This document shows, in pieces, positions 1 through 64,000 of a DNA stretch of 64,000 nucleotides. The translations under genes and the position numbers were made by a program. The notes below the pieces were generated by a model. That model searched no databases, was not told the origin of the DNA, and saw nothing but the letters and a program-made list of their open reading frames with translations. The stretch comes from Chondrosia reniformis (taxonomy: Eukaryota; Porifera; Demospongiae; Chondrillida; Chondrillidae): assembly GCA_947172415.1 (NCBI GenBank), contig OX359197.1, positions 2,914,001 to 2,978,000 of the forward strand, read 5' to 3'. Numbering within the stretch: position 1 is the stretch's first letter; each line of letters opens with the position of its first letter.

Positions 1-110
1 ATACAACTAGTACATACAATTAGTACATACCACTAGTTCATACAACTAGTACAAACAACTAGTACATACGAATAGTACTCACAACTAGTAAATATAACTA
101 ATACAAGCAA
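1..110 (+). repeat. 13-bp minisatellite, + orientation
   Basis: Diverged tandem units of ACTAGTACATACA, including ACTAGTACAAACA-type variants. The last bases (99-110, TAATACAAGCAA) resemble 4537-4548 (TAGTACAAAGAA). They may be a decayed 12-bp target-site duplication of the PLE that follows. Confidence 0.9.
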
Positions 111-463
111 TAATGGAATAAGGATTTCTTCTAATTGCGTCGAACTTATCTTTGTAAAGGTTCATCTTTCGACTTTGGGAGCGTCTAGAGACGCAGTTTT
201 TTCGACTCTTCTTTCTTTGAATAGGCCTGTGTGGCTAGGTAGGTTTTCCATGTAGCTATAATCATTCGTCTCTAGCCTGAACAATGTATCAAAAATTAAA
301 ATTCCAATGTTTCAAAACCTATACAGGGAATGAAAAAACAGTGATGTTGTGACAATATATAGCTAGTAAACTAAAGCGTTAACCAGTTCAAACCGGATCA
401 AGCAATTAAAACAATTTACTGTGTGTGGTTAAATACTAAGCAGTAAAAGTTATTACTTACTAT

Positions 464-1348
464 TCAGCAAGGCCAGGTACACAGATGGAAGTGGACCACG
501 TTCCCTGTTGAGGGGGGCTTGCTCCTTGTGGATGTACCAAGACTCCAGGTATGATCTTTGGTAAACAAAAGTTGACAAGAGTCCAAAACCATGGCACTTG
601 GCCAATCCACCTCATGACCAGTGTTCATGGTGTGCTTGGCTAATGCTGAAAAGTTTGAGTTACCTGTGAACACTGCTCGCTGGTGCTCCTTCAGTCGTAC
701 GGCTAAGGACCTCTTGGACTGTCCAACATAGGAACTATTGCAGTGTACACTATCCCACTGCATGCCTCCTAGGGTACAGGATCCTTTGGTTTGGTAAGCA
801 GTTGGCGTAGTGTCTGGTGTGGACGAAAACAGACCCTGATTTTGAGGCTGTCAAGAACTCTCCTGATGGGTTCTGATAGACCTTGGATGTATGGTAGGGT
901 GATCGTGGCAGCTGGCTGCTGAAGTACAGGTGTCATCTGGGTTGTCTGGCCTGTGTGCAGGCTGTCTTACATATTAGATGTCTAGGATAGCCGTTCTGTC
1001 CAAGTGCTCTGGAGATATGAGCCTCTTCATTTGTGAACTGAAGTGGGTTAGAGGACAATGCCTAGGAGCGATGGTAAAGGGTCGGGTCACTGACACCTTG
1101 TGTGCCAGAGGATGGTGGGACGTAAAGTCCAGGTACTTGTCTGTATGGGTGGACTTTCTGAACACCGATGTAGATTTGGTTCCATCTGGATGGTGGGTAA
1201 TAAGCACGTCCAGGAATATAATGGACTGGTTGGACTCTTTCTCGACTGTGAACTGGATATGTGGACTGATAGAATTGAGATGATGGTGGAAGGTGGACAC
1301 CGACTCTGGTGGGATGGCAGTACATGTATCATCCACATAACGCTTCCT
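464..1348 (-). pseudogene. PLE reverse transcriptase C-terminus plus GIY-YIG endonuclease fragment
   Basis: Read on the minus strand, the fragment opens at the RT catalytic box YVDDT (codons at 1329-1340). It continues through FLDVLI and SVFRKSTHTDKYLDF, which are typical PLE RT motif C and thumb sequences. After frameshifts near 970-760 a GIY-YIG nuclease piece follows, with SYVGQSKRSLAVRLKEH and the conserved HTMNTGHEVDW segment. The RT fingers and palm N-terminal to YVDD are missing. The YVDD codons join directly to a PLE tail (1349-1400), so this copy is 5'-truncated and head-to-tail with another PLE piece. The protein would copy RNA into DNA primed at a nick made by the nuclease; this copy cannot be functional. 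Confidence 0.85.
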
Positions 1349-1757
1349 TCTTTCTGCCAAACGTGTCGACCCTGGGGTCTTCTTCAGTGACTGATGTTGG
1401 TCTTCAAGGTCTCTTCATTTATAGGCATCTTTTCCTGACATTTTCAATTACCTCATCAGTGATGTCATCGGTCATCATTTCCCGAGGAAGGAGAAATGAA
1501 GGGAGTATTCATAAAAAAGGGTTTCCAACCACTTCTTAGTACAATTCCTTGATCTAAGTTCATTCTCACCTGACATTGTTGGATCTTCAGGGCTTCTTTA
1601 ATCCTGCATCTGTACCTGTTCTCTTCCCTCTCCACCACTCTGGCTTGGCTCCACTCAATTGGATGGCCAGTTGTAAGGGTGTGAACAGCTAAGGCATTGT
1701 TCACATCCCCCATCCTGACGGCCTGTTTGTGCTCCACCATCCTGACTGACTTTTGTG
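1349..1757 (-). pseudogene. PLE GIY-YIG domain and tail (inverted copy)
   Basis: The minus-strand translation (1767 to 1465) reads VRMVEHKQAVRMGDVNN, then LAVHTLTTGHPIEWSQARVV. This is nearly identical to the plus-strand GIY-YIG at 3992-4405. It runs on into the tail (1464-1349) with a CCTATAAATGAAG segment and a CTGAAGA...GTCGACACG hairpin. The region is therefore a reverse-complement duplicate of about 4080-4475, 2.6 kb away. It lacks the N-terminal GIY half, which appears in the opposite orientation at 1758-1925. Confidence 0.85.
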
Positions 1758-1925
1758 AACAGAACATGCCAGAAGATGAACATTGAAACCATCTTCACAA
1801 AGCAGAGATCAATGAGGAGTATCCTATCTAGGACTAAACAACCACAGCCTACCATTGATATTAAAGGTGTCGTTTACTAGATCCCCTGTTCTAGTTGACC
1901 TGCAATGTGCACTGGAGACTTGGAA
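1758..1925 (+). pseudogene. PLE linker and start of GIY-YIG, plus-strand fragment
   Basis: The bases from AACATGCCAGAAGATGAACA on match 3901-4055 in the same orientation, covering the segment before GIY-YIG and the DIKGVVYQIPCSSCP motif (with a stop inside). Together with 1349-1757 it makes a head-to-head junction: one GIY-YIG split into two opposite-strand halves. Similarity to 3901-4055 ends near 1925, where sequence from the 5' part of the + strand PLE begins. Confidence 0.75.
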
Positions 1926-4405
1926 TACGGTTCCCAATCGTCACGGAAAAGGCCAAACGATTAGCGTTTCGCACATCAATGGCCTAGTACATGAATGCAT
2001 TGGCGCAGCTCATGGGACATTAAATCACTCCCAAATCCTGTTGGAATCCTGTGAAGCTTCCTTAATGAAGTTGGTCAGCAGGGAATCCTTCTCTAAACTG
2101 AAGGAATGGAATGACAACATTGCTGAAAGGACTTTCCAGGAAACCAAGGAGAGGCATAGGGTGAAGTTCCAGTCTCTGCTAGTCAGGAACATCAAGGTCA
2201 ACAGGTTCACTCCCATTAACCCAGAAAAGTGATCATCAACCTTTCTAAGAGGGAGTTGACACCACAACAGAGACAGGTTCTTACCCTTGGCCTTAATTTT
2301 ATACCAACTCCTCGTCACATTCCACAGGTTGACATCATTGCGGGGACAGAATCCTTAGCTCGTTACTTACCTGGTCACCAGGGAGAACAACAAAGAAGTG
2401 AAGCCCAACGATGCCTGTCAAAAGCTGGGATCCTGAGCCCTAATCTGACTAAACGTCAGACAGCAGCCATCAAGGAGCTCAAGGTGGACTCTGATACCAT
2501 CATTCTTCCAGCAGACAAGGAAAAGTCACAGTCCTCCTTGACAAAGAAGAGTACGACCGCAAAGTAAGGGAACTTTTGGATGATACGAGCTATCAACCAA
2601 TCAAAAAGAACCCAACATTGAAAATAGAACGGAATGGTAACTGAAGTTCTCCAGTCACTGGAAAAATGCAAACTCCCCCCATGATCTGAGGAAGAGGGTT
2701 CAGAACCAACAAAGCTCCACCCCCAGTTATATGAAAAATCTAAGATACCATTTTCCTACATGCTATATGCCTATTCTGTAAAAAGAGCCTATAGGGGAAC
2801 TAAACCTAAAGAGAGCTTTAGATGAAGATACAGTAGTCTTTTCTTCCTTCTTTTCCCTTCTTTCATCTTCTTCTCCACTGGGTCAGACAGCCGTTTCTGG
2901 GAATTCCACCCTTCATCAGTGATCCTGGGAGTCTTTGTCTTTTTCTTTATCTTGATCTTCTGTGAATCCTTGGGACTCCTAAAGATCCACAAGGCCAGTT
3001 GCCCCTTGAGACATATTGTTTCCTCTATAAACTCCCCTACCCACCACCTATCCAGATATCGGGTGAATATCCTGTCACCCTTGTGGGGGAACATCCTCAC
3101 TTTGTGAGAAACTCTGAAGACTTTGTGAAGAAAATCAGGGGATTACACATAGAGAATGAAGATAAGTTAATCAGCTTTGATGTGAAGAGCTTGTTTACGA
3201 AGATATCAATAGATCTCTCCTTACAGATCATTGATAGGAGGCTGAGGGAAGATAACACCCTATCAGACCGGACCACTCTGGACCCTCCCACCATCACAAC
3301 GCTCACAGAACTCTGTCTTAGGACAACATACTTCCAGTACGGTAACGGGTTCTTTGGCCATGGGCTCTCCTCTCTCTCCAGTGGTGGCAAACATCTTCAT
3401 GAAAATGAAGCCCTCCCGAAGGCTGGCTCCAAACCCAGGCTCTGGCTACGTTATGTAGACGACTCCTTTGTTATCTGGAGCCAAGGCAGGGGTAAGCTGG
3501 AGGATTTTCTGTCTTTCCTTAATGGAAGATATGGAAACATCCAGTTCCCCATGGAGGAGTAGACCGATGGCTCTATCCCGTTCCTTGACGTGCTAGTGAT
3601 GAAGAACAAAGGAAGTTTGAGTACATCCGTGTACAGAAAACCAACCCACATGGATAGATACCTTCACTTCTCGTCTCATTACCATCCTAGGGTGAAAGCT
3701 GGCATTGCCCTCTGCCTCAGGGACAGAGCGGAGAAGATCTGTGGTGCTGGATCCAGTGTCCTCCAAGAGGAAGAAGATCACCTGAAAGGGGTACTCCAGG
3801 CCAACGGATACCCCAGTAAGGTTGCTACTAGGCACAGGGAAGTAGGGTAGATGGTAAACGAAACTCTATATATGAAAGGCCTCAGTGAAATGATCTCCAG
3901 AACATGCCGGAAGATGAACATTGAAACCATCTTCATAAAGCAGAGATCACTGAGGAGTATCCTCTCTAGGCCTAAATAACCACCGCCTACCATGGATATT
4001 AAAGGTGTCGTTTACCAGATCCCTTGTTCTAGTTGCCCTGCAGTGGACACTGGAGAAACAGTAAGAACTTTGAAAGTCAGGATGGTGGAGCACAAACGTG
4101 CCGTCAGGATGGGGGATGTGAACAATGGCTTAGCTGTTCACACCCTTACAACTGGCCATCCAATTGAGTGGAGCCAAGCCAGAGTGGTGGAGAGGGAAGA
4201 GAACTGGTACAGATGGAGGATTAAAGAAGCCCTGAAGATCCAACAATGTCAGGTGAGAATGAACTTAGATCAAGGAATTGTACTAAGAAGTGGTTGGAAA
4301 CCCTTTTTTATGAATACTCTCTTCATTTCTCCTTCCTCGGGAAATGATGTAACTGATGACATCACTGATGAGGTAATTGAAAATGTCAGGAAAAGATGCC
4401 TATAA
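1926..4405 (+). pseudogene. PLE polyprotein (RT + GIY-YIG), badly decayed
   Basis: Plus-strand PLE in several frames. N-terminal region (about 1980-2231, then 2229-2567): LSKRELTPQQRQVLTLGLNF and TIILPADK, the usual PLE pre-RT and first RT motifs. After an insertion at about 2731-2970 the RT continues: LLKIHKA, FDVKSLFTK, and YVDDSFVIW with catalytic YVDD codons at 3452-3463. There is a stop at 3560-3562, then FLDVLVMKNK and SVYRKPTHMDRYLHFSSH (3590-3850). The GIY-YIG domain (3992-4405) has GVVYQIPCSSCP, RMVEHKRAVRMGD and HTLTTGHPIEW, including the Cys pair and His residues seen in PLE nucleases. Most of the region around RT motif B is garbled near 3345-3420. The protein would prime and copy element RNA in the nucleus. 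Multiple frameshifts and stops exclude activity. Confidence 0.85.
2731..2970 (-). mobile_element. Solo tail of the 55-kb PLE family, inserted into PLE RT
   Basis: This stretch is the reverse complement of 56073-56328, the 3' tail following the RT fragment at 55083-55872. It interrupts the PLE between codons for QLYG and LLKIHK: the coding sequence resumes at about 2971 after the insert. On its own strand it contains CTGATGAAGGGTGG...CCCAGAAACGG, a short hairpin core. Only the tail is present, with no RT. That means short 3' segments of this family were mobilised alone or that the insertion was extremely 5'-truncated. Confidence 0.8.
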
Positions 4406-4536
4406 ATGAAGAGATCTTGAAGACCAACATCAGTCACTGAAGAAGACCCCAGGGTCGAAACGTTTGGCAGAAAGAAGAGTCGAACAAACTGCGTCTCTGA
4501 ACGCTCCCAAAGTCGAAAGATGAACCTTAACAAAGA
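4406..4536 (+). other. PLE 3' tail with hammerhead-like hairpin
   Basis: The tail after the GIY-YIG stop has CCTATAAATGAAG (TATA-like), then CTGAAGA (4437-4443), a short stem GACC/GGTC and GAAACG (4457-4462). It then has AACGCTCC and AAAGTCGAAAGATGAAC, ending ACAAAGA. The same module recurs at 7346-7477 (+), and inverted at 111-228 (partial), 1349-1400 and 56838-56991. The CTGANGA...GAAA core recalls hammerhead motifs known in PLE pseudo-LTRs. There is one extra A before stem II and no complete stem I or cleavage site was found. Confidence 0.65.
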
Positions 4537-5888
4537 TAGTACAAAGAACTAGTAAATACAACTAGTACATACAACTAATACATAAAACTACTTACTAGTA
4601 CATACAACTAGTACTGAGAACTAATACATACAACTAGTACAAACTACTAGTTCATACAACTTCTACCTAATTAGTACCTAGTAAAACTAGTTCTAGAACC
4701 TACAACTTGTTCATACAACTAGTACATATAACTAGTTACTAGTACGTTCAACTAGTACACACAACTAGTACATACAACTATAACCCACAACTAGTAAATA
4801 TAACTAGTACATAAAACAATTACAGACAACTAGTACCTACAACTAGTACATGCAACTAATATCAATCACATACAACTAGTACATACAACTAGTACACACA
4901 ATTAGTACATACAACTAGTACATATATACAACTAGTACACACAACTGGTACACACAACTAGTACCTACCTAGCTCCTAGTATAACCAGTTTTACAATCTA
5001 CAAGTAGTATACAAAACTAGTATATATAAATAGCACATACAACTAGTACATACAACTCATACACACAACAAGTGCATACAACTAGGACATACAAATAGTA
5101 CATACAACTAGTACGTACAACTAGTACTGAGAACTCGTACATACAACTAGTACATACAACTAGTAAATATAACTAGTACTAGTACATACAATTAGTACAT
5201 ACAACTAGTAAATACAATTATTATGTACAACTAGTATTGGCAACTTGTACATACAACTAGTACATTCAAGTAGAACATACAACCTGCGCACACAATATGT
5301 ACATACAACTAGTACATACAAATAGTAAAAACAATTAGTAGGTACAACTAGTGCCTACCTAATACCTAGAATAACTAGTACTAGAACCTAAAACTCTGTA
5401 CATACAGTTTGTACATAAAACTAGTACATACAAGTAGTACATACAACTAGTACATACAGCTAGTACATACAACAATTACCCACAACTAGTACAGGCAACT
5501 AGTACATATAACTAGTACAAACAATTAGTAGGTACAACTAGTACCTACCTAGTACCTAGTATAACTAGTACTAGAACCTAAAACTCTGTGCATACAGTTT
5601 GTACATACAACTAGTACATAAAACTAGTACATACAAGTAGTACATACAACTAGTACATACAACTAGTACATACAACTAGTACATACAGCTAGTACATACA
5701 ACAATTACCCACAACTAGTACATGCAACTAGTACATATAACTAGTACACACAATTATTACATACAACTTGTATCGAATACATACAACTAGTACATACAAT
5801 TTGTACATACAACTAGTACATATAACTAGTACACACAACTAGTATATACAACAAGAGTCAAGTACATATAACTAGTACATACAACTAG
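4537..5888 (+). repeat. 13-bp minisatellite, + orientation
   Basis: Units of ACTAGTACATACA with frequent single-base variants. A composite variant block (ACCTACCTAGTACCTAG, then TATAACTAGTACTAGAACC) occurs near 4666, 4960, 5348 and 5538. The stretches starting at about 5333 and 5522 are near-identical over about 190 bp, which is a local duplication. No gene seen. Confidence 0.92.
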
Positions 5889-7345
5889 TTTTTTAACAAA
5901 TGGTTATGCTAATATCTATATATATGAATAAACGGGGAATAAATAAAAAGAGAAGTTATTATAATAGTAATATAGATATATAGTAAGTAGCTAGTAATAT
6001 AACAGTTGGTTCTCTTTATTGAAGATTCGCTAGATTAGTTGTCTGAGTTTAATTGTCCATGGAACCCTGCCTTCTGTGCAGGCAAGGTCAATGGTGTCGC
6101 TGGACCAATGACATTCAGGGCAATGGCAGGCTGAGCGAGAGCTGCGCATACATATGATTGCTGATCTCAGCAGCGAGAAGTTGAGTTGACATCTTATCCA
6201 ATGCACCGTCTTTCCATATGGCTTGTCATGTTTCTCTGCAATGTATGAAGCCAGCCTTTTGTACACCACTGTTGCCATTGTTTCTATACCTCCTGCTGTT
6301 GTGAAGACCAGTGGTGAGAACGATCCGTGCTCCACTTCTCTGATCCTCTCTTCATAAGTCCTTTTCTTTTCCATCTCCTGCTTTCGGTAGCACTGAGCTA
6401 GGGGTGTGTTGAGGTTGCTTTGCACAAAGGGGTTGAAAACCCTGACATAAAAGGATGCGCATTGCCTATCTCTCCCCCAAAAGTTCTCAGCCACAATATC
6501 TAGGCGAGCTCTGTCTTCCCTGTTGGCAGATTTGTGCTTCAGCTGTTCCTCTGTAACCGCTTGCAGGCAGGGCTCTATACCAACTCCGAAACAGACTTCA
6601 CTCATGAGATTGGCTGTCAAGTCCTTGATCTTGGTGTGTCGAATTGATGGAAATCCTCCTCGACTACAACTGAGTGCATGTTCAATTGTGAGTCTTTGGC
6701 CACAGACGCAATGGGATGGTAAGAGATGTGGATTCCAGCCATATCACAGGCAAAGGGCATCTCTGAAGGCACCTTTGTGCTGAGTGAATCCATGATCGGC
6801 AATGGGCAGGGTTGAGAGCCAGCTTGAGGCCCCCTTCTCTGCAAAGACTGTCATGGCCCCCCGCTTTCTGTCCGGCATTCTCTCTTTGAGTTGTTCTGCA
6901 GCCATTGCTTCCTGTTGGCGGCATATGTAGCGTGCAATATTCTTTGCTCTGATCTGTTCCGATTTAGCCTCTGGTGGGTATTCTTGTGACGGCATCATGA
7001 TGAGGGCTGCAAGCGGAGCAGTGATCTTCTCACTTGTTCTGCATTGATTTGCTGCTTGGCTGGATGAATCAATGATGCCAAGTCCCCCATGACCAACTAG
7101 AAGTGCCATCATATCTCTGTCTTTGTCATTGAAGGCATTCTGGCCTGTAATGGCTGGTAGGAGAACATTGCAGATGGCATCCTCCAGTGGTCTGAATAGG
7201 TCTCCAGTGTTTGGAACTCTCCTGGCCAGGTAGGTCCATTTGCTGATGAGACCATGTGTGAGGGCTGCATAGGCAGCTTGTGGTTGGGTGGTTGTGAAGG
7301 TTGATAGACACCCTACTTCACTGACCCATCGGGAAAAATCCTCTA
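5889..7345 (-). mobile_element. 5'-truncated RLE-type LINE
   Basis: Minus-strand LINE 3' half. The coding part is 7343-6030, followed by a 3' UTR with an AATAAA signal (plus-strand TTTATT near 6015) and an AT-rich end at 5889. The 5' border lies near 7345, where a plus-strand PLE tail abuts it. Flanking satellite is + on the left and inverted on the right, so no target-site duplication can be seen. The insert sits on an orientation breakpoint of the array. Confidence 0.75.
6030..7343 (-). pseudogene. LINE C-terminus: post-RT region, zinc knuckle, restriction-like endonuclease
   Basis: One minus-strand frame runs from about 7343 to 6030 with a single in-frame TGA at 6746-6744. That stop replaces what looks like an Arg codon in ALCL(R)YGWNP. 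N-terminal: AAYAALTHGLISKWTYLAR and LEDAICNVLLPAITG, a post-RT segment common in metazoan RLE LINEs. Then EKGASSWLSTLPI, and a knuckle HCVCGQRLTIEHALSC (C-x-C-x6-H-x4-C). Next come GGFPSIRH, ARLDI and YVRVFNP, which fit the PD-(D/E)XK-type nuclease of R2-related elements. The RT domain is absent (5' truncation). The family would nick target DNA and prime reverse transcription there. Exact clade uncertain. Confidence 0.75.
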
Positions 7346-7477
7346 TAAATAGAGGCAATTCTTCCACTCAACCATCTGTCACTGAGGAAGACCCCCAGGG
7401 TCGAAACGTTTGACAAGAATAAAAAAACAACTGCGTTTTTAAACGCTCAAAAGTCGAAGGATGTACCATCCCAAAGA
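7346..7477 (+). mobile_element. Solo PLE tail fragment
   Basis: It opens CTATAAATAGAGG, has CTGAGGA (7382-7388), a GACC...GGTC stem, GAAACGTTTG (7403 on), AAACGCTC and AAAGTCGAAGGATG, and ends CAAAGA. It matches 4390-4536 in order. It is fused directly to the minus-strand LINE and has no PLE coding region. Confidence 0.75.
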
Positions 7478-7629
7478 TATATTTACTAGTTGCATGTACT
7501 AATTTTATGTACTAATATAGGTTGTATGTACAAGTTATATACTATTTGGAATTCTAGTTAAATGTATTAGTTTTATGCACTATTTATATGTACCAGTTAT
7601 ATGTGTATGTTCTAGTCATAGGTACTAGT
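7478..7629 (-). repeat. 13-bp minisatellite, inverted orientation
   Basis: The units now read TGTATGTACTAGT on the plus strand, opposite to 1-5888. The last nine bases, GGTACTAGT (7621-7629), recur at 11327-11335 on the other side of the RTE LINE. This is a possible target-site duplication, although it is also satellite sequence. Confidence 0.9.
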
Positions 7630-7664
7630 GTGTGTGTGTGTGTGTGACGTCACAAGATGGCGGC
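7630..7664 (+). promoter_or_regulatory. (GT)n, CRE and YY1-like motifs at RTE 5' end
   Basis: A (GT)n tract (7630-7646) runs into the perfect palindrome TGACGTCA (7645-7652, the CREB/ATF site). CAAGATGGCGGC (7653-7664) follows directly and matches the YY1 consensus found at animal promoters and at the L1 5' end. They sit about 145 bp before the first ATG. An internal promoter here is inferred from motifs alone. Confidence 0.6.
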
Positions 7665-7808
7665 CCCGAATGAACTGGACGTGATAAGCTCGCACAGAAG
7701 GTAGTCAGTTTCGATCGAAAAGCCTCTATTCCTTAGCTACTGTCCTGGTTCAGTACGCAGATACCATTGGGAGACGAGCGCAGGGATCTGTGAGGCGACT
7801 CGAGAGAA

Positions 7809-10800
7809 ATGGCAGAACGACGGTGGTGCGAAAAGAAGTCTGACGAATGGGTGAGCCGAAGGGGAGGCGCGTCCCCAGCGACCACCACAAGAGACAACCA
7901 ATACACTACACCGGTCCGCCAGGCAACCTCAAGACCTGGCTCGGTGCAAGCGGGACACCGACAGGCGGAGGAGGGACGCGTCTCCCCAACGGCTGACGGG
8001 CGGAAGAGGGGAGCACCCTCAACGGCCTCTCGCTATCTCCTGAGAAGTACTCAGGCCTGTGCCTGCCGACGGGAGACACAGGCATGGCCTGGCGTGAGGT
8101 TAGCCACCTCACCCGCGAAGGCAAAGGCTCACAATACGAGATCAAGGGACGATGCTTCGCACAGAGGCAGAAGCGGCAACGGTCACAGACGAGCAACAGA
8201 CGCTAGGAAGTCTGCGCGTGACCAACAGACAGAACAAAGACAACCACGGACCTCACATAGGCCTAGGCGTAAGTCAGTCGCGCAGAGGCTGCTGAAGGCG
8301 AGAAAGACAGACAGATTTGGCACCTGGAATGTGCGGACGCTTCGAGGGATAGGAAAGATGGAACAGCTGGCGATGGAGATGGAAAGATACAGGCTATCGA
8401 TGCTGGCAGTGACTGAAACACATCTAGCAGGTGAAGGTGAGATGGTACTGGACGAATGTAGGGGATACAAGATGCTGTTTGCTGGGAGAAAGGATGGAAG
8501 GGCTGCAGAAGGGGTGGGGCTTGCGTTGACTCCTCATGCATGGGCAGCATTGAGACACTACCAACCAGTGTCCCCATGAATCCCCGTGTCCCCACGAATT
8601 CTGGTGGCAGAATTCCTCACTCAAATGGGACCATTGTCTGTAGTAGTGGTTTATGCCCCTACCAACCAGAGCACAGTAGAAGACAAAGAGCAGTTCTATT
8701 TTGACCTCGATGGGGTAGTGTCCAGAACAAGCGGGTCACTATGGTGATGGGGGATTTTAATGCAGCTATTGGAAAGAGTGTACCGGGGGTAGTAGGGAAC
8801 CATCTACTAGGTGGGCAAACAAGTGACAATGGGGAGAGACTCGTTTCATTTGCCAGTGTGAATGGACTTTGCATCACCAACACATTCTTCCCCCACAAGC
8901 AGATCCACCAGGCTACATGGTATCCCCCTGATGCAAGAGCAAGGCCCAGTACAAAAGATTTTGTGCTGGTGAAGCAGAGACTACAACCATCAGTACTTGA
9001 CACACGGGTCTACAGAGGGGCCGACCTGGACAGTGACCACCGTTTGGTCATAGTGTCACTGCGCCCTAAGCTGGCCAAAAGGAGGAAACAACAGCAGAAA
9101 AAAGGGTTTGACACAGAACTCCTCCAACAAATAGACCAACGGGCAGAGTACCTACAATCCATCAGAAGAAGCTTTGACGACAGAAAAAGACAGGGAAATG
9201 TGGAGGAGAGATGGAATGAGCTGAAAGTCGCCATTGGCAGGGCAGCAGACGAGCACCTACATAGAAAGAAGAAGGCACAGAAAGCCTGGATTACAGGGGA
9301 GACATTGGACCTAGTGGAGGCAAAGAAGAGGGCATTCTCAAGATGGCAGGAACACCGAACGGATGTGAATAGACGTGAGGAGTATGTGGACTTATGCAAG
9401 AAAGTAAGAAGGGCAATGAGGAAGGACAAGGAACAATGGCTGGATGGAATGATGAAGGACATGGAAGAGGACATGAGGCACAACAGGCTAGACAGATTCT
9501 TCAAGAAGATGAAACGTCTGCTGAACAGCAGAGTGACACCAGTAGACACCATATTGGATGAAGATGGTCAACCAGTGCAGAAGGCAGAGGAAAAACTGTC
9601 ACGATGGAGAAGGCATTTTCAAGAAGTACTGAATGTGGACAGTGCTATGAGTGAGGAAGCAGTAGCAGACCTAGAAGACAACTCACATTTGGAGACACCA
9701 GAAGTGAATAGGGAGGAAGTTGAGAGGGCAGTAAAGAAGCTACAGAATAAGAAGGCAGGAGGGGATGACAGAATTGTAGCTGAACTTGTGAAGAATGGTG
9801 GTGAAGCAATGATTGACTGGATGATGGAGTTGGTACAGGAGGTGTGGAAGACAAGGCAGGTGCCGGAGGAATGGAGGAATGCAACATTGGTTCCAATCTA
9901 CAAGAAGAGAGACAGAAGAGTGTGTGGCAACTACTGAGGAGTGTCCCTGCTTAGTGTCCCAGGGAAGGTACTGACCCTGATCTTGCTTGAGAGGTTGCAA
10001 GCCATCATTGAGCCCCAACTGATGGAAGCCCAGTGTGGCTTCAGGGAGGGACGTGGCACGGTGGACCAGATTTGGGTGACAATACAAGTGGTGGAGAGAG
10101 CTGCGGAATACCACACCCCTGTGCTAATGTGCTTTGTGGACCTCACAAAAGAATATGACTCGGTGGATCGCAGTGCATTGGTGGCTGTTCTGAAATCGTA
10201 CGGGGTGCCCCATCAACTAGTAGACATTATTCAGGCTCTCTACACTAGTACATGGTGTCAAGTCAGAACAGGGGACGGCACATCAGAAGCATTTGAAGTA
10301 AGATCGGGAGTAAGGCAAGGGTGTGTCCTGTCACCCCTACTGTTTAACTGTTTCATGGACAGGATCCTGAAGGAGATGACAGAAACACTGGGAGGTGGAT
10401 TCCACATTGAGTATGCAACAGGTGGAGGTTTGTTCCTCTCATATCGGGACAAGACATCAGCCTCAAGCTGCGTCCAAGATGCACTGTATGCTGACGACCT
10501 GACCTTGATTGCTGAAACTAGGAATGAGCTACAGCATATGATTACCACCCTGGACAAGGCATGTGAGCGATGGGGAATGCACATCAATGGCGAGAAGACA
10601 AAGATCCTCGCAGTGGGTGAGACAGCCAATCAACCACCACTGAAGCTCAAAGGCCAGCAGCTAGAGGAAGTGGAATCCTTCCCCTACCTTGGGAGCGAAG
10701 TGTGTCAAACTGCCAAAGTAGAAAGAGAGGTGATGGTGAGACTGAGGAAGGCTGGTACAGTGTACCAGATGTGGAGATGGAAGGTTTTTCGAAGCCGTAA

Positions 10801-11242
10801 TCTCAGCAAGACCACCAAGCTTCGTGCTCTCCGCACATTAGTAATGCCAATCCTTCTGTATGGTGTGGTGACATGGCCTGTCACACAGCAAGACATCAGG
10901 AAGCTGAGGACCTTCCACATGAGATGCCTCCGTGACATCCTGGGAATCACACTGTGGGACATGCAAAGGAATGCTGACATCTTGAAGGTGACTGGAGAAC
11001 TGCCAATTGATGAACAGCTGAGGAAGAAATGCCTGCAGTGGTTTGGTCATGTGAAGAGAATGCAAGATGAACGCCCCCAGAAGCAACTCTTGAAGTGCAG
11101 ACCAAAAGGGAAGAAGAGACCACAAGGGGGAACCCCCCTGAGATGGATCGACCTCATCAGCAGAGACCTATCCAAGCTGACCAACTGGCAGGAGGTGGTG
11201 AAGGACCGTGCCACATGGCGAGCCGCTATCCACCACTCCTAA
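7809..11242 (+). pseudogene. RTE LINE polyprotein (APE endonuclease + RT), three lesions
   Basis: From the ATG at 7809 an Arg-rich N-terminal extension of about 170 residues leads into an APE endonuclease: TWNVRTL, AVTETHL, VGLAL, VVYAPTNQ, MGDFNA and SDHRLV. The RT follows: NKKAGGDD, LLSVPGKVLT, QCGFREGRGTVDQI, FVDLTKEYDSVDR, VRQGCVLSPLLFN and ALYADDLTLI (YADD codons at 10487-10498). The C-terminus carries WFGHVKRM and RWIDLI, usual for this family. Lesions are a TGA at 8577-8579 inside an 18-bp tandem duplication (8568-8585), a frameshift shortly before 8741, and a TGA at 9935-9937 where NYRG is expected. All catalytic motifs survive. The protein would nick DNA and reverse-transcribe LINE RNA at the target. 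Confidence 0.9.
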
Positions 11243-11326
11243 TCTGCCACCATGTGATAGTATCCTGTTTCTAGATCCCACCCAACATCCGCAATGGATA
11301 AGGAGTAAAGAGGAGGAGGAGGAGGA

Positions 11327-12182
11327 GGTACTAGTTGTAAGTACAAGTTGTATGAACTAGTTGTTAGCACTAGTTGTATGTGCTAGTTGTATGTACTAAT
11401 TGCATGTACTAGTTATATGCATCACTTGTTTATACTTGTTGTGCATACTAGTAGAATGTACTAGTTGTGTGTACTAGTTGTATGTACTAGGTGTGCGTAC
11501 TTTAGAAATTTTATGTACTATTTCTAGTTATATTTACTAGTTGTATATTCCACTTGTTTGTACTAGTTGTATGTATTAGTTGTATGTACTTGTTATATGT
11601 GTATGTACTAGTTGTATGTACTATTTGTAGGTTTTAGTACTAGTTAAACCAGGCACAAGGTAGCTACTAGCTAAATGAACTAGATACTTCTTGTATGTAC
11701 TAGTTGTATATACCAGTTGTATATACTAGTTGTATGTACTAGTTGTATGTACTATTGTATAAACTAGTTATACGTACTCTTTCCTAATTCCATGTACTAG
11801 TTGCAGGCACTAGTTTTATGTACTAGTTGTATTTCCTTGTTCTAAGTACTAGTTATATGTACTAGTTGTAGGTTCTAGTATCAGTAATACTAGGTACTAA
11901 TTAGATACTAGTTGCATGTACTAGTAGAATGTTGTATGTACTAATTGTATATAATAGTTCTATATGCTAGTTGTATGTACTAGTTCAATGTACTAGTTGT
12001 ATTTACTGGTTTCTTGTTGTACATACTAATTGTGTGTACTAGTTGCTTATATTACTTAAAGTATTAGTTGTATCTACTAGTTTTATGTACTAGTTATGTG
12101 TACTCGTTGCTAGTTCCATGTACTAGTTGTAAGTAATAGTTTGATATAATAGTTGTATTTACTGGTTGTATGTACTAGTTAT
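11327..12182 (-). repeat. 13-bp minisatellite, inverted orientation
   Basis: TGTATGTACTAGT units with composite variant blocks near 11635 and 11870 (AGGTTCTAGTATCAG...TACTAGGTAC). No gene. Confidence 0.92.
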
Positions 12183-15069
12183 GTCCTGAGAATTGGAGGC
12201 TGTGGTTCCAAACTGAGAAGAGGGTGGGTATTGTCCAGTTCAACCCCCCGATGGAGCAGGATGCTTACCCCTTCATGTGGCATCCTTTGGCTAAATCAAC
12301 CTCCCTGCCATTATGGGCTAACCTTCCATCTGGTAGTTTCAATGTGTTACGTTGCGTCACGAGAATGAAAATTTTCAAGACAGGCTGTTGCCTATGTGCA
12401 TCAGTGGTGAAGAAAACCCTGGCTGAACCAGAATAGGTGATCCCACTGTTGCCTCACAGGTAGATGTACCTGAATGTAATAGCCCTTCTTCAGTCCCCTT
12501 GATGGGCCAAGCAGCCCTCTGGACCGAGGAAATGGTTAGGGCACTAATTGATTGCTATGAGCATTCTGAACCCAAAAGAGGTGGTTATGAGAAGCGTTTA
12601 GAGTGGGAATGGCTGAGCAAATCCCCACATTTGCCTCAGACCAGTCAAATCCTTGGCTGCCAAGCCAAAAGTAACTTGGTACGAGATGGAGTCCTGCAAG
12701 TAACAGGTTGCCGAGATTTAGATTTGGTTAATGTTGCACCGCAAGGTGCCTTTAGAAGGAGAAGGATCCAAGGGGTGATCTGGAATCCTCAGAGGGATAA
12801 TATCCTCATGGAGCCCTACCGAGAAAGTAAGCCCATGGAAAAGAGTTATGCCGAGCAGTTGTACCAAGCTTGGAATGCTAAAATGCCAGACCATAAAACT
12901 ACAAAGGTAGCACTAACTACAAGAGTTAGTAGAATCCAAAGAGGTCAAGGTCTCTCGAGACTAAACCTTTTGGGACCTGACTTTCGTGGTGTAGCCACTG
13001 TAACTGGGACTGTGGAGGAAGGTGTGTGAGCCCAGGGACAGGAAGAGCTTCACCAAATTCAGGCTGGGACTGAACAAAATGATGGTCTGTTTACAGGCCC
13101 TGTTGAAACTCCCATACACCATCGTCCCAGTCCTAGGAAAAGTGGCAATGATCATCTAATGCAACTTTTAGGCAAAGCAAAAATGCCTGTCTCCGAAAGA
13201 AACCTGGAGATTTCGCTGATAGAAAACCTTATGGGGCGGGGCGATTCAGCCATGTTGACATGGAACTGCTTCAGGAGGCCAATGATTGGGTGGAGAAAGA
13301 GTGGCAGGAAGGCCCTAGGTCGGCCTGGCACCTGAACTACCTGGTCTACTCTGTTGCTGTGGCTGTGCGGGGAAAAAATCCTACAAATAGCAGCCATGCA
13401 ACCAGGGAAGGAAATCAGACAATCAGAGGGGTAGTAAGAGACAGGAAGGTCACATTAGTGGCAGGAAAGCTAAAGGCCTTAGGTTTAGAAGACTGCTTGC
13501 CTGGTTGGATGTGGAAAAAGGGTGATCCGAAAAGTTCAACAGAATAATAATCTTATGACCAAACGCAAGAAAGCACTCCGAAGAAAGCTTAGGAGGGAGT
13601 TCCATTCATTAAATCTGAATTTGCAGATCAGAGCACGGGAACAGACACTGGGGAAGCTCAGGGCTGGACCATAAAAGAGCGAAGATTGCCTGAACGCAGG
13701 AAATTCCAGGAACAAAACCACCTTTGGAATACCCAAAGGAAATTGCGGATGAGTGACAATGTTCCAACCTCCAATGAAGCTGCCTCAATTGAGGTAGTTA
13801 GAGAATTTTGGACAAAGATTGTAGGTACAGTTGGTAAGGTAAACAAAGATGACCCAGGGGTGAACGAATGGGTAAAGGAAACCAAAAAGAGAGTGGGTAG
13901 AAGCTCCTGTGAAGGTCCCGATAGCATTGATGAGACCCAACTGAGGAAAGCCTTGAAAAAGGAAAAAGCTGGTCTGGCCCTTGGCCGGATGGCATCCACA
14001 CTTTTTGGTGGAAAGCACTCCCCTCTGCACAGTCTGACTTGGCTGATGTACTACAGAGGGTGGTGAGTGGAGATCTGTCAGTCCCAGACTGGCTTACAAG
14101 GGATCACACTCTACTCATCCCCAAAAAGGGTGACCCGAAAAGTGCGGCCAACTACGGACATATTGCACGCCTCAACACAATGTACAAGGCTGTCACAGCA
14201 TAGATTGCATAAGAATTACTCACTTACACCTACACTAATGATCTCTGGCTATGGCCAAAAGGGCCATGAGAAAAGGGAGGTGGGCTGTGTGGACTGTCTA
14301 CTGCTGGATCAAACAATCGGTCTAGATGCCAAGATTACTTCCAAGCCACTTGGTGTGGCAGGGATCGATTATGAGAAGGCATATGATAGAGTCCCTCACA
14401 AGTGGGTGATGAAGGTGCTAAAAACCATCAAGTGCCCAGTTTGGATCAGGAGTTCTATAGAGCTCTTCTCCAAACACTGGGCTACTCTGCTTGAGTTGAG
14501 GACTGCGGGGAGGGTGGTTAGGAGAACCCCTGTTAAATATAACAGGGGATTCTTCCAAGGAGACTCCTTATCGCCACTCCTCTTTTGTCCTTCCATCACT
14601 CCTATATCCCAAGTTCTTAACAGAACGAAGGATATACCCTCTGGAAAGGAACACCATGTCACGCTTGTTGTACATGGATGACCTTAAGATATATGCTGGA
14701 GGGCCTGATATACCCAGGGAAGCCATGGAATGTGTGGACAAAACCTCAAATGCCATTGGCATGAGGTTTGGAGTGGGAAAGTGTGGAACAGCTCACATGC
14801 CAAAGGGGAAGGTTCTGGCTGGCCCAAACAACCCTGAATGCAGTGAAGAATCCATAAGGAACCTTGAACAAGGTACTACTTATAAATACCTAGGGCTAGA
14901 ACAACTGTTTGAGATAGATGACAGCAAGGTCAAAGCTTCCTTGATCAACGAATTGAGGAGGAGATTCCACAAAGTGTGGGACTCTCACCTCAATGTAAGA
15001 ATGCTGCAGAAGCCTCTAACATGTTGTGTGCTTCTCTATTGAGATACGCTCACCCAGTTTTGTGGTGGA
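12183..15069 (+). mobile_element. RLE LINE family A, copy 1 (3'-truncated)
   Basis: It starts GTCCTGAGAATTGGAGGC, matching the start of copies 2 and 3. It runs collinearly with them for 2.9 kb and stops abruptly at GTGGACAC (15069), where satellite ACTAGTTG begins. The last 1.4 kb of the element (thumb, CCHC, endonuclease, 3' UTR) is missing. A LINE that keeps its 5' end and loses its 3' end is the opposite of normal truncation and points to later deletion. Confidence 0.85.
12502..15069 (+). pseudogene. RLE LINE A copy 1 polyprotein, N-terminal and RT part
   Basis: N-terminal domain (12502-13029): WTEEMVRALIDCYEHSEP, then QILGCQAK, a Myb/helix-turn-helix-like segment often found at the N-terminus of RLE LINEs. 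Further pieces lie at 13260-13547 (NDWVEKEWQEGPRSAWHLN) and 13686-14066. RT pieces (14067-15042) include IDYEKAYDRVPHKWVMK (motif A), FFQGDSLSPLLF (motif B) and LLYMDDLKIYAGG (motif C, YMDD intact, 14671-14682). Frames shift repeatedly. The start codon of copies 2 and 3 is TTG here at 12499, with ATG at 12502. The C-terminal nuclease is absent. Probably R4/Dong-like; clade tentative. Confidence 0.8.
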
Positions 15070-18000
15070 CACTAGTTGTTTGTATTAGCTGATTGTACTA
15101 GTTACTAGTTGTATGTACTAGTTGTATGTACTACTTATATGCAATAGTTCCATGTACATGTTGTGGGTAAAAGTTGTAAGTACTAGTTGTATGTACTAGT
15201 TGTACGTTCTAGTTGTACATACTAATTGTGTGTATTAGTTCTTTTTATTAGTTGTAGTACTCTTTGTGTGTACTATTTGTATGTACCAATTGTACGTACT
15301 AGCATGAGTTATAAAAACTAGTAGTAGCTACTAGTTGAATGTACTAATTGCAAGTAGTAGTTGTATGCTCTATAAAATTGAATGAACTATATGTATGCAC
15401 CAGTTGTATGTACTAGTTGTATGTACCAGTTTTATCTACTAGTTCTAGCTATATATATGTACTAGTTGTAGGTACTAGTTGTATGTCCTTGTTGTATGTA
15501 CTTCTTGTATATACTGGGTATATGATCTAATTATATGTACCAGTTGTATGTACTAGGCATATGTCCTAGTTATTCATTCTAATTGTATGTACTAGATTTA
15601 TGTACTAGTTGTATTAACCAGTGGTACGAACTAGCACTGGTTATATTTATTAGTTGTAGGTACTAAATGTATGTACTACTTATATACACTAGTTCTAGGT
15701 ACATGGTGTGTGTGTGTTTTACGTACTAATTTTGTGTACTAGTTCTTTGTATTAGTTGTAGTACCAGCTGTATGAACTAGTACAAGTTATATTTGCCAGA
15801 TATATTTACTAGTTGTATGTCCTTGTTGTTTGTACTAGTTGAAAGTACTAGTTGTATGTAGTAGTTGTGGTACTAGTTATATATACTGGTTGTTTGTACT
15901 ATTAGTAAGTATTAATGTATGTACTAGTTGGAGTTCTACTTTAATGTACTAGTTGTTTGTAATATTTATATGTACTAGTTATATGTGTATGTTCTAGCCT
16001 TAGGTACTAGTTGTAAGTACAAGTTGTATGAACTAGTTGTATGTATTAGTTATAAGTATTACTTGTTTGTACTAGTGGAATGTACTAGTTGTATGTACTA
16101 GTTGTATATACCAGTTGTATATACTAGTTGTATGTACTAGTTGTATTAACTAGTGGTATGTACTAGTACTGGTAATATTTAACAACAGTAGGAACTTGTT
16201 GTATGTACTAGTTGTATGTACTAGCACTGGTTATATATACTAGTTGTAGGTACTAGTTATATGTACTAGTTAAATGTAATAGTTGTATGTACAAATTTAT
16301 GTACTAGTTGTATGTAGGAGTTGTATTTACTAGTTGTGCGTACTAGTGCTGATAATTGTTTACTGGTTGAAGGTACTAGTTGTATGTACTAGTGCAAGTT
16401 ATATTTACTAGTTGTAGGTAGTAGTTGTATGTTCTAATTGTTTGAACCAGTTGCATGTACTAGTTGTATGTACTAGTTGTATGTACTAGAGTGTATGTAC
16501 TAGTTGTATGTACTATTTATATTTACCAGTTATATGTGTGTGTACTAGTTATATGTGGTGGTGGTGAATATTAATTGTTTTGTGTAATAGTTGTATATAC
16601 TTTACAAGTTCTATGTACTATTTCTAGTTATATTTACTAGTTGTTAGGTTTTATTTGTATTAACTAGTTGTATTTACTGGTTTTCTGAACTATTTGAATG
16701 TACTAGTACTAGTTATATTTGCTAGTTGTATTTATTACTGGTATGCACTAGTTATATGTGTATGTACTAGTTGTATGTACTAGTTGTAGGTTCTAGTACT
16801 AGTTAAACTAGGTATTAGGTAGGTACTAGTTAAATGTACTACATACTACTTGTATGTACTACTTGTATGTACTACTTATATGAACTAGTAGTATATACCA
16901 GTTGTTTGTCCAAGTTGTATGTACTAGTTGTATGTACAAGTTACTAGTTGTATGTACTGGTTGTATGTACCACTTATAGATACTAGTTCTATGTACATTT
17001 TATGTCTAAAAGTTGTTTGTTCTAGTTGTACGTACTAGTTGTACATACTAGTAGTATGTACTAGTTGTATGTACTAGTTCAATGTACTAGTGGTATGTAC
17101 TAGTTTCTAGTTGTACTTACTAATTGTGTGTATTAGTTGTATTTACTATTTGTTTGTACTAATTGTTTGTACTAGTTGTCTGAACTAGTTATATGTACTC
17201 GTTACTAGTTCCATGTACTAGTTGTAGGCACTAGTTTATTGTACTAGTTGTATTTACTATTTGTATATACTAGTTATATGTACCAGATGAAAGTTCTAGT
17301 ATAAGTAATACTAGGTACTAAGTAGGCACAAGTTGTATGTACAAGTACTAGTTATTTTAACTAGTTGTAAGTACTAGTTATAGGTACTAGTTGAATGTAA
17401 TAGTTATATGTGCTAATTGTGTATAATAGTTCTACATACTACTTGTATGTACTAGTTATGCACTATTAATATGAACCAGTTGTATGTACTAGTTGAATTA
17501 ACTAGTGTTATGTACTAGTCCAGTTAAGATTTAATAACTGCAGGCACTAGTTGTATGTACTAATTGCATGTACTAGCACTATTTACATTTACTAGTTGTA
17601 GGTACTAGTTATATGTTCTAGTTGAATGTAACAGTTGCATGTGCTAATTTAAGTACTAGTTGTATGTACTAGTTAGGTACTAGTTGTATGTAGGCGTTTA
17701 CTAGTTGTACGTACAAGTGGTGGTTATATTTACTAGTTGTAGGTACTAGTTGTATGTACTAGTTGTATGTACTAGTACAAGTTATATTTACTAGTTGTTG
17801 ATATTAGTTGTATGTACTAGTTTTATGTGTTTGTTGTATGTTCTAATTGTATGAACTAGTTGTATGTACTACTGGTATGTACTAGGTGTATGTACTAGTT
17901 GTATGTACTAGTTCCTAGTTGTACGGACTAGTTGTGTGTACTAGTTCTTTGCCCTAGTTGTAGTCCTATTTGTGTGTACTAGTTGTATTAACTATTTGTT

Positions 18001-20625
18001 TGTACTAATTGTGTGAATGTCCTAAGTACTATCAGTATGTACTTTATAGGTGTATTTACTAGTTGTAGGTATTAGTTGTATATACTAGTTGTAGGTATTA
18101 GTTGTATATACTAGTTGTTTGTATTTATTTCTTCTATGTACTAGTTGTACGTACTATTTGTATGTACTAGTAGTATGTACTATATAGGTGTACTATTAAT
18201 AGTTGTTAATTATGTGTGCATGTACTACTTATATCTAGTAGTTGTGTATATGTTATAGGTACTAGTTTGATGTACTAGTTATATATACTAGTTATAGGTT
18301 CTAGTACTAGTAATACTAGGTACTAAGTAGGTACTAGTTGTATGTACTAGTACTAGTTATATTAAGTAGTTGCAGGAACTAGTTATATGTACTAGTTGAA
18401 TGTAATAGTTGTATGTACTAATTGTGTGTACTAGTTTTTTGTTTTAGTTGTAGTACTAATTATGCGTACTAGTTGTATTTACCGTTTGTTTGAACTATTT
18501 GTTTGTACTATTTGTATGTACTAGTTGTATGTATTAGTTGAATGTACTAGTTTTATGTACTATTGTATGTACTAGTTATATGTGTATGTTCTTGTCATAT
18601 GTACTAGTTGTTTGTATAAGTCGTATGTACACTACTTTTAAGAATTAGTTGTATGTACTACTTGTATATACTGATTGTTTTACTAGTAGTATGTACTTTA
18701 TAGGTGTACTAGTAATTATATGTGAATGTACTACTTATATCTAGTAGTTTTGTAACTGTTATAGGTACTAGCTTGATGTACTAGTTATATGTACTAGTTG
18801 TAGGTTCTAGTCCTAGTAATACTAGGTACTAAGTAGGTACTAGTTGTATGTACTAGTACTAGTTATATTAAGTAGTTGCAGGAACTAGTTATTTGTACTA
18901 GTTGAATGTAATAGTTGTATGTACTAATTGTGTATACAAGTTGTGTGTACTAGTTGTATGAACTAGTTATGTCCTAGTTGTATGCACTAGGTGTATGTAA
19001 TAGTTATGCACTAGTTATGCACTAGTTGTATAAACTAGTTGTATGTACTAGTTCAATGAACTAATGGTTTTTACTAGTACTGGTAACGTTTACTAGCTGT
19101 AGGCACTAGTTTCATGAACTAGTTATATGTACTAGCACAAGTTACATATATTAGTTGTAGGTACTAGTTCAATGTACTATTTGAATGTGATAGTTGTATA
19201 TACTAATTTTATGTACTAGTTGTATGTACTAGTTGAAGGTACTAGTTGTATGCACTAGCTGTATGGACTAGTACAGGTAATATTGACTAATTATAGGTAT
19301 TAGTTGTATGTACTAGTTGTATGTAGTAGTTGTATGTTCTAATTGTTGGAACCAGTTTTATGTACTAATTGTATGTACTTGTTATGTACTAATTATATGT
19401 ACTAGTTTTATGTACTAGTTTTATATTCTAGTTTTGTGTAATAGTTGTATGTACTAGGTGTATGTACTATTTATAGGTACCAATTATATGTATATGTAGT
19501 AGCTTTATGTAGTAGTTGGTACTAGTTATTGGTACTAGTTTGATGTACTAGTTGTATGTACAAGTTGTAGGTACTATTTGTATGTACTAGTTATATGTAC
19601 TAGTTGTATGTAATAATTCCATGTACTCGTTGTAGCTTTAGTTTTTATGAACTAGTTGAATGTACTTGTTGTATGTACTATTTATATGTACCAGTTTTAT
19701 TTCAATGTTCTAGTCATATGTACTAGTTGTATGTACCTGTTGTATGAACTAGTTATGTACTAGTTGTAGGTCCTACTTGTATGTAGTAGTTGTATGTACT
19801 ATTTGTATGTTCTAATTGTATGTACTATTTGTATGTTCTAATTGTATGTACTAGGTGTATATACTATTTATAGGTACCAGTTTTTTGTGTATGTCCTAGT
19901 CATATGCAGTAGGTGGGTACTAGTTATAGGTACTAGTTTGATGTAATGGTTGAATGTTCTAGTCATATATACTAGTTGTATGTACTAGTTGTATGTACTA
20001 CATATTTGCACTAGTTCTATGTTCATGTTTTGTGTAAAAGCTGTATGCACTAGTTGTATGTACTAGTTTTATATATAAGTACTAGTTATATTTACTAGTT
20101 GTAGGCACTAGTTGTAGGTACTAGTTGTATGTACTTTACCAGTTGTATGTACTATTTCTAGGTATATTTACTAGTTGTAGGTGCCAGTTGTATGTTCCAG
20201 TTATGTGTGTGTTCTAGTTATATGCACTAGTTGTAAGTTCTAGTACTAGTTAAACTAGCCATTAGATAGCTACTAGTTAAATGTTCCAGACACTACTTGT
20301 ATGTACTAACTAGTTGTATTTACTAGTTGTATGTCCTAGTTGTATGTACTAGTTGTATGTACCAGTTACTAGTTGTATGTTCTAGTGGTATATACTACTA
20401 ATATGCACTAGTTCTATGTATATGTTGTTTGTAAAAGTTGTATGTACTAGTTGTATGTACTTGTTCAATGTACTAGTTGTTTGTACTAGGTTCTAGTTGT
20501 ACGTACTGATTGTGTGTACTAGTTCTTTGTATTAGTTATAGTACTAGTTGTGTGTACTAGTTGTATTTACTATTTATTTAAACTAATTGTTTGTACTAGT
20601 TGTATGTACTCCTTGCTACCTGTAA
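15070..20625 (-). repeat. 13-bp minisatellite, inverted orientation, 5.6 kb
   Basis: Continuous TGTATGTACTAGT variants. The composite block AGGTTCTAGTACTAGT...CTAGGTAC recurs at about 16790, 17290, 18295, 18800 and 20230. The blocks near 18220-18420 and 18730-18930 are near-identical over about 200 bp, again showing local duplication. Short reading frames here are satellite and not genes. Confidence 0.92.
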
Positions 20626-21106
20626 TGGTTATATCTAAGTCTAAAAAGGGGGATTTCCTAGGGCTGGTATTTGTCTTTTTAAGAATAAGTTCTTTGGGGT
20701 AAATATCACTAATTGACAGTTCAAAATCCTTGTTGTTAATACATAAAAGGTCATCAATATACCTATAAGTATTGGAAAATTTAATAGCTAAGGTGATGTT
20801 ATCTTTAAGTAGTCCTTTCATAAACTCATACTCATAGGCAAACAGAAAAAGATTAGCAACTACAGGGGCACAGTCAGTACCCACAGGGATACCTACACAT
20901 TGCTTAAAAACAGAACTGTCTACACATACATAAATGTTGTCAATAAGGTAGTTAAAGAGCTCTACTAAATGAACAGCTGTGACTGCTTTATTGGAGACAT
21001 TGTTAGACCAAAGGCTTTATCCTGACAGACGTCTATATATTGGGACTTCCTACAGGTATAGGCAAAAATAAGGTTAGTAATCTTGTCTTTAAGTAGGTTA
21101 TGGTAT
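20626..21106 (-). pseudogene. PLE-type RT fragment (same family as 55 kb)
   Basis: Minus-strand RT core: VCQDKAF, GTDCAPVVANLFLFAYEYEF (motif B, preceded by GIP), KFSNTYRYIDDLLCINN (motif C, YIDD), then LKKTNTSPRKSPFLDLDI. It is about 95 % identical in protein to the copy at 55231-55569. A one-base loss in the codons after DKAF shifts the frame. Homology ends at 20629 after ITIT and begins near 21106, so both ends are truncated. In sequence style it recalls PLE RTs with permuted domains (Naiad-like), but no GIY-YIG is attached, so the clade is unproven. Confidence 0.75.
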
Positions 21107-23140
21107 ATACTAGTTGTATTTCCTAGTTGTAAGAACTAGTTGTTTGTACTAGAACTAGTTATATTTTGTAGTTGTAGGTGCCAATTGTATGTACTAGTTG
21201 TATGGACTAGTTATATGTGAATGTACTAGTTGTATGTACTAGTTGTAGGTTCTAGTACTAGTTATACTAGGTACTAGGTAGGTACTAGATAAATGTATTA
21301 GATACTACTTGTATGTACTAGGTGTATGTACAAGTAATATGAACTAGTTGTAAATACCAGTTGTGTGACCTAGTTGTATGTACTGGATGTATGTACTAGT
21401 TATATGTACTACTTACTAGTTGTATGTTCTAGTTGTAATTACTACTTATATGCACTAGTTCTATGTACATGTTGTGTGTAAAAGTTGTATGTACTAGTTG
21501 TATGGACTAGTTGTTTGAACTAGTTGTATCTACTTGTTATATTTACTACTTGTGTGAACTGCTAGTTGCATGGACTAGTTGAATGTACTCATTTTTAGTT
21601 GTATGTACTAGATGAATGTACTAGGTACGTTCCAATTGTTTGTACTAGTTGTATATACTAGTTATGTACAATTGTATGAACTACTTGTATGTACTAGTTG
21701 TATGACCTAATTGTGTGTACTAGTTGTATGTACTAGATGTTGGTATGTACTAGTTCTATGTACTAGTTGTATTTACTGGCTGTATGTTCTAGTTGTATGT
21801 AGTAGTGGTAAGTTCTAGTTCTGCATAGTAGTTGTATGTAATAGTTCTACGTACTAGTTGTAAGCACTAGTTATATGTACCAGGTATAGGAACTAGTTGA
21901 ATGTCCTAGTTGTATGAACTAGTTCTATGTATTCATTACTAGTTGTATGTGCTAGTTGTGGGTCCTAGTTGTATGTACTAGTACTAGTTTAAATTACTAG
22001 TGTTAGATTCTAGTTGTATGTAGTAGTTTTATGTACTAGTGCTCGTTATATTTACTAATTGTAGTTGTAAGTTGAATGTACTATTTGTATGAACTCGTTG
22101 TTTTCTATTGGCACTAGTTATATTTACTAGTTGTAGGTAATAGTGGTATGTAATAGTTGTGAGTACTAGATGTATATAGTAGTAACTAGTTATATGTATC
22201 AGCTCTATGTATTAGTTTTATATACTAGTTCTTTGTAGTAGTTGTTTGTACTTGTTGTATATACCATTTGTATGTTCTAGTTGTATGTACTAGTTGTATG
22301 TACTAGCTGTATGTAGTAGTTGTAAGTACTAGTTGTATGTGCTAGTTACAAGTTGCATGTACTAGTTTTATGTTCTAATTGCATGGACTAATAATTGTTA
22401 TATTTACTAGTTGTAGACCTAGTTGTATGAACTAGTTTTATGTACTAGTTATATGTACTAGTTGTATATACTAGTTATATGGAATAGTTGTATGTACTAG
22501 TTGTATGTACTAGTTGTAGGTACTAGTTGTGTGTACTAGTTTTGTACTTGTTGTAGTACTACTTTAATGTACTAGTTGTATGTACTAGTGGTATGAACTA
22601 CTTGTATGTACTAGTTCTATGAACTAGTTCTAATTTCTAATTGTAGTGCTAGTTATATGTTCTAGTAGTATTTACTAGTTGTTTCTACTAGTTGTATGTA
22701 CTAGCTGTATGGACTAGTGTGTGTACTAGTTGTATGTACTACTTACTAGTTGTATATACCCGTTTTAAGTAGTAATTGTATGTACTAGGAATAGTTATAT
22801 TTACTAGTTTTAGGTCCTAATTATATGTACTAGTTGTATGTAGTAGTTATATGTTCTTGGTGTATGTAGTAAATGTACTAGTTGTAATACTAGTTTAATA
22901 AACTATTTGTATATACCTGTTGTATATACTAGTTGTATGGACTACTTCTATGTGTATGTACCATTTATATTAAATGGTTGTAAATACCAATTATTAGTAC
23001 TTGTTTTACGTACTAGTTGTATGTACCAATTGTGTGTACTAGTTGTATGTATTAGATGTAAGTACTACTTGTATGTACAAGTTAAATGTACTGGTTGCAG
23101 TACTAGTTTAATGTACTAGTTGCCTGTATTAGTCGCATTT
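21107..23140 (-). repeat. 13-bp minisatellite, inverted orientation
   Basis: It contains the first copy of a roughly 400-bp higher-order unit (21875-22275) that recurs at 29245-29650 and 34690-35110. It ends in TTAATGTACTAG...GTATTAGTCGCATTT, the insertion site of the next LINE. Confidence 0.92.
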
Positions 23141-23456
23141 GTCGTGGGAACTGGAGTTTGTGGTTCCGAGCTGACAAGAGGATGGGTATTGTCCAGTTCA
23201 ATCCCCCGACGGAGCAGGGTTCTTAGCCCCTCATGTGGCATCCTGTGGCTAAATCAGCCTCCCTGTCAGCATGGGCTAACCCCCCATCTGGCAGCTTCAC
23301 TGGGTTTCATTGCACCATGAGAATAACACTTTTCAAGACAGGCTTTGGTCTAGGTGCACAAAGGGTGAAGAAAACCCTGGGTCAACCAGAATAGGTGATT
23401 CCATGGGTGCTTCACAGGGAGATGTACCTGAATGTAATAGCCTTTCTTTGGTCCCC

Positions 23457-26400
23457 ATGATGGACCAACCAGCCCTCTGGACCGAGGAAATGGTTAGGGC
23501 ACTAATTGATTGCTATGAGCGATCTGAACCCAAAAAGAGGTGGTTATCAGAAGCTTTTAGAGCAGGAATGGCTGAGCAAATACCTACATTTGTCTCAGAC
23601 CGTCGAACCCTTGCCTTCCAAGCCAACAGGAACTTGGTAGGAGACGGAGTAGTGCAAGTAACTGGTAGCCTAGATTTAGATTTGGTTAATGATGCACCAC
23701 AAGGTGCCTCTAGAAGGATCCAAGGGGTGATCCGGAAGCTTCAGAGGGATAATATCCTCATGGAGCTCTACCGAGAAAGTTAGCCCATGGAAAAGGGGTA
23801 TGCCGAGCGGTTGTACCAGGCTTGGAATGCTAATATGCCAGACCATAAAACCACAAAGGTAGCGCTAATTACAAGAGTTAGTAGAATCCGAAGAGGTCAA
23901 GGTCTCTCGAGACTAAACCTTGTGGAACCTGACTCTCGTGGTGTAGCCACCCTAACTGGGACTGTGGAGGAAGATGTGAGAGCCCAGGGACAGGAAGAGA
24001 CTCACCAAGTTCAGGTTGGGACCGGACAAAATGTTAAGCTGTTTACAGGCCTTGTTGAAACTCCCACACTTGATCATCCCCGTCAAAGGACAAGTGGCAA
24101 TGATCATCTGATGCCACTTTTAGGCAAAGCAAAAGATACCTGTCTCCGAAAGGAACATGGAGATTTCGCTGATAGAAAACCCTGGGGGCGGTGCGGTTCA
24201 ACCATACGGCACTGCTTCAGGAGGCCAATGATTGGGGGAGAAAGAGTGGCAGGAAGGCCCTAGGTCAGCCTGGCACCTGAACTGCCTGGTCTACTCTGTT
24301 GCTGTGGCTGTGAGGGGAAAAACAACTAATGAATTGCAGCCATGCAACCAGGGAAGGAAATCAGACAATCAAAGGGTAGTAAGAGACAAGGAAGTCACAT
24401 AAGTGACTGGAAGGTCAAAGGCCTTAGGTTTAGAAGACTGCCTGCCTGGTTGGATGTGGAAATAGCGCATCAACGGAGTAATAATCCTATGACCAAACGC
24501 TAGAAAATACTCCAAAGAAATCTTAGGAGGGAGTTCCATTCATTCAACCTGAATGTGCTGATCAGAGCTTGGGAACAGACACGGAGGAAACTCAGCGTCT
24601 GGACCCTACAAGAGCGAAGATTGGCTGAATGCAGGAATTTCCAGGAACAAAACCACCTTTGGAATACCCAAAGGAAGTTCCGGATGAATGGCAATGTTTC
24701 AACCTCCAATGAAGCTCCCTCAATTGTAAGTAAGAGACTTTTGGACAAAGATTGTAGGTACAGTTGGTAAGGTCAACAAAGATGACCCAGGGGTGAAAGA
24801 ATGGCTAAAGGAAACCAAAAAGAGGGTAGGTAGAACCTCCTCTGAAGGTCTCGATAGCATTGATGAGACCAAACTGTGGAAAACCTTGAAAAAGGCAAAA
24901 GGCTTGTCAGCCCCTGGGATGGATGGCATCCACACATTTTGGTGGAAAGCACTCTCCTCCGCACAGTCTGCATTGGCGGATGTACTACGGAGGGTGGTGA
25001 GGGGAGATCTGTCAGTCACAGACTGGCTTACAAGGGATCACACTCTACTCATCCCCAAAAAGGGTCACCCGAAAAGTGTGCCCAACTACCGTCCTATTGC
25101 GTGTGTCAACACAATGTACAAGGCTGTCACAGAATACATTGCATCAGAATTACTCACTCACACCTACACTAATGATCTTTTGCCTATGGCTTAACGAGCC
25201 ATGAGGAAAGGGAGGTGGGGCTGTGTAGACTGTCTATTGCTGGATCAAACAATCGGTCTAGATGCCAAGATTACTTCCAACCCACTTAGTGTGGCATGGA
25301 TCGATTATGAGAAGGCATATCACAGAGTCCCTCACAAGTGGGCTATGAAGGTGCTAAAAACCATCAAGTGCCCAGTTTGGATCCGGAGGTCTATAGAGCC
25401 TTTCTCCAAACACTGGGCTACTGTGCTTGAGTTGAAGACTGCGGAGAAGGTGGTTAGGAGAACCCCTGTTAAATATAACAGGGGACTCTTCCAAGGAGAC
25501 TCCTTATCGCCACTCCTCTTTTGTCTGGCCATAGCTCCCATATCCAAAGTTGGCTTAACAGAACCAAAGGATATACCCTCTGGCATAATGGGGAAAGGAA
25601 CACCACGTAACACTTGTTGTACATGATGACTTTAAGATATATGCTGGAGGGCCTGATATACTCAGGGAAGCCATGGAATGTGTGGAGAAAACCTCAAATG
25701 CCATTGGCATGAGGTTTGGAGTGAGAAAGTGTGGAACAGCTCACATGCCAAAGGGGAAGGTTCTGGCTGGCCCAGACAACCCTTATCGCAGTGAAGAATC
25801 CATAAGGAGCCTTGAAAAAGGTACTATTTATAAGTAACTAGGGCTAGAACAACTGTTTGAGGTAGATGACAGCAAGGTCAAGGCTTACTTGATCAATAAA
25901 TTGAGGAGGAGACTCCACAAAGTGTGGGGTTCTCACCTCAATGGTAAGGATGCTGCAGAAGCCTCTAATATGTTTTTTGCCTCTCTATTGAGATATTCTT
26001 TCCCAGTTTTGAGGTGGACACAAAGTGAGCTTCCAAAACTGGAGCAAATGGTGAGAAATATCATGAGAAAGTACCAGTGTCATCACTATAACTCTGCCAT
26101 TGAGAGAGTGAACTTGCCTCGCTCTCAAGGTGGTAGAGGGCTCTGTAGTTTTCCTTTGGATCACGACAGGGCTGTTGTGAATCTGGCAAGATATCTCCAT
26201 ACTACCAATGATCCACTCACAGCTGTTGTGGTTAAACACCAAAAGTGGCTGGAGTGCTCAAAGCAGAGGAGGAATGTCTTGAAAGAAGCCAGATTGATAC
26301 TGGGAAGCCACGGAATAGAACTAGAACCGGAAATGTGTCTAAAGACAGATCCCTCACAAAATAGTGTAAGAGAATGGAGGAGAGTGGCACGTTAGCTCCG

Positions 26401-27304
26401 GGAGGCTCAGACTGAAAGGTTAAAAAGTAACCTGGCCAAAAAGTCTCACCAGGTCTCAAACCACCGAAAAGTCACAAATAGGGAGTCTTTATGTGTGGCT
26501 TTCTGAGGGGAAACTGAGGCTCTGATTCATGCACCCCAAGATGATGTGCTTCACACTAGGTGGTACCAAAATAGGATTCCGAGGAATTCTAGCCTCCTAA
26601 TGTGCAGAGAATGTGGCAAGACTATGGAAACGATCAAACACATACTAAACATATGTGAACCAAAGGGATTTTCTCTCTACAAAGAGAGGCATGACCGGGC
26701 AATACTGATAGTGTTGTGGAGATTGTTGAAAGAATATGGATTCAAGCAGTAAGAGCCCTGGTACAAACTAGAAGCAAAACCAGTCTATGAGAATAGGTCT
26801 GTCAAAATCTTGTGGGATCCTAGCATCCCTACAGATGAAGAAATGACCGAACGAAAGCCAGACTTAGTGGTTCAGGATCAGCTTTGTAAGTCCATTTACA
26901 TTATTGAGATGGCAGTTTCAACTGACAGCAATATTAATGGAAGATGGCAAGAGAAGTTCCAAAAGTACCAGAAGCTGGCGGCTGATATGAGGAAACAATT
27001 TATGGGCTACCGAATTAAGGTAGTCCCGATGACAATTGGTGCTTTCGGGACAGTGGAGACACTCCTGAAAGACCTTTGGGGAATTCCAAAGCTGTCAAAA
27101 AGTGCAGTAGAATTGATGAGAGCCATGCAGAGAACTGTTCTCTGGACGATGAGTAGTCCTGTCCCAGTCCTTGCCTGTCGACCTCTGGAAACAGTGGTGG
27201 ATTGGTGTATGGAGGTACTCCCTCCTCTTATGACGGTCAACTTTGGACCGACATGCACCTGTCTGCTGCTGCTGGAAGGAGACAAAGCCAGGGCTTCTGG
27301 GTAA
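23457..27304 (+). pseudogene. RLE LINE A copy 2 polyprotein
   Basis: Order of parts: N-terminal WTEEMVRALIDCYERSEPKK (from ATG 23457) with a TAG at 23781-23783; linker (23787-24263); pre-RT (24555-24770); RT fingers and palm (24793-25194: APGMDGIHTFWWKAL, IPKKGHPKSV, NYRPIACVNT); motif A IDYEKAYHRVPHKW and motif B LFQGDSLSPLLFCLAI (25201-25626). The motif C YMDD codons have lost one base (25620-25630), shifting frame. Thumb: 25889-26395, ending in TAG. Zinc knuckle CRECGKTMETIKHILNIC (C-x2-C-x8-H-x4-C) near 26600, TAA at 26750-26752. Restriction-like endonuclease 26810-27304: RKPDLVV, IYIIEMAV, EKFQKYQKLAADMRKQ and VVPMTIGAFGT. It would nick DNA and prime reverse transcription; this copy is dead. 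Confidence 0.88.
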
Positions 27305-27357
27305 ATACCAAAGAAAGGAAAACATATCTGACTGAGGGTTGTCCAAGTCAGATACTC

Positions 27358-27381
27358 CTTGCCTTAGTAAATTAAGGCAAG
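27358..27381 (+). other. 3' UTR hairpin of LINE copy 2
   Basis: CTTGCCTTA / TAAGGCAAG form a perfect 9-bp stem with loop GTAAAT, about 40 nt before the 3' end. Copy 3 has the same hairpin with an extra G-C pair at the loop end. A structured 3' end recognised by the LINE's own RT is the likely role, by analogy with other LINEs. Confidence 0.6.
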
Positions 27382-27418
27382 AAGTAACAAGGTTCTCCGT
27401 TAAAGCTTTCATTTCAAA

Positions 27419-30400
27419 AGTAGGTACTAGTTGTAAGTACTAGTTGTATGTACTAGTACTTGTAATATGTCCTAGTTGTGCATGCTAGTTGTATGTACTA
27501 CTTAAATGCTTTAGTTGTATGTACTACTTATATGTACTAATTGTATGTAGTGGTTGTATGTACTAGTTACTCATTTTATGGTCTAGTTTTACATACTAGT
27601 TGTATGTTCTAGTTGTACATGGTATTTGTATGTACTAGTTCTATGTACTAGTTGTACCCACCAGTTCTATGTACTAGTTGCATGTACGAGTTCTATGTAC
27701 TAGTTGTATGGACTAGTTGTATGGACCAATTGTATGTCCTAGTTCTACGAACTAATTCTACGTACTAGTTGTGGTGCTAATTATATGTACTAGTTGTATT
27801 TACTAATTGTTTCTACTAGTTGTATGTACTAGCAGTATGGACTAGTTGTATGTACTAGTTGTATGTGCTACTTCTATGTGTATGTACTAGTTATATTTTA
27901 TAGATGTAAATACCAATTATAAGTCCTAGTTAAATGAACTAGTTGCAGTACTCATTTAATGTACTAGCTGTCTGTATTAGTCTCATTTACTAGTTGTATG
28001 TACTAGGTATATATACTAGATGTGTGTGCTAGTTGTAGTATTAGCTGTATGTACTAGTTGTAAGTTCTAGTTGTATTTCCAAGTTGTATGTATTAGAACT
28101 TATAATACTTACTAGTTTTAAGTTATTGTTGAATGTACTTGTTACTAGTTGCATGTAGTGGTTGTTTGAACTAGTTGTATATACTCGGATTGGTTATATT
28201 TACAAGTTGTATGTAATAGTTAAATGTACTAGTTGTATAACCTACTCATATGTACTAGTTGTATGTAGTGGTTGTATGTACTAGTTACTCGTTTATGGTG
28301 TAGTTGTATGTATTAGTTTATGGTCTGGTTGTATGTACTAGTAGGATGTTCTAGTTGTTTATAGTAGTTGTATGTACTAGTTGTAAGTTCAAGTTGTATT
28401 TCCAAGTTGTATGTACTAGAACTTATTATACTTACTAGTTTTAGGTACTAGTTTTATGATATTGTTGTATGTTCTCGTACTAGTTGTTTGGACTGGTTGT
28501 TTGTACTAGTTGTATGTACTTGGATTGTTTATATTTACTAGTTGTACGTTCTAGTTGTATGTAATAGTTAAATGGACTAGTTGTATAACCTACTCGTATG
28601 TACTAGTTGTATGTAGTGGTTGCATGTACTAGTTACTCGTTTATGGTGTAGTTGTATGTACTAGTTTTATGGTCTAGTTGTATGTACTAGTAGTATGTTC
28701 TAGTTGTTTATAGTAGTTGTATGTATTAGTCTTATGTACTAGTTGTATGTAAAAGTTCTATGCACTAGTTGTACGTACCAGTTGTATGTACTAGTTGTTT
28801 GAACTCATTTAATTTTGTTTGTACAAATTGTTTCTACTAGTTGTAAATAATAGTTGTATGTTCTATTTCTATGTACTAGGACTGAAGATATTTACAAGTT
28901 GTAGGTATTAGTAGTATGGACAAGTCGTATGTACTAGTTGTATATGCCCGTTTAAGGTACTCGTTACTGGTTGTATGTACAAGTTGTCTTTGCTAGTTGT
29001 GTGTATTAGTTGTATATACTCATTACTAGTTGTATGTACACGTTGTATGGAAGAGTTATGTGTACTAGTTCTATGAACTAATTGTATGTACTAGTTGTAT
29101 GTACTAGATGTTGGTACTAGTTGTATGTACTACTTATATGTACTAGTTGTATGTACTGGTTGTATGAACTAGTAACTGGTGTTATGGTCTAGTTGTATAT
29201 ACTGGCTGTTTCTACTAGTTCTATGTACTAGTTGGAAGTACTAGTTATATGTACCAGGTATATGAACTAGTTGAATGTTCTAGTTGTATGAACTAGTTCT
29301 ATGTATTCGTTACTAGTTGTATGTGCTAGTTGTGTGTCGTAGTTGTATGTACTAGTTGTATGTACTAGTACTAGTTAAAATTACTAGTGTTAGATACTAG
29401 TTGTATGTAGTAGTTGTATGTACTAGTACTCGTTATATAAGTATAAGTTGAATGTACGATTTGTATGAACTCGTTGTTTTGTATTGGTACTAGTTATATT
29501 TACTAGTTGTAAGTACTAGAGGTATGTAATAGTTGTGAGTACTAGATATATGTGCTAGTAACTAGTTATATGTACCAGCTGTATGTATTAGTTTTATATA
29601 CTAGTTCTTTGTAGTACTTGTATGTACTTGGTTGTATATACTATTTGTATGTACTACTTATATGTATTAGTTGTATGTACTCTTTACAAGTTGCATGTAC
29701 TGGTTGTATGTTCTAGTTGTATGTACTAGTTGTATGTACTAGTTGTATGTAGTAGTTGAATTTACTAGTTGTATGTATTAGTTGTATGTACTAGTTGTAT
29801 TCACTAGTTGTTTGTACTAATTGTCTGTACTAGTTATATGTGCTAGTTACTGGTTTTATGTAGTAGTTTTATGTTCTAATTGCATGGACTAATAATTGTT
29901 ATATTTACTAGTTGTTGACCTAGTTGTATTAACTGGCTGTATGTACTAGTTATATGTACTAGTTGTAATACTCTTTTAATGTACTAGTTGTATATACTAG
30001 TTTTATGGACTAGTTGTATTTACTTGTTGTAGTATTAGTAGTATGTACTAATTGTAGGTACTAGTTGTATGTTCTAATTGTATGTACTAGTACTATGTAC
30101 TAATTGGGTGTACTAGTTCTTTGTACTAGTTCTATGTACTCGTCACTATTTGTATGTACAAGTTGTATGTACTAGTTGTATGTCCTAGTTTTATGTTCTA
30201 CTTGCAAGGAGTAATAATAGTTATATTTACTAGTTGTAGACCTAGTTGTATGAACTAATTGTATGTTCTAATTTTATGTGCTAGTTGTAGTACTAGTTTA
30301 ATGTACTAGTTGTATCTACTAGTTCTTTCTACTAGGTCTATGTTCCAGTTTTAGAACTAGTTGCATGTACCAGTTGTATGTAATAGTTGTATGGACTAGT

Positions 30401-32488
30401 TGTATGGACTAGTTGAATGTACTAGTTCTTTGTACTTGTTGTAGAACTACTTTAATGTAATAGTTGTAGGTACTAGTTATATGTACTAATTGTAAATACT
30501 TTTTGTTTGAACTAGTTGTATGTACTAGCTGTATGGACTAGTTGTATGTACTAGTTGTATGTGCTATTTACTAGTTGTATGTACCAGATTTAAGTACTAA
30601 TTGTATGTACAAGTAATAGGTATATTTTCTAGTTGTTGGTCCTAATTGTATGTACTAATTGTATGTACTAGTTATATGTGCTAGTTGTATGTAGTAGTTA
30701 AATGTACTAGTTGTAATACTAGTTTCATGAACTAGTTGTATATACTAGATGTATGTACTTGTTGTATGGACTACTTCTGTGTATGTACCAATTATATTTA
30801 ATAGTTGTTAATGCCAATTATAAGTACTAGTTAAATGTACTAGTTCTAAGTACTACTTGTATATACTACTTGTATGTACTAGTTAAATGTGTTAGTTGCA
30901 GTACGAGTTTAATGTACTAGCTGCCTGTATTAGTCGCATTTACTAGTTGTATGTACTAGGGATATGTACTAGATGTATGTGCTAGTTGTGGCATTAGTTT
31001 TATGTACTAGTTGTAAGTTCTAGTTGTATTTCCAAGTTGTATGTACTAGGACTTATTATACTTACTTGTTTTAGGTACTAGTTTTATGTTGTTGTTTTAT
31101 GTACTCATTACTAGTTGTTGGTACTTGTTGTATGTACTAGTTGTATGTATTCAATTGGTTATATTTACTTGTTGTACGTTCCAGTTGTATGTACTAGTAA
31201 AATATTCTAGTTGTATAACCTACTCATACGTACTATTTGTATGTAGCGGTTGTATGTACTAATTACTCGTTTATGGTCTAGTTGTATGTACTAGTTTTAT
31301 GGTAAATACCAGTAGTAATTTCTAGTTGTATATAGAAGTTTTATGTACTCATTACTAGTTGTTTGTACTGGATGTATGTACTAGTTGTATGTACTAGTTG
31401 TATGTACTCGGACTGGTTATATTTATTAGTTGTAGGGACTGGTTGTAAGTACTAGTTGTATGTACTAGACCTTGTAATATGTGCTAGTTGTACGTACAAG
31501 TCGTATGTACTAGTTAAATGTACTAGTTGTATGCAAAAGTACTCTGTATTAGTTGCATGTACCAGTTGTATGTACTAGTTGTATGTACTCATTACGTTTT
31601 GTATATACAAGTTGCTAGTACTAGCTTTATGTATTATTTGTATGGATTGGTTATATTTACTAGTTGTAGGTACTAGCTGTATATACTAGTTATACGTACT
31701 AGTACTAGCCATATGTGCTAGGTGTACGTACTAGTTGCATGTACTAGTACTATGTACTAGTTGTTTGTTCTAATTGTATGTAGTAGTCATATGTACGAGG
31801 CATATGAGCTAGTTGTTTGTTCAAGTTTTATGTTCTAGTTGTAAGTACTAGTTATATGTATTAGATGTATCTACTAGTTGTATGTATTAGTAGTAGGTTC
31901 TAGTTATATATAGTAGTTGTAGGTACTAGTTTTTTACTAGTTGTGTGTACTAGTTATATGTACTAGATCTTGGTACTAGTTATATGTACTACTTATTTGT
32001 ACTAGTTGTATGTAGTAGCTATATGTACTAGTTACTAGTTGCATGGTCTACTTGTGTGTACTAATTGTATGTTCTAGTTTTATATAGTAGTTGTATGTAC
32101 TAATTGTATGAACTAGTTGTATATACCAGTTTTATGTACTTGTTATTCATTGTATGTACAAGTTGTATTTGCTAGTTGTGTGTATTAGTTGTATATACTT
32201 GTGCTAGTAGTGTGTAGAAGATGTACTAGTTACTAGTTGTATGGTCTAGTTGTATGCACTAGTTGTATGTTCTAGTTGTTTATAGTAGTTTTATGTACTA
32301 GTTGTATATGCCAGCTGTATGTACTAGTAGAATGCACTAGTAGTACATACTAGTTGTATATAGTAGTTGTATGTACAAGTTGTATGTATTGGTTGTATGT
32401 AACAGTTGTATGTACACGTTAATAGTTCTATGTACTGGTTGGATATTCTAGATGTACGTCCTAGTTGGATGTATTAATTGTATGAACT
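27419..32488 (-). repeat. 13-bp minisatellite, inverted orientation, 5.1 kb
   Basis: TGTATGTACTAGT variants. It contains higher-order units: TATAACCTACTC-containing blocks near 28230, 28580 and 31210, and the roughly 400-bp unit at 29245-29650. GTATGAACT (32480-32488) borders the following element and is repeated on its far side. No gene. Confidence 0.92.
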
Positions 32489-32682
32489 ATGAAAAAAGGG
32501 AGTTAATTGCACTGAGCCGTGCAAAGGCTAGGATGATAAGCAAAAGTATTCACACGAAGATATTACGCCAAACCAGCCAGGTGACCGAAGTCTAATCTTG
32601 GCTGGGGGACCGAAGTCCTATTAAAAATGGCAACCAGTGATCGCCTCCCAGTCATCCAAGACGAAAAAAAATTCATCAAAGA

Positions 32683-32727
32683 ACCACAGACAGCTGTTTC
32701 GCCCTCATTTGGGCTCATCAGTGTGGT
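32683..32727 (-). ncRNA. Type I hammerhead ribozyme (family 1, minus)
   Basis: Minus-strand order: stem I ACCACA (32727-32722), CUGAUGA (32721-32715), stem II GCCC/GGGC with loop AAAUGA, GAAA (32700-32697), self-complementary stem III around CAGCUG, UC, cleavage expected after 32689, and the stem I partner UGUGGU (32688-32683). All invariant core bases are present and all stems pair perfectly. The very short palindromic stem III suggests activity as a dimer or in a concatemer. Confidence 0.9.
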
Positions 32728-33086
32728 ACACTTCAACGATGATGAGTTGGATGACCGTCTTCACTTATTAATCAGCCACAAGTGAAACACTTGTGGTTTT
32801 AAAATAAGCCAAGATGGAGGGCTGTAGTCTAAGCGAGGCCGAGCCCCCAGCCAAGATTAGACTTCGGTCACTTGGCTGGTTTGGCGTAATATCTCCCAGT
32901 GAATACTTTTGCTTATCATCCTAGCCTTTGCACAGCTCAGTGCAATTAACTCCCTTTTTCATTGTGAGCGCTCGGTCTCGCTTAGACTGCAACCCTCCAT
33001 CTTGGCTTATTTTGAAACCACAACTGTTTCACTTGTGGCTGATTAATAAGTGAAGACGGTCATCCAACTCACCATCATTGAAGTGT

Positions 33087-33131
33087 ACCACACTGACGAG
33101 CCCAAATGAGGGCGAAACAGCTGTCTGTGGT
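33087..33131 (+). ncRNA. Type I hammerhead ribozyme (family 1, plus)
   Basis: Same layout as the minus copy: ACCACA (33087-33092), CUGACGA (33093-33099), GCCC-AAAUGA-GGGC (33100-33113), GAAA (33114-33117), CAGCUG, UC with the cleavage site after 33125, and UGUGGU (33126-33131). The only core difference is C instead of U at position 7, which hammerheads tolerate. Confidence 0.88.
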
Positions 33132-33276
33132 TCTTTGATGAATGTTTTTCCATCTTGGATGACTGGGAGGCAATCACTGGTTGCCATTTTTAATAGGACT
33201 TCGGTCCCCCAGCCAAGATTAGACTTCGGTCACTTGGCTGGTTTGGCGTAATATCTTCAAGTGAAAACTTTTGCTT

Positions 33277-36200
33277 GTATGAACTAGTTGTATGTACTAC
33301 TTGTATGAACTAGTTGTTTTGTACTAGTACCAGTTATATTTAATAATTGCAGGTTGTAGTTTTCTGTGTACCAGATGTATGTACAAGTTACTAGGTATAT
33401 ATACAACTTGTATGAATTAGTTGTATGTACTTTTTGTATCTAGTATATAGTTTCATGTACAAGTTGTATGCACTAGTTGTATGTACTAGATATATATACT
33501 AGTCGTGTGTACTAGTTGTATGTGCTAGTTGTATGGACTAGTCGTATGTACTAGTTCAATGTATAAAATGCTTGAACTAGTTGTATGTACTACTCTATAT
33601 GTTCTAATTGTATGTAATTGTTGTATCGACTAGTTACTAATTGTATCATCTAGTTGTATGTAATAATTGTATTGTACTAGTAATACTTACAATTACTTGT
33701 TTTAGATACTTGTTGTATGTACTTGTTGTACGTACTAGTACTAGTTATATTTACTAGTTGTAGGTATTAGTTGCATGTATTAGTTGTATGACTTAGTTGT
33801 ATGTTCTAGTTGTGTATTTTAGTTGTAGTTACTACTTGTATGTACCAGTTGTGTACTAGTTGTATGTACTAGTAGAATGTACTAGTTGTATGAACTAGTT
33901 GTTTGGACTAGTTGTATGTACTTGTTGTATGTCCCCAGTTGTATGTACTTGTTACAAGTTGTATGTACAAGTTGAGTGTACTAGTTGTGTGTATTAGTTG
34001 TATATGCTTGTTAATATTTGTATGCACATGTTGTATGATACCTGTTTTGTGTACTAGTTGTATGAACTAGTTGTATGTATTTGTTGTGTGTACTAGTTGT
34101 ATATAGTAGTTGTATATATGTACTAGTCCTTTTTATTAGTTGTATGTACTAGTTTTATGTAGTAGTTGTAAGTACTAGTTACAAGATATATGGTCTAGTT
34201 GTATGTAGTGGTTGTATGTTCCAGTTGTATATAGTAGTTGTAAGTACTAGTTGTACGTAATATTTATAAGTACTAGTAATATGTAGTAGCTATATGTACT
34301 AGTTACTACTTGTATGGTCTACCTGTATGTACTAATTGTATATTCTAGATATATATAGTAGTTGTATGTACTAGTTGAATGTACTTTTTATATGTACTAG
34401 TTATATGAACTAGTTGTATATACAAGTTTTATGTACTCGTCACTGGTTGTATGTACAAGTTGTATTCCCTAGTTGTGTGTATTAGTTGTATGTACTCGTT
34501 ACTAGTTGTATATACATGTTGTATGGAATAGTTATGTGTACTAGTTCTATGAACCAATTGTATGTACTAAATTTTTGTACAAGTTGTAATTACTAGATGT
34601 TTGAACTAGTTGAATTTACTACTTATATGTTCTAGTTGTATATAGTAGTTGTAGGTACTTGGTCTATGTACTAGTACTTGTAAGTACAAGTTATTTGTAC
34701 CATGTATATGAACTAGTTGCATGTTCTAGTTGTATGAACTAGTTCTATGTATTCATTACTTGTTGCATGTACTAGTTGTTTATCCTAGTTGTATGTACTT
34801 ATTGTATGAACTAGTACTAGTTAAATTACTAGTGTTAGATACTAGTTGTATGGACCAGTTTTATGTACTAGTACCCGTTACATTTACTAGTTGTAGGTAT
34901 TAGTCGAATGTAGTATTTGTATGAACTAGTTGTTTGCATACTAGTACTAGATATATTTACTTGCTATAGGTACTAGTGGTATGTAACTGTCGTGTGTACT
35001 AGATGTATGCACTAGTAACTACTTATATGTTCCAGCTGTGTGTATTAGTTGTATATACTAGTTCTATGTAGTAGTTGTATGTATTTGTTGTATATACTAG
35101 TTGTATGTACTAGTTGTACATAGTAGTCGCATTTACTAGTTGTATAAACTAGTTTTATGTACTATATAGTTGTATGTATTAGTTGTAGTACTTGTGGTAT
35201 GTATTAGTTGTATTTATTAGTTGTTTGTACTAGTTGTATGTAGTAGTTGTAAGCACTAGGTTTATGTACTGTTTGCATGTACTCCTTGAATGTAGTAGTT
35301 GTATGTACTAGTTGTATGTACTCGTTACTAGATGTATCTACTAGTTAAATGTAATAGTTATATGTACTAGTTATTTGTACTAGTTGTATGTACTAGTTCT
35401 ATATACATGTTGTAGTCCTAGTTGCACGTAACAGTTTTATGTACTAGTTGTATGTATTAGTTGCATTGACTATTTCTATGTACTAGTTGCTGTACTACTT
35501 TAATGTACTAGTTGTATGTACAATTTTTATGTTCTAAATGTAGTACTAATTGTATGAAATATTTGTATTTAATATTTGTTTTGTATCAGTAGTAAATACT
35601 AGTTGTATGGACTAGTTGTATGAGCGAATTACTAGTTGTAGGACCTAGTTGTATGTACTAGTTGTAGTGCCAGTTGTATGTGGTAGTTGTTTTTACATGT
35701 TTTATGTACTAGGACTAGTTATATTTACTAGTTGTAAGTTGTACTTGTATGTAATAGTTGTATTTACTAGTTTTATGTACTAGGACTTGTTATATTTACT
35801 AGTTGTAGGTTCTACTGGTATGTAATAGTTGTATGTACTCTTTACTAGTTGTTGGTAGTGTTTGTATGTAATATTAGTATGTAATAGTTATATGGTCTAT
35901 TTGTTATTACTAGTTGTATGTACTAGTAATAGATATACTTACTAATTGTAGGTATTAGTTGTATGTACTAGTTGTATGTACTAGAACTAGTAATATTAGC
36001 TAGTTGTACGTAATAGTTGTAGATACTAGGTGTATGTTCTAGTTGTATGTACTAGTTGTGTGAACTACTTGTATTTACTAGTTGTATGTACTAATTGTAT
36101 GTATTAGTTTTATGAAGTAGTTTTATAAACTAATTGTATTTACTAATAATTGTTATATTTAATAGTTGTAGGAACTGCTTGTATGTACTAATTGTATATA

Positions 36201-36403
36201 CTAGTTGAATGTACTAGGTGTATGTACTAGTTTGATGTGTATGTGTTAGGTATGTTTCCTGGTTGTATGTACCGGTTATAAGTACTAGTTATATGTATTG
36301 GTTCTAAGTAATAGCTGTATGTACTAGTTATGTATATTAGTTGTAGGTGCTAGTTGTATATAATAATTGTACGTACCGTTACCAGTTGTATGTAAGAGTT
36401 GTA
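33277..36403 (-). repeat. 13-bp minisatellite, inverted orientation
   Basis: TGTATGTACTAGT variants, including the third copy of the roughly 400-bp higher-order unit (34690-35110). No gene. Confidence 0.92.
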
Positions 36404-37316
36404 CAGTGGAACCTCTGTTAATGGACCTTCCCAATAGCAAAAACCTCCACTGCAACAGCCCGGAAGTAAAGCAACGACTGAACTTCGTATAGCGGAAACC
36501 TCTCAGTTCCAACTTACCTCCTTTGCCAAAGTGTAAATTCTATTTCTATTTAATGGAAAAGGGATTTACAATTCGGACGTCATATATTGGGAATTAAACT
36601 GTTTGTCCAAGAATGCGAATTGTGAGTAGTATACACAATCTTTTGACACGTATTGATTTGACACCTCAGTAACTTTGTATACATATCCTGTACACCTAAG
36701 CATTCTTTTTACCACAAAGTTTACTTATACCCGAATTTCGACCAGATTCGAATCCAGTGATATTGTTAGGTAAGCAGCTGCCATCTACGGAGAGGAGGAG
36801 CATCTCGAAAAAGATAGATATGAACAGAATCGACAGAGAAAGGAAGGCTTCCAAAAGGACAAATAAGGAACTGTCGTTCTTAAATGTCCTTTAACAAGCT
36901 TTGTAAATGAGCACACACTTATAAAGAACTAAAATTATTTTGAAAAGTATCTTCTTCGAGATGCTCCTCCTGTCCATAGATGGCAGCTGCTTAACTATCA
37001 CTGGATTCGAAAGAATCCCAGCAGGACATCCAATACTTTTTGGAGAGCTATTCCCACTTTATTGAAGCAACTACTACCAGCAACCTTATTGATAGAGTTG
37101 CAATGTTGCATTCAGTTTGTGCCACACAGACTACTATAGATGATCATAATTAAGAATTATACTTACATGCGTGCATGTAAATATATATATGAAGTCTTAG
37201 TAATTATTTCTGTGTATAAACAAGAAATACGTAAAACCTCCCTTTAAAGAAAACCTCCTAAATAAAGGAAAAAGAAATTGTCCCAATGATGTTCGGTATT
37301 CGGAGGTTCCACCGTG
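36404..37316. mobile_element. Non-autonomous DNA-transposon-like element
   Basis: A 0.9-kb non-satellite insert with imperfect terminal inverted repeats. The left end is CAGTGGAACCTCTG; the right end on the other strand is CACGGTGGAACCTCCG. Such CAGTGGAACCTC ends are seen in pogo/Tigger-like Tc1-mariner relatives. No transposase reading frame was found and no clear TA duplication is visible, so the class is tentative. Confidence 0.6.
36747..37011. repeat. Nested foldback inside the DNA element
   Basis: ATTCGAATCCAGTGATATTG...CAGCTGCCATCTACGG...AGGAGGAGCATCTCGAA (36747-36810) recurs inverted at 36955-37011. Arms of about 60 bp enclose about 140 bp of AT-rich sequence. It is probably a second small foldback element inserted into the larger one. 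Confidence 0.65.
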
Positions 37317-40300
37317 TGTCCTAGTTGTATGTACTAGTTGTATGTACTAGTTGTATGTACTAGTTGTGTGCACTAGTTGTATGCACTAGTTGTATGTACT
37401 CGTTGTATATACAATTTATATGTACTTCTACTAGTTATATTTACTAGTCGTAGATACTAGTTGTATGGAAAAGTTGTGTGTACTAGATGTATGTACTAGT
37501 AACTAGTTATATATACTAGTTGTATTTCCAAGTTGTATATATTAGTTTTATGTACTAGTTGTATGTACTTGTTGTATATACTAGTTGCATGTACTAGTTG
37601 TATGTACTAGTTTTAAGTACTGGTTGTATGTACAACGAATAGTTATATTTACTAGTTGTAGGTACAAACTGTATGTAATAGTTGTATTTACTAATTCAAC
37701 TTATATATTGAATGTACTAGTTACTAGTTGTATGTAGTAGTTACTAGTTGTATGTACTTGTAATTGTTATATTTACTAATTGTAGGAACTAGTTGTATGT
37801 ACTAGTTGTAAGTATTAGATACATGTACTAGTTATATTTAGTAGTTGTAGGAACTAGTTGTATTTTCTAGTTGTATGTACTAGTTGTATGTACTTGTTGT
37901 ATGTACTAGTTTTATGTACTATTTACTAGTTGTAGGTACTAGTTGAATGTACCAGTTGTATATACCAGTAATTGTTATATTTACTAATCGTAGGAACTAG
38001 TTGTATGTACTAGTTGAAAGTACTAGTTTTATGTCCTAGCTGTATGTACGAGTTATAGGTACTAGTTGTAGTACCAGTTTAATGTACTAGGTGTAAGTAC
38101 TACTTGTATGTTCTAGTAGTATGAATCAGTTCGATGTATATGTACTAGTTATTGTTAGTTTTATATACCGGCTGAGTTCAATGTACCAATTGTATGTACA
38201 AGTTGTATGTACTAGTTGTATGTATTGGTCGAATGTAGTCATTACTAGTTTTATGGACTGGTTGTATGTTCTAGTTGAATGTTCTAGGTGTATGTACTAG
38301 TTTTGTGTACTAGTTGTATGTACTAGTTATATGTAATAGTTATATGTGTATGAAGTATTTGTGTGTACTAGTTGTAAATATATACTAGCTATGTACTACT
38401 TGTATGTACTAGTTGTATGTACTAGTTTAATGTACTAGTTCTATTTACTAATTTTGTGTACCAGTTTCTTGTTGTATGTACTAGTTGTATATAGTAGTTT
38501 TATGTACTCGTTCGATGTACTAGTTGTATGTACTATTTTCTAATTTTGTGTCCTAGTTGTATGTACTAGTCGTGTGTGCTAATTGTATGTACTACTTGTA
38601 GGTACTAGTGTATGTACTAGTTGTATGAACTATTTGTATGAACTAGTTGTATGAACTAGTTGTTGGTTCTTGTAGTAGTTATACTAGGTTCTAGGTAGGT
38701 AGTAGTTGTATGTACAAGATACTAGTTGTATTTACTAGTTGTGTGTACTAGTTGTATGTACAGTTATATGTGCAAGTTCTATGTACTAGCTGTGTGTAAA
38801 GGTTGTAAGTATTAGTTGTATGTACTAGTTATATGAACTACTTATATGTGTATGTACTGGTTATATGTTCAAGTTGTTTCTAAAAGTTGTACATACTAGT
38901 TGAATGTACACTAGTTGTATTTACAAGTTGTATGTACTAGTAGTATGTTCTAGTTGTATGTAGTAGTTATATGTACTAGTTATATGTTATAGGTGTGTGT
39001 ACTAGTTGTATGTACTAGTTATATGTACATGTTGTATATGTTAGTTATATGTAAAAGTTGTATGTATTGTATGTACTAGTTATATGTACTACTTATATGT
39101 GTGTGTACTGGTTATATGAACTAGTTGTGTGTAAAAGTTTAAAGTACTAGTTGAATGTTCACTAGTTGTATTTACTAGATGTATGTACTAGTAGTATGTT
39201 CTAGTTGTATGTACAATTTATATGTACTAGTTATACGTACTAGTTATATGTTTGTGTACTAGGTATATGAACTAGTTGCATGTAATAGTTATATGTACAA
39301 GTTGTATATACCAATTGTATGTACCAGTTCTTTAAACTATTTATATGTACTAGGTATATGAGTTTGTACTAGTTATATGTTCTAGTGGTATGTACTAGTT
39401 GTTTGTACTCCTTGTATGTACCACAAGTATGTTCCAGTTGTATGTACTATTTATATGTACTAGTTATAAATACTAGTTATGTGTACTAGCTTTATCTATT
39501 AGTTATATGTACCAGTTATATGTACTACTTTAATGTACTAGGTATGTGTCCTAGTTGAATGTACTAGTTGTATGGAATAGTTGCATGTACTCTTTATATG
39601 TACTAGTTATATGTGTGTGTACAAGGTATATGTACTAGTTGTATGTACTAGTTAATAGTAGTAGGTGGGTGTACTAGTTCTATGTACTAGTTGTATGTAC
39701 TAGTTGTATATACTAGTTGTAGGTTCTTGTACTAGTTAAACTAGGTAGTAGGTAGGTACTCGTTTTATGTACTAGTTACTAGATGTATATACTAGTTGCA
39801 TGTACAACTTTTATGTACTAGTTATGTGTAAAAGTTGTATGTATTGTATGTACTAGTTATATGTACTAGTTACATGTGCTTATACTGATTATATGTACTA
39901 GTTGTGTGTAAAAGGTGTATGTACTAGTTGTATGTACTAGTACTATGTTTTATTTGTTTGTATTATTTATATGTACTAGTTCTATGTACCAGGTATATGT
40001 ACTAATTGTTTGGACTTGTTATATGTACTAGTTATAAGTACTAGTTATATATACTAGTTGTATGCACTAACTGTATGTACTAGTTCTTTGATCTTTTTTA
40101 TGTACTAGGTATATGTGTATATACTAGATATATGTACTAACTGCATGTCCTAGGTTTAGGTTCTAGTACTAGTTATCGTAAGTACTAGGTAGGGACTAGT
40201 TGTATGTACAAGTTGTTTGTACTACTTGTATGTACCAGTTGTAGGAACCAGTTGTATGTACTAGAACTAGTTATATTTATTAGGTTTAGGTACTAGTTGA

Positions 40301-41729
40301 ATGTAGTATTTGTATGTAGTAGTTGTTTGTACTAATTTTTGTTCCAGTTGTATCTACTAGTTGTATGTACTAACTATGTACTAGTTGTATGTACTAGTTG
40401 TATGTACCAGTTTTATGAACTCGTTCTATATCCTAGTTTTATGTACTAGTCATATGTGTATCCACCCGTTATATGTACTAGTTGTGTGCTGTATGTGCAC
40501 TTGTTGTATTTATTAGTTGTATGTAATAGTACTATGTTCTAGTTGTATAAAATATTTATTTGTACTAGTTCTATGTAGTACTTATATATACCTGTTGTTT
40601 GTTCTAGTTATATTTAATAGTTTGAAGTACTAGTTTAATATTCTATTTTTATGACTAGCTATATGTTTGTGTACTAGGTATATGCACTAGTTGTACGTAC
40701 TTTTTGTATGTACTAGTTTTATGTACTAACTTTATGTACTAGTTTTATGATCTATTTATATGAACTAGATATAGGTGTATGTAATAGTTATATATACCAG
40801 CTGCATGTCCTAGTTTTAGGTACTAGGTAGAGACTAGTTGTATGTACTAGTTGTTTGAACTAGTTGTATGTACCAGTTGGAGGTACCAGTTGTATGTACT
40901 AGAACTATATTATTATATTATTATTGTGGGTACCAGTTGTATGTAGTAGTTGTTTGAACCAATTGTTTGTTCTAGTTGTATATACTAGTTGTATGTACTA
41001 GCTATGTACTAGTTGAATGTACTATTTGTATTGACCAGTTTTATTTACTCGTTCTATGTACTAGTTTTATTTGCATGTACTAGTGGTATGAATTAGGTTT
41101 ATGTACTAATTATATACACTAGTTATATGAGTATGTACTAGTTATATGCAGTATATAGGTGTGTGTACTAGGTATATGTACTAGTTGTATCTTCTAGTTC
41201 AATGTACTAGTTGTAGGTTCTTGTACTAGTAATACTGGGTATTAGGTAGGTACTCGTTGTTTGTACTAAATACTAGTTTTATGTACTAGTTGTGTGTACT
41301 AGTTGTATGTACTAGTTGTATGTACTAGTTGTTGTATTAGTTACTTTTTTAATTTACTAGTTGCATGTAATAGTTATATGTACTAGTTGTATGTACTAGT
41401 TGGGTGTAAAAGTTGCATGTACTAATTGTATGAACTAATTGTATGTAGTAGTTGTATGTACTAGTTATATGTACTAGTTCTATGTACCAGTTGTATGTAC
41501 TAGGTATATGAGTATGAACTGGTTATATGTCCTGGTTGTGTGTAAAAGTTGTAAGTACTAGCTGTATGTACACTAATGGTATTTTTCAGTTGTATGTACT
41601 AGTAGTAATTACTAATTGTATGTACTAGTTGTATGTACTAGCTATATGTACTAGTTGTGTGTACTATTTATATGTACTAGGTATATGTGTATGTACTAGT
41701 TGTATTTGCTAGCTTTATGTACTAGTTGT
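37317..41729 (-). repeat. 13-bp minisatellite, inverted orientation, 4.4 kb
   Basis: TGTATGTACTAGT variants. The roughly 195-bp stretch at 39705-39898 is almost identical to 42830-43025. Composite blocks lie near 38660, 39720, 40150 and 41215. No gene. Confidence 0.92.
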
Positions 41730-41905
41730 GAGGGAGCAGGGGAAACGGCGGAAATGACGGAAACGGCGGAAGTGGTAGAAAGCACGAAAATGGGCTTGTC
41801 TCAAAGCCACTATTAGGTGGAAATGCCTGCAGCTTTCTAACTAATAGCGCTGCAGTAGCTGCGATAGATGGAGCCTCTTAAAACCGTCCTCAAGAGCGAA
41901 CATCT
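41730..41905. other. Orphan non-satellite insert
   Basis: About 176 bp of GC-richer sequence interrupting the array. It begins with a short purine-rich repeat (ACGGCGGAAATGACGGAA and variants) and contains CTGCAG twice. No long reading frame, terminal repeats or match elsewhere in the window was seen. Confidence 0.6.
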
Positions 41906-44900
41906 ATGTAGTAGTTGTATGTACTAAGTGTGTATACTAGTTGTATGAGCTAGTTGTATGAGCTAGTTGTATGTACTAGTTGTATGTACTAGTTGTGTGT
42001 ACTAGTTGTAAGTATTAGATGTATGTACTTGTTGTATGTACTAGTTGTAGTTCTAGTTGTATGTATTGTTATATTTACCAGTTGTATATACTACTTGTAT
42101 GTAATAGTTTTATGTGCTCATTATTAGGTGTCTGTAGGGGTTGTATGTACTAGTTATATGTACTAGTTGTATGTATTTGAATAATGTGCTAGTTAAATGT
42201 ACTAGGTGTATGTAGTTGTCTCATTTACTAGTTGTATGTACTAGTTTTATGACCTAGTTGTATGTACTAATTGTAGTACCAGTTGTATGTATTAGTTGTG
42301 TTTACTGGTTATATGTACTAGGACTTGTTAAATTTACTAATTGTAAATACCACTTGTATGTATTACTCGTACGTACTCCTTACTAGTTGTTTGAAGTGGT
42401 TGCTTGTACTAGTTGTATATACTAGTTGCATGTAAAAGGACTGGTTATACTTACTAATTTTAGGAACTAGTTGTATGAACTAGTTCTATATACTAGGACC
42501 AGTAATATGTGCTAATTGTACGTAATAGTTGTAGGTACTAGTTGTATGTTCTAGTTGTGTGTACTAGTTGTTGGACTTACTTGTATATAATGGTTGTATG
42601 TACTAGTTGTATCTACTAGTTGTATGTATTAGATGTAGGAACTAGTTGTATATACTAGTTGTAAGTACTACTTGTAAAACTAGTTTAACGTACTAGTTGT
42701 ATGTGGTAGTCGCATTTACTAGTTGTGTGTACTAGGACTTGTTTAATTTATTAGTTTTAGGTACTACTTGTATGTAATTGTTGAATATACTCGTTAATAG
42801 TTGATTGTAGTGGTAGTATGTAGTAGTTGTATATACTAGTTGTAGGTTCTTGTACTAGTTAAACTAGGTAGTAGGTAGGTACTAGTTTTATGTACTAGTT
42901 ACTAGATGTATATACTAGTTGCATGTACAACTTTTATGTACTAGTTATGTGTAAAAGTTGTATGTATTGTATGTACTAGTTATATGTACTAGTTATATGT
43001 GCTTATACTGATTATATGTACTAGTGGAATGTACTAGTTGTATGAGGTAGTTACTAGTTGCAGGACCCAGTGGGATCTACTAGTTGTATGTACTAGTTGC
43101 ATGTATTAGTTGAAGGTTGTTGTTTTATGTACTGATTGTATAAACTAGTTTTAAGTACTAGTTGTATGTATTAATTGTATGTACTAGTGCAAGTTATATT
43201 TACCATTTCTAGGTATTACTTGTTCGTAATAGTTGAAAATTTTAGTTGCATGTACCAGTTACCTGTACTGGTTGTATGAAGTAGTTGTATGTACTAGTTG
43301 TATATACCGTTACTAGATGTATGTACTAGTTGAATGTAATAGTCATATGGACTAGTTATATGTACTAGTTGTATGTACTAGTTCGATATACTGTTTCTAT
43401 GTACAAATTGTCGTACTAGTTGCATGTACCAGTTTTATGTTCTAGTTGTATGTACTAGTTGCACGGACTATTTCTATGTACTAGTTGCTGTACTACTTTA
43501 ATGTACTAGTTGTATGTACTAGTTCTAAGTACTGGTTGCATGTGCTAGTTAATAGTTGTATGTACTAGTTTTATGTACTAGTTGTATGTACGAATAATTG
43601 TTATATTTACCCCTTGTTGAACCTAGTTGCATGTACTAGTTGTATGTACTAGTTTTTTGGACTAGTTCTATGTGTATATAATTGTTTTATTTAATAGTTG
43701 TAAGTACTGGTTACATGCACTTGTTAAATGTAATAAGTCCATGTACTAGTTGTGTACACTACTTGTGTGTACTAGTTATATGCACTAGTTGTATGTACGC
43801 GTACTGGTTATATATATTAGTTGTAGGTTTAAGTACTAGTAATATATGCTAGTTGTACGTACTACTTGTGTGTACTATATAGTTGGATGTACTCGATCTT
43901 TGTACTAATTGTATATACTAGTTATTTGTACTAGTTGTATATAGTAGTGTTATGAAATGGTTGTATGTACTAGTTGTAAATACTAGTTGTATGTACTAGT
44001 TGTGTGAATTTGTTGCATCTACTAGTTGCATGTACTCGTTATTAGTTTTATGCACTAGTTCTATGTAGTAGTTGTATGAACTAGTTGTATGTACTAGTTA
44101 CTAGTTGTATGGTCTAGATGTATGCATTAGTTGTGTGTTCTAGTTGTATATAGTGGTTGTGTGTACTAGTTGTATGTGCTAGCTGAATGTACTGGTAGAA
44201 AGTATTAGTTGTATAAACTAGCTGTATGAACTGGTTGTATGTGTTAATTGTGGATACTAGTTGTATGTACTATTTGTACGTACTACTACTAGTAATATTT
44301 ACTATTCGTAGGTACTAGTTGTATGGAATAGTTGTGTGTACTAGATGTATGCACTAGAAACTAGTTATACATTCTAGTTGTATGTACCAGTTGTATGTAG
44401 TAGTTGTATGGACTAGTTGTATGTTCTAGTTTTATGTACTAGTACTAGTTGAGAATACTAGTTTTAGATACTAGTTATATGTACTAGTTGTATGTATTAG
44501 TAGTAGATTCTAGTTGTATGTAGTTGTTGTAGGTACTAGTTGTATGTACTAGTTATATGTACTAGTTGTAGATACTAGATGTATATACTAATTGACATGT
44601 ATTCGTTACTAGTTGTATGTACAAGTTGTTTGTACTAGTTGTATGTATTAGTTGAATGTAGTCGTTCCGTGTTGTATGCAGCGGTTGTATGTTCTAGTTG
44701 TATGTAGGGTTTTATGTTCTAGTTGTATGTTCTATTTGTATGTACTAGTTGTATGTACTAGTTGAATGTACTAGTTATATGTGCTAGTTTTATGAACTAG
44801 ATGTATGAACTAGTTGTATTTAGTTATCATTGTTATATTTATTAGTTGTAGGAACTGGTTATATGTACTGGTTGTAAGTACTAGTTTTATCTGCTAGTAG

Positions 44901-44966
44901 TATGTCCTAGTTATAGTTAAGTAGTTGTAGTAGTAGTATGTACTAGTTATAGGTAGTAGTTGTAGT
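41906..44966 (-). repeat. 13-bp minisatellite, inverted orientation
   Basis: TGTATGTACTAGT variants, with a second copy of the 195-bp unit at 42830-43025. The last 12 bases, AGTAGTTGTAGT (44955-44966), are repeated at 49270-49281 on the other side of LINE copy 3. Confidence 0.92.
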
Positions 44967-45283
44967 GTCGTGGGAATTGGAGGCTGTGGTTCCGAGCTGA
45001 CAAGAGGATGGATATTGTCCAGTTCAACCCCCCCGACGGAGCAGGGTGCTTAGCCCCTCTTGTGGCATCCTGTGGCTAAATCAGCCTCCCTGTCAGCATG
45101 GGCTAACCCCACATCTGGCAACTTCACTGGGTTACGTTGAGTTAAGAGAATAATAATTTTCAAGACAGGCTGTGACCCAGGTGCACCAGTGGTGAAGAAA
45201 ACTCTGGGTCAACCAGAATAGGTGATTCCACTGGCGCCTCACAGGTAGATGTACCTGGATGTAATAACCTTTCTTCGGTCCCC

Positions 45284-48200
45284 ATGATGGGCCAACCAGC
45301 CCTCTGGACCGAGGAAATGGTTAGGGCACTAATTGATTGCTATGAGCGATCTGAACCCAAAAGAGGTGGCTATCAGAAGCGATAAGAGTGGGAATGGTTG
45401 AGCAAATACCCACATTTGCCTCAGACCGGTCGAACCCTTGCCTTCCAAGCCAAAAGGAACTTGGTGGGAGACGGAGTAGTGTAAGTAACTGGTAGCCGAG
45501 ATTTAGATTTGGTTAATGATGCACTGCAAGGTGCCTCTAGAAGGAGAAGGATCCAAGGGGTGCTCTGGAACCTTCAGAGGGATAATATCCTCATGGAGCA
45601 CTACCGAGAAAGTAAGCCTATGGAAAAGGGGTATGCCGAGCGGTTGTACCAGGCTTGGAATGCTAAAATGCTAGACCATAAAACCAAAAAGGTAGCGCTA
45701 ACTACGAGAATTAGTAGAATCCGAAGAGGTCAAGGTCTCTCGAGACTAAACCTTTTGGAACCTGACTCTTGTAGTGTAGCCACCCTAACTGAGACTGTAG
45801 AGGAAGGTGTTAGAGCCCAGGGACAGTAAGAGCCTCACCAAGTTCAGGCTGGGACTGGACAAAATGGTGAGCTGTTTACAGGCCTTGTTGAAACTCCCAC
45901 ACATGATCATCCCAGTCCCAGGACAAGTGACAATGATCATCTAATGCAACTTTTAGGCAAAGCAAAAGATGCCTGTCTCCGGAAGAAACCTGGAGATTTT
46001 GCTGATAGTAAACCCTGTGGGGCGTTGTGGTTCAACCATGTTGATGCGGCACTACTTCAGGAGATAAATGATTGGGTGGAGAAAGAGTGGCAGGAAGGCC
46101 CTAGGTCAGCCTGGCACCTGAACTGCCTGGTCTACACTGTTGCTATGGCTGTGAAGGGAAAAACAACCAACGAATCGCAGCCATGCAACCAGGGAAGGAA
46201 ATCAGACAATCAAAAGAGTAGTAAGAGACAGGGATCACAAAAGTGACAGGAAGGCCAAAGGCCTTAGGTTTAGAAGACTGCTTGCGTGGTTGGATGTGGA
46301 AATAGCGCATCAACAGAGTAATAATCCTATGACCAAATGCCAGAAAGTACTCTAAATAAAGCTTAGGAGGGAGTTCCATTCATTAAACCTGAATGTGCTG
46401 ATCAGAGCTCGGGAACAGACACTGGGGAAACTCAGGGTCTGGACCCTACAAGAGCGAAGGGTGGCTGAATGCAGGAAATTCCAGGAACAAAACCACCTTT
46501 GAAATACCCAAAGGAAGTTCCGGATGAATGGCAATGTTCCAACCTCCAATGAAGCTCCTCAATTGAGGTAGTAAGAGACTTTTGGACAAAGATTGTAAGT
46601 ACTGTTGGTAAGGTCAACAAAGACGATCCAGGGTGAAAGAATGGCTAAAGGAGACCAAATAGAGGGTGGGTAGAACCTCCTCTGAAGGTCCCGATAGCAT
46701 TGATGAGACCAAACTGAGGAAACCCTTGAAAAAGGCAAAAACTGGTCAGGCCCTGGGCCGGATGGCATCCACACTTTTTGGTGGAAAGCACTCCCTCTGC
46801 ACAGTCTGCCTTGGCAGATATACTGCAGAGGGTTGTGAGCAGAGATCTGTCAGTCCCTGACTGGCTTTCAAGGGGTCGCACTCTACTCATCCCTAAAAAG
46901 GGTGACCCGAAAGGTGTGGCCAACTACCTACCTATTGCGTGTCTCAACACAATGTACAAGGCTGTCACAGCATACATTGCGTCGAAATTACTTACTTACA
47001 CCTACACTAATGATATTTTGTCTATGGCTCAATGAGCCATGAGGAAAGGGAGGTGGGGCTTGTGAACTGTCTATTGCTGGATCAATCAATCGGTCTAGAT
47101 GCCAAAATTATGGGCAAGCCACTTAGTGTGGCATGGATCGATTATGAGAAGGCATATGTGAGAGTCCCTCACAAGTGGGCTATGAAGGTGCTAAAAACCA
47201 TCAAGTGCCCAGGTTGGATCCGGAGGTCTATAGAACCCTTCTCCAAACACTGGGCTACTGTGCTTGAGTTGAGGACTGCGGAGAAGGTGATTATGAGCAC
47301 CCCTGATAAATATAACCGGTTACTCTTCCAAGGAGACTCCTTATCGCCACTCCTCTTTTGTCTGGCCATAGCTCCCATATCCCAAGTTCTTAACAGAACC
47401 GAGGGATATACCCTCTGGCATAATAAGGAAAGGAACACCATGTCACATTTGTTGTACATGAATGACCTTAAGATATATGCTGGAGGGCCTGATAAACTCA
47501 GGGAAGCCATGGAATGTGTGGAGAAAACCTCAAATGCCATTAGCATGAGGTTTGGAGTGAGAAAGTGTGGAACAGCTCACATGCAAAAGGGGAAAGTTCT
47601 GGCTGGCCCAGACAACCCTGAACGCAGTGAAGAATCCATAAAGGAGCCTTGAAAAAGGTGCTACTTATAAGTACCTAGGGCTAGAACAACTGTTTTAGGT
47701 AGATGACAGCAAGGTCAAAGCTTGCTTGATCAACGAATTAAGGAGGAGAATCCACAAAGTGTGGGGCTCTCACCTCAATGGTAAGAATGCTGCAGAAGCC
47801 TCTAACATGTTGTGTGCCTCTCTATTGAGATACTCTTACCCAGTTTTGAGGTGGACACAAAGTGAGCTTCCAAAACTGGAGCGAATGGTGAGAAAGATCA
47901 CGAGAAAGTACCAGTGTAATCCCTATACCTCTGCCATTGAGAGAGTGAACTTGCCTCACTTTCAAGGTGGTAGAGGGCGCTGTAGTTTTCCTTTGGATCA
48001 CGACAGGGCTGTTGTGAATCTGGCAAGATACCTCCATACTGCCAATGATCCACTCACAGCTGTTGTGGTTAAACACAAAAAGTGGCTGGAGTGCTCAAAG
48101 CAGAGGAGGACTGTCTTGAAAGAAGCCAGATTGATACTGGGAAGCCACGGAATAGAATTAGAACCCGAAATGTGTCTAAAGACAGATCCTTCACAAATTA

Positions 48201-49186
48201 GTGTAAGAGATTTGAGGAGAGTGGCACGTTAGCTCCGGGAGTCTCAGACTGAAAGGTTAAAATGTAACCTAGCCAAAAAGTCTCACCAGGGCTCATACCA
48301 CAGACAAGTCACAAATAGGGAGTCTTATGTGTGGCTTTCTGAGGGGAGACTCAGACCTCAAACTGAGGCTCTGATTCTCGCAGCCCAAGATGATTTGCTG
48401 CACATTAGGTGGAACCGAAATAGGATTCTGAGGAATTCTAGCCTCCTAATGTGCAGAGAATGTGGCAAGACTATGGAAACGGTCAAAGACATACTAAACA
48501 TGTGTGAGCCCAAGGGATTTTCTCTCTACAAAGAGAGGCATGACCGGGCAATACTGATAGTGTTGTGGAGATTGTTGAAAGAATATGGATTCAAGCAGTA
48601 AGAGCCCTGGTTTAAACTAGAAGCAAAACCAGTCTATGAGAATAGGTCTGTCAAAATCTTGTGGGAACCTAGCATCCCTACAGATGAAGAAATGACAGAA
48701 AGAAAGCCAGACTTAGTGGTTGAGGATTGGCTATGTAAGTCCATCTACATTATTGAAATGTCAGTTCCTACTGACAGCAATATTAATGGAGGATGGCAAG
48801 AGAAGTTCCAAAAGTATCAGAAGCTGGCGGCTGATATGAGGAAACAATTTAGGGGCTACCGAATTAAGGTAGTACCGATGATAATTGGTGCTTTGGGGAC
48901 ACTGGATACGCTCCTGGAAGACCTTAGGGAAATTCCAAAGCTGTCAAAAAGTGCAGTAGAAGTGATGAGAGCCATGCAGAGAACTGTTCTCTGGACGATG
49001 AGTAGTCCTGTCCCAGTCCTTGCCTGTCGACCTCTGGAAAACAGTGGTGGATTGGTGTATGGAGGTACTCCCTCCTATTATGACGGTCAACTTTGGCACG
49101 ACGTGCACCTGTCTGCTGCTGCCGGAAGGAGGCAAAGCCGAGGCTTCTGGCTGAAAACCCAAAGAAGGGAAAACATAACTGACTAA
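45284..49186 (+). pseudogene. RLE LINE A copy 3 polyprotein
   Basis: Same order as copy 2. The N-terminal WTEEMVRALIDCYERSEP (ATG 45284) is soon broken by TAA near 45384. Then 45509-45829, 45944-46246 and the RT (46666-47652), with IPKKGDPKGV, IDYEKAYVRVPHKW, LFQGDSLSPLLFCLAI and LLYMNDLKIYAGG. Motif C is YMND (codons 47455-47466), so a catalytic Asp is lost. Thumb 47726-48232 ends in TAG. Zinc knuckle CRECGKTMETVKDILNMC (48329-48601) has lost the His (H to D) and ends in TAA. Endonuclease 48659-49186: RKPDLVV, IYIIEMSV, EKFQKYQKLAADMRKQ and VVPMIIGALGT. The TAG and TAA are at the same places as in copy 2. Confidence 0.88.
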
Positions 49187-49208
49187 GAGTTGTCCAAGCC
49201 AGATACTC

Positions 49209-49232
49209 CTTGCCTTAGTAAACTAAGGCAAG
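49209..49232 (+). other. 3' UTR hairpin of LINE copy 3
   Basis: CTTGCCTTAG / CTAAGGCAAG form a perfect 10-bp stem with loop TAAA, at the same place as in copy 2. Confidence 0.6.
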
Positions 49233-49269
49233 AAGTAACAAGGTTCTCCGTTAAGGCTTATGTTTCTCA

Positions 49270-50899
49270 AGTAGTTGTAGTACCAGTTTAACGTACTAGT
49301 TGTATGTATATACTAGTTTTAAGTAATAGTTCGATGTGTATGTACTAGTTATATTTACTAGTTGTATGTACTATTTATATAGACTAGTTAAATTTATATG
49401 TTCTATGTGATAGTTTTATGTACTAGTTATAATTACTAGTTGTTTGTAATAGTTGTATGTATTAGTTGTATGTAGTCGTTACTAGTTGTATGTAGTGGTT
49501 GTGTGTTTTAGTTGTATGCAGTGGTTATATGTTCTAGTTGTATGTACTGGTTATTTTTACTAGTTGTATGTACTAGTTGAAGGCACTGGTTGTATGTATT
49601 AGTTTTATGTACTATTTGTATGTACTAGTACTAGTTATATTTACTATTTCTAGGTACTAATTGTATGGAATAGTTGTGTATTCCAGATTTATGCACTAGT
49701 AACTAGTTATATGTACTAGTTACATGTACTAGTTGTATGTACTCGTTATTGGTTGTATGCACTCGTTACAAGTTGTATGTATTGATTGTAAGTCCCGGTT
49801 GTATGTACTAGCTTTGTGTAAAAGATATATGTACTCGTTCCTAGTTGTATGAACTAGTTTTATGTACTTGTTACTTCTTGTAAGTACTAGTTGTGTGTAC
49901 TAATTGTATGTAGTGTTTGTATTTACTAGTTACTACTTGTACGGTGCAGTTTATATACTAGTACTAGTTACAATTACCTGTTTTAGGTACTTGTTGTATG
50001 TACTAGTTTTATGTACTAGTACTAGTTATATTATTAGTTGCAGGTATAAGTTGTATGTATTAGTTTGTATGACTTAGTTGTATATTCTAGTTGGGCATTT
50101 TAATTGTATGTACTAGTTATATTCACTAGTTGTAGGTACTAGTTGTGTGTACTAATTGTATATATTAGTATTATGAACTAGTTGTGTGAACTAGTTGTAT
50201 GTACTAATAATTGTTATATTTACTATTTGTAGGAACTGGTTCTTTGTTCTAATTGTATATACTAGTTGAATGTACTAGGTGATTGTACTAGTTTGATGTG
50301 TATGTAGTAGTTATATTTCCTAGTTGTATGTACCAGTTAGATGTACTAGTTATATGTAATGGTTCTATGTAATAGTTGTATGTACTAGTTATGTTTACCA
50401 GTTGTAGGTGCCAGTTGTAGGTATTTTATGTGCCATAGCTAGTTGTATGTCCAAGTTGTGTGTTCTAGTTGTATTTACTAGTTGTATGTAATGGTTGTAT
50501 ATACTTGTTGTGTGTAATAGTTGTATGTACTGGTTGTATGTACTAGTTGTATGTACAATTTGTATGTATTACTACTAGTTTTATTTACTAGTCGTAGATA
50601 CTAGTTGTATGGAATAGTTTTGTGTACTAGATGTATGTACTAGTACCTAGTTATATGTAGCATTTGTATGTACCAGTTGTATATACTATTTGTATGTACT
50701 GGTAGTATTTACTAGTTGTATATACTGATTGTATGTACTAGTTGTATGTATTAGTTGCATGCACTCGTTATTAGTTGTATGATCTCATTACTAGTTGTAT
50801 GTACTGGTATTTTCTAGCTAAATGCACTAGTTGTTTGTAGGAGATGTATCTACTCGTTGCTAGTTGTATGTACTAGTGGTATGTACTAGTTGTATGTTC
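49270..50899 (-). repeat. 13-bp minisatellite, inverted orientation, to the switch point
   Basis: TGTATGTACTAGT variants up to TTGTATGTTCA, where unit orientation reverses to AGTAGTACATCCAC without intervening sequence. Confidence 0.9.
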
Positions 50900-50933
50900 A
50901 AGTAGTACATCCACCTAGTTCATTCAACTAGTA
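50900..50933 (+). repeat. Short + oriented satellite after the switch
   Basis: About 34 bp of + oriented units (CTAGTTCATTCAACTAGTA) between the orientation switch and the orphan insert. Confidence 0.75.
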
Positions 50934-51198
50934 TCGACTCTTGTTGGCCGTCAATTTTTCAAGGCCATATCTCGTAGAAAACGTTTTTGCGCAAGCTTTA
51001 CGTTACATAGTATTAGTAAGGGTGGTTTTTAAGTCCAGTTTGTTCATTCACTGTTTTACGCTAAGGAAGAGAAAGCTAATTTTAAGCTAGAAAACGAAAG
51101 CTAGCCGAACGTCCGCCATTTTTTACAAGACTACGAACAGGAAGCCATGCATTAACATAATTGATGAAAACATTATAGGGGTGTCTCCGGTGCCCCAA
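50934..51198. other. Orphan 265-bp insert near the satellite switch
   Basis: Unique sequence from TCGACTCTTGTTGGCC to GTGTCTCCGGTGCCCCAA, flanked by CAACTAGTA on both sides (50925-50933, 51199-51207). Since that is also satellite sequence, it is weak evidence for a duplication. AT-rich middle with GCTAATTTTAAGCTAG and GAAAGCTAGC; no coding frame or known motif recognised. Confidence 0.6.
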
Positions 51199-51589
51199 CA
51201 ACTAGTACATACAATTAATATAACCATTAGTTCATAGAACTAGTACAAACAACTAGAACAACTAGTACATACAACTAGTACATAGAACTAGTATCAACCT
51301 AGCACCTAGTATAACTAGTACTAGAACCTACAACTAGTACATAGAGGTAGGACATCCAGCTAGTTCACATAACTAGTACATATACTACTAGTACCTTTAC
51401 CTAGTACATAGACATATAACTAGTACATATAAATAGTACATAAAAATAGTACTTACAACTATTACAAAGAATTAGTAGATACAACTAGTACCTACCTAGC
51501 ACCTAGTATAACTAGAACTAGAACCTACTACAAGTACATAGAGCTATTACATACAGCTAGTTCAAATAACTAGTATATATACCTAGAAC
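51199..51589 (+). repeat. 13-bp minisatellite, + orientation
   Basis: ACTAGTACATACA variants with two composite blocks (about 51290 and 51490). The last 13 bases, ATATACCTAGAAC (51577-51589), are duplicated at 54625-54637. Confidence 0.9.
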
Positions 51590-52003
51590 GAAATGATAGG
51601 GGGTAATTTTAGTTGCGTTCATTATGAAAGATAAGTTTATTGGAGCTATCAGCAACAAAATTGAGCTAGATTGAACGTTTCGACCTGTAGGTCTTCATCA
51701 GCAGTAATGAGGAATAGGATTACAGAGTTGGTTTAAATAGAGGAAAGGTGACAGGAGTTGAAAAATTGAATAAGATAAAATAATTAAAGTAGAATAAAAA
51801 AAAAATAAAAAAAAATCTTGTCAAATGAAAAATCAATTGTTAGTGTTAATTGAAGGTATAATGTCATTCCAGATGGGGTCAAGTGACATGCCTTGGTCCA
51901 GGTTCATGCATCTGCTGGTTTATATGTACATTGCTTCTTTGATCTTTCTTCTTGTCTTGTGTTGTTCTCTCTGGAGTACCTCAGCATTTTCCCATTTGAT
52001 GAT
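51590..52003 (-). repeat. Inverted terminal module of the PLE
   Basis: 51626-52003 is the reverse complement of about 54242-54624, including the end of the GIY-YIG coding part and the tail hairpin. 51590-51625 is the reverse complement of about 52041-52078. It amounts to an inverted tail-to-head junction of a tandem PLE. It yields an open frame on the plus strand that is not a gene. Confidence 0.85.
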
Positions 52004-52117
52004 ATTTTGTTGCTGATAGCTCCAATAAACTTATCTTTCATAAGGAACGCAACTAAAATTACCCCCTATCATTTCATCAAAAGATCAGAGCAAGCTACAA
52101 TTTCAACCATCTACAAA

Positions 52118-54417
52118 ATGAGGAATATTACAGGTAGGATTGCAAGGAACAAGAACCATCTCATTTTCTTAGCCAGATGCAAGAAACATAACCTCATTCC
52201 AAGGGGACTGAGAGTGACTCTACCAATAAAGACCACAAGAGCAGCATCTCAAGCAATAAAGACAAGTTATGTACTACTTGGAGAATGTACCAAAATGGCA
52301 TGCCGGAAGGAGATTCACCTCCAAAGAGAAAGACAGCAACTACATCCAAAGGTATTGCTAGTCCTGGATCAAGAGGAGTTCAGACAAATGGAGAAATGGA
52401 TTAATGAATATGAAGAAAGATGCTACCATGAATGCCGAGAAAAACAACTAAAGAAGTTTGACACTCTCATCCTTGAAAGCCAGCAGCAGTTGGCTACCAA
52501 GAAGTTGGTGAAGAACTACAGTTCCAGACAACTGGACAAAATTGAAGAAGAAGTGCTGGCCCTGGGACTGAATTTTGCCATTACTCCCAAAGCTATACCA
52601 ACTCAAGAAATTGTGACAAGAACAGAAGCAATTTCCAGAACAATGAATGCCAACCAAGCACAAGACTTAAAGAGTAGGGTGAAGTGGTGCCTCAAGCACT
52701 GTAAACAGCCAAAAACCAACTTAACTAGACAACAGATGAAAGCCATACAAAGACTGAAAGGAGACGAAACAATAAAGATCTTACCAGCTGACAAAGGGAG
52801 GACAACAGTCATCTTGGACAGTACTGAATATCACCAGAAAATGGAAGGTTTGTTGCAGGATGGAACATACAAGAAGTTGAAGAATGACCCAACTCTGAAG
52901 ATCACCAAGGGACTGAACCAGATGCTGAGAAAACTAGAAGACAAACACCTGATGGACAGGAACACAAGATTGAAACTAGCACCTTCACAGAATCGCCCAC
53001 CTCAAATGTATGGCCTCCCAAAGATTCACAAGCCAGACAGACCAATGAGACCAATTGTGTCATCTATTGGATCACCAACATACTAACTGGCCAAAGAACT
53101 GACACGGATCCTTTCCCCACTTGTGGGTAACAGTCCACACCACATAACTAACTCATCTCAATTTGCTCAACTCATTGCAGGTACATCAGTTGGAGAAAGT
53201 GACAAAATGGTCAGTTTTGATGTCAAGAGCCTCTTCACGAAAGTACCAGTGAAAGAAGCAGTGTCGAGGATATCCTCCCTCCTGGACAGAGACACCACAT
53301 TGGGGGAAAGAACCAACCTACCACCAAGAGTCATAATTGAAATGATAGAAAAAGTTCTTTCAACGAACTACTTCCAACTAGGAACAGACTTTTATGAACA
53401 GACAGAAGGGGCAGCAATGGGTTCCCCCCTCTCCCCAGTTCTAGCCAACCTATATATGGATTTTTTTGAGGAAATGGCCATTGATACAGCCACACACAAG
53501 CCAACACTTTGGATATGGTACGTAGACGACACTTTTGTTATTTGGACACATGGTGACAGTGAACTACAAGCCTTCCTTGGACACCTCAATTCACTGAGAG
53601 AATCCATACAGTTCACCATGGAAGAGGAGGAACAAGGACAGCTACCATTCTTGGATGTCCTCGTCAAGAGGAAAGGAAGCAACCTAACCACAAGTGTCTA
53701 CAGGAAACCGACCTCCACTGACGGCTATCTCAATTACCAGTCTAACCACCACCCAGCCATCAAACTCGGGACAATCACCTGTCTGAGGAAGAGAGCACAC
53801 AACATATGTTCACAAGAGAACCTACAGGAGGAACTACAACATCTACAGAGTGTCTTCAAAAAGAATGGCTACCCTAGGACCATCATCCAGAGAGTTCTGA
53901 GGAAACAGAAAAGCACACAAGCAGACCCAAGTAATGAGGATAAGAAGATTCTGAGCCTACCATACATCAGAGGTCTCAGTGAGAATCTACAGAGAACCTG
54001 TAGACCCCAGTCACAGTAGTGCACAAGTCCAACAGCACACTCAGGTGCATCCTAATGAAGGTCAAGACACCAATCAGCAGAGACCAAGCCAAGGGAGTCA
54101 TTTACAGGATCCCATGCGAATGTTGCCAAGAGTACATTGGAGAAACATCAAAAAGTATTCATGAAAGAATAGCTGAACATAGGAGATCAGTAAGGAGAGG
54201 CGACACAAACAACTCAATAGCTGTACATGTTCAAACAACAGACCATATCATCAAATGAGAAAATGCTGAGGTACTCCAGAGAGAACAACACAAGACAAGA
54301 AGAAAGATCAAAGAAGCAATGTACATACAAACCAGCAGATGCATGAACCTGGACCAAGGCATGTCACTTGACCCCATCTGGAATGACATTATACCTTCAA
54401 TTAACACTAACAATTGA
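52118..54417 (+). pseudogene. PLE polyprotein (RT + GIY-YIG), three lesions
   Basis: The first ATG after the inverted module is 52118. One frame runs to 54019 with a single TAA at 53084-53086 (after SPTY). N-terminal region: basic, with KHNLIPRGLRV and a Glu-rich helical part. RT motifs: LGLNFAITPKAIP, LPADKGRTTVIL, YGLPKIHKP, RPIVSSIGSPTY, FDVKSLFTKVPV (motif A), GAAMGSPLSPVLANLYMD (motif B), YVDDTFVIW (motif C, 53519-53530), FLDVLV and SVYRKPTSTDGYLNY. A frameshift near 54017 leads to GIY-YIG: GVIYRIPCECCQEYIGETSKS, ERIAEHRRSVRRGDTNN and HVQTTDH, with the PLE Cys/His pattern. A TGA at 54256-54258 replaces what should be Trp, and the end is TGA 54415-54417. It acts in target-primed reverse transcription. 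It is the least damaged PLE here. Confidence 0.92.
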
Positions 54418-54624
54418 TTTTTCATTTGACAAGATTTTTTTTTATTTATTTTTTATTCTACTTTAATTATTTTATCTTATTCAATTTTTCAACTCCTGTC
54501 ACCTTTCCTCTATTTAAACCAACTCTGTAATCCTATTCCTCATTACTGCTGATGAAGACCTACGGGTCGAAACGTTCAATCTAGCTCAATTTTGTTGCTG
54601 ATAGCTCCAATAAACTTATCTTTC
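54418..54624 (+). other. PLE 3' tail with hammerhead-like hairpin
   Basis: T-rich stretch, TATTTAAACC, then CTGATGA (54549-54555), a GACC-TACG-GGTC stem and GAAACG (54569 on). It ends CAATAAACTTATCTTTC, which contains AATAAA. The core is hammerhead-like, but there is an extra A before stem II and no matching stem I or cleavage site. Confidence 0.6.
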
Positions 54625-55082
54625 ATATACCTAGAACATACAATTAGAACATATAACTAGTACATACAACTAGTAACTGGTATATACAACTAGTACATTC
54701 AACTTGTATATACAATTAATACATACAACTATTAATGAGCACATGCAACTAGTACATTCAACAAGTACATACAACTAGTACATAAAACTATGACATACAA
54801 CTAGTACATACAACAAGTACTTATAACTAGAACATACAAATAGCATATACAACTAGTACATACAACTAGAACATACAATTAGTAACTACAACTAGGAAAT
54901 ATAACTAGTACTTTCAACAATTATATACACCTAGTACATACAGCTACTCCCTACAACTAGTAAATATAACAAGTACTAGTTCATACAACTAGTACGTGCA
55001 ACAAGTACATAAAACCAGTACATACAACTTACATACAACTAATATTACCACTAGTACATATAGAATATATAGAATACATAGA
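54625..55082 (+). repeat. 13-bp minisatellite, + orientation
   Basis: ACTAGTACATACA variants beginning with the right copy of the PLE target-site duplication. No gene. Confidence 0.9.
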
Positions 55083-56329
55083 AGTCTGTCAGGATAAAGC
55101 CTTTTGGTCTAACAATGTCTCCAATAAAGCAGTCACAGCTGTTCATTTAGTAGAGCTCTTTAACTACCTTATTGACAACATTTATGTATGTGTAGATGGT
55201 TCTGTATTTAAGCAAGGTGTAGGTATTCCTATGGGTACTGACTGTGCCCCTGTAGTTGCTAATCTTTTTCTGTTTGCCTATGAGTATGAGTTTATGAAAG
55301 GACTACTTAAGGATAACATCACCTTAGCTATTAAATTTTCCAATACTTATAGGTATATTGATGACCTTTTATGTATTAACAACAAGGATTTTGAACTGTC
55401 AATTAGTGATATTTATCCCAAAGATCTTATTCTTAAAAAGACAAATACCAGCCCTTGGAAAACCCCCTTTTTAGACTTAGATATAACCATTACTAACAAT
55501 CAATTTATCACTAAAGTATATGATAAGCGAGAGGACTTTAACTTTGATATAGCAAATTTCCCCCATTAAGATAGTAATATTCCTAATACCCCAGCCTATG
55601 GTGTCTTTATTTCACCACTAATTAGGTATTCCAGAATATGTAGTGACTTCTCCAGTTTTCGGTTTAAAAGTTTGCATTTATGCAGTAGGCTTATTAAACA
55701 GGGTTACAAATACTTTAAGCTAAAATCAACCTTTAAAACCTTCCTATCCCGGCAGCCTCTAGTTAGAATCAAGTATAAGCAAAAAGTAGTTAGTATGCTT
55801 AAAGGCTATCTTGTATTACCCCACCTCCAAAGAAATGTTACTACTAGAAGACCTAAAGGTAGACTTATGTAATATGTCCTACTTGTGTCAATAGTTATGC
55901 TGAGTCTGTTTTACCTATAAGCAAGATTACTAATAGATTTATAATTAATTCATAAAATTAATTAGACCTACATTCCTTTCATAAAATTAAATTTCATCAT
56001 GTGTCTTAGTTAACAGCTTATTTAACTTTTGGCGCCAAAATAGTGTCTATAAGGCCCCTAGATTTAGCATAGAGAGCCAAGGATTCACAGAAGATCAAGA
56101 TAAAGAAAAAGACAAAGACTCCCAGGATCACTGATGAAGGGGGGAATTCCCAGAAATGGCCGGCTGACCCAGTGGAGAAGAAGATGAAAGAAGGGAAAAG
56201 AAGAGGGAAAAGAAGGAAGAAAAGACTCCTGTATCTTCATCTAAAGCTCTCTTTAGGTTTAGTCACTTATAGGCTCTTTTTACAGAATAGCCATATAGCA
56301 CGTAGGAAAATGGTATATTAGATTTTTCA
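55083..56329 (+). mobile_element. 5'-truncated PLE of a second family (possibly Naiad-like)
   Basis: RT fragment (55083-55872) followed by about 450 bp of AT-rich tail. The tail carries GGCGCCAAAA, TCAAGATAAAGAAAAAG and CTGATGAAG...CCCAGAAATGG. The tail alone occurs inverted at 2731-2970; the RT alone occurs inverted at 20626-21106. The 3' end lies at about 56329, before CATACAACTAG. Confidence 0.75.
55090..55872 (+). pseudogene. PLE-type RT, C-terminal half
   Basis: Starts inside the RT: CQDKAFWSNNVSNKAVTAVH, LFNYLIDNIYVCVDGS, GIPMGTDCAPVVANLF (motif B), KFSNTYRYIDDLLCINN (YIDD codons 55354-55365), DIYPKDLILKKTNTS and FLDLDITI. Then KVYDKREDFNFDIANFPH, one TAA (55567-55569), SNIPNTPAYGVFISPLIRYSR, SRLIKQGYKYFKL and a basic C-terminus ending at 55870. 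Unlike the other PLE here, no GIY-YIG follows the RT. That is compatible with the permuted Naiad/Chlamys type, whose nuclease is N-terminal, but the N-terminus is missing, so this cannot be tested here. Confidence 0.75.
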
Positions 56330-56837
56330 TACAACTAGTACATACAACTAGAACATACAACTAGTAGATACAACTAGTTACCTACAACTAGTATATACAA
56401 CTAGTAACTACAACTAGTAAATATAACTAATACTTCAACAATTACATACACCTAGTACATACACCTTGTACCTACAACTAGTAAATGTAACTTGTACTTT
56501 CGACAAATACATACACCTATATAGTATATGCAACTAGTACATACAACTAGTACATATAACTAGTACATACACATATAACAAATACATATAAATAGTAACA
56601 TACAAATATACATATAACTACTCCATACAACTAGAACATATGACTAGTATATACAAGTGGTACATACAAATTGGAAACACAACTAGTACACACAACTACT
56701 ACCTACAAGTAGTATATACAACTAGTACATGCAATTAGTAACTACAACTAGTAAATATAACTAGTAAATATAACTAGTACTTTCAACAATTACATACACC
56801 TCTTATATACAACTATACATATAACTTCTACATACAA
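56330..56837 (+). repeat. 13-bp minisatellite, + orientation
   Basis: ACTAGTACATACA variants ending in TTCTACATACAA (56826-56837), the left copy of a 12-bp duplication. Confidence 0.9.
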
Positions 56838-56991
56838 TAATGGAATAAGGATTTCTTCTAACTGCGACAAACTTATCTTTGTAAAGGTTCATCTTTCGAC
56901 TTTTAGAGCGTCTAGAGACCCAGTTTTTTCCGATTCTTCTGTCTTCCAAACGTTTCGACCCTGGGGGTCTTCTTCAGTCACTTTACAAAGA
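56838..56991 (-). mobile_element. 154-bp solo PLE terminus with own TSD
   Basis: Flanked by perfect 12-bp repeats TTCTACATACAA (56826-56837, 56992-57003). Contents: inverted 5' start (TAATGGAATAAGG...), inverted tail (minus-strand CTGAAGAAGACCC...GGGTCGAAACG), and a direct tail end (TTTACAAAGA). This is the same terminal module as the left end of the 111-4536 element, but alone and bounded by its own duplication. It has no coding capacity. Confidence 0.85.
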
Positions 56992-59454
56992 TTCTACATA
57001 CAACCATAACATACAACAAGTACACACAAGTGGTAGATACAACTAGGACACACAAATACACAAACAACTGCTACCTACAACTAGTAAATATACCAAGTAC
57101 TATTACATAAAACTAGTTCAGACAACTAGTAGATATAACTGGTACTTTCAACTAGTACATAGAACAAGTACATAAAATGGGTTTATATAACTAGTTCATA
57201 CAACTAGTACATACAACTAGTACATAAAATTAGTACCTACAACTAGTACATACAACTAATTTACACAACTGGTACATACAATTAGTACATACATCTAGGT
57301 ACTAGGTACTACCTAATACCTAGTATATATAACTACTACTAGAACCTACAGCTTGTACTTATAACTGGTACATTCAACTAGTACATACAACTAGTACATA
57401 CAAGTAGTACATGAACTAGTACATACAACTAGTACATACAACTAGTACATGCAACTAGTACATACAACTAGTACATACAACTAGTACACACATGTAGTTA
57501 ATACAACTAGTTCACACAACTAGTACAAACAACTAGTACTCTCAGCTAGTACAAAAAGGTAATGCAAACAACTAGTACCTATCTAGTACTAGTTTAACTA
57601 GTACAAGAACCTACAACTAGTACCCACAACTAGTACATTTACCTAGTACATATAACTAGTTCATACAACTAGTACATACAACTAGTACATAAAATTAGTA
57701 CCTACAACTAGTACATACAACTAATTTACACAACTGGTACATACAATTAGTACATACATCTAGGTACTAGGTACTACCTAACTCCTAGTATATATAACTG
57801 CTACTAGAACCTACAGTTTGTACTTATAACTGTTACATTCAACTAGTACATACAACTAGTACATACAACTAGTACATACAACTAGTACATATAAGTAGTA
57901 CATGCAACTAGAACACCCAACTTGTACGTAAAAATAGTTCATACAACTAGTACATAAAACTAGGACATACAACTAGTACATACAACCAGTACATACAACT
58001 AGTACATACAACTAGTACATACAAGTAGTACATGCAGCTAGAACATGCAACTTGTACGTAAAAATAGTTCATACAACTAGTACACACAATTAGGACAAAT
58101 AGCTAGTAAATACAACTAGTACATATAACTAGAACATTCAATTTGTACTTAAACCTAGTAGTTACACATATATCTAGTATATATAAATAGTACATACAAC
58201 TAGTACAAACAACTAGTACATACAACTAGTACACAAAACTAGTACCTGCAACTAGTACACAAAACTAGTACAGATAACTAGTACATATAACTAGTTGTTA
58301 TAACTAGTACATAAAACTAGCATCTAGTACAAACAACTAGAACCTTCCTAGTACCTAGTATAACTAGTACTAGAACATACAACTAGTGCATACAACTACT
58401 ACATACAATTAGTACATACAACTAGTACATTAAACTTGTACCTACCTAATACCTAGTATAACTAGTACTAGAACCTACACCCTTTAAATATAACTTGTAC
58501 ATACAACCAGTACATGCAACTAGTACATATAACTAGTACCTACAACTAGTACATAAAATTAGTACATGCAACTAGTACATATAACTAGTTGACACCATTA
58601 CTACATATAACTTGTACTTACATGTATAACTAGTACATACATATAGTACATACAAGTGGTACTTACAGCTAGTACTTACAACTAGTACACACAATTAGTA
58701 CATACACCTAATTCACACATATAATACATACAATTAGTACCTACAATTAGATACTAGAACATACACCTAGGACATACAAATAATACATACAACTAGTACA
58801 TTCAACTAGTACCTACCTAATACCTAGTATATATAACTAGTAGTAGAACCTACAGCTTGTACTTATAACTGGTACATTCAACTAGTACATATACCTAGTA
58901 TATACACATTTAACTAGTACATATAAATAGTACATACAACTAGTCCATAAAACTAAAACATACAACTAGTACATACCACTAGTACATACAAGGAGTACAT
59001 ACCACTAGTACATACAAGGAGTACATGCAACTAGTAAACACAACTTGTGTGAACAACTAGTTAATACTAGTACATACAATTAGTACACACAATTAGTACA
59101 AACAGCTAGTAAATACAACTATTTCATATAACTAGAACATTCAACTAGTACTTATACCTATTACATATACATATAACTTGTACATATAAATAGAACTTAC
59201 AACTAGTCCATACAACTAGAACATACAACTAGTATATACAACTAATACATACTAGTAGTCCATACAACTAGGACACACAACTAGTGCATTCACCTAGTAA
59301 ATACAACTAGTACAAACAGCTAGTACATACAACTAGTACCTACCTAGTACCTAGTTTTACTACTACTAGAACCTACAACTAGCACATACAATTAGTACCT
59401 AAAACTAGTACATACAACTAGTACACAAAACTATTACACACAACTACAAAACTA
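56992..59454 (+). repeat. 13-bp minisatellite, + orientation
   Basis: ACTAGTACATACA variants. The stretches at about 57185-57400 and 57650-57865 are near-identical copies 465 bp apart. Composite blocks near 57300, 57580, 57780, 58335, 58450, 58820 and 59340. No gene. Confidence 0.92.
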
Positions 59455-59862
59455 GTAAAGGGATTCCGAGGAGTCTCAGCAACACAATTTTATTATCAAA
59501 TTTGAACGTTTCCACCCGAAGGTCTTCATCTACAAACCAGGTTTAAATTGGGAAGGTGACAAAGAATGAGTAATGATGTAATGCCACATAATGAATAGAA
59601 GTAAATTACTGTGTTAGTTAATAATGTCATTCGAAATTGGATCTAAATGTAAACCTGAATCCATTTTAATACAGGGAGTCTTCTAAATCAGTATTGCTTC
59701 TTTAATCTTTCTCTTTAGTCTGAGGGTCTCCTGGGTTATAATGGTTGCTTGGTCCCATGCGATGTCATGTGCAGTATTCATGATATAAACAGCTATAGAA
59801 TTGTCTGTGTCCATTCTACATACAGACCTCTTGTGTACCTTCACTATGTAACTATGTAACTA
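59455..59862 (-). pseudogene. PLE GIY-YIG C-terminus and tail
   Basis: The minus strand reads VHKRSVCRMDTDNSIAVYIM, then NTAHDIAWDQATIITQETL and RLKRKIKEAI, the second half of a PLE GIY-YIG nuclease. This is followed by a tail with GATGAAGACC...GGGTGGAAACGTTC and TTGTGTTGCTGAGACTCC, related to the tail at 54540-54620. RT and the GIY half are missing. A stop interrupts the helix after KEAILI. It looks like a 5'-truncated insertion of a relative of the 51590 element. Confidence 0.75.
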
Positions 59863-60329
59863 GAAAGTAGTACATACAACTTGTATATAGCACGAGTACA
59901 TAAAAGTGGTATATACAACTACTACATAAACAAGAAACTAGTACATATAAGTATTATATAGCTAGTACATACAATTATTATATACATACAACTAGTACAT
60001 ATAACTAGTACATACAAATAGTATATACAATGAGTACATACAACTACTACATCCAACTACTACATACGACCAGTACCTACAACTAGTAAATATAACTAGT
60101 ACTTGTACCTACAATTAGTACATTAAACTAGTAAATACAACTAGTATATATATACAACTAGTACATACAACTAGTACAAAAATTAGTACGTACAACTTGT
60201 TCATACAACTAGTAACTAGTACATATAACTAGTACATGCAACTAGTACATACAACTAGAGCATACAACTAGTACATACAACTAGTTCATAAAACTAGTAC
60301 ATGCAACTAGTATATACAACTAGTACATA
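59863..60329 (+). repeat. 13-bp minisatellite, + orientation
   Basis: ACTAGTACATACA variants. The last eight bases AGTACATA (60322-60329) recur at 61076-61083, flanking the next element. Confidence 0.9.
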
Positions 60330-60498
60330 TAAGATCTAAAGCTGATCTTAAAGCATCGATGTCATCATCATCATTTAACTCTGGGTATTACCCCTGCCCA
60401 CTCATGTCCCCTGAGGAGCGCAATGAGCTAATGGGCGGAACCGAAGTTCGCTTGATGGGAACCAGAGTCTCCCACTAGCCACTCAAAAAGATGGTCAA

Positions 60499-60543
60499 GC
60501 CATAGACAGCTGTTTCGTCCTTATTAGGACTCATCAGTATTGC
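60499..60543 (-). ncRNA. Type I hammerhead ribozyme (family 2, minus)
   Basis: Minus-strand order: GCAAUA (60543-60538), CUGAUGA (60537-60531), GUCC-UAAUAA-GGAC (60530-60517), GAAA (60516-60513), CAGCUG, UC with cleavage expected after 60505, UAUGGC (60504-60499). The core is complete. Stem I has one A-G mismatch relative to the plus-strand copy, so it may be weaker. Confidence 0.82.
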
Positions 60544-60890
60544 ATACAATGGAAGTTAGAGTGGCTAGTCTGCTAATAAGTACTCCAAGAAGCTAAAAAG
60601 CTTGTGGTTTCCTTATCAGCAGATAAGGGATACAGCCAAAAGTGTGGCTGACCACTAGTAAGGAAAAAATAGGGGAACTTTAAGATCTAAAGCTGATCTT
60701 AAAGCATCGATGTCATCGTCACCATTTAACTCTGGGTATTACCCCTGCCCCCCTATTTCCCCTATTCTTTTCATACTAGTGGTCAGCCACACTTTTGGCT
60801 GTATCCCTTATCTGCTGATAAGGAAACCACAAACTTTTTAGCTTCTGGGAGTACTTATTAGCAGACTTGCCACTCTAACTTTCATCGTAT

Positions 60891-60935
60891 GCCATACTGA
60901 TGAGTCCTAATAAGGACGAAACAGCTGTCTATGGC
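60891..60935 (+). ncRNA. Type I hammerhead ribozyme (family 2, plus)
   Basis: GCCAUA (60891-60896), CUGAUGA (60897-60903), GUCC-UAAUAA-GGAC (60904-60917), GAAA (60918-60921), CAGCUG (60922-60927), UC (cleavage after 60929), UAUGGC (60930-60935). Six perfect stem I pairs, four stem II pairs, and the self-complementary stem III ACAGCUGU. It has every conserved core base. Confidence 0.92.
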
Positions 60936-61075
60936 TCGACCATCTTTTTGAGTAGCTAGGGGGAGACTCTGGTTCCCATCAAGCAAACTTCGGTTCCACC
61001 CATTAGCTCATTGCGCTCCTCAGGGGACATGAGTGGGCAGGGGTAATACCCATAGTTAAATGATGATGATGACAT

Positions 61076-64000
61076 AGTACATACAACTAGTAAATACAAC
61101 TAGTAAATACAACTAGTCCGTACAACTAGTACATAAAACTAGTGCATACAACTAGTTCATACACATATGTCTATTACATACATATAAATAGTACACATAC
61201 CTAGTGCATACAAATAGAACATACAACTAGTACATAAGACTAGAAACAAGTATATACAACTAGTACATTCAACAAATACATATAATTAGTACGTACAACT
61301 AGTTCATACAATTAGCAACTAGTACATATAACTAGTACATGCAACTAGGACATACAGCTAGTACATACAATTGGTACATATAAATAAAACATACAACTAG
61401 TACATATACCTAGTACACAAATATATAACTAGTATATATAAATAGTACATACAACTAGTGTATACACACAACTACTACATTAAACTAGTAAATATTGCTA
61501 GTACATATAACTAGTGCACATTACTAGTACATATAAATTTTACATTCAAGTAGAACATACTACTAGTATCAAGCAACTAGTAAATACAATAAGTGTAATA
61601 CATATAAGTTTTACACAGAACTAGTACATATAACCAATTCACACACATATAACTAGTACATAAAACTAGTATATGCAACTAGTACATAGAACTATTACAT
61701 ATAACTATAATATACATGTAGTACACCCAAGTAGTACATACAACTAGTATATATGACTAGTTCATACAACTAATATCTAGAACATATAACTAGTAAATTC
61801 AGCTAGTAAAAACAACTGGTACACACAACTAGAACATACCACTACTTCATAAACTAGTCCAAACAACTAGTACATATAACTAGTATCTAGTACCTTCAAC
61901 TAATACCTCCGTAGTACCTAAATAGTACAAGAACCTCCAACTAGTACATGCAACTAGAATATACAACTAATACATATAACTAGTACATACACATATAACT
62001 ATCATAAATAAATAGTACACATACCTAGTTCATACAACTAGTATATACAAATAGTACATAAAACATAGAAGTAGTATATTCAACTACTAAACAGAAAGAG
62101 TACAAACTACTAGTACATACAACTAGAAACTAGTACATACAACTTGTACATAGGACGAATACATAAAAGTGGTATAGACAACTAATACATAAACAAGAAA
62201 CTAGTACATATAACTAGTACATAGCTAGTACATACAATTAGTATATACGTACAGCTAGTACATACAACTACTACATCTAACTACTACATACAACCAGTAC
62301 TTACAACTAGTAAATATAACTAGTACTTGTACCTACAACTAGTACATTAAACTAGTACATAAAACTAGTACATTGAACTATAAACTAGTACATACAACTA
62401 GTACAAACAACTAGAACATGCAACTAGTACATATAACTAGTACAAACACATATAACTAAAACTTGTTGATAAAAATAGTACGCACAGCTAGTACATGCAA
62501 TCAATACATACAACTAGTTCTTGCAAGTAGTACATACAACTACTACATAAACAAGAAACATGTACATACAACTTGTACATAGCTAGTACATACAACTAGT
62601 ACATACAAGTACTACAAACAACCAGTACCTACAACTAGTAAATATAACTAGTACTAGTACATACAACTAGTACATACAACAAGACATACAATTAGCACAT
62701 ACAATTGGTACATACAACTAGTTCTTACAACTGGTGTACATACAACTGGTACATATAACTAGTACATAAAACTAGTAAATACATCTAGTACATACAACTA
62801 GTACCTACAATTAGTAATGAATACCAGCACTAGTACGTAGAACTACTAAAAACAACTAATACATTGAACTATTATATACAATTAGTACATACAACTATTA
62901 CATTCTACTAGTACATATAACTAGTTCCTACAACTAGTTAACATAACTAGTACTTGTACATACAACTAGTACCTACTTTGTACCTAATTTTACTAATACT
63001 AGAACCTACAACTAGTATGTATAACTAGTAAATAGAACTAGTAAATAGAACTAGGACATCAAACTAGCACCTACAACTAGTAAATATTACCACCACTAGT
63101 ACGTACAACTAGTTAATATAACTACTACATACAACTAGTACATACCTAATACATACCATTAGTACATTCAACTAGTACATACAATTAGTGCCTACAGTTA
63201 GTAAATATTACCAGTACTAGTACTTACAACTTGTTAATACAACTAGGACATACAACTAGTATATAACTAGTAAATGCAGCTAGTATATAGAACTATAATA
63301 TACAATTAGTACATACAACTATAGTTAATATAACTAGTTCTTGTGCATACAACTAGTACCTACTTATTTCCCAGTATTAATAATACTAGAACCTACAACT
63401 AGTACATATAACTAGTAAATACAACTAGTAAATGCTACTAGTACATCAAACTTGTGTTTAGAACTAGTACGTGGAACTAGCAACAAGTACATATAACTAG
63501 TACATACAACTAGTACATACAACTAGTACAAACAATTAGTACAAACAAATGGTAAAATCAACTAGTACACACGACTAGTACAAACAACTAGTACGTACAA
63601 CTAGTAAATGCAACTAGTGCATACAACTTTTACACAAAATATGTCCATAGAGAAGTGCATATAAGTAGTACATACAACTTGAACACACAACTAGTAACTA
63701 GTACATATGACTAGTACATATATACAACTAGTACATACAACTTGGACATACAACTGGTATATACAAATAGTTCATATAACTAATACATACAACTAGTGCA
63801 TAAAAGTAATATCTAGTAGATATTGCTAGTACCTACCTAGTCCCTAGTTAACTAGTACTAGAACCTAAAACTAGTACACTAAACTAGTCCATACACATAT
63901 AACTAGTACATACAACTAGTACATACTACTAGTACATACAATTGGCACTTACACCTACTAAATATAACTAGTACTAGTACATACAACTAGTTCATACCAC
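61076..64000 (+). repeat. 13-bp minisatellite, + orientation
   Basis: ACTAGTACATACA variants to the window end, with composite blocks near 62975, 63360 and 63835. Stretches at 59870-60110 and 62130-62340 share the same order of variant units. No gene. Confidence 0.92.

What the first reader, a model, noticed from the sequence alone, without database searches (positions are those of the whole stretch)
32683..60935. Four complete hammerhead ribozymes in two families with compensatory stem changes
Ribozymes at 32683-32727 (-), 33087-33131 (+), 60499-60543 (-) and 60891-60935 (+) are all exactly 45 nt with the same spacing. Between families stem I changes from ACCACA/UGUGGU to GCCAUA/UAUGGC and stem II from GCCC/GGGC to GUCC/GGAC. 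Pairing is kept, and CUGANGA, GAAA and the palindrome ACAGCUGU are unchanged. Covariation of this kind is strong evidence for selected RNA folding. The loop-less self-complementary stem III implies dimeric cleavage, as in other short animal type I hammerheads.
Basis: partly seen in the sequence, partly recalled or inferred. Interest (0 to 1): 0.9.

Follow-up and report, generated by a model that had tools for sequence, protein, structure and literature searches.

The report
Ribozyme repeats inserted by Penelope-like retrotransposons
Two short, protein-less mobile DNA elements in a sponge genome carry self-cutting RNA motifs, and the way their copies sit in the DNA bears the insertion fingerprint of Penelope-like jumping genes, which gives sequence evidence on an open question: what moves such ribozyme repeats in animals.

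Summary
The window is chromosome 9 of the sponge Chondrosia reniformis. The four type I hammerheads are where stated, but one (60499-60543, -) has an A-G mismatch and misses Rfam's cut-off. Each -/+ pair is the two arms of one head-to-head element, A (32490-33276) and B (60330-61075), whose monomers (362, 351 nt) are alike only over the ribozyme. Stem covariation, about fivefold conservation and a predicted dimeric fold support working ribozymes. That is the signature of Penelope-like elements (PLEs), also shown by a PLE in this window. Best reading: retrozyme-like, ORF-less passengers of PLE machinery. That PLEs move retrozymes is a published hypothesis; insertion-level evidence for it was not found in the papers searched. 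Which PLE is open; a test for circular templates was negative.

The parts
32490..33276 (.). Element A: head-to-head pair of ORF-less hammerhead repeat units
   Evidence: inverted arms 32538-32849/32965-33276, 94%; unit map; 12-bp direct repeat TTGTATGAACTA at both borders, inside satellite and so weak alone
32490..32844 (-). A, minus arm, long 3' end ('tail' present) near 32490
32844..33276 (+). A, plus arm, 433 nt = 1.2 monomers, short 3' end at 33276
32683..32727 (-). Hammerhead type I, 34.6 bits; predicted cut 32688/32689
33087..33131 (+). Hammerhead type I, 36.6 bits; predicted cut 33125/33126; helix I extends outward past an internal loop UGU/U
32919..32967 (+). A tail region between the two 3' ends; hairpin UUGCAC-AGCUCA-GUGCAA
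   Evidence: fold -7.1 kcal/mol, z -1.0, not exceptional; ends
60330..61075 (.). Element B: head-to-head pair of ORF-less hammerhead repeat units
   Evidence: inverted arms 60359-60677/60757-61075, 95%; 9-bp direct repeat TAGTACATA at the borders, inside satellite
60330..60763 (-). B, minus arm, 434 nt; 3' end in the tail hairpin (classed long)
60757..61075 (+). B, plus arm, short 3' end
60499..60543 (-). Hammerhead copy with A-G mismatch in stem I, 29.8 bits (below gathering 34)
   Evidence: predicted dimer loses stem I
60891..60935 (+). Hammerhead type I, 37.1 bits; predicted cut 60929/60930
60659..60713 (-). B tail region; hairpin CUUUAAGAUC-AGCUUUA-GAUCUUAAAG followed by UUCCCCUAU
   Evidence: fold -12.4 kcal/mol, z -4.5; similar to the 3' region of the permuted PLE, 0 of 400 shuffles
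51590..54627 (+). Poseidon-like PLE (RT, then a GIY-YIG-like region) with inverted 5' pLTR, long end at 51590 and short end near 54627
   Evidence: RVT_1 E 1.5e-9; ends; GIY-YIG read by eye, no Pfam hit for 54004-54255; 'Poseidon-like' is recalled from the domain order
55051..56332 (+). 5'-truncated relative of a ~997-aa PLE with GIY-YIG upstream of RT
   Evidence: RT by similarity to the 997-aa frames, weak RVT_1 E 0.0023; domain order; 3' ends of two other copies L098, L099
56125..56170 (+). Hammerhead-like motif (family C), stem III degraded
   Evidence: no Rfam match up to E 5
2880..2925 (-). Hammerhead-like motif (family C) in a C copy at 2725-2973
   Evidence: below Rfam gathering

Best explanation
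A and B are ORF-less retrozyme-like retroelements with type I hammerheads, inserted by the machinery of Penelope-like elements. Proposed cycle: tandem units are transcribed; two hammerheads pair through their self-complementary stem III and can cut as dimers (inferred); the template that is copied is intact across the cut, i.e. an uncut multimer or a religated circle (shown that it crosses the cut, not which); the PLE endonuclease opens both target strands a few bases apart and reverse transcription starts on both, on one strand from the site before a hairpin and on the other from the site after it (end positions shown, mechanism inferred from published PLE work); the two cDNAs grow towards each other and are joined at variable points, leaving a head-to-head element with one short and one long 3' end and a target duplication of roughly 9-14 bp.
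For: Elements with both outward ends classified: 14 of 14 (A) and 14 of 15 (B) have one short and one long end; without two satellite-duplicated B relatives 26 of 27. From hammerheads alone: 11 of 11 opposite-strand neighbours within 2 kb are - then +, among the first 100 of 185 places. Direct repeats of 8 bp or more in 13 of 21 off-satellite elements, against 1.7% of 420 mispaired controls. Inner junctions differ between copies. Same ends in the Poseidon-like PLE: 31 short, 22 long, 4 other of 57 scored matches. Published PLE anatomy and two RT start sites: PMC3846280 (passages), PMC11167929 (main text). B tail similar to the permuted PLE's 3' region (0 of 400 shuffles). Tandem arrays at 352-363 bp. 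No RT at A/B in 74 partly overlapping loci, except one PLE fragment about 700 bp from an A element.
Against: The driver is unresolved: the insertion anatomy matches the Poseidon-like PLE, while the ribozyme palindrome and the B tail match the permuted PLE, whose own copies show one main end and no inverted arms that I could see. A's tail has no significant similarity to the others and its hairpin is not unusually stable. One element with two long ends (L033) and six two-armed elements with an unclassified end; the class limits were set after looking at the ends, and B's 'long' class is wide, 165-204. Eight of 21 off-satellite elements gave no repeat of 8 bp. The Poseidon-like PLE has 2 short/short pairs. 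No RNA data.
Confidence: 0.77

Rival explanations
1. A and B are solo pLTRs: leftovers of autonomous PLE families whose ORF-bearing copies are extinct or were not sampled, rather than independent non-autonomous elements.
For: The Poseidon-like PLE in this genome leaves inverted pLTR pairs without room for an ORF, of the same layout; the Anolis PLE carries a hammerhead at its pLTR-ORF junction (PMC11167929).
Against: No RT at A/B in 74 partly overlapping loci apart from one fragment about 700 bp away; multi-unit tandem arrays; A and B share nothing but the ribozyme. Only part of the copies was fetched.
Confidence: 0.17
2. Fold-back or MITE-like DNA transposons that happen to carry old hammerheads.
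For: Inverted arms and target duplications.
Against: Arm lengths and inner junctions differ from copy to copy while only the 3' ends are fixed; the two ends of one element differ; 40 of 80 arms are longer than one monomer.
Confidence: 0.03
3. Ordinary metazoan retrozymes mobilised by a LINE through circular RNA.
For: Size, tandem arrays, type I hammerhead, GC 45-46%, no ORF (PMC7229834); 63 of 80 arms cross the cleavage junction.
Against: Two-site 3' ends and inverted pairing are PLE traits; the full-turn test for a circular template was negative (p 0.69). LINE ends in this genome were not examined.
Confidence: 0.06
4. Satellite DNA spread by unequal exchange, not transposition.
For: Window B and six relatives of similar full length at 90-91% identity look duplicated with the satellite; L058 and L059 share flanks.
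Against: Copies with distinct junctions and distinct target duplications outside satellite on several chromosomes; A elements inserted into family C copies (L008, L015).
Confidence: 0.02

Closest known systems
Metazoan non-LTR retrozymes (Cervera and de la Pena 2020, PMC7229834; parts 1, 2 and 4 of 6 read, passages of the rest)
   Same: Type I hammerhead, monomers within 170-400 nt (axolotl 330-353, mussel 350-390), no ORF, tandem arrays, GC below 50% (0.46 and 0.45 here), target duplications longer than 4 bp; a weak stem III that favours dimers is described for axolotl. Helix I here continues past a conserved internal loop U[A/G]U/U, where loop 1 of canonical motifs lies (recall).
   Different: Two-armed copies are head-to-head, with two fixed 3' ends; the word 'inverted' does not occur in the held main text of that paper. 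Expression and circles untested here.
Penelope-like elements with pLTRs and 'tail' (PMC3846280, passages; PMC11167929, main text)
   Same: Head-to-head inverted pLTR, a 30-50 nt tail on one end, target duplications (8-10 bp in the passages read), hammerhead upstream of the RT start sites.
   Different: No ORF; units of 351-362 nt; ribozyme cut to 3' ends about 150-200 nt; tail on exactly one end in nearly every classified element, where the papers call it optional.
Small PLE-associated hammerheads acting as dimers (Lunse et al. 2017; not read, known through a review passage)
   Same: Stem III without a loop.
   Different: Sequences not compared; the A/B motifs have an extended helix I.

Membership tests
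Type I hammerhead ribozyme (RF00163) | Covariance-model match at gathering score | tested here: met
   3 of 4 motifs; the fourth 29.8 bits against 34
Type I hammerhead ribozyme (RF00163) | Stem pairing kept by compensatory change | tested here: met
   3 pairs with change on both sides, 44 such cells against 16.5 in shuffles; few independent events, and copies pre-selected for pairing
Type I hammerhead ribozyme (RF00163) | Self-cleavage after NUH | not testable with these tools
   sequence has GUC; dimeric fold predicted
Metazoan retrozyme | ORF-less short tandem repeats with type I hammerhead | tested here: met
   same-strand neighbours at 352-363 bp; no ORF of 150 aa in A or B; no adjacent RT
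Metazoan retrozyme | Hammerhead with loop 1-loop 2 contacts | tested here: inconclusive
   internal loop in helix I conserved (U at +1 in 53 of 53, UAU or UGU in 46 of 53 distinct copies; outer pairs 138 of 159, 61% when rows are mispaired); the contact itself cannot be tested
Metazoan retrozyme | Circular RNA intermediates | tested here: inconclusive
   indirect full-turn test negative; no RNA data
PLE insertion product | Head-to-head units with outward 3' ends | tested here: met
   11 of 11 opposite-strand pairs are -+
PLE insertion product | Tail on one of the inverted ends | tested here: met
   28 of 29 elements with both ends classified
PLE insertion product | Target duplications of variable length, about 8-10 bp in the passages read | tested here: met
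   13 of 21 off-satellite at 8 bp or more, matched length 9-14, which may include a few terminal bases of the element
PLE (autonomous) | Encodes RT and GIY-YIG | tested here: not met
   no ORF of 150 aa in A or B, no RT similarity; hence passenger, not PLE

The most novel reading that the evidence does not exclude
The short/long pairing is a strict rule: a PLE enzyme always primes one target strand at the site before the tail hairpin and the other at the site after it, so the 'optional tail' of PLEs is in fact a marker of which strand was primed, and ribozyme repeats with no other shared sequence have each evolved the same two-site hairpin signal to be copied in trans. Animal retrozymes, at least of this kind, would then be passengers of PLEs.
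Probability: 0.45. Interest if true: 0.72.

Novelty: new variant of a known kind. Interest (0 to 1): 0.55.

Why it matters
The literature names PLEs as 'strong' or 'likely' candidates to move animal retrozymes (PMC7229834; PMC7761336, passages); in the parts I read the reasons given are shared ribozymes, tandem copies and co-occurrence, not insertion anatomy. Here two repeat families that share only a ribozyme carry the PLE insertion fingerprint, next to PLEs with the same fingerprint. [quoted passage not shown]

Tried and rejected
Circular template: arm lengths were tested for an excess near whole turns; 20 of 80 arms against 21.0 when inner ends are shuffled (p 0.69) and 14.7 for uniform ends (p 0.09); not supported. 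Inner ends at the ribozyme cut: 2 of 80 within 10 nt, 4.7 expected, so the copied RNA was not a cut linear monomer. Same-molecule test: opposite arms of one element are closer to each other than to an average copy (median 1.9% against 7.1% in A, 2.4% against 5.7% in B) but as a rule not closer than the nearest other copies, so uninformative. A universal 'CAT' at the ends: 38 of 79 ends against 14 of 79 flank windows, an enrichment, not a rule. Tail similarity: A to B, to the Poseidon-like PLE or to C not significant; B to the Poseidon-like PLE 22 of 400; only B to C stands out. I first took the A/B hammerheads for minimal ones; flanks show an extended helix I, so that claim was dropped. MITE and satellite accounts: see rivals. 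Weak plant-microRNA and virus stem-loop matches of Rfam in element B lie in the inverted repeat and below gathering; treated as chance. One search failed through a miscounted pattern and was redone.

Rows dropped before counts: loci that overlap or duplicate others, 14; two of 38 motifs before (one spurious, one degenerate); L092-L094, and L092 and L093, as satellite-duplicated relatives of window B; L006 (element at the edge of the locus); segments under 85% identity, under 80%; copies without intact ACAGCUGU. B loci were mostly fetched by their hammerhead, so B conservation (15 of 1530 against 371 of 10179) is biased; A loci were fetched by whole-element similarity. Lists were cut by the tool, and one search scored 40 of 418 candidates; counts from them are samples or lower bounds.
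Full report
Setting. The window lies in a 117,379,552-base genome of 15 contigs, C9:2914001-2978000. Size, 14 chromosomes and the chromosome lengths seen here agree with Table 3 of the Chondrosia reniformis genome note (PMC12181767, passages), so the window is chromosome 9 of that sponge. Much of it is a diverged 13-bp satellite, TACTAGTTGTATG, with retroelement remains.

The observation. The four motifs are present. Rfam's type I model accepts three; the fourth has an A-G mismatch in stem I and 29.8 bits. Genome-wide the same model scored 73 candidates, 51 over the cut-off, a capped sample, and none over the cut-off in 14 control genomes. On 36 distinct A/B-type copies three pairs change on both sides; 44 cells do so against 16.5 in shuffles and at most 3 in slid structures, while the count of such pairs is not above shuffles: real covariation, few independent events, in copies that had been picked with a minimum of pairing. 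In 78 whole or partial family A units fetched by whole-element similarity, the 45-nt ribozyme departs from consensus at 18 of 1832 sites against 709 of 14669 in the rest; stem III at 0 of 336. Two RNA strands of A+, A-, B+ or C are predicted to form the double hammerhead as their best dimer, while a single strand prefers a fold that pairs the core CUG with CAG; the mismatched B copy loses stem I in the dimer. Cleavage as dimers is therefore likely and unmeasured here. Outside the 45 nt, helix I goes on past an internal loop U[A/G]U/U with three further pairs (138 of 159 cells; 61% when rows are mispaired), so these need not be minimal hammerheads.

What the units are. Each pair is one element: a minus-strand unit followed by a plus-strand unit. 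Taking the ribozyme cut as position 1, the monomers are 362 nt (A) and 351 nt (B) and resemble each other only over the ribozyme (34-39 nt at 85%; otherwise a 10-nt match of chance level). Related copies are spread over many chromosomes; a strict A/B-type pattern finds 185, a looser one with the same stem III finds 1072, their reversed controls 0. Some loci are tandem arrays. Among the first 100 of 185 places, 23 neighbour pairs lie within 2 kb: 11 are - then +, 12 same-strand (11 at 352-363 bp, one at 281 bp), none + then -.

The ends. Outward 3' ends fall at about 148-160 (short) and 194-202 (long) in A and about 140-155 and 174-202 in B; the class limits were set after looking at them. Of 35 two-armed elements, 29 have both ends classified; 28 have one short and one long, one has two long, none has two short; six have an unclassified end. 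Two of the B elements are satellite-duplicated relatives of the window's; without them it is 26 of 27. Another 24 elements or fragments have one arm only. The stretch between the two ends folds into a hairpin, strong in B (z -4.5) and ordinary in A (z -1.0). Inner junctions vary from copy to copy, often with overlaps of a few bases. Of 21 two-armed elements outside satellite, 13 carry exact direct repeats of 8 bp or more at the borders; mispaired flanks do so in 1.7% of 420. Two of the eight without (L019, L046) seem by eye to have one outside the frame searched.

What makes such ends. In Adineta vaga, typical Penelope copies end in an adjacent inverted pLTR, with an optional 31-bp tail at the 3' end of one inverted pLTR and duplications of 8-10 bp; other copies there have direct pLTRs only or no duplication (PMC3846280, passages). 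A PLE from Anolis cuts and extends both target strands and starts reverse transcription at two internal sites, and the tail is the sequence between them; its RT start sites did not differ between top and bottom strand in vitro, which does not by itself predict a strict one-of-each rule (PMC11167929, main text). The Poseidon-like PLE at 51590-54627 of this window behaves alike: of 57 matches to its pLTR 31 end at the short and 22 at the long site, 4 elsewhere; among head-to-head pairs with both ends classified 15 are short/long and 2 short/short, three have an unclassified end, and seven of the 15 share nearly one inner junction and may be a single event. Its borders repeat ATATACCTAGAAC, read by eye, inside satellite.

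Which PLE. A second PLE family has open frames of up to 997-1010 aa; in nine loci a GIY-YIG match (weak, about 25.7 bits, over the cut-off of 22.6) and the RT match about 1.8 kb further on lie in one such frame, the permuted order, and many RT copies are 95-96% identical to the query. That this order is called Naiad is recall. Two copies end in a 3' region with a hammerhead-like motif (family C) about 155 nt before the end TTTTTCAT, next to satellite. B's tail resembles this region (0 of 400 shuffles), A's does not. Of the C copies, 19 matches end at positions 451-457 of the query and I saw no second end cluster and no inverted arms. So the anatomy points to the Poseidon-like type, and the ribozyme palindrome and B tail to the permuted type; the driver is open. 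Family C in 50800-61200 is not matched by Rfam up to E 5; its stem II usually starts with an A-A mismatch.

The template. Of 80 arms, 63 cross the ribozyme cut and 40 exceed one monomer; inner ends do not gather at the cut (2 within 10 nt, 4.7 expected). The copied RNA was thus an uncut multimer or a closed circle. A test for whole turns of a circle was negative.

Membership. They are type I hammerheads by Rfam. They meet the structural retrozyme features that could be tested; circles and loop contacts could not be settled. They meet the PLE insertion features but encode nothing. I file them as retrozyme-like passengers with PLE insertion anatomy: a new variant of a known kind. Searches for prior description (listings complete except 15 of 88 and 20 of 40) showed no paper whose title or start of abstract reports PLE-type ends for ORF-less hammerhead repeats; the library lacks most subscription papers, and the two key PLE-hammerhead papers (2014, 2017) were not read.

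Noticed in passing
window 15000-45000 and 54000-64000: A diverged 13-bp satellite (TACTAGTTGTATG) fills much of the window; its strand flips near 52 kb, seen as a sign change of GC and AT skew.
   Followed up: no
window 51678-51701 (-), 54549-54572 (+), 4437-4460 (+), 7382-7406 (+), 56953-56977 (-): A recurrent hammerhead-like motif CTGANGA-A-GACC..GGTC-GAAACG, two of them in the pLTRs of the Poseidon-like PLE, with one base more than a hammerhead core allows; no Rfam match for the three in 50800-61200. It may be a degenerate or unusual PLE ribozyme.
   Followed up: partly
C10:2894525-2894999, C2:5755149-5755623, C7:3936283-3936756, C11:3100681-3101154, C11:3102131-3102596, C3:2874329-2874806, C8:2873585-2874050: Seven inverted pLTR pairs of the Poseidon-like PLE without an ORF that share nearly one inner junction (query 117-122 / 221-228), as if this fold-back form itself multiplied.
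   Followed up: no
L008 1265-2483 and L015 957-1874: Two A elements, in opposite orientation of short and long ends, inserted at nearly the same place of family C copies, with 13-14 bp duplications: a hint of target preference.
   Followed up: partly
C8 and C12, six places of about 740 bp: Six full-length relatives of window element B at 90-91% identity, apparently carried along by satellite duplication (two fetched: L092, L093).
   Followed up: partly
window 7809-11242: LINE-like ORFs with endonuclease- and RT-like sequence, read by eye from the ORF list.
   Followed up: no
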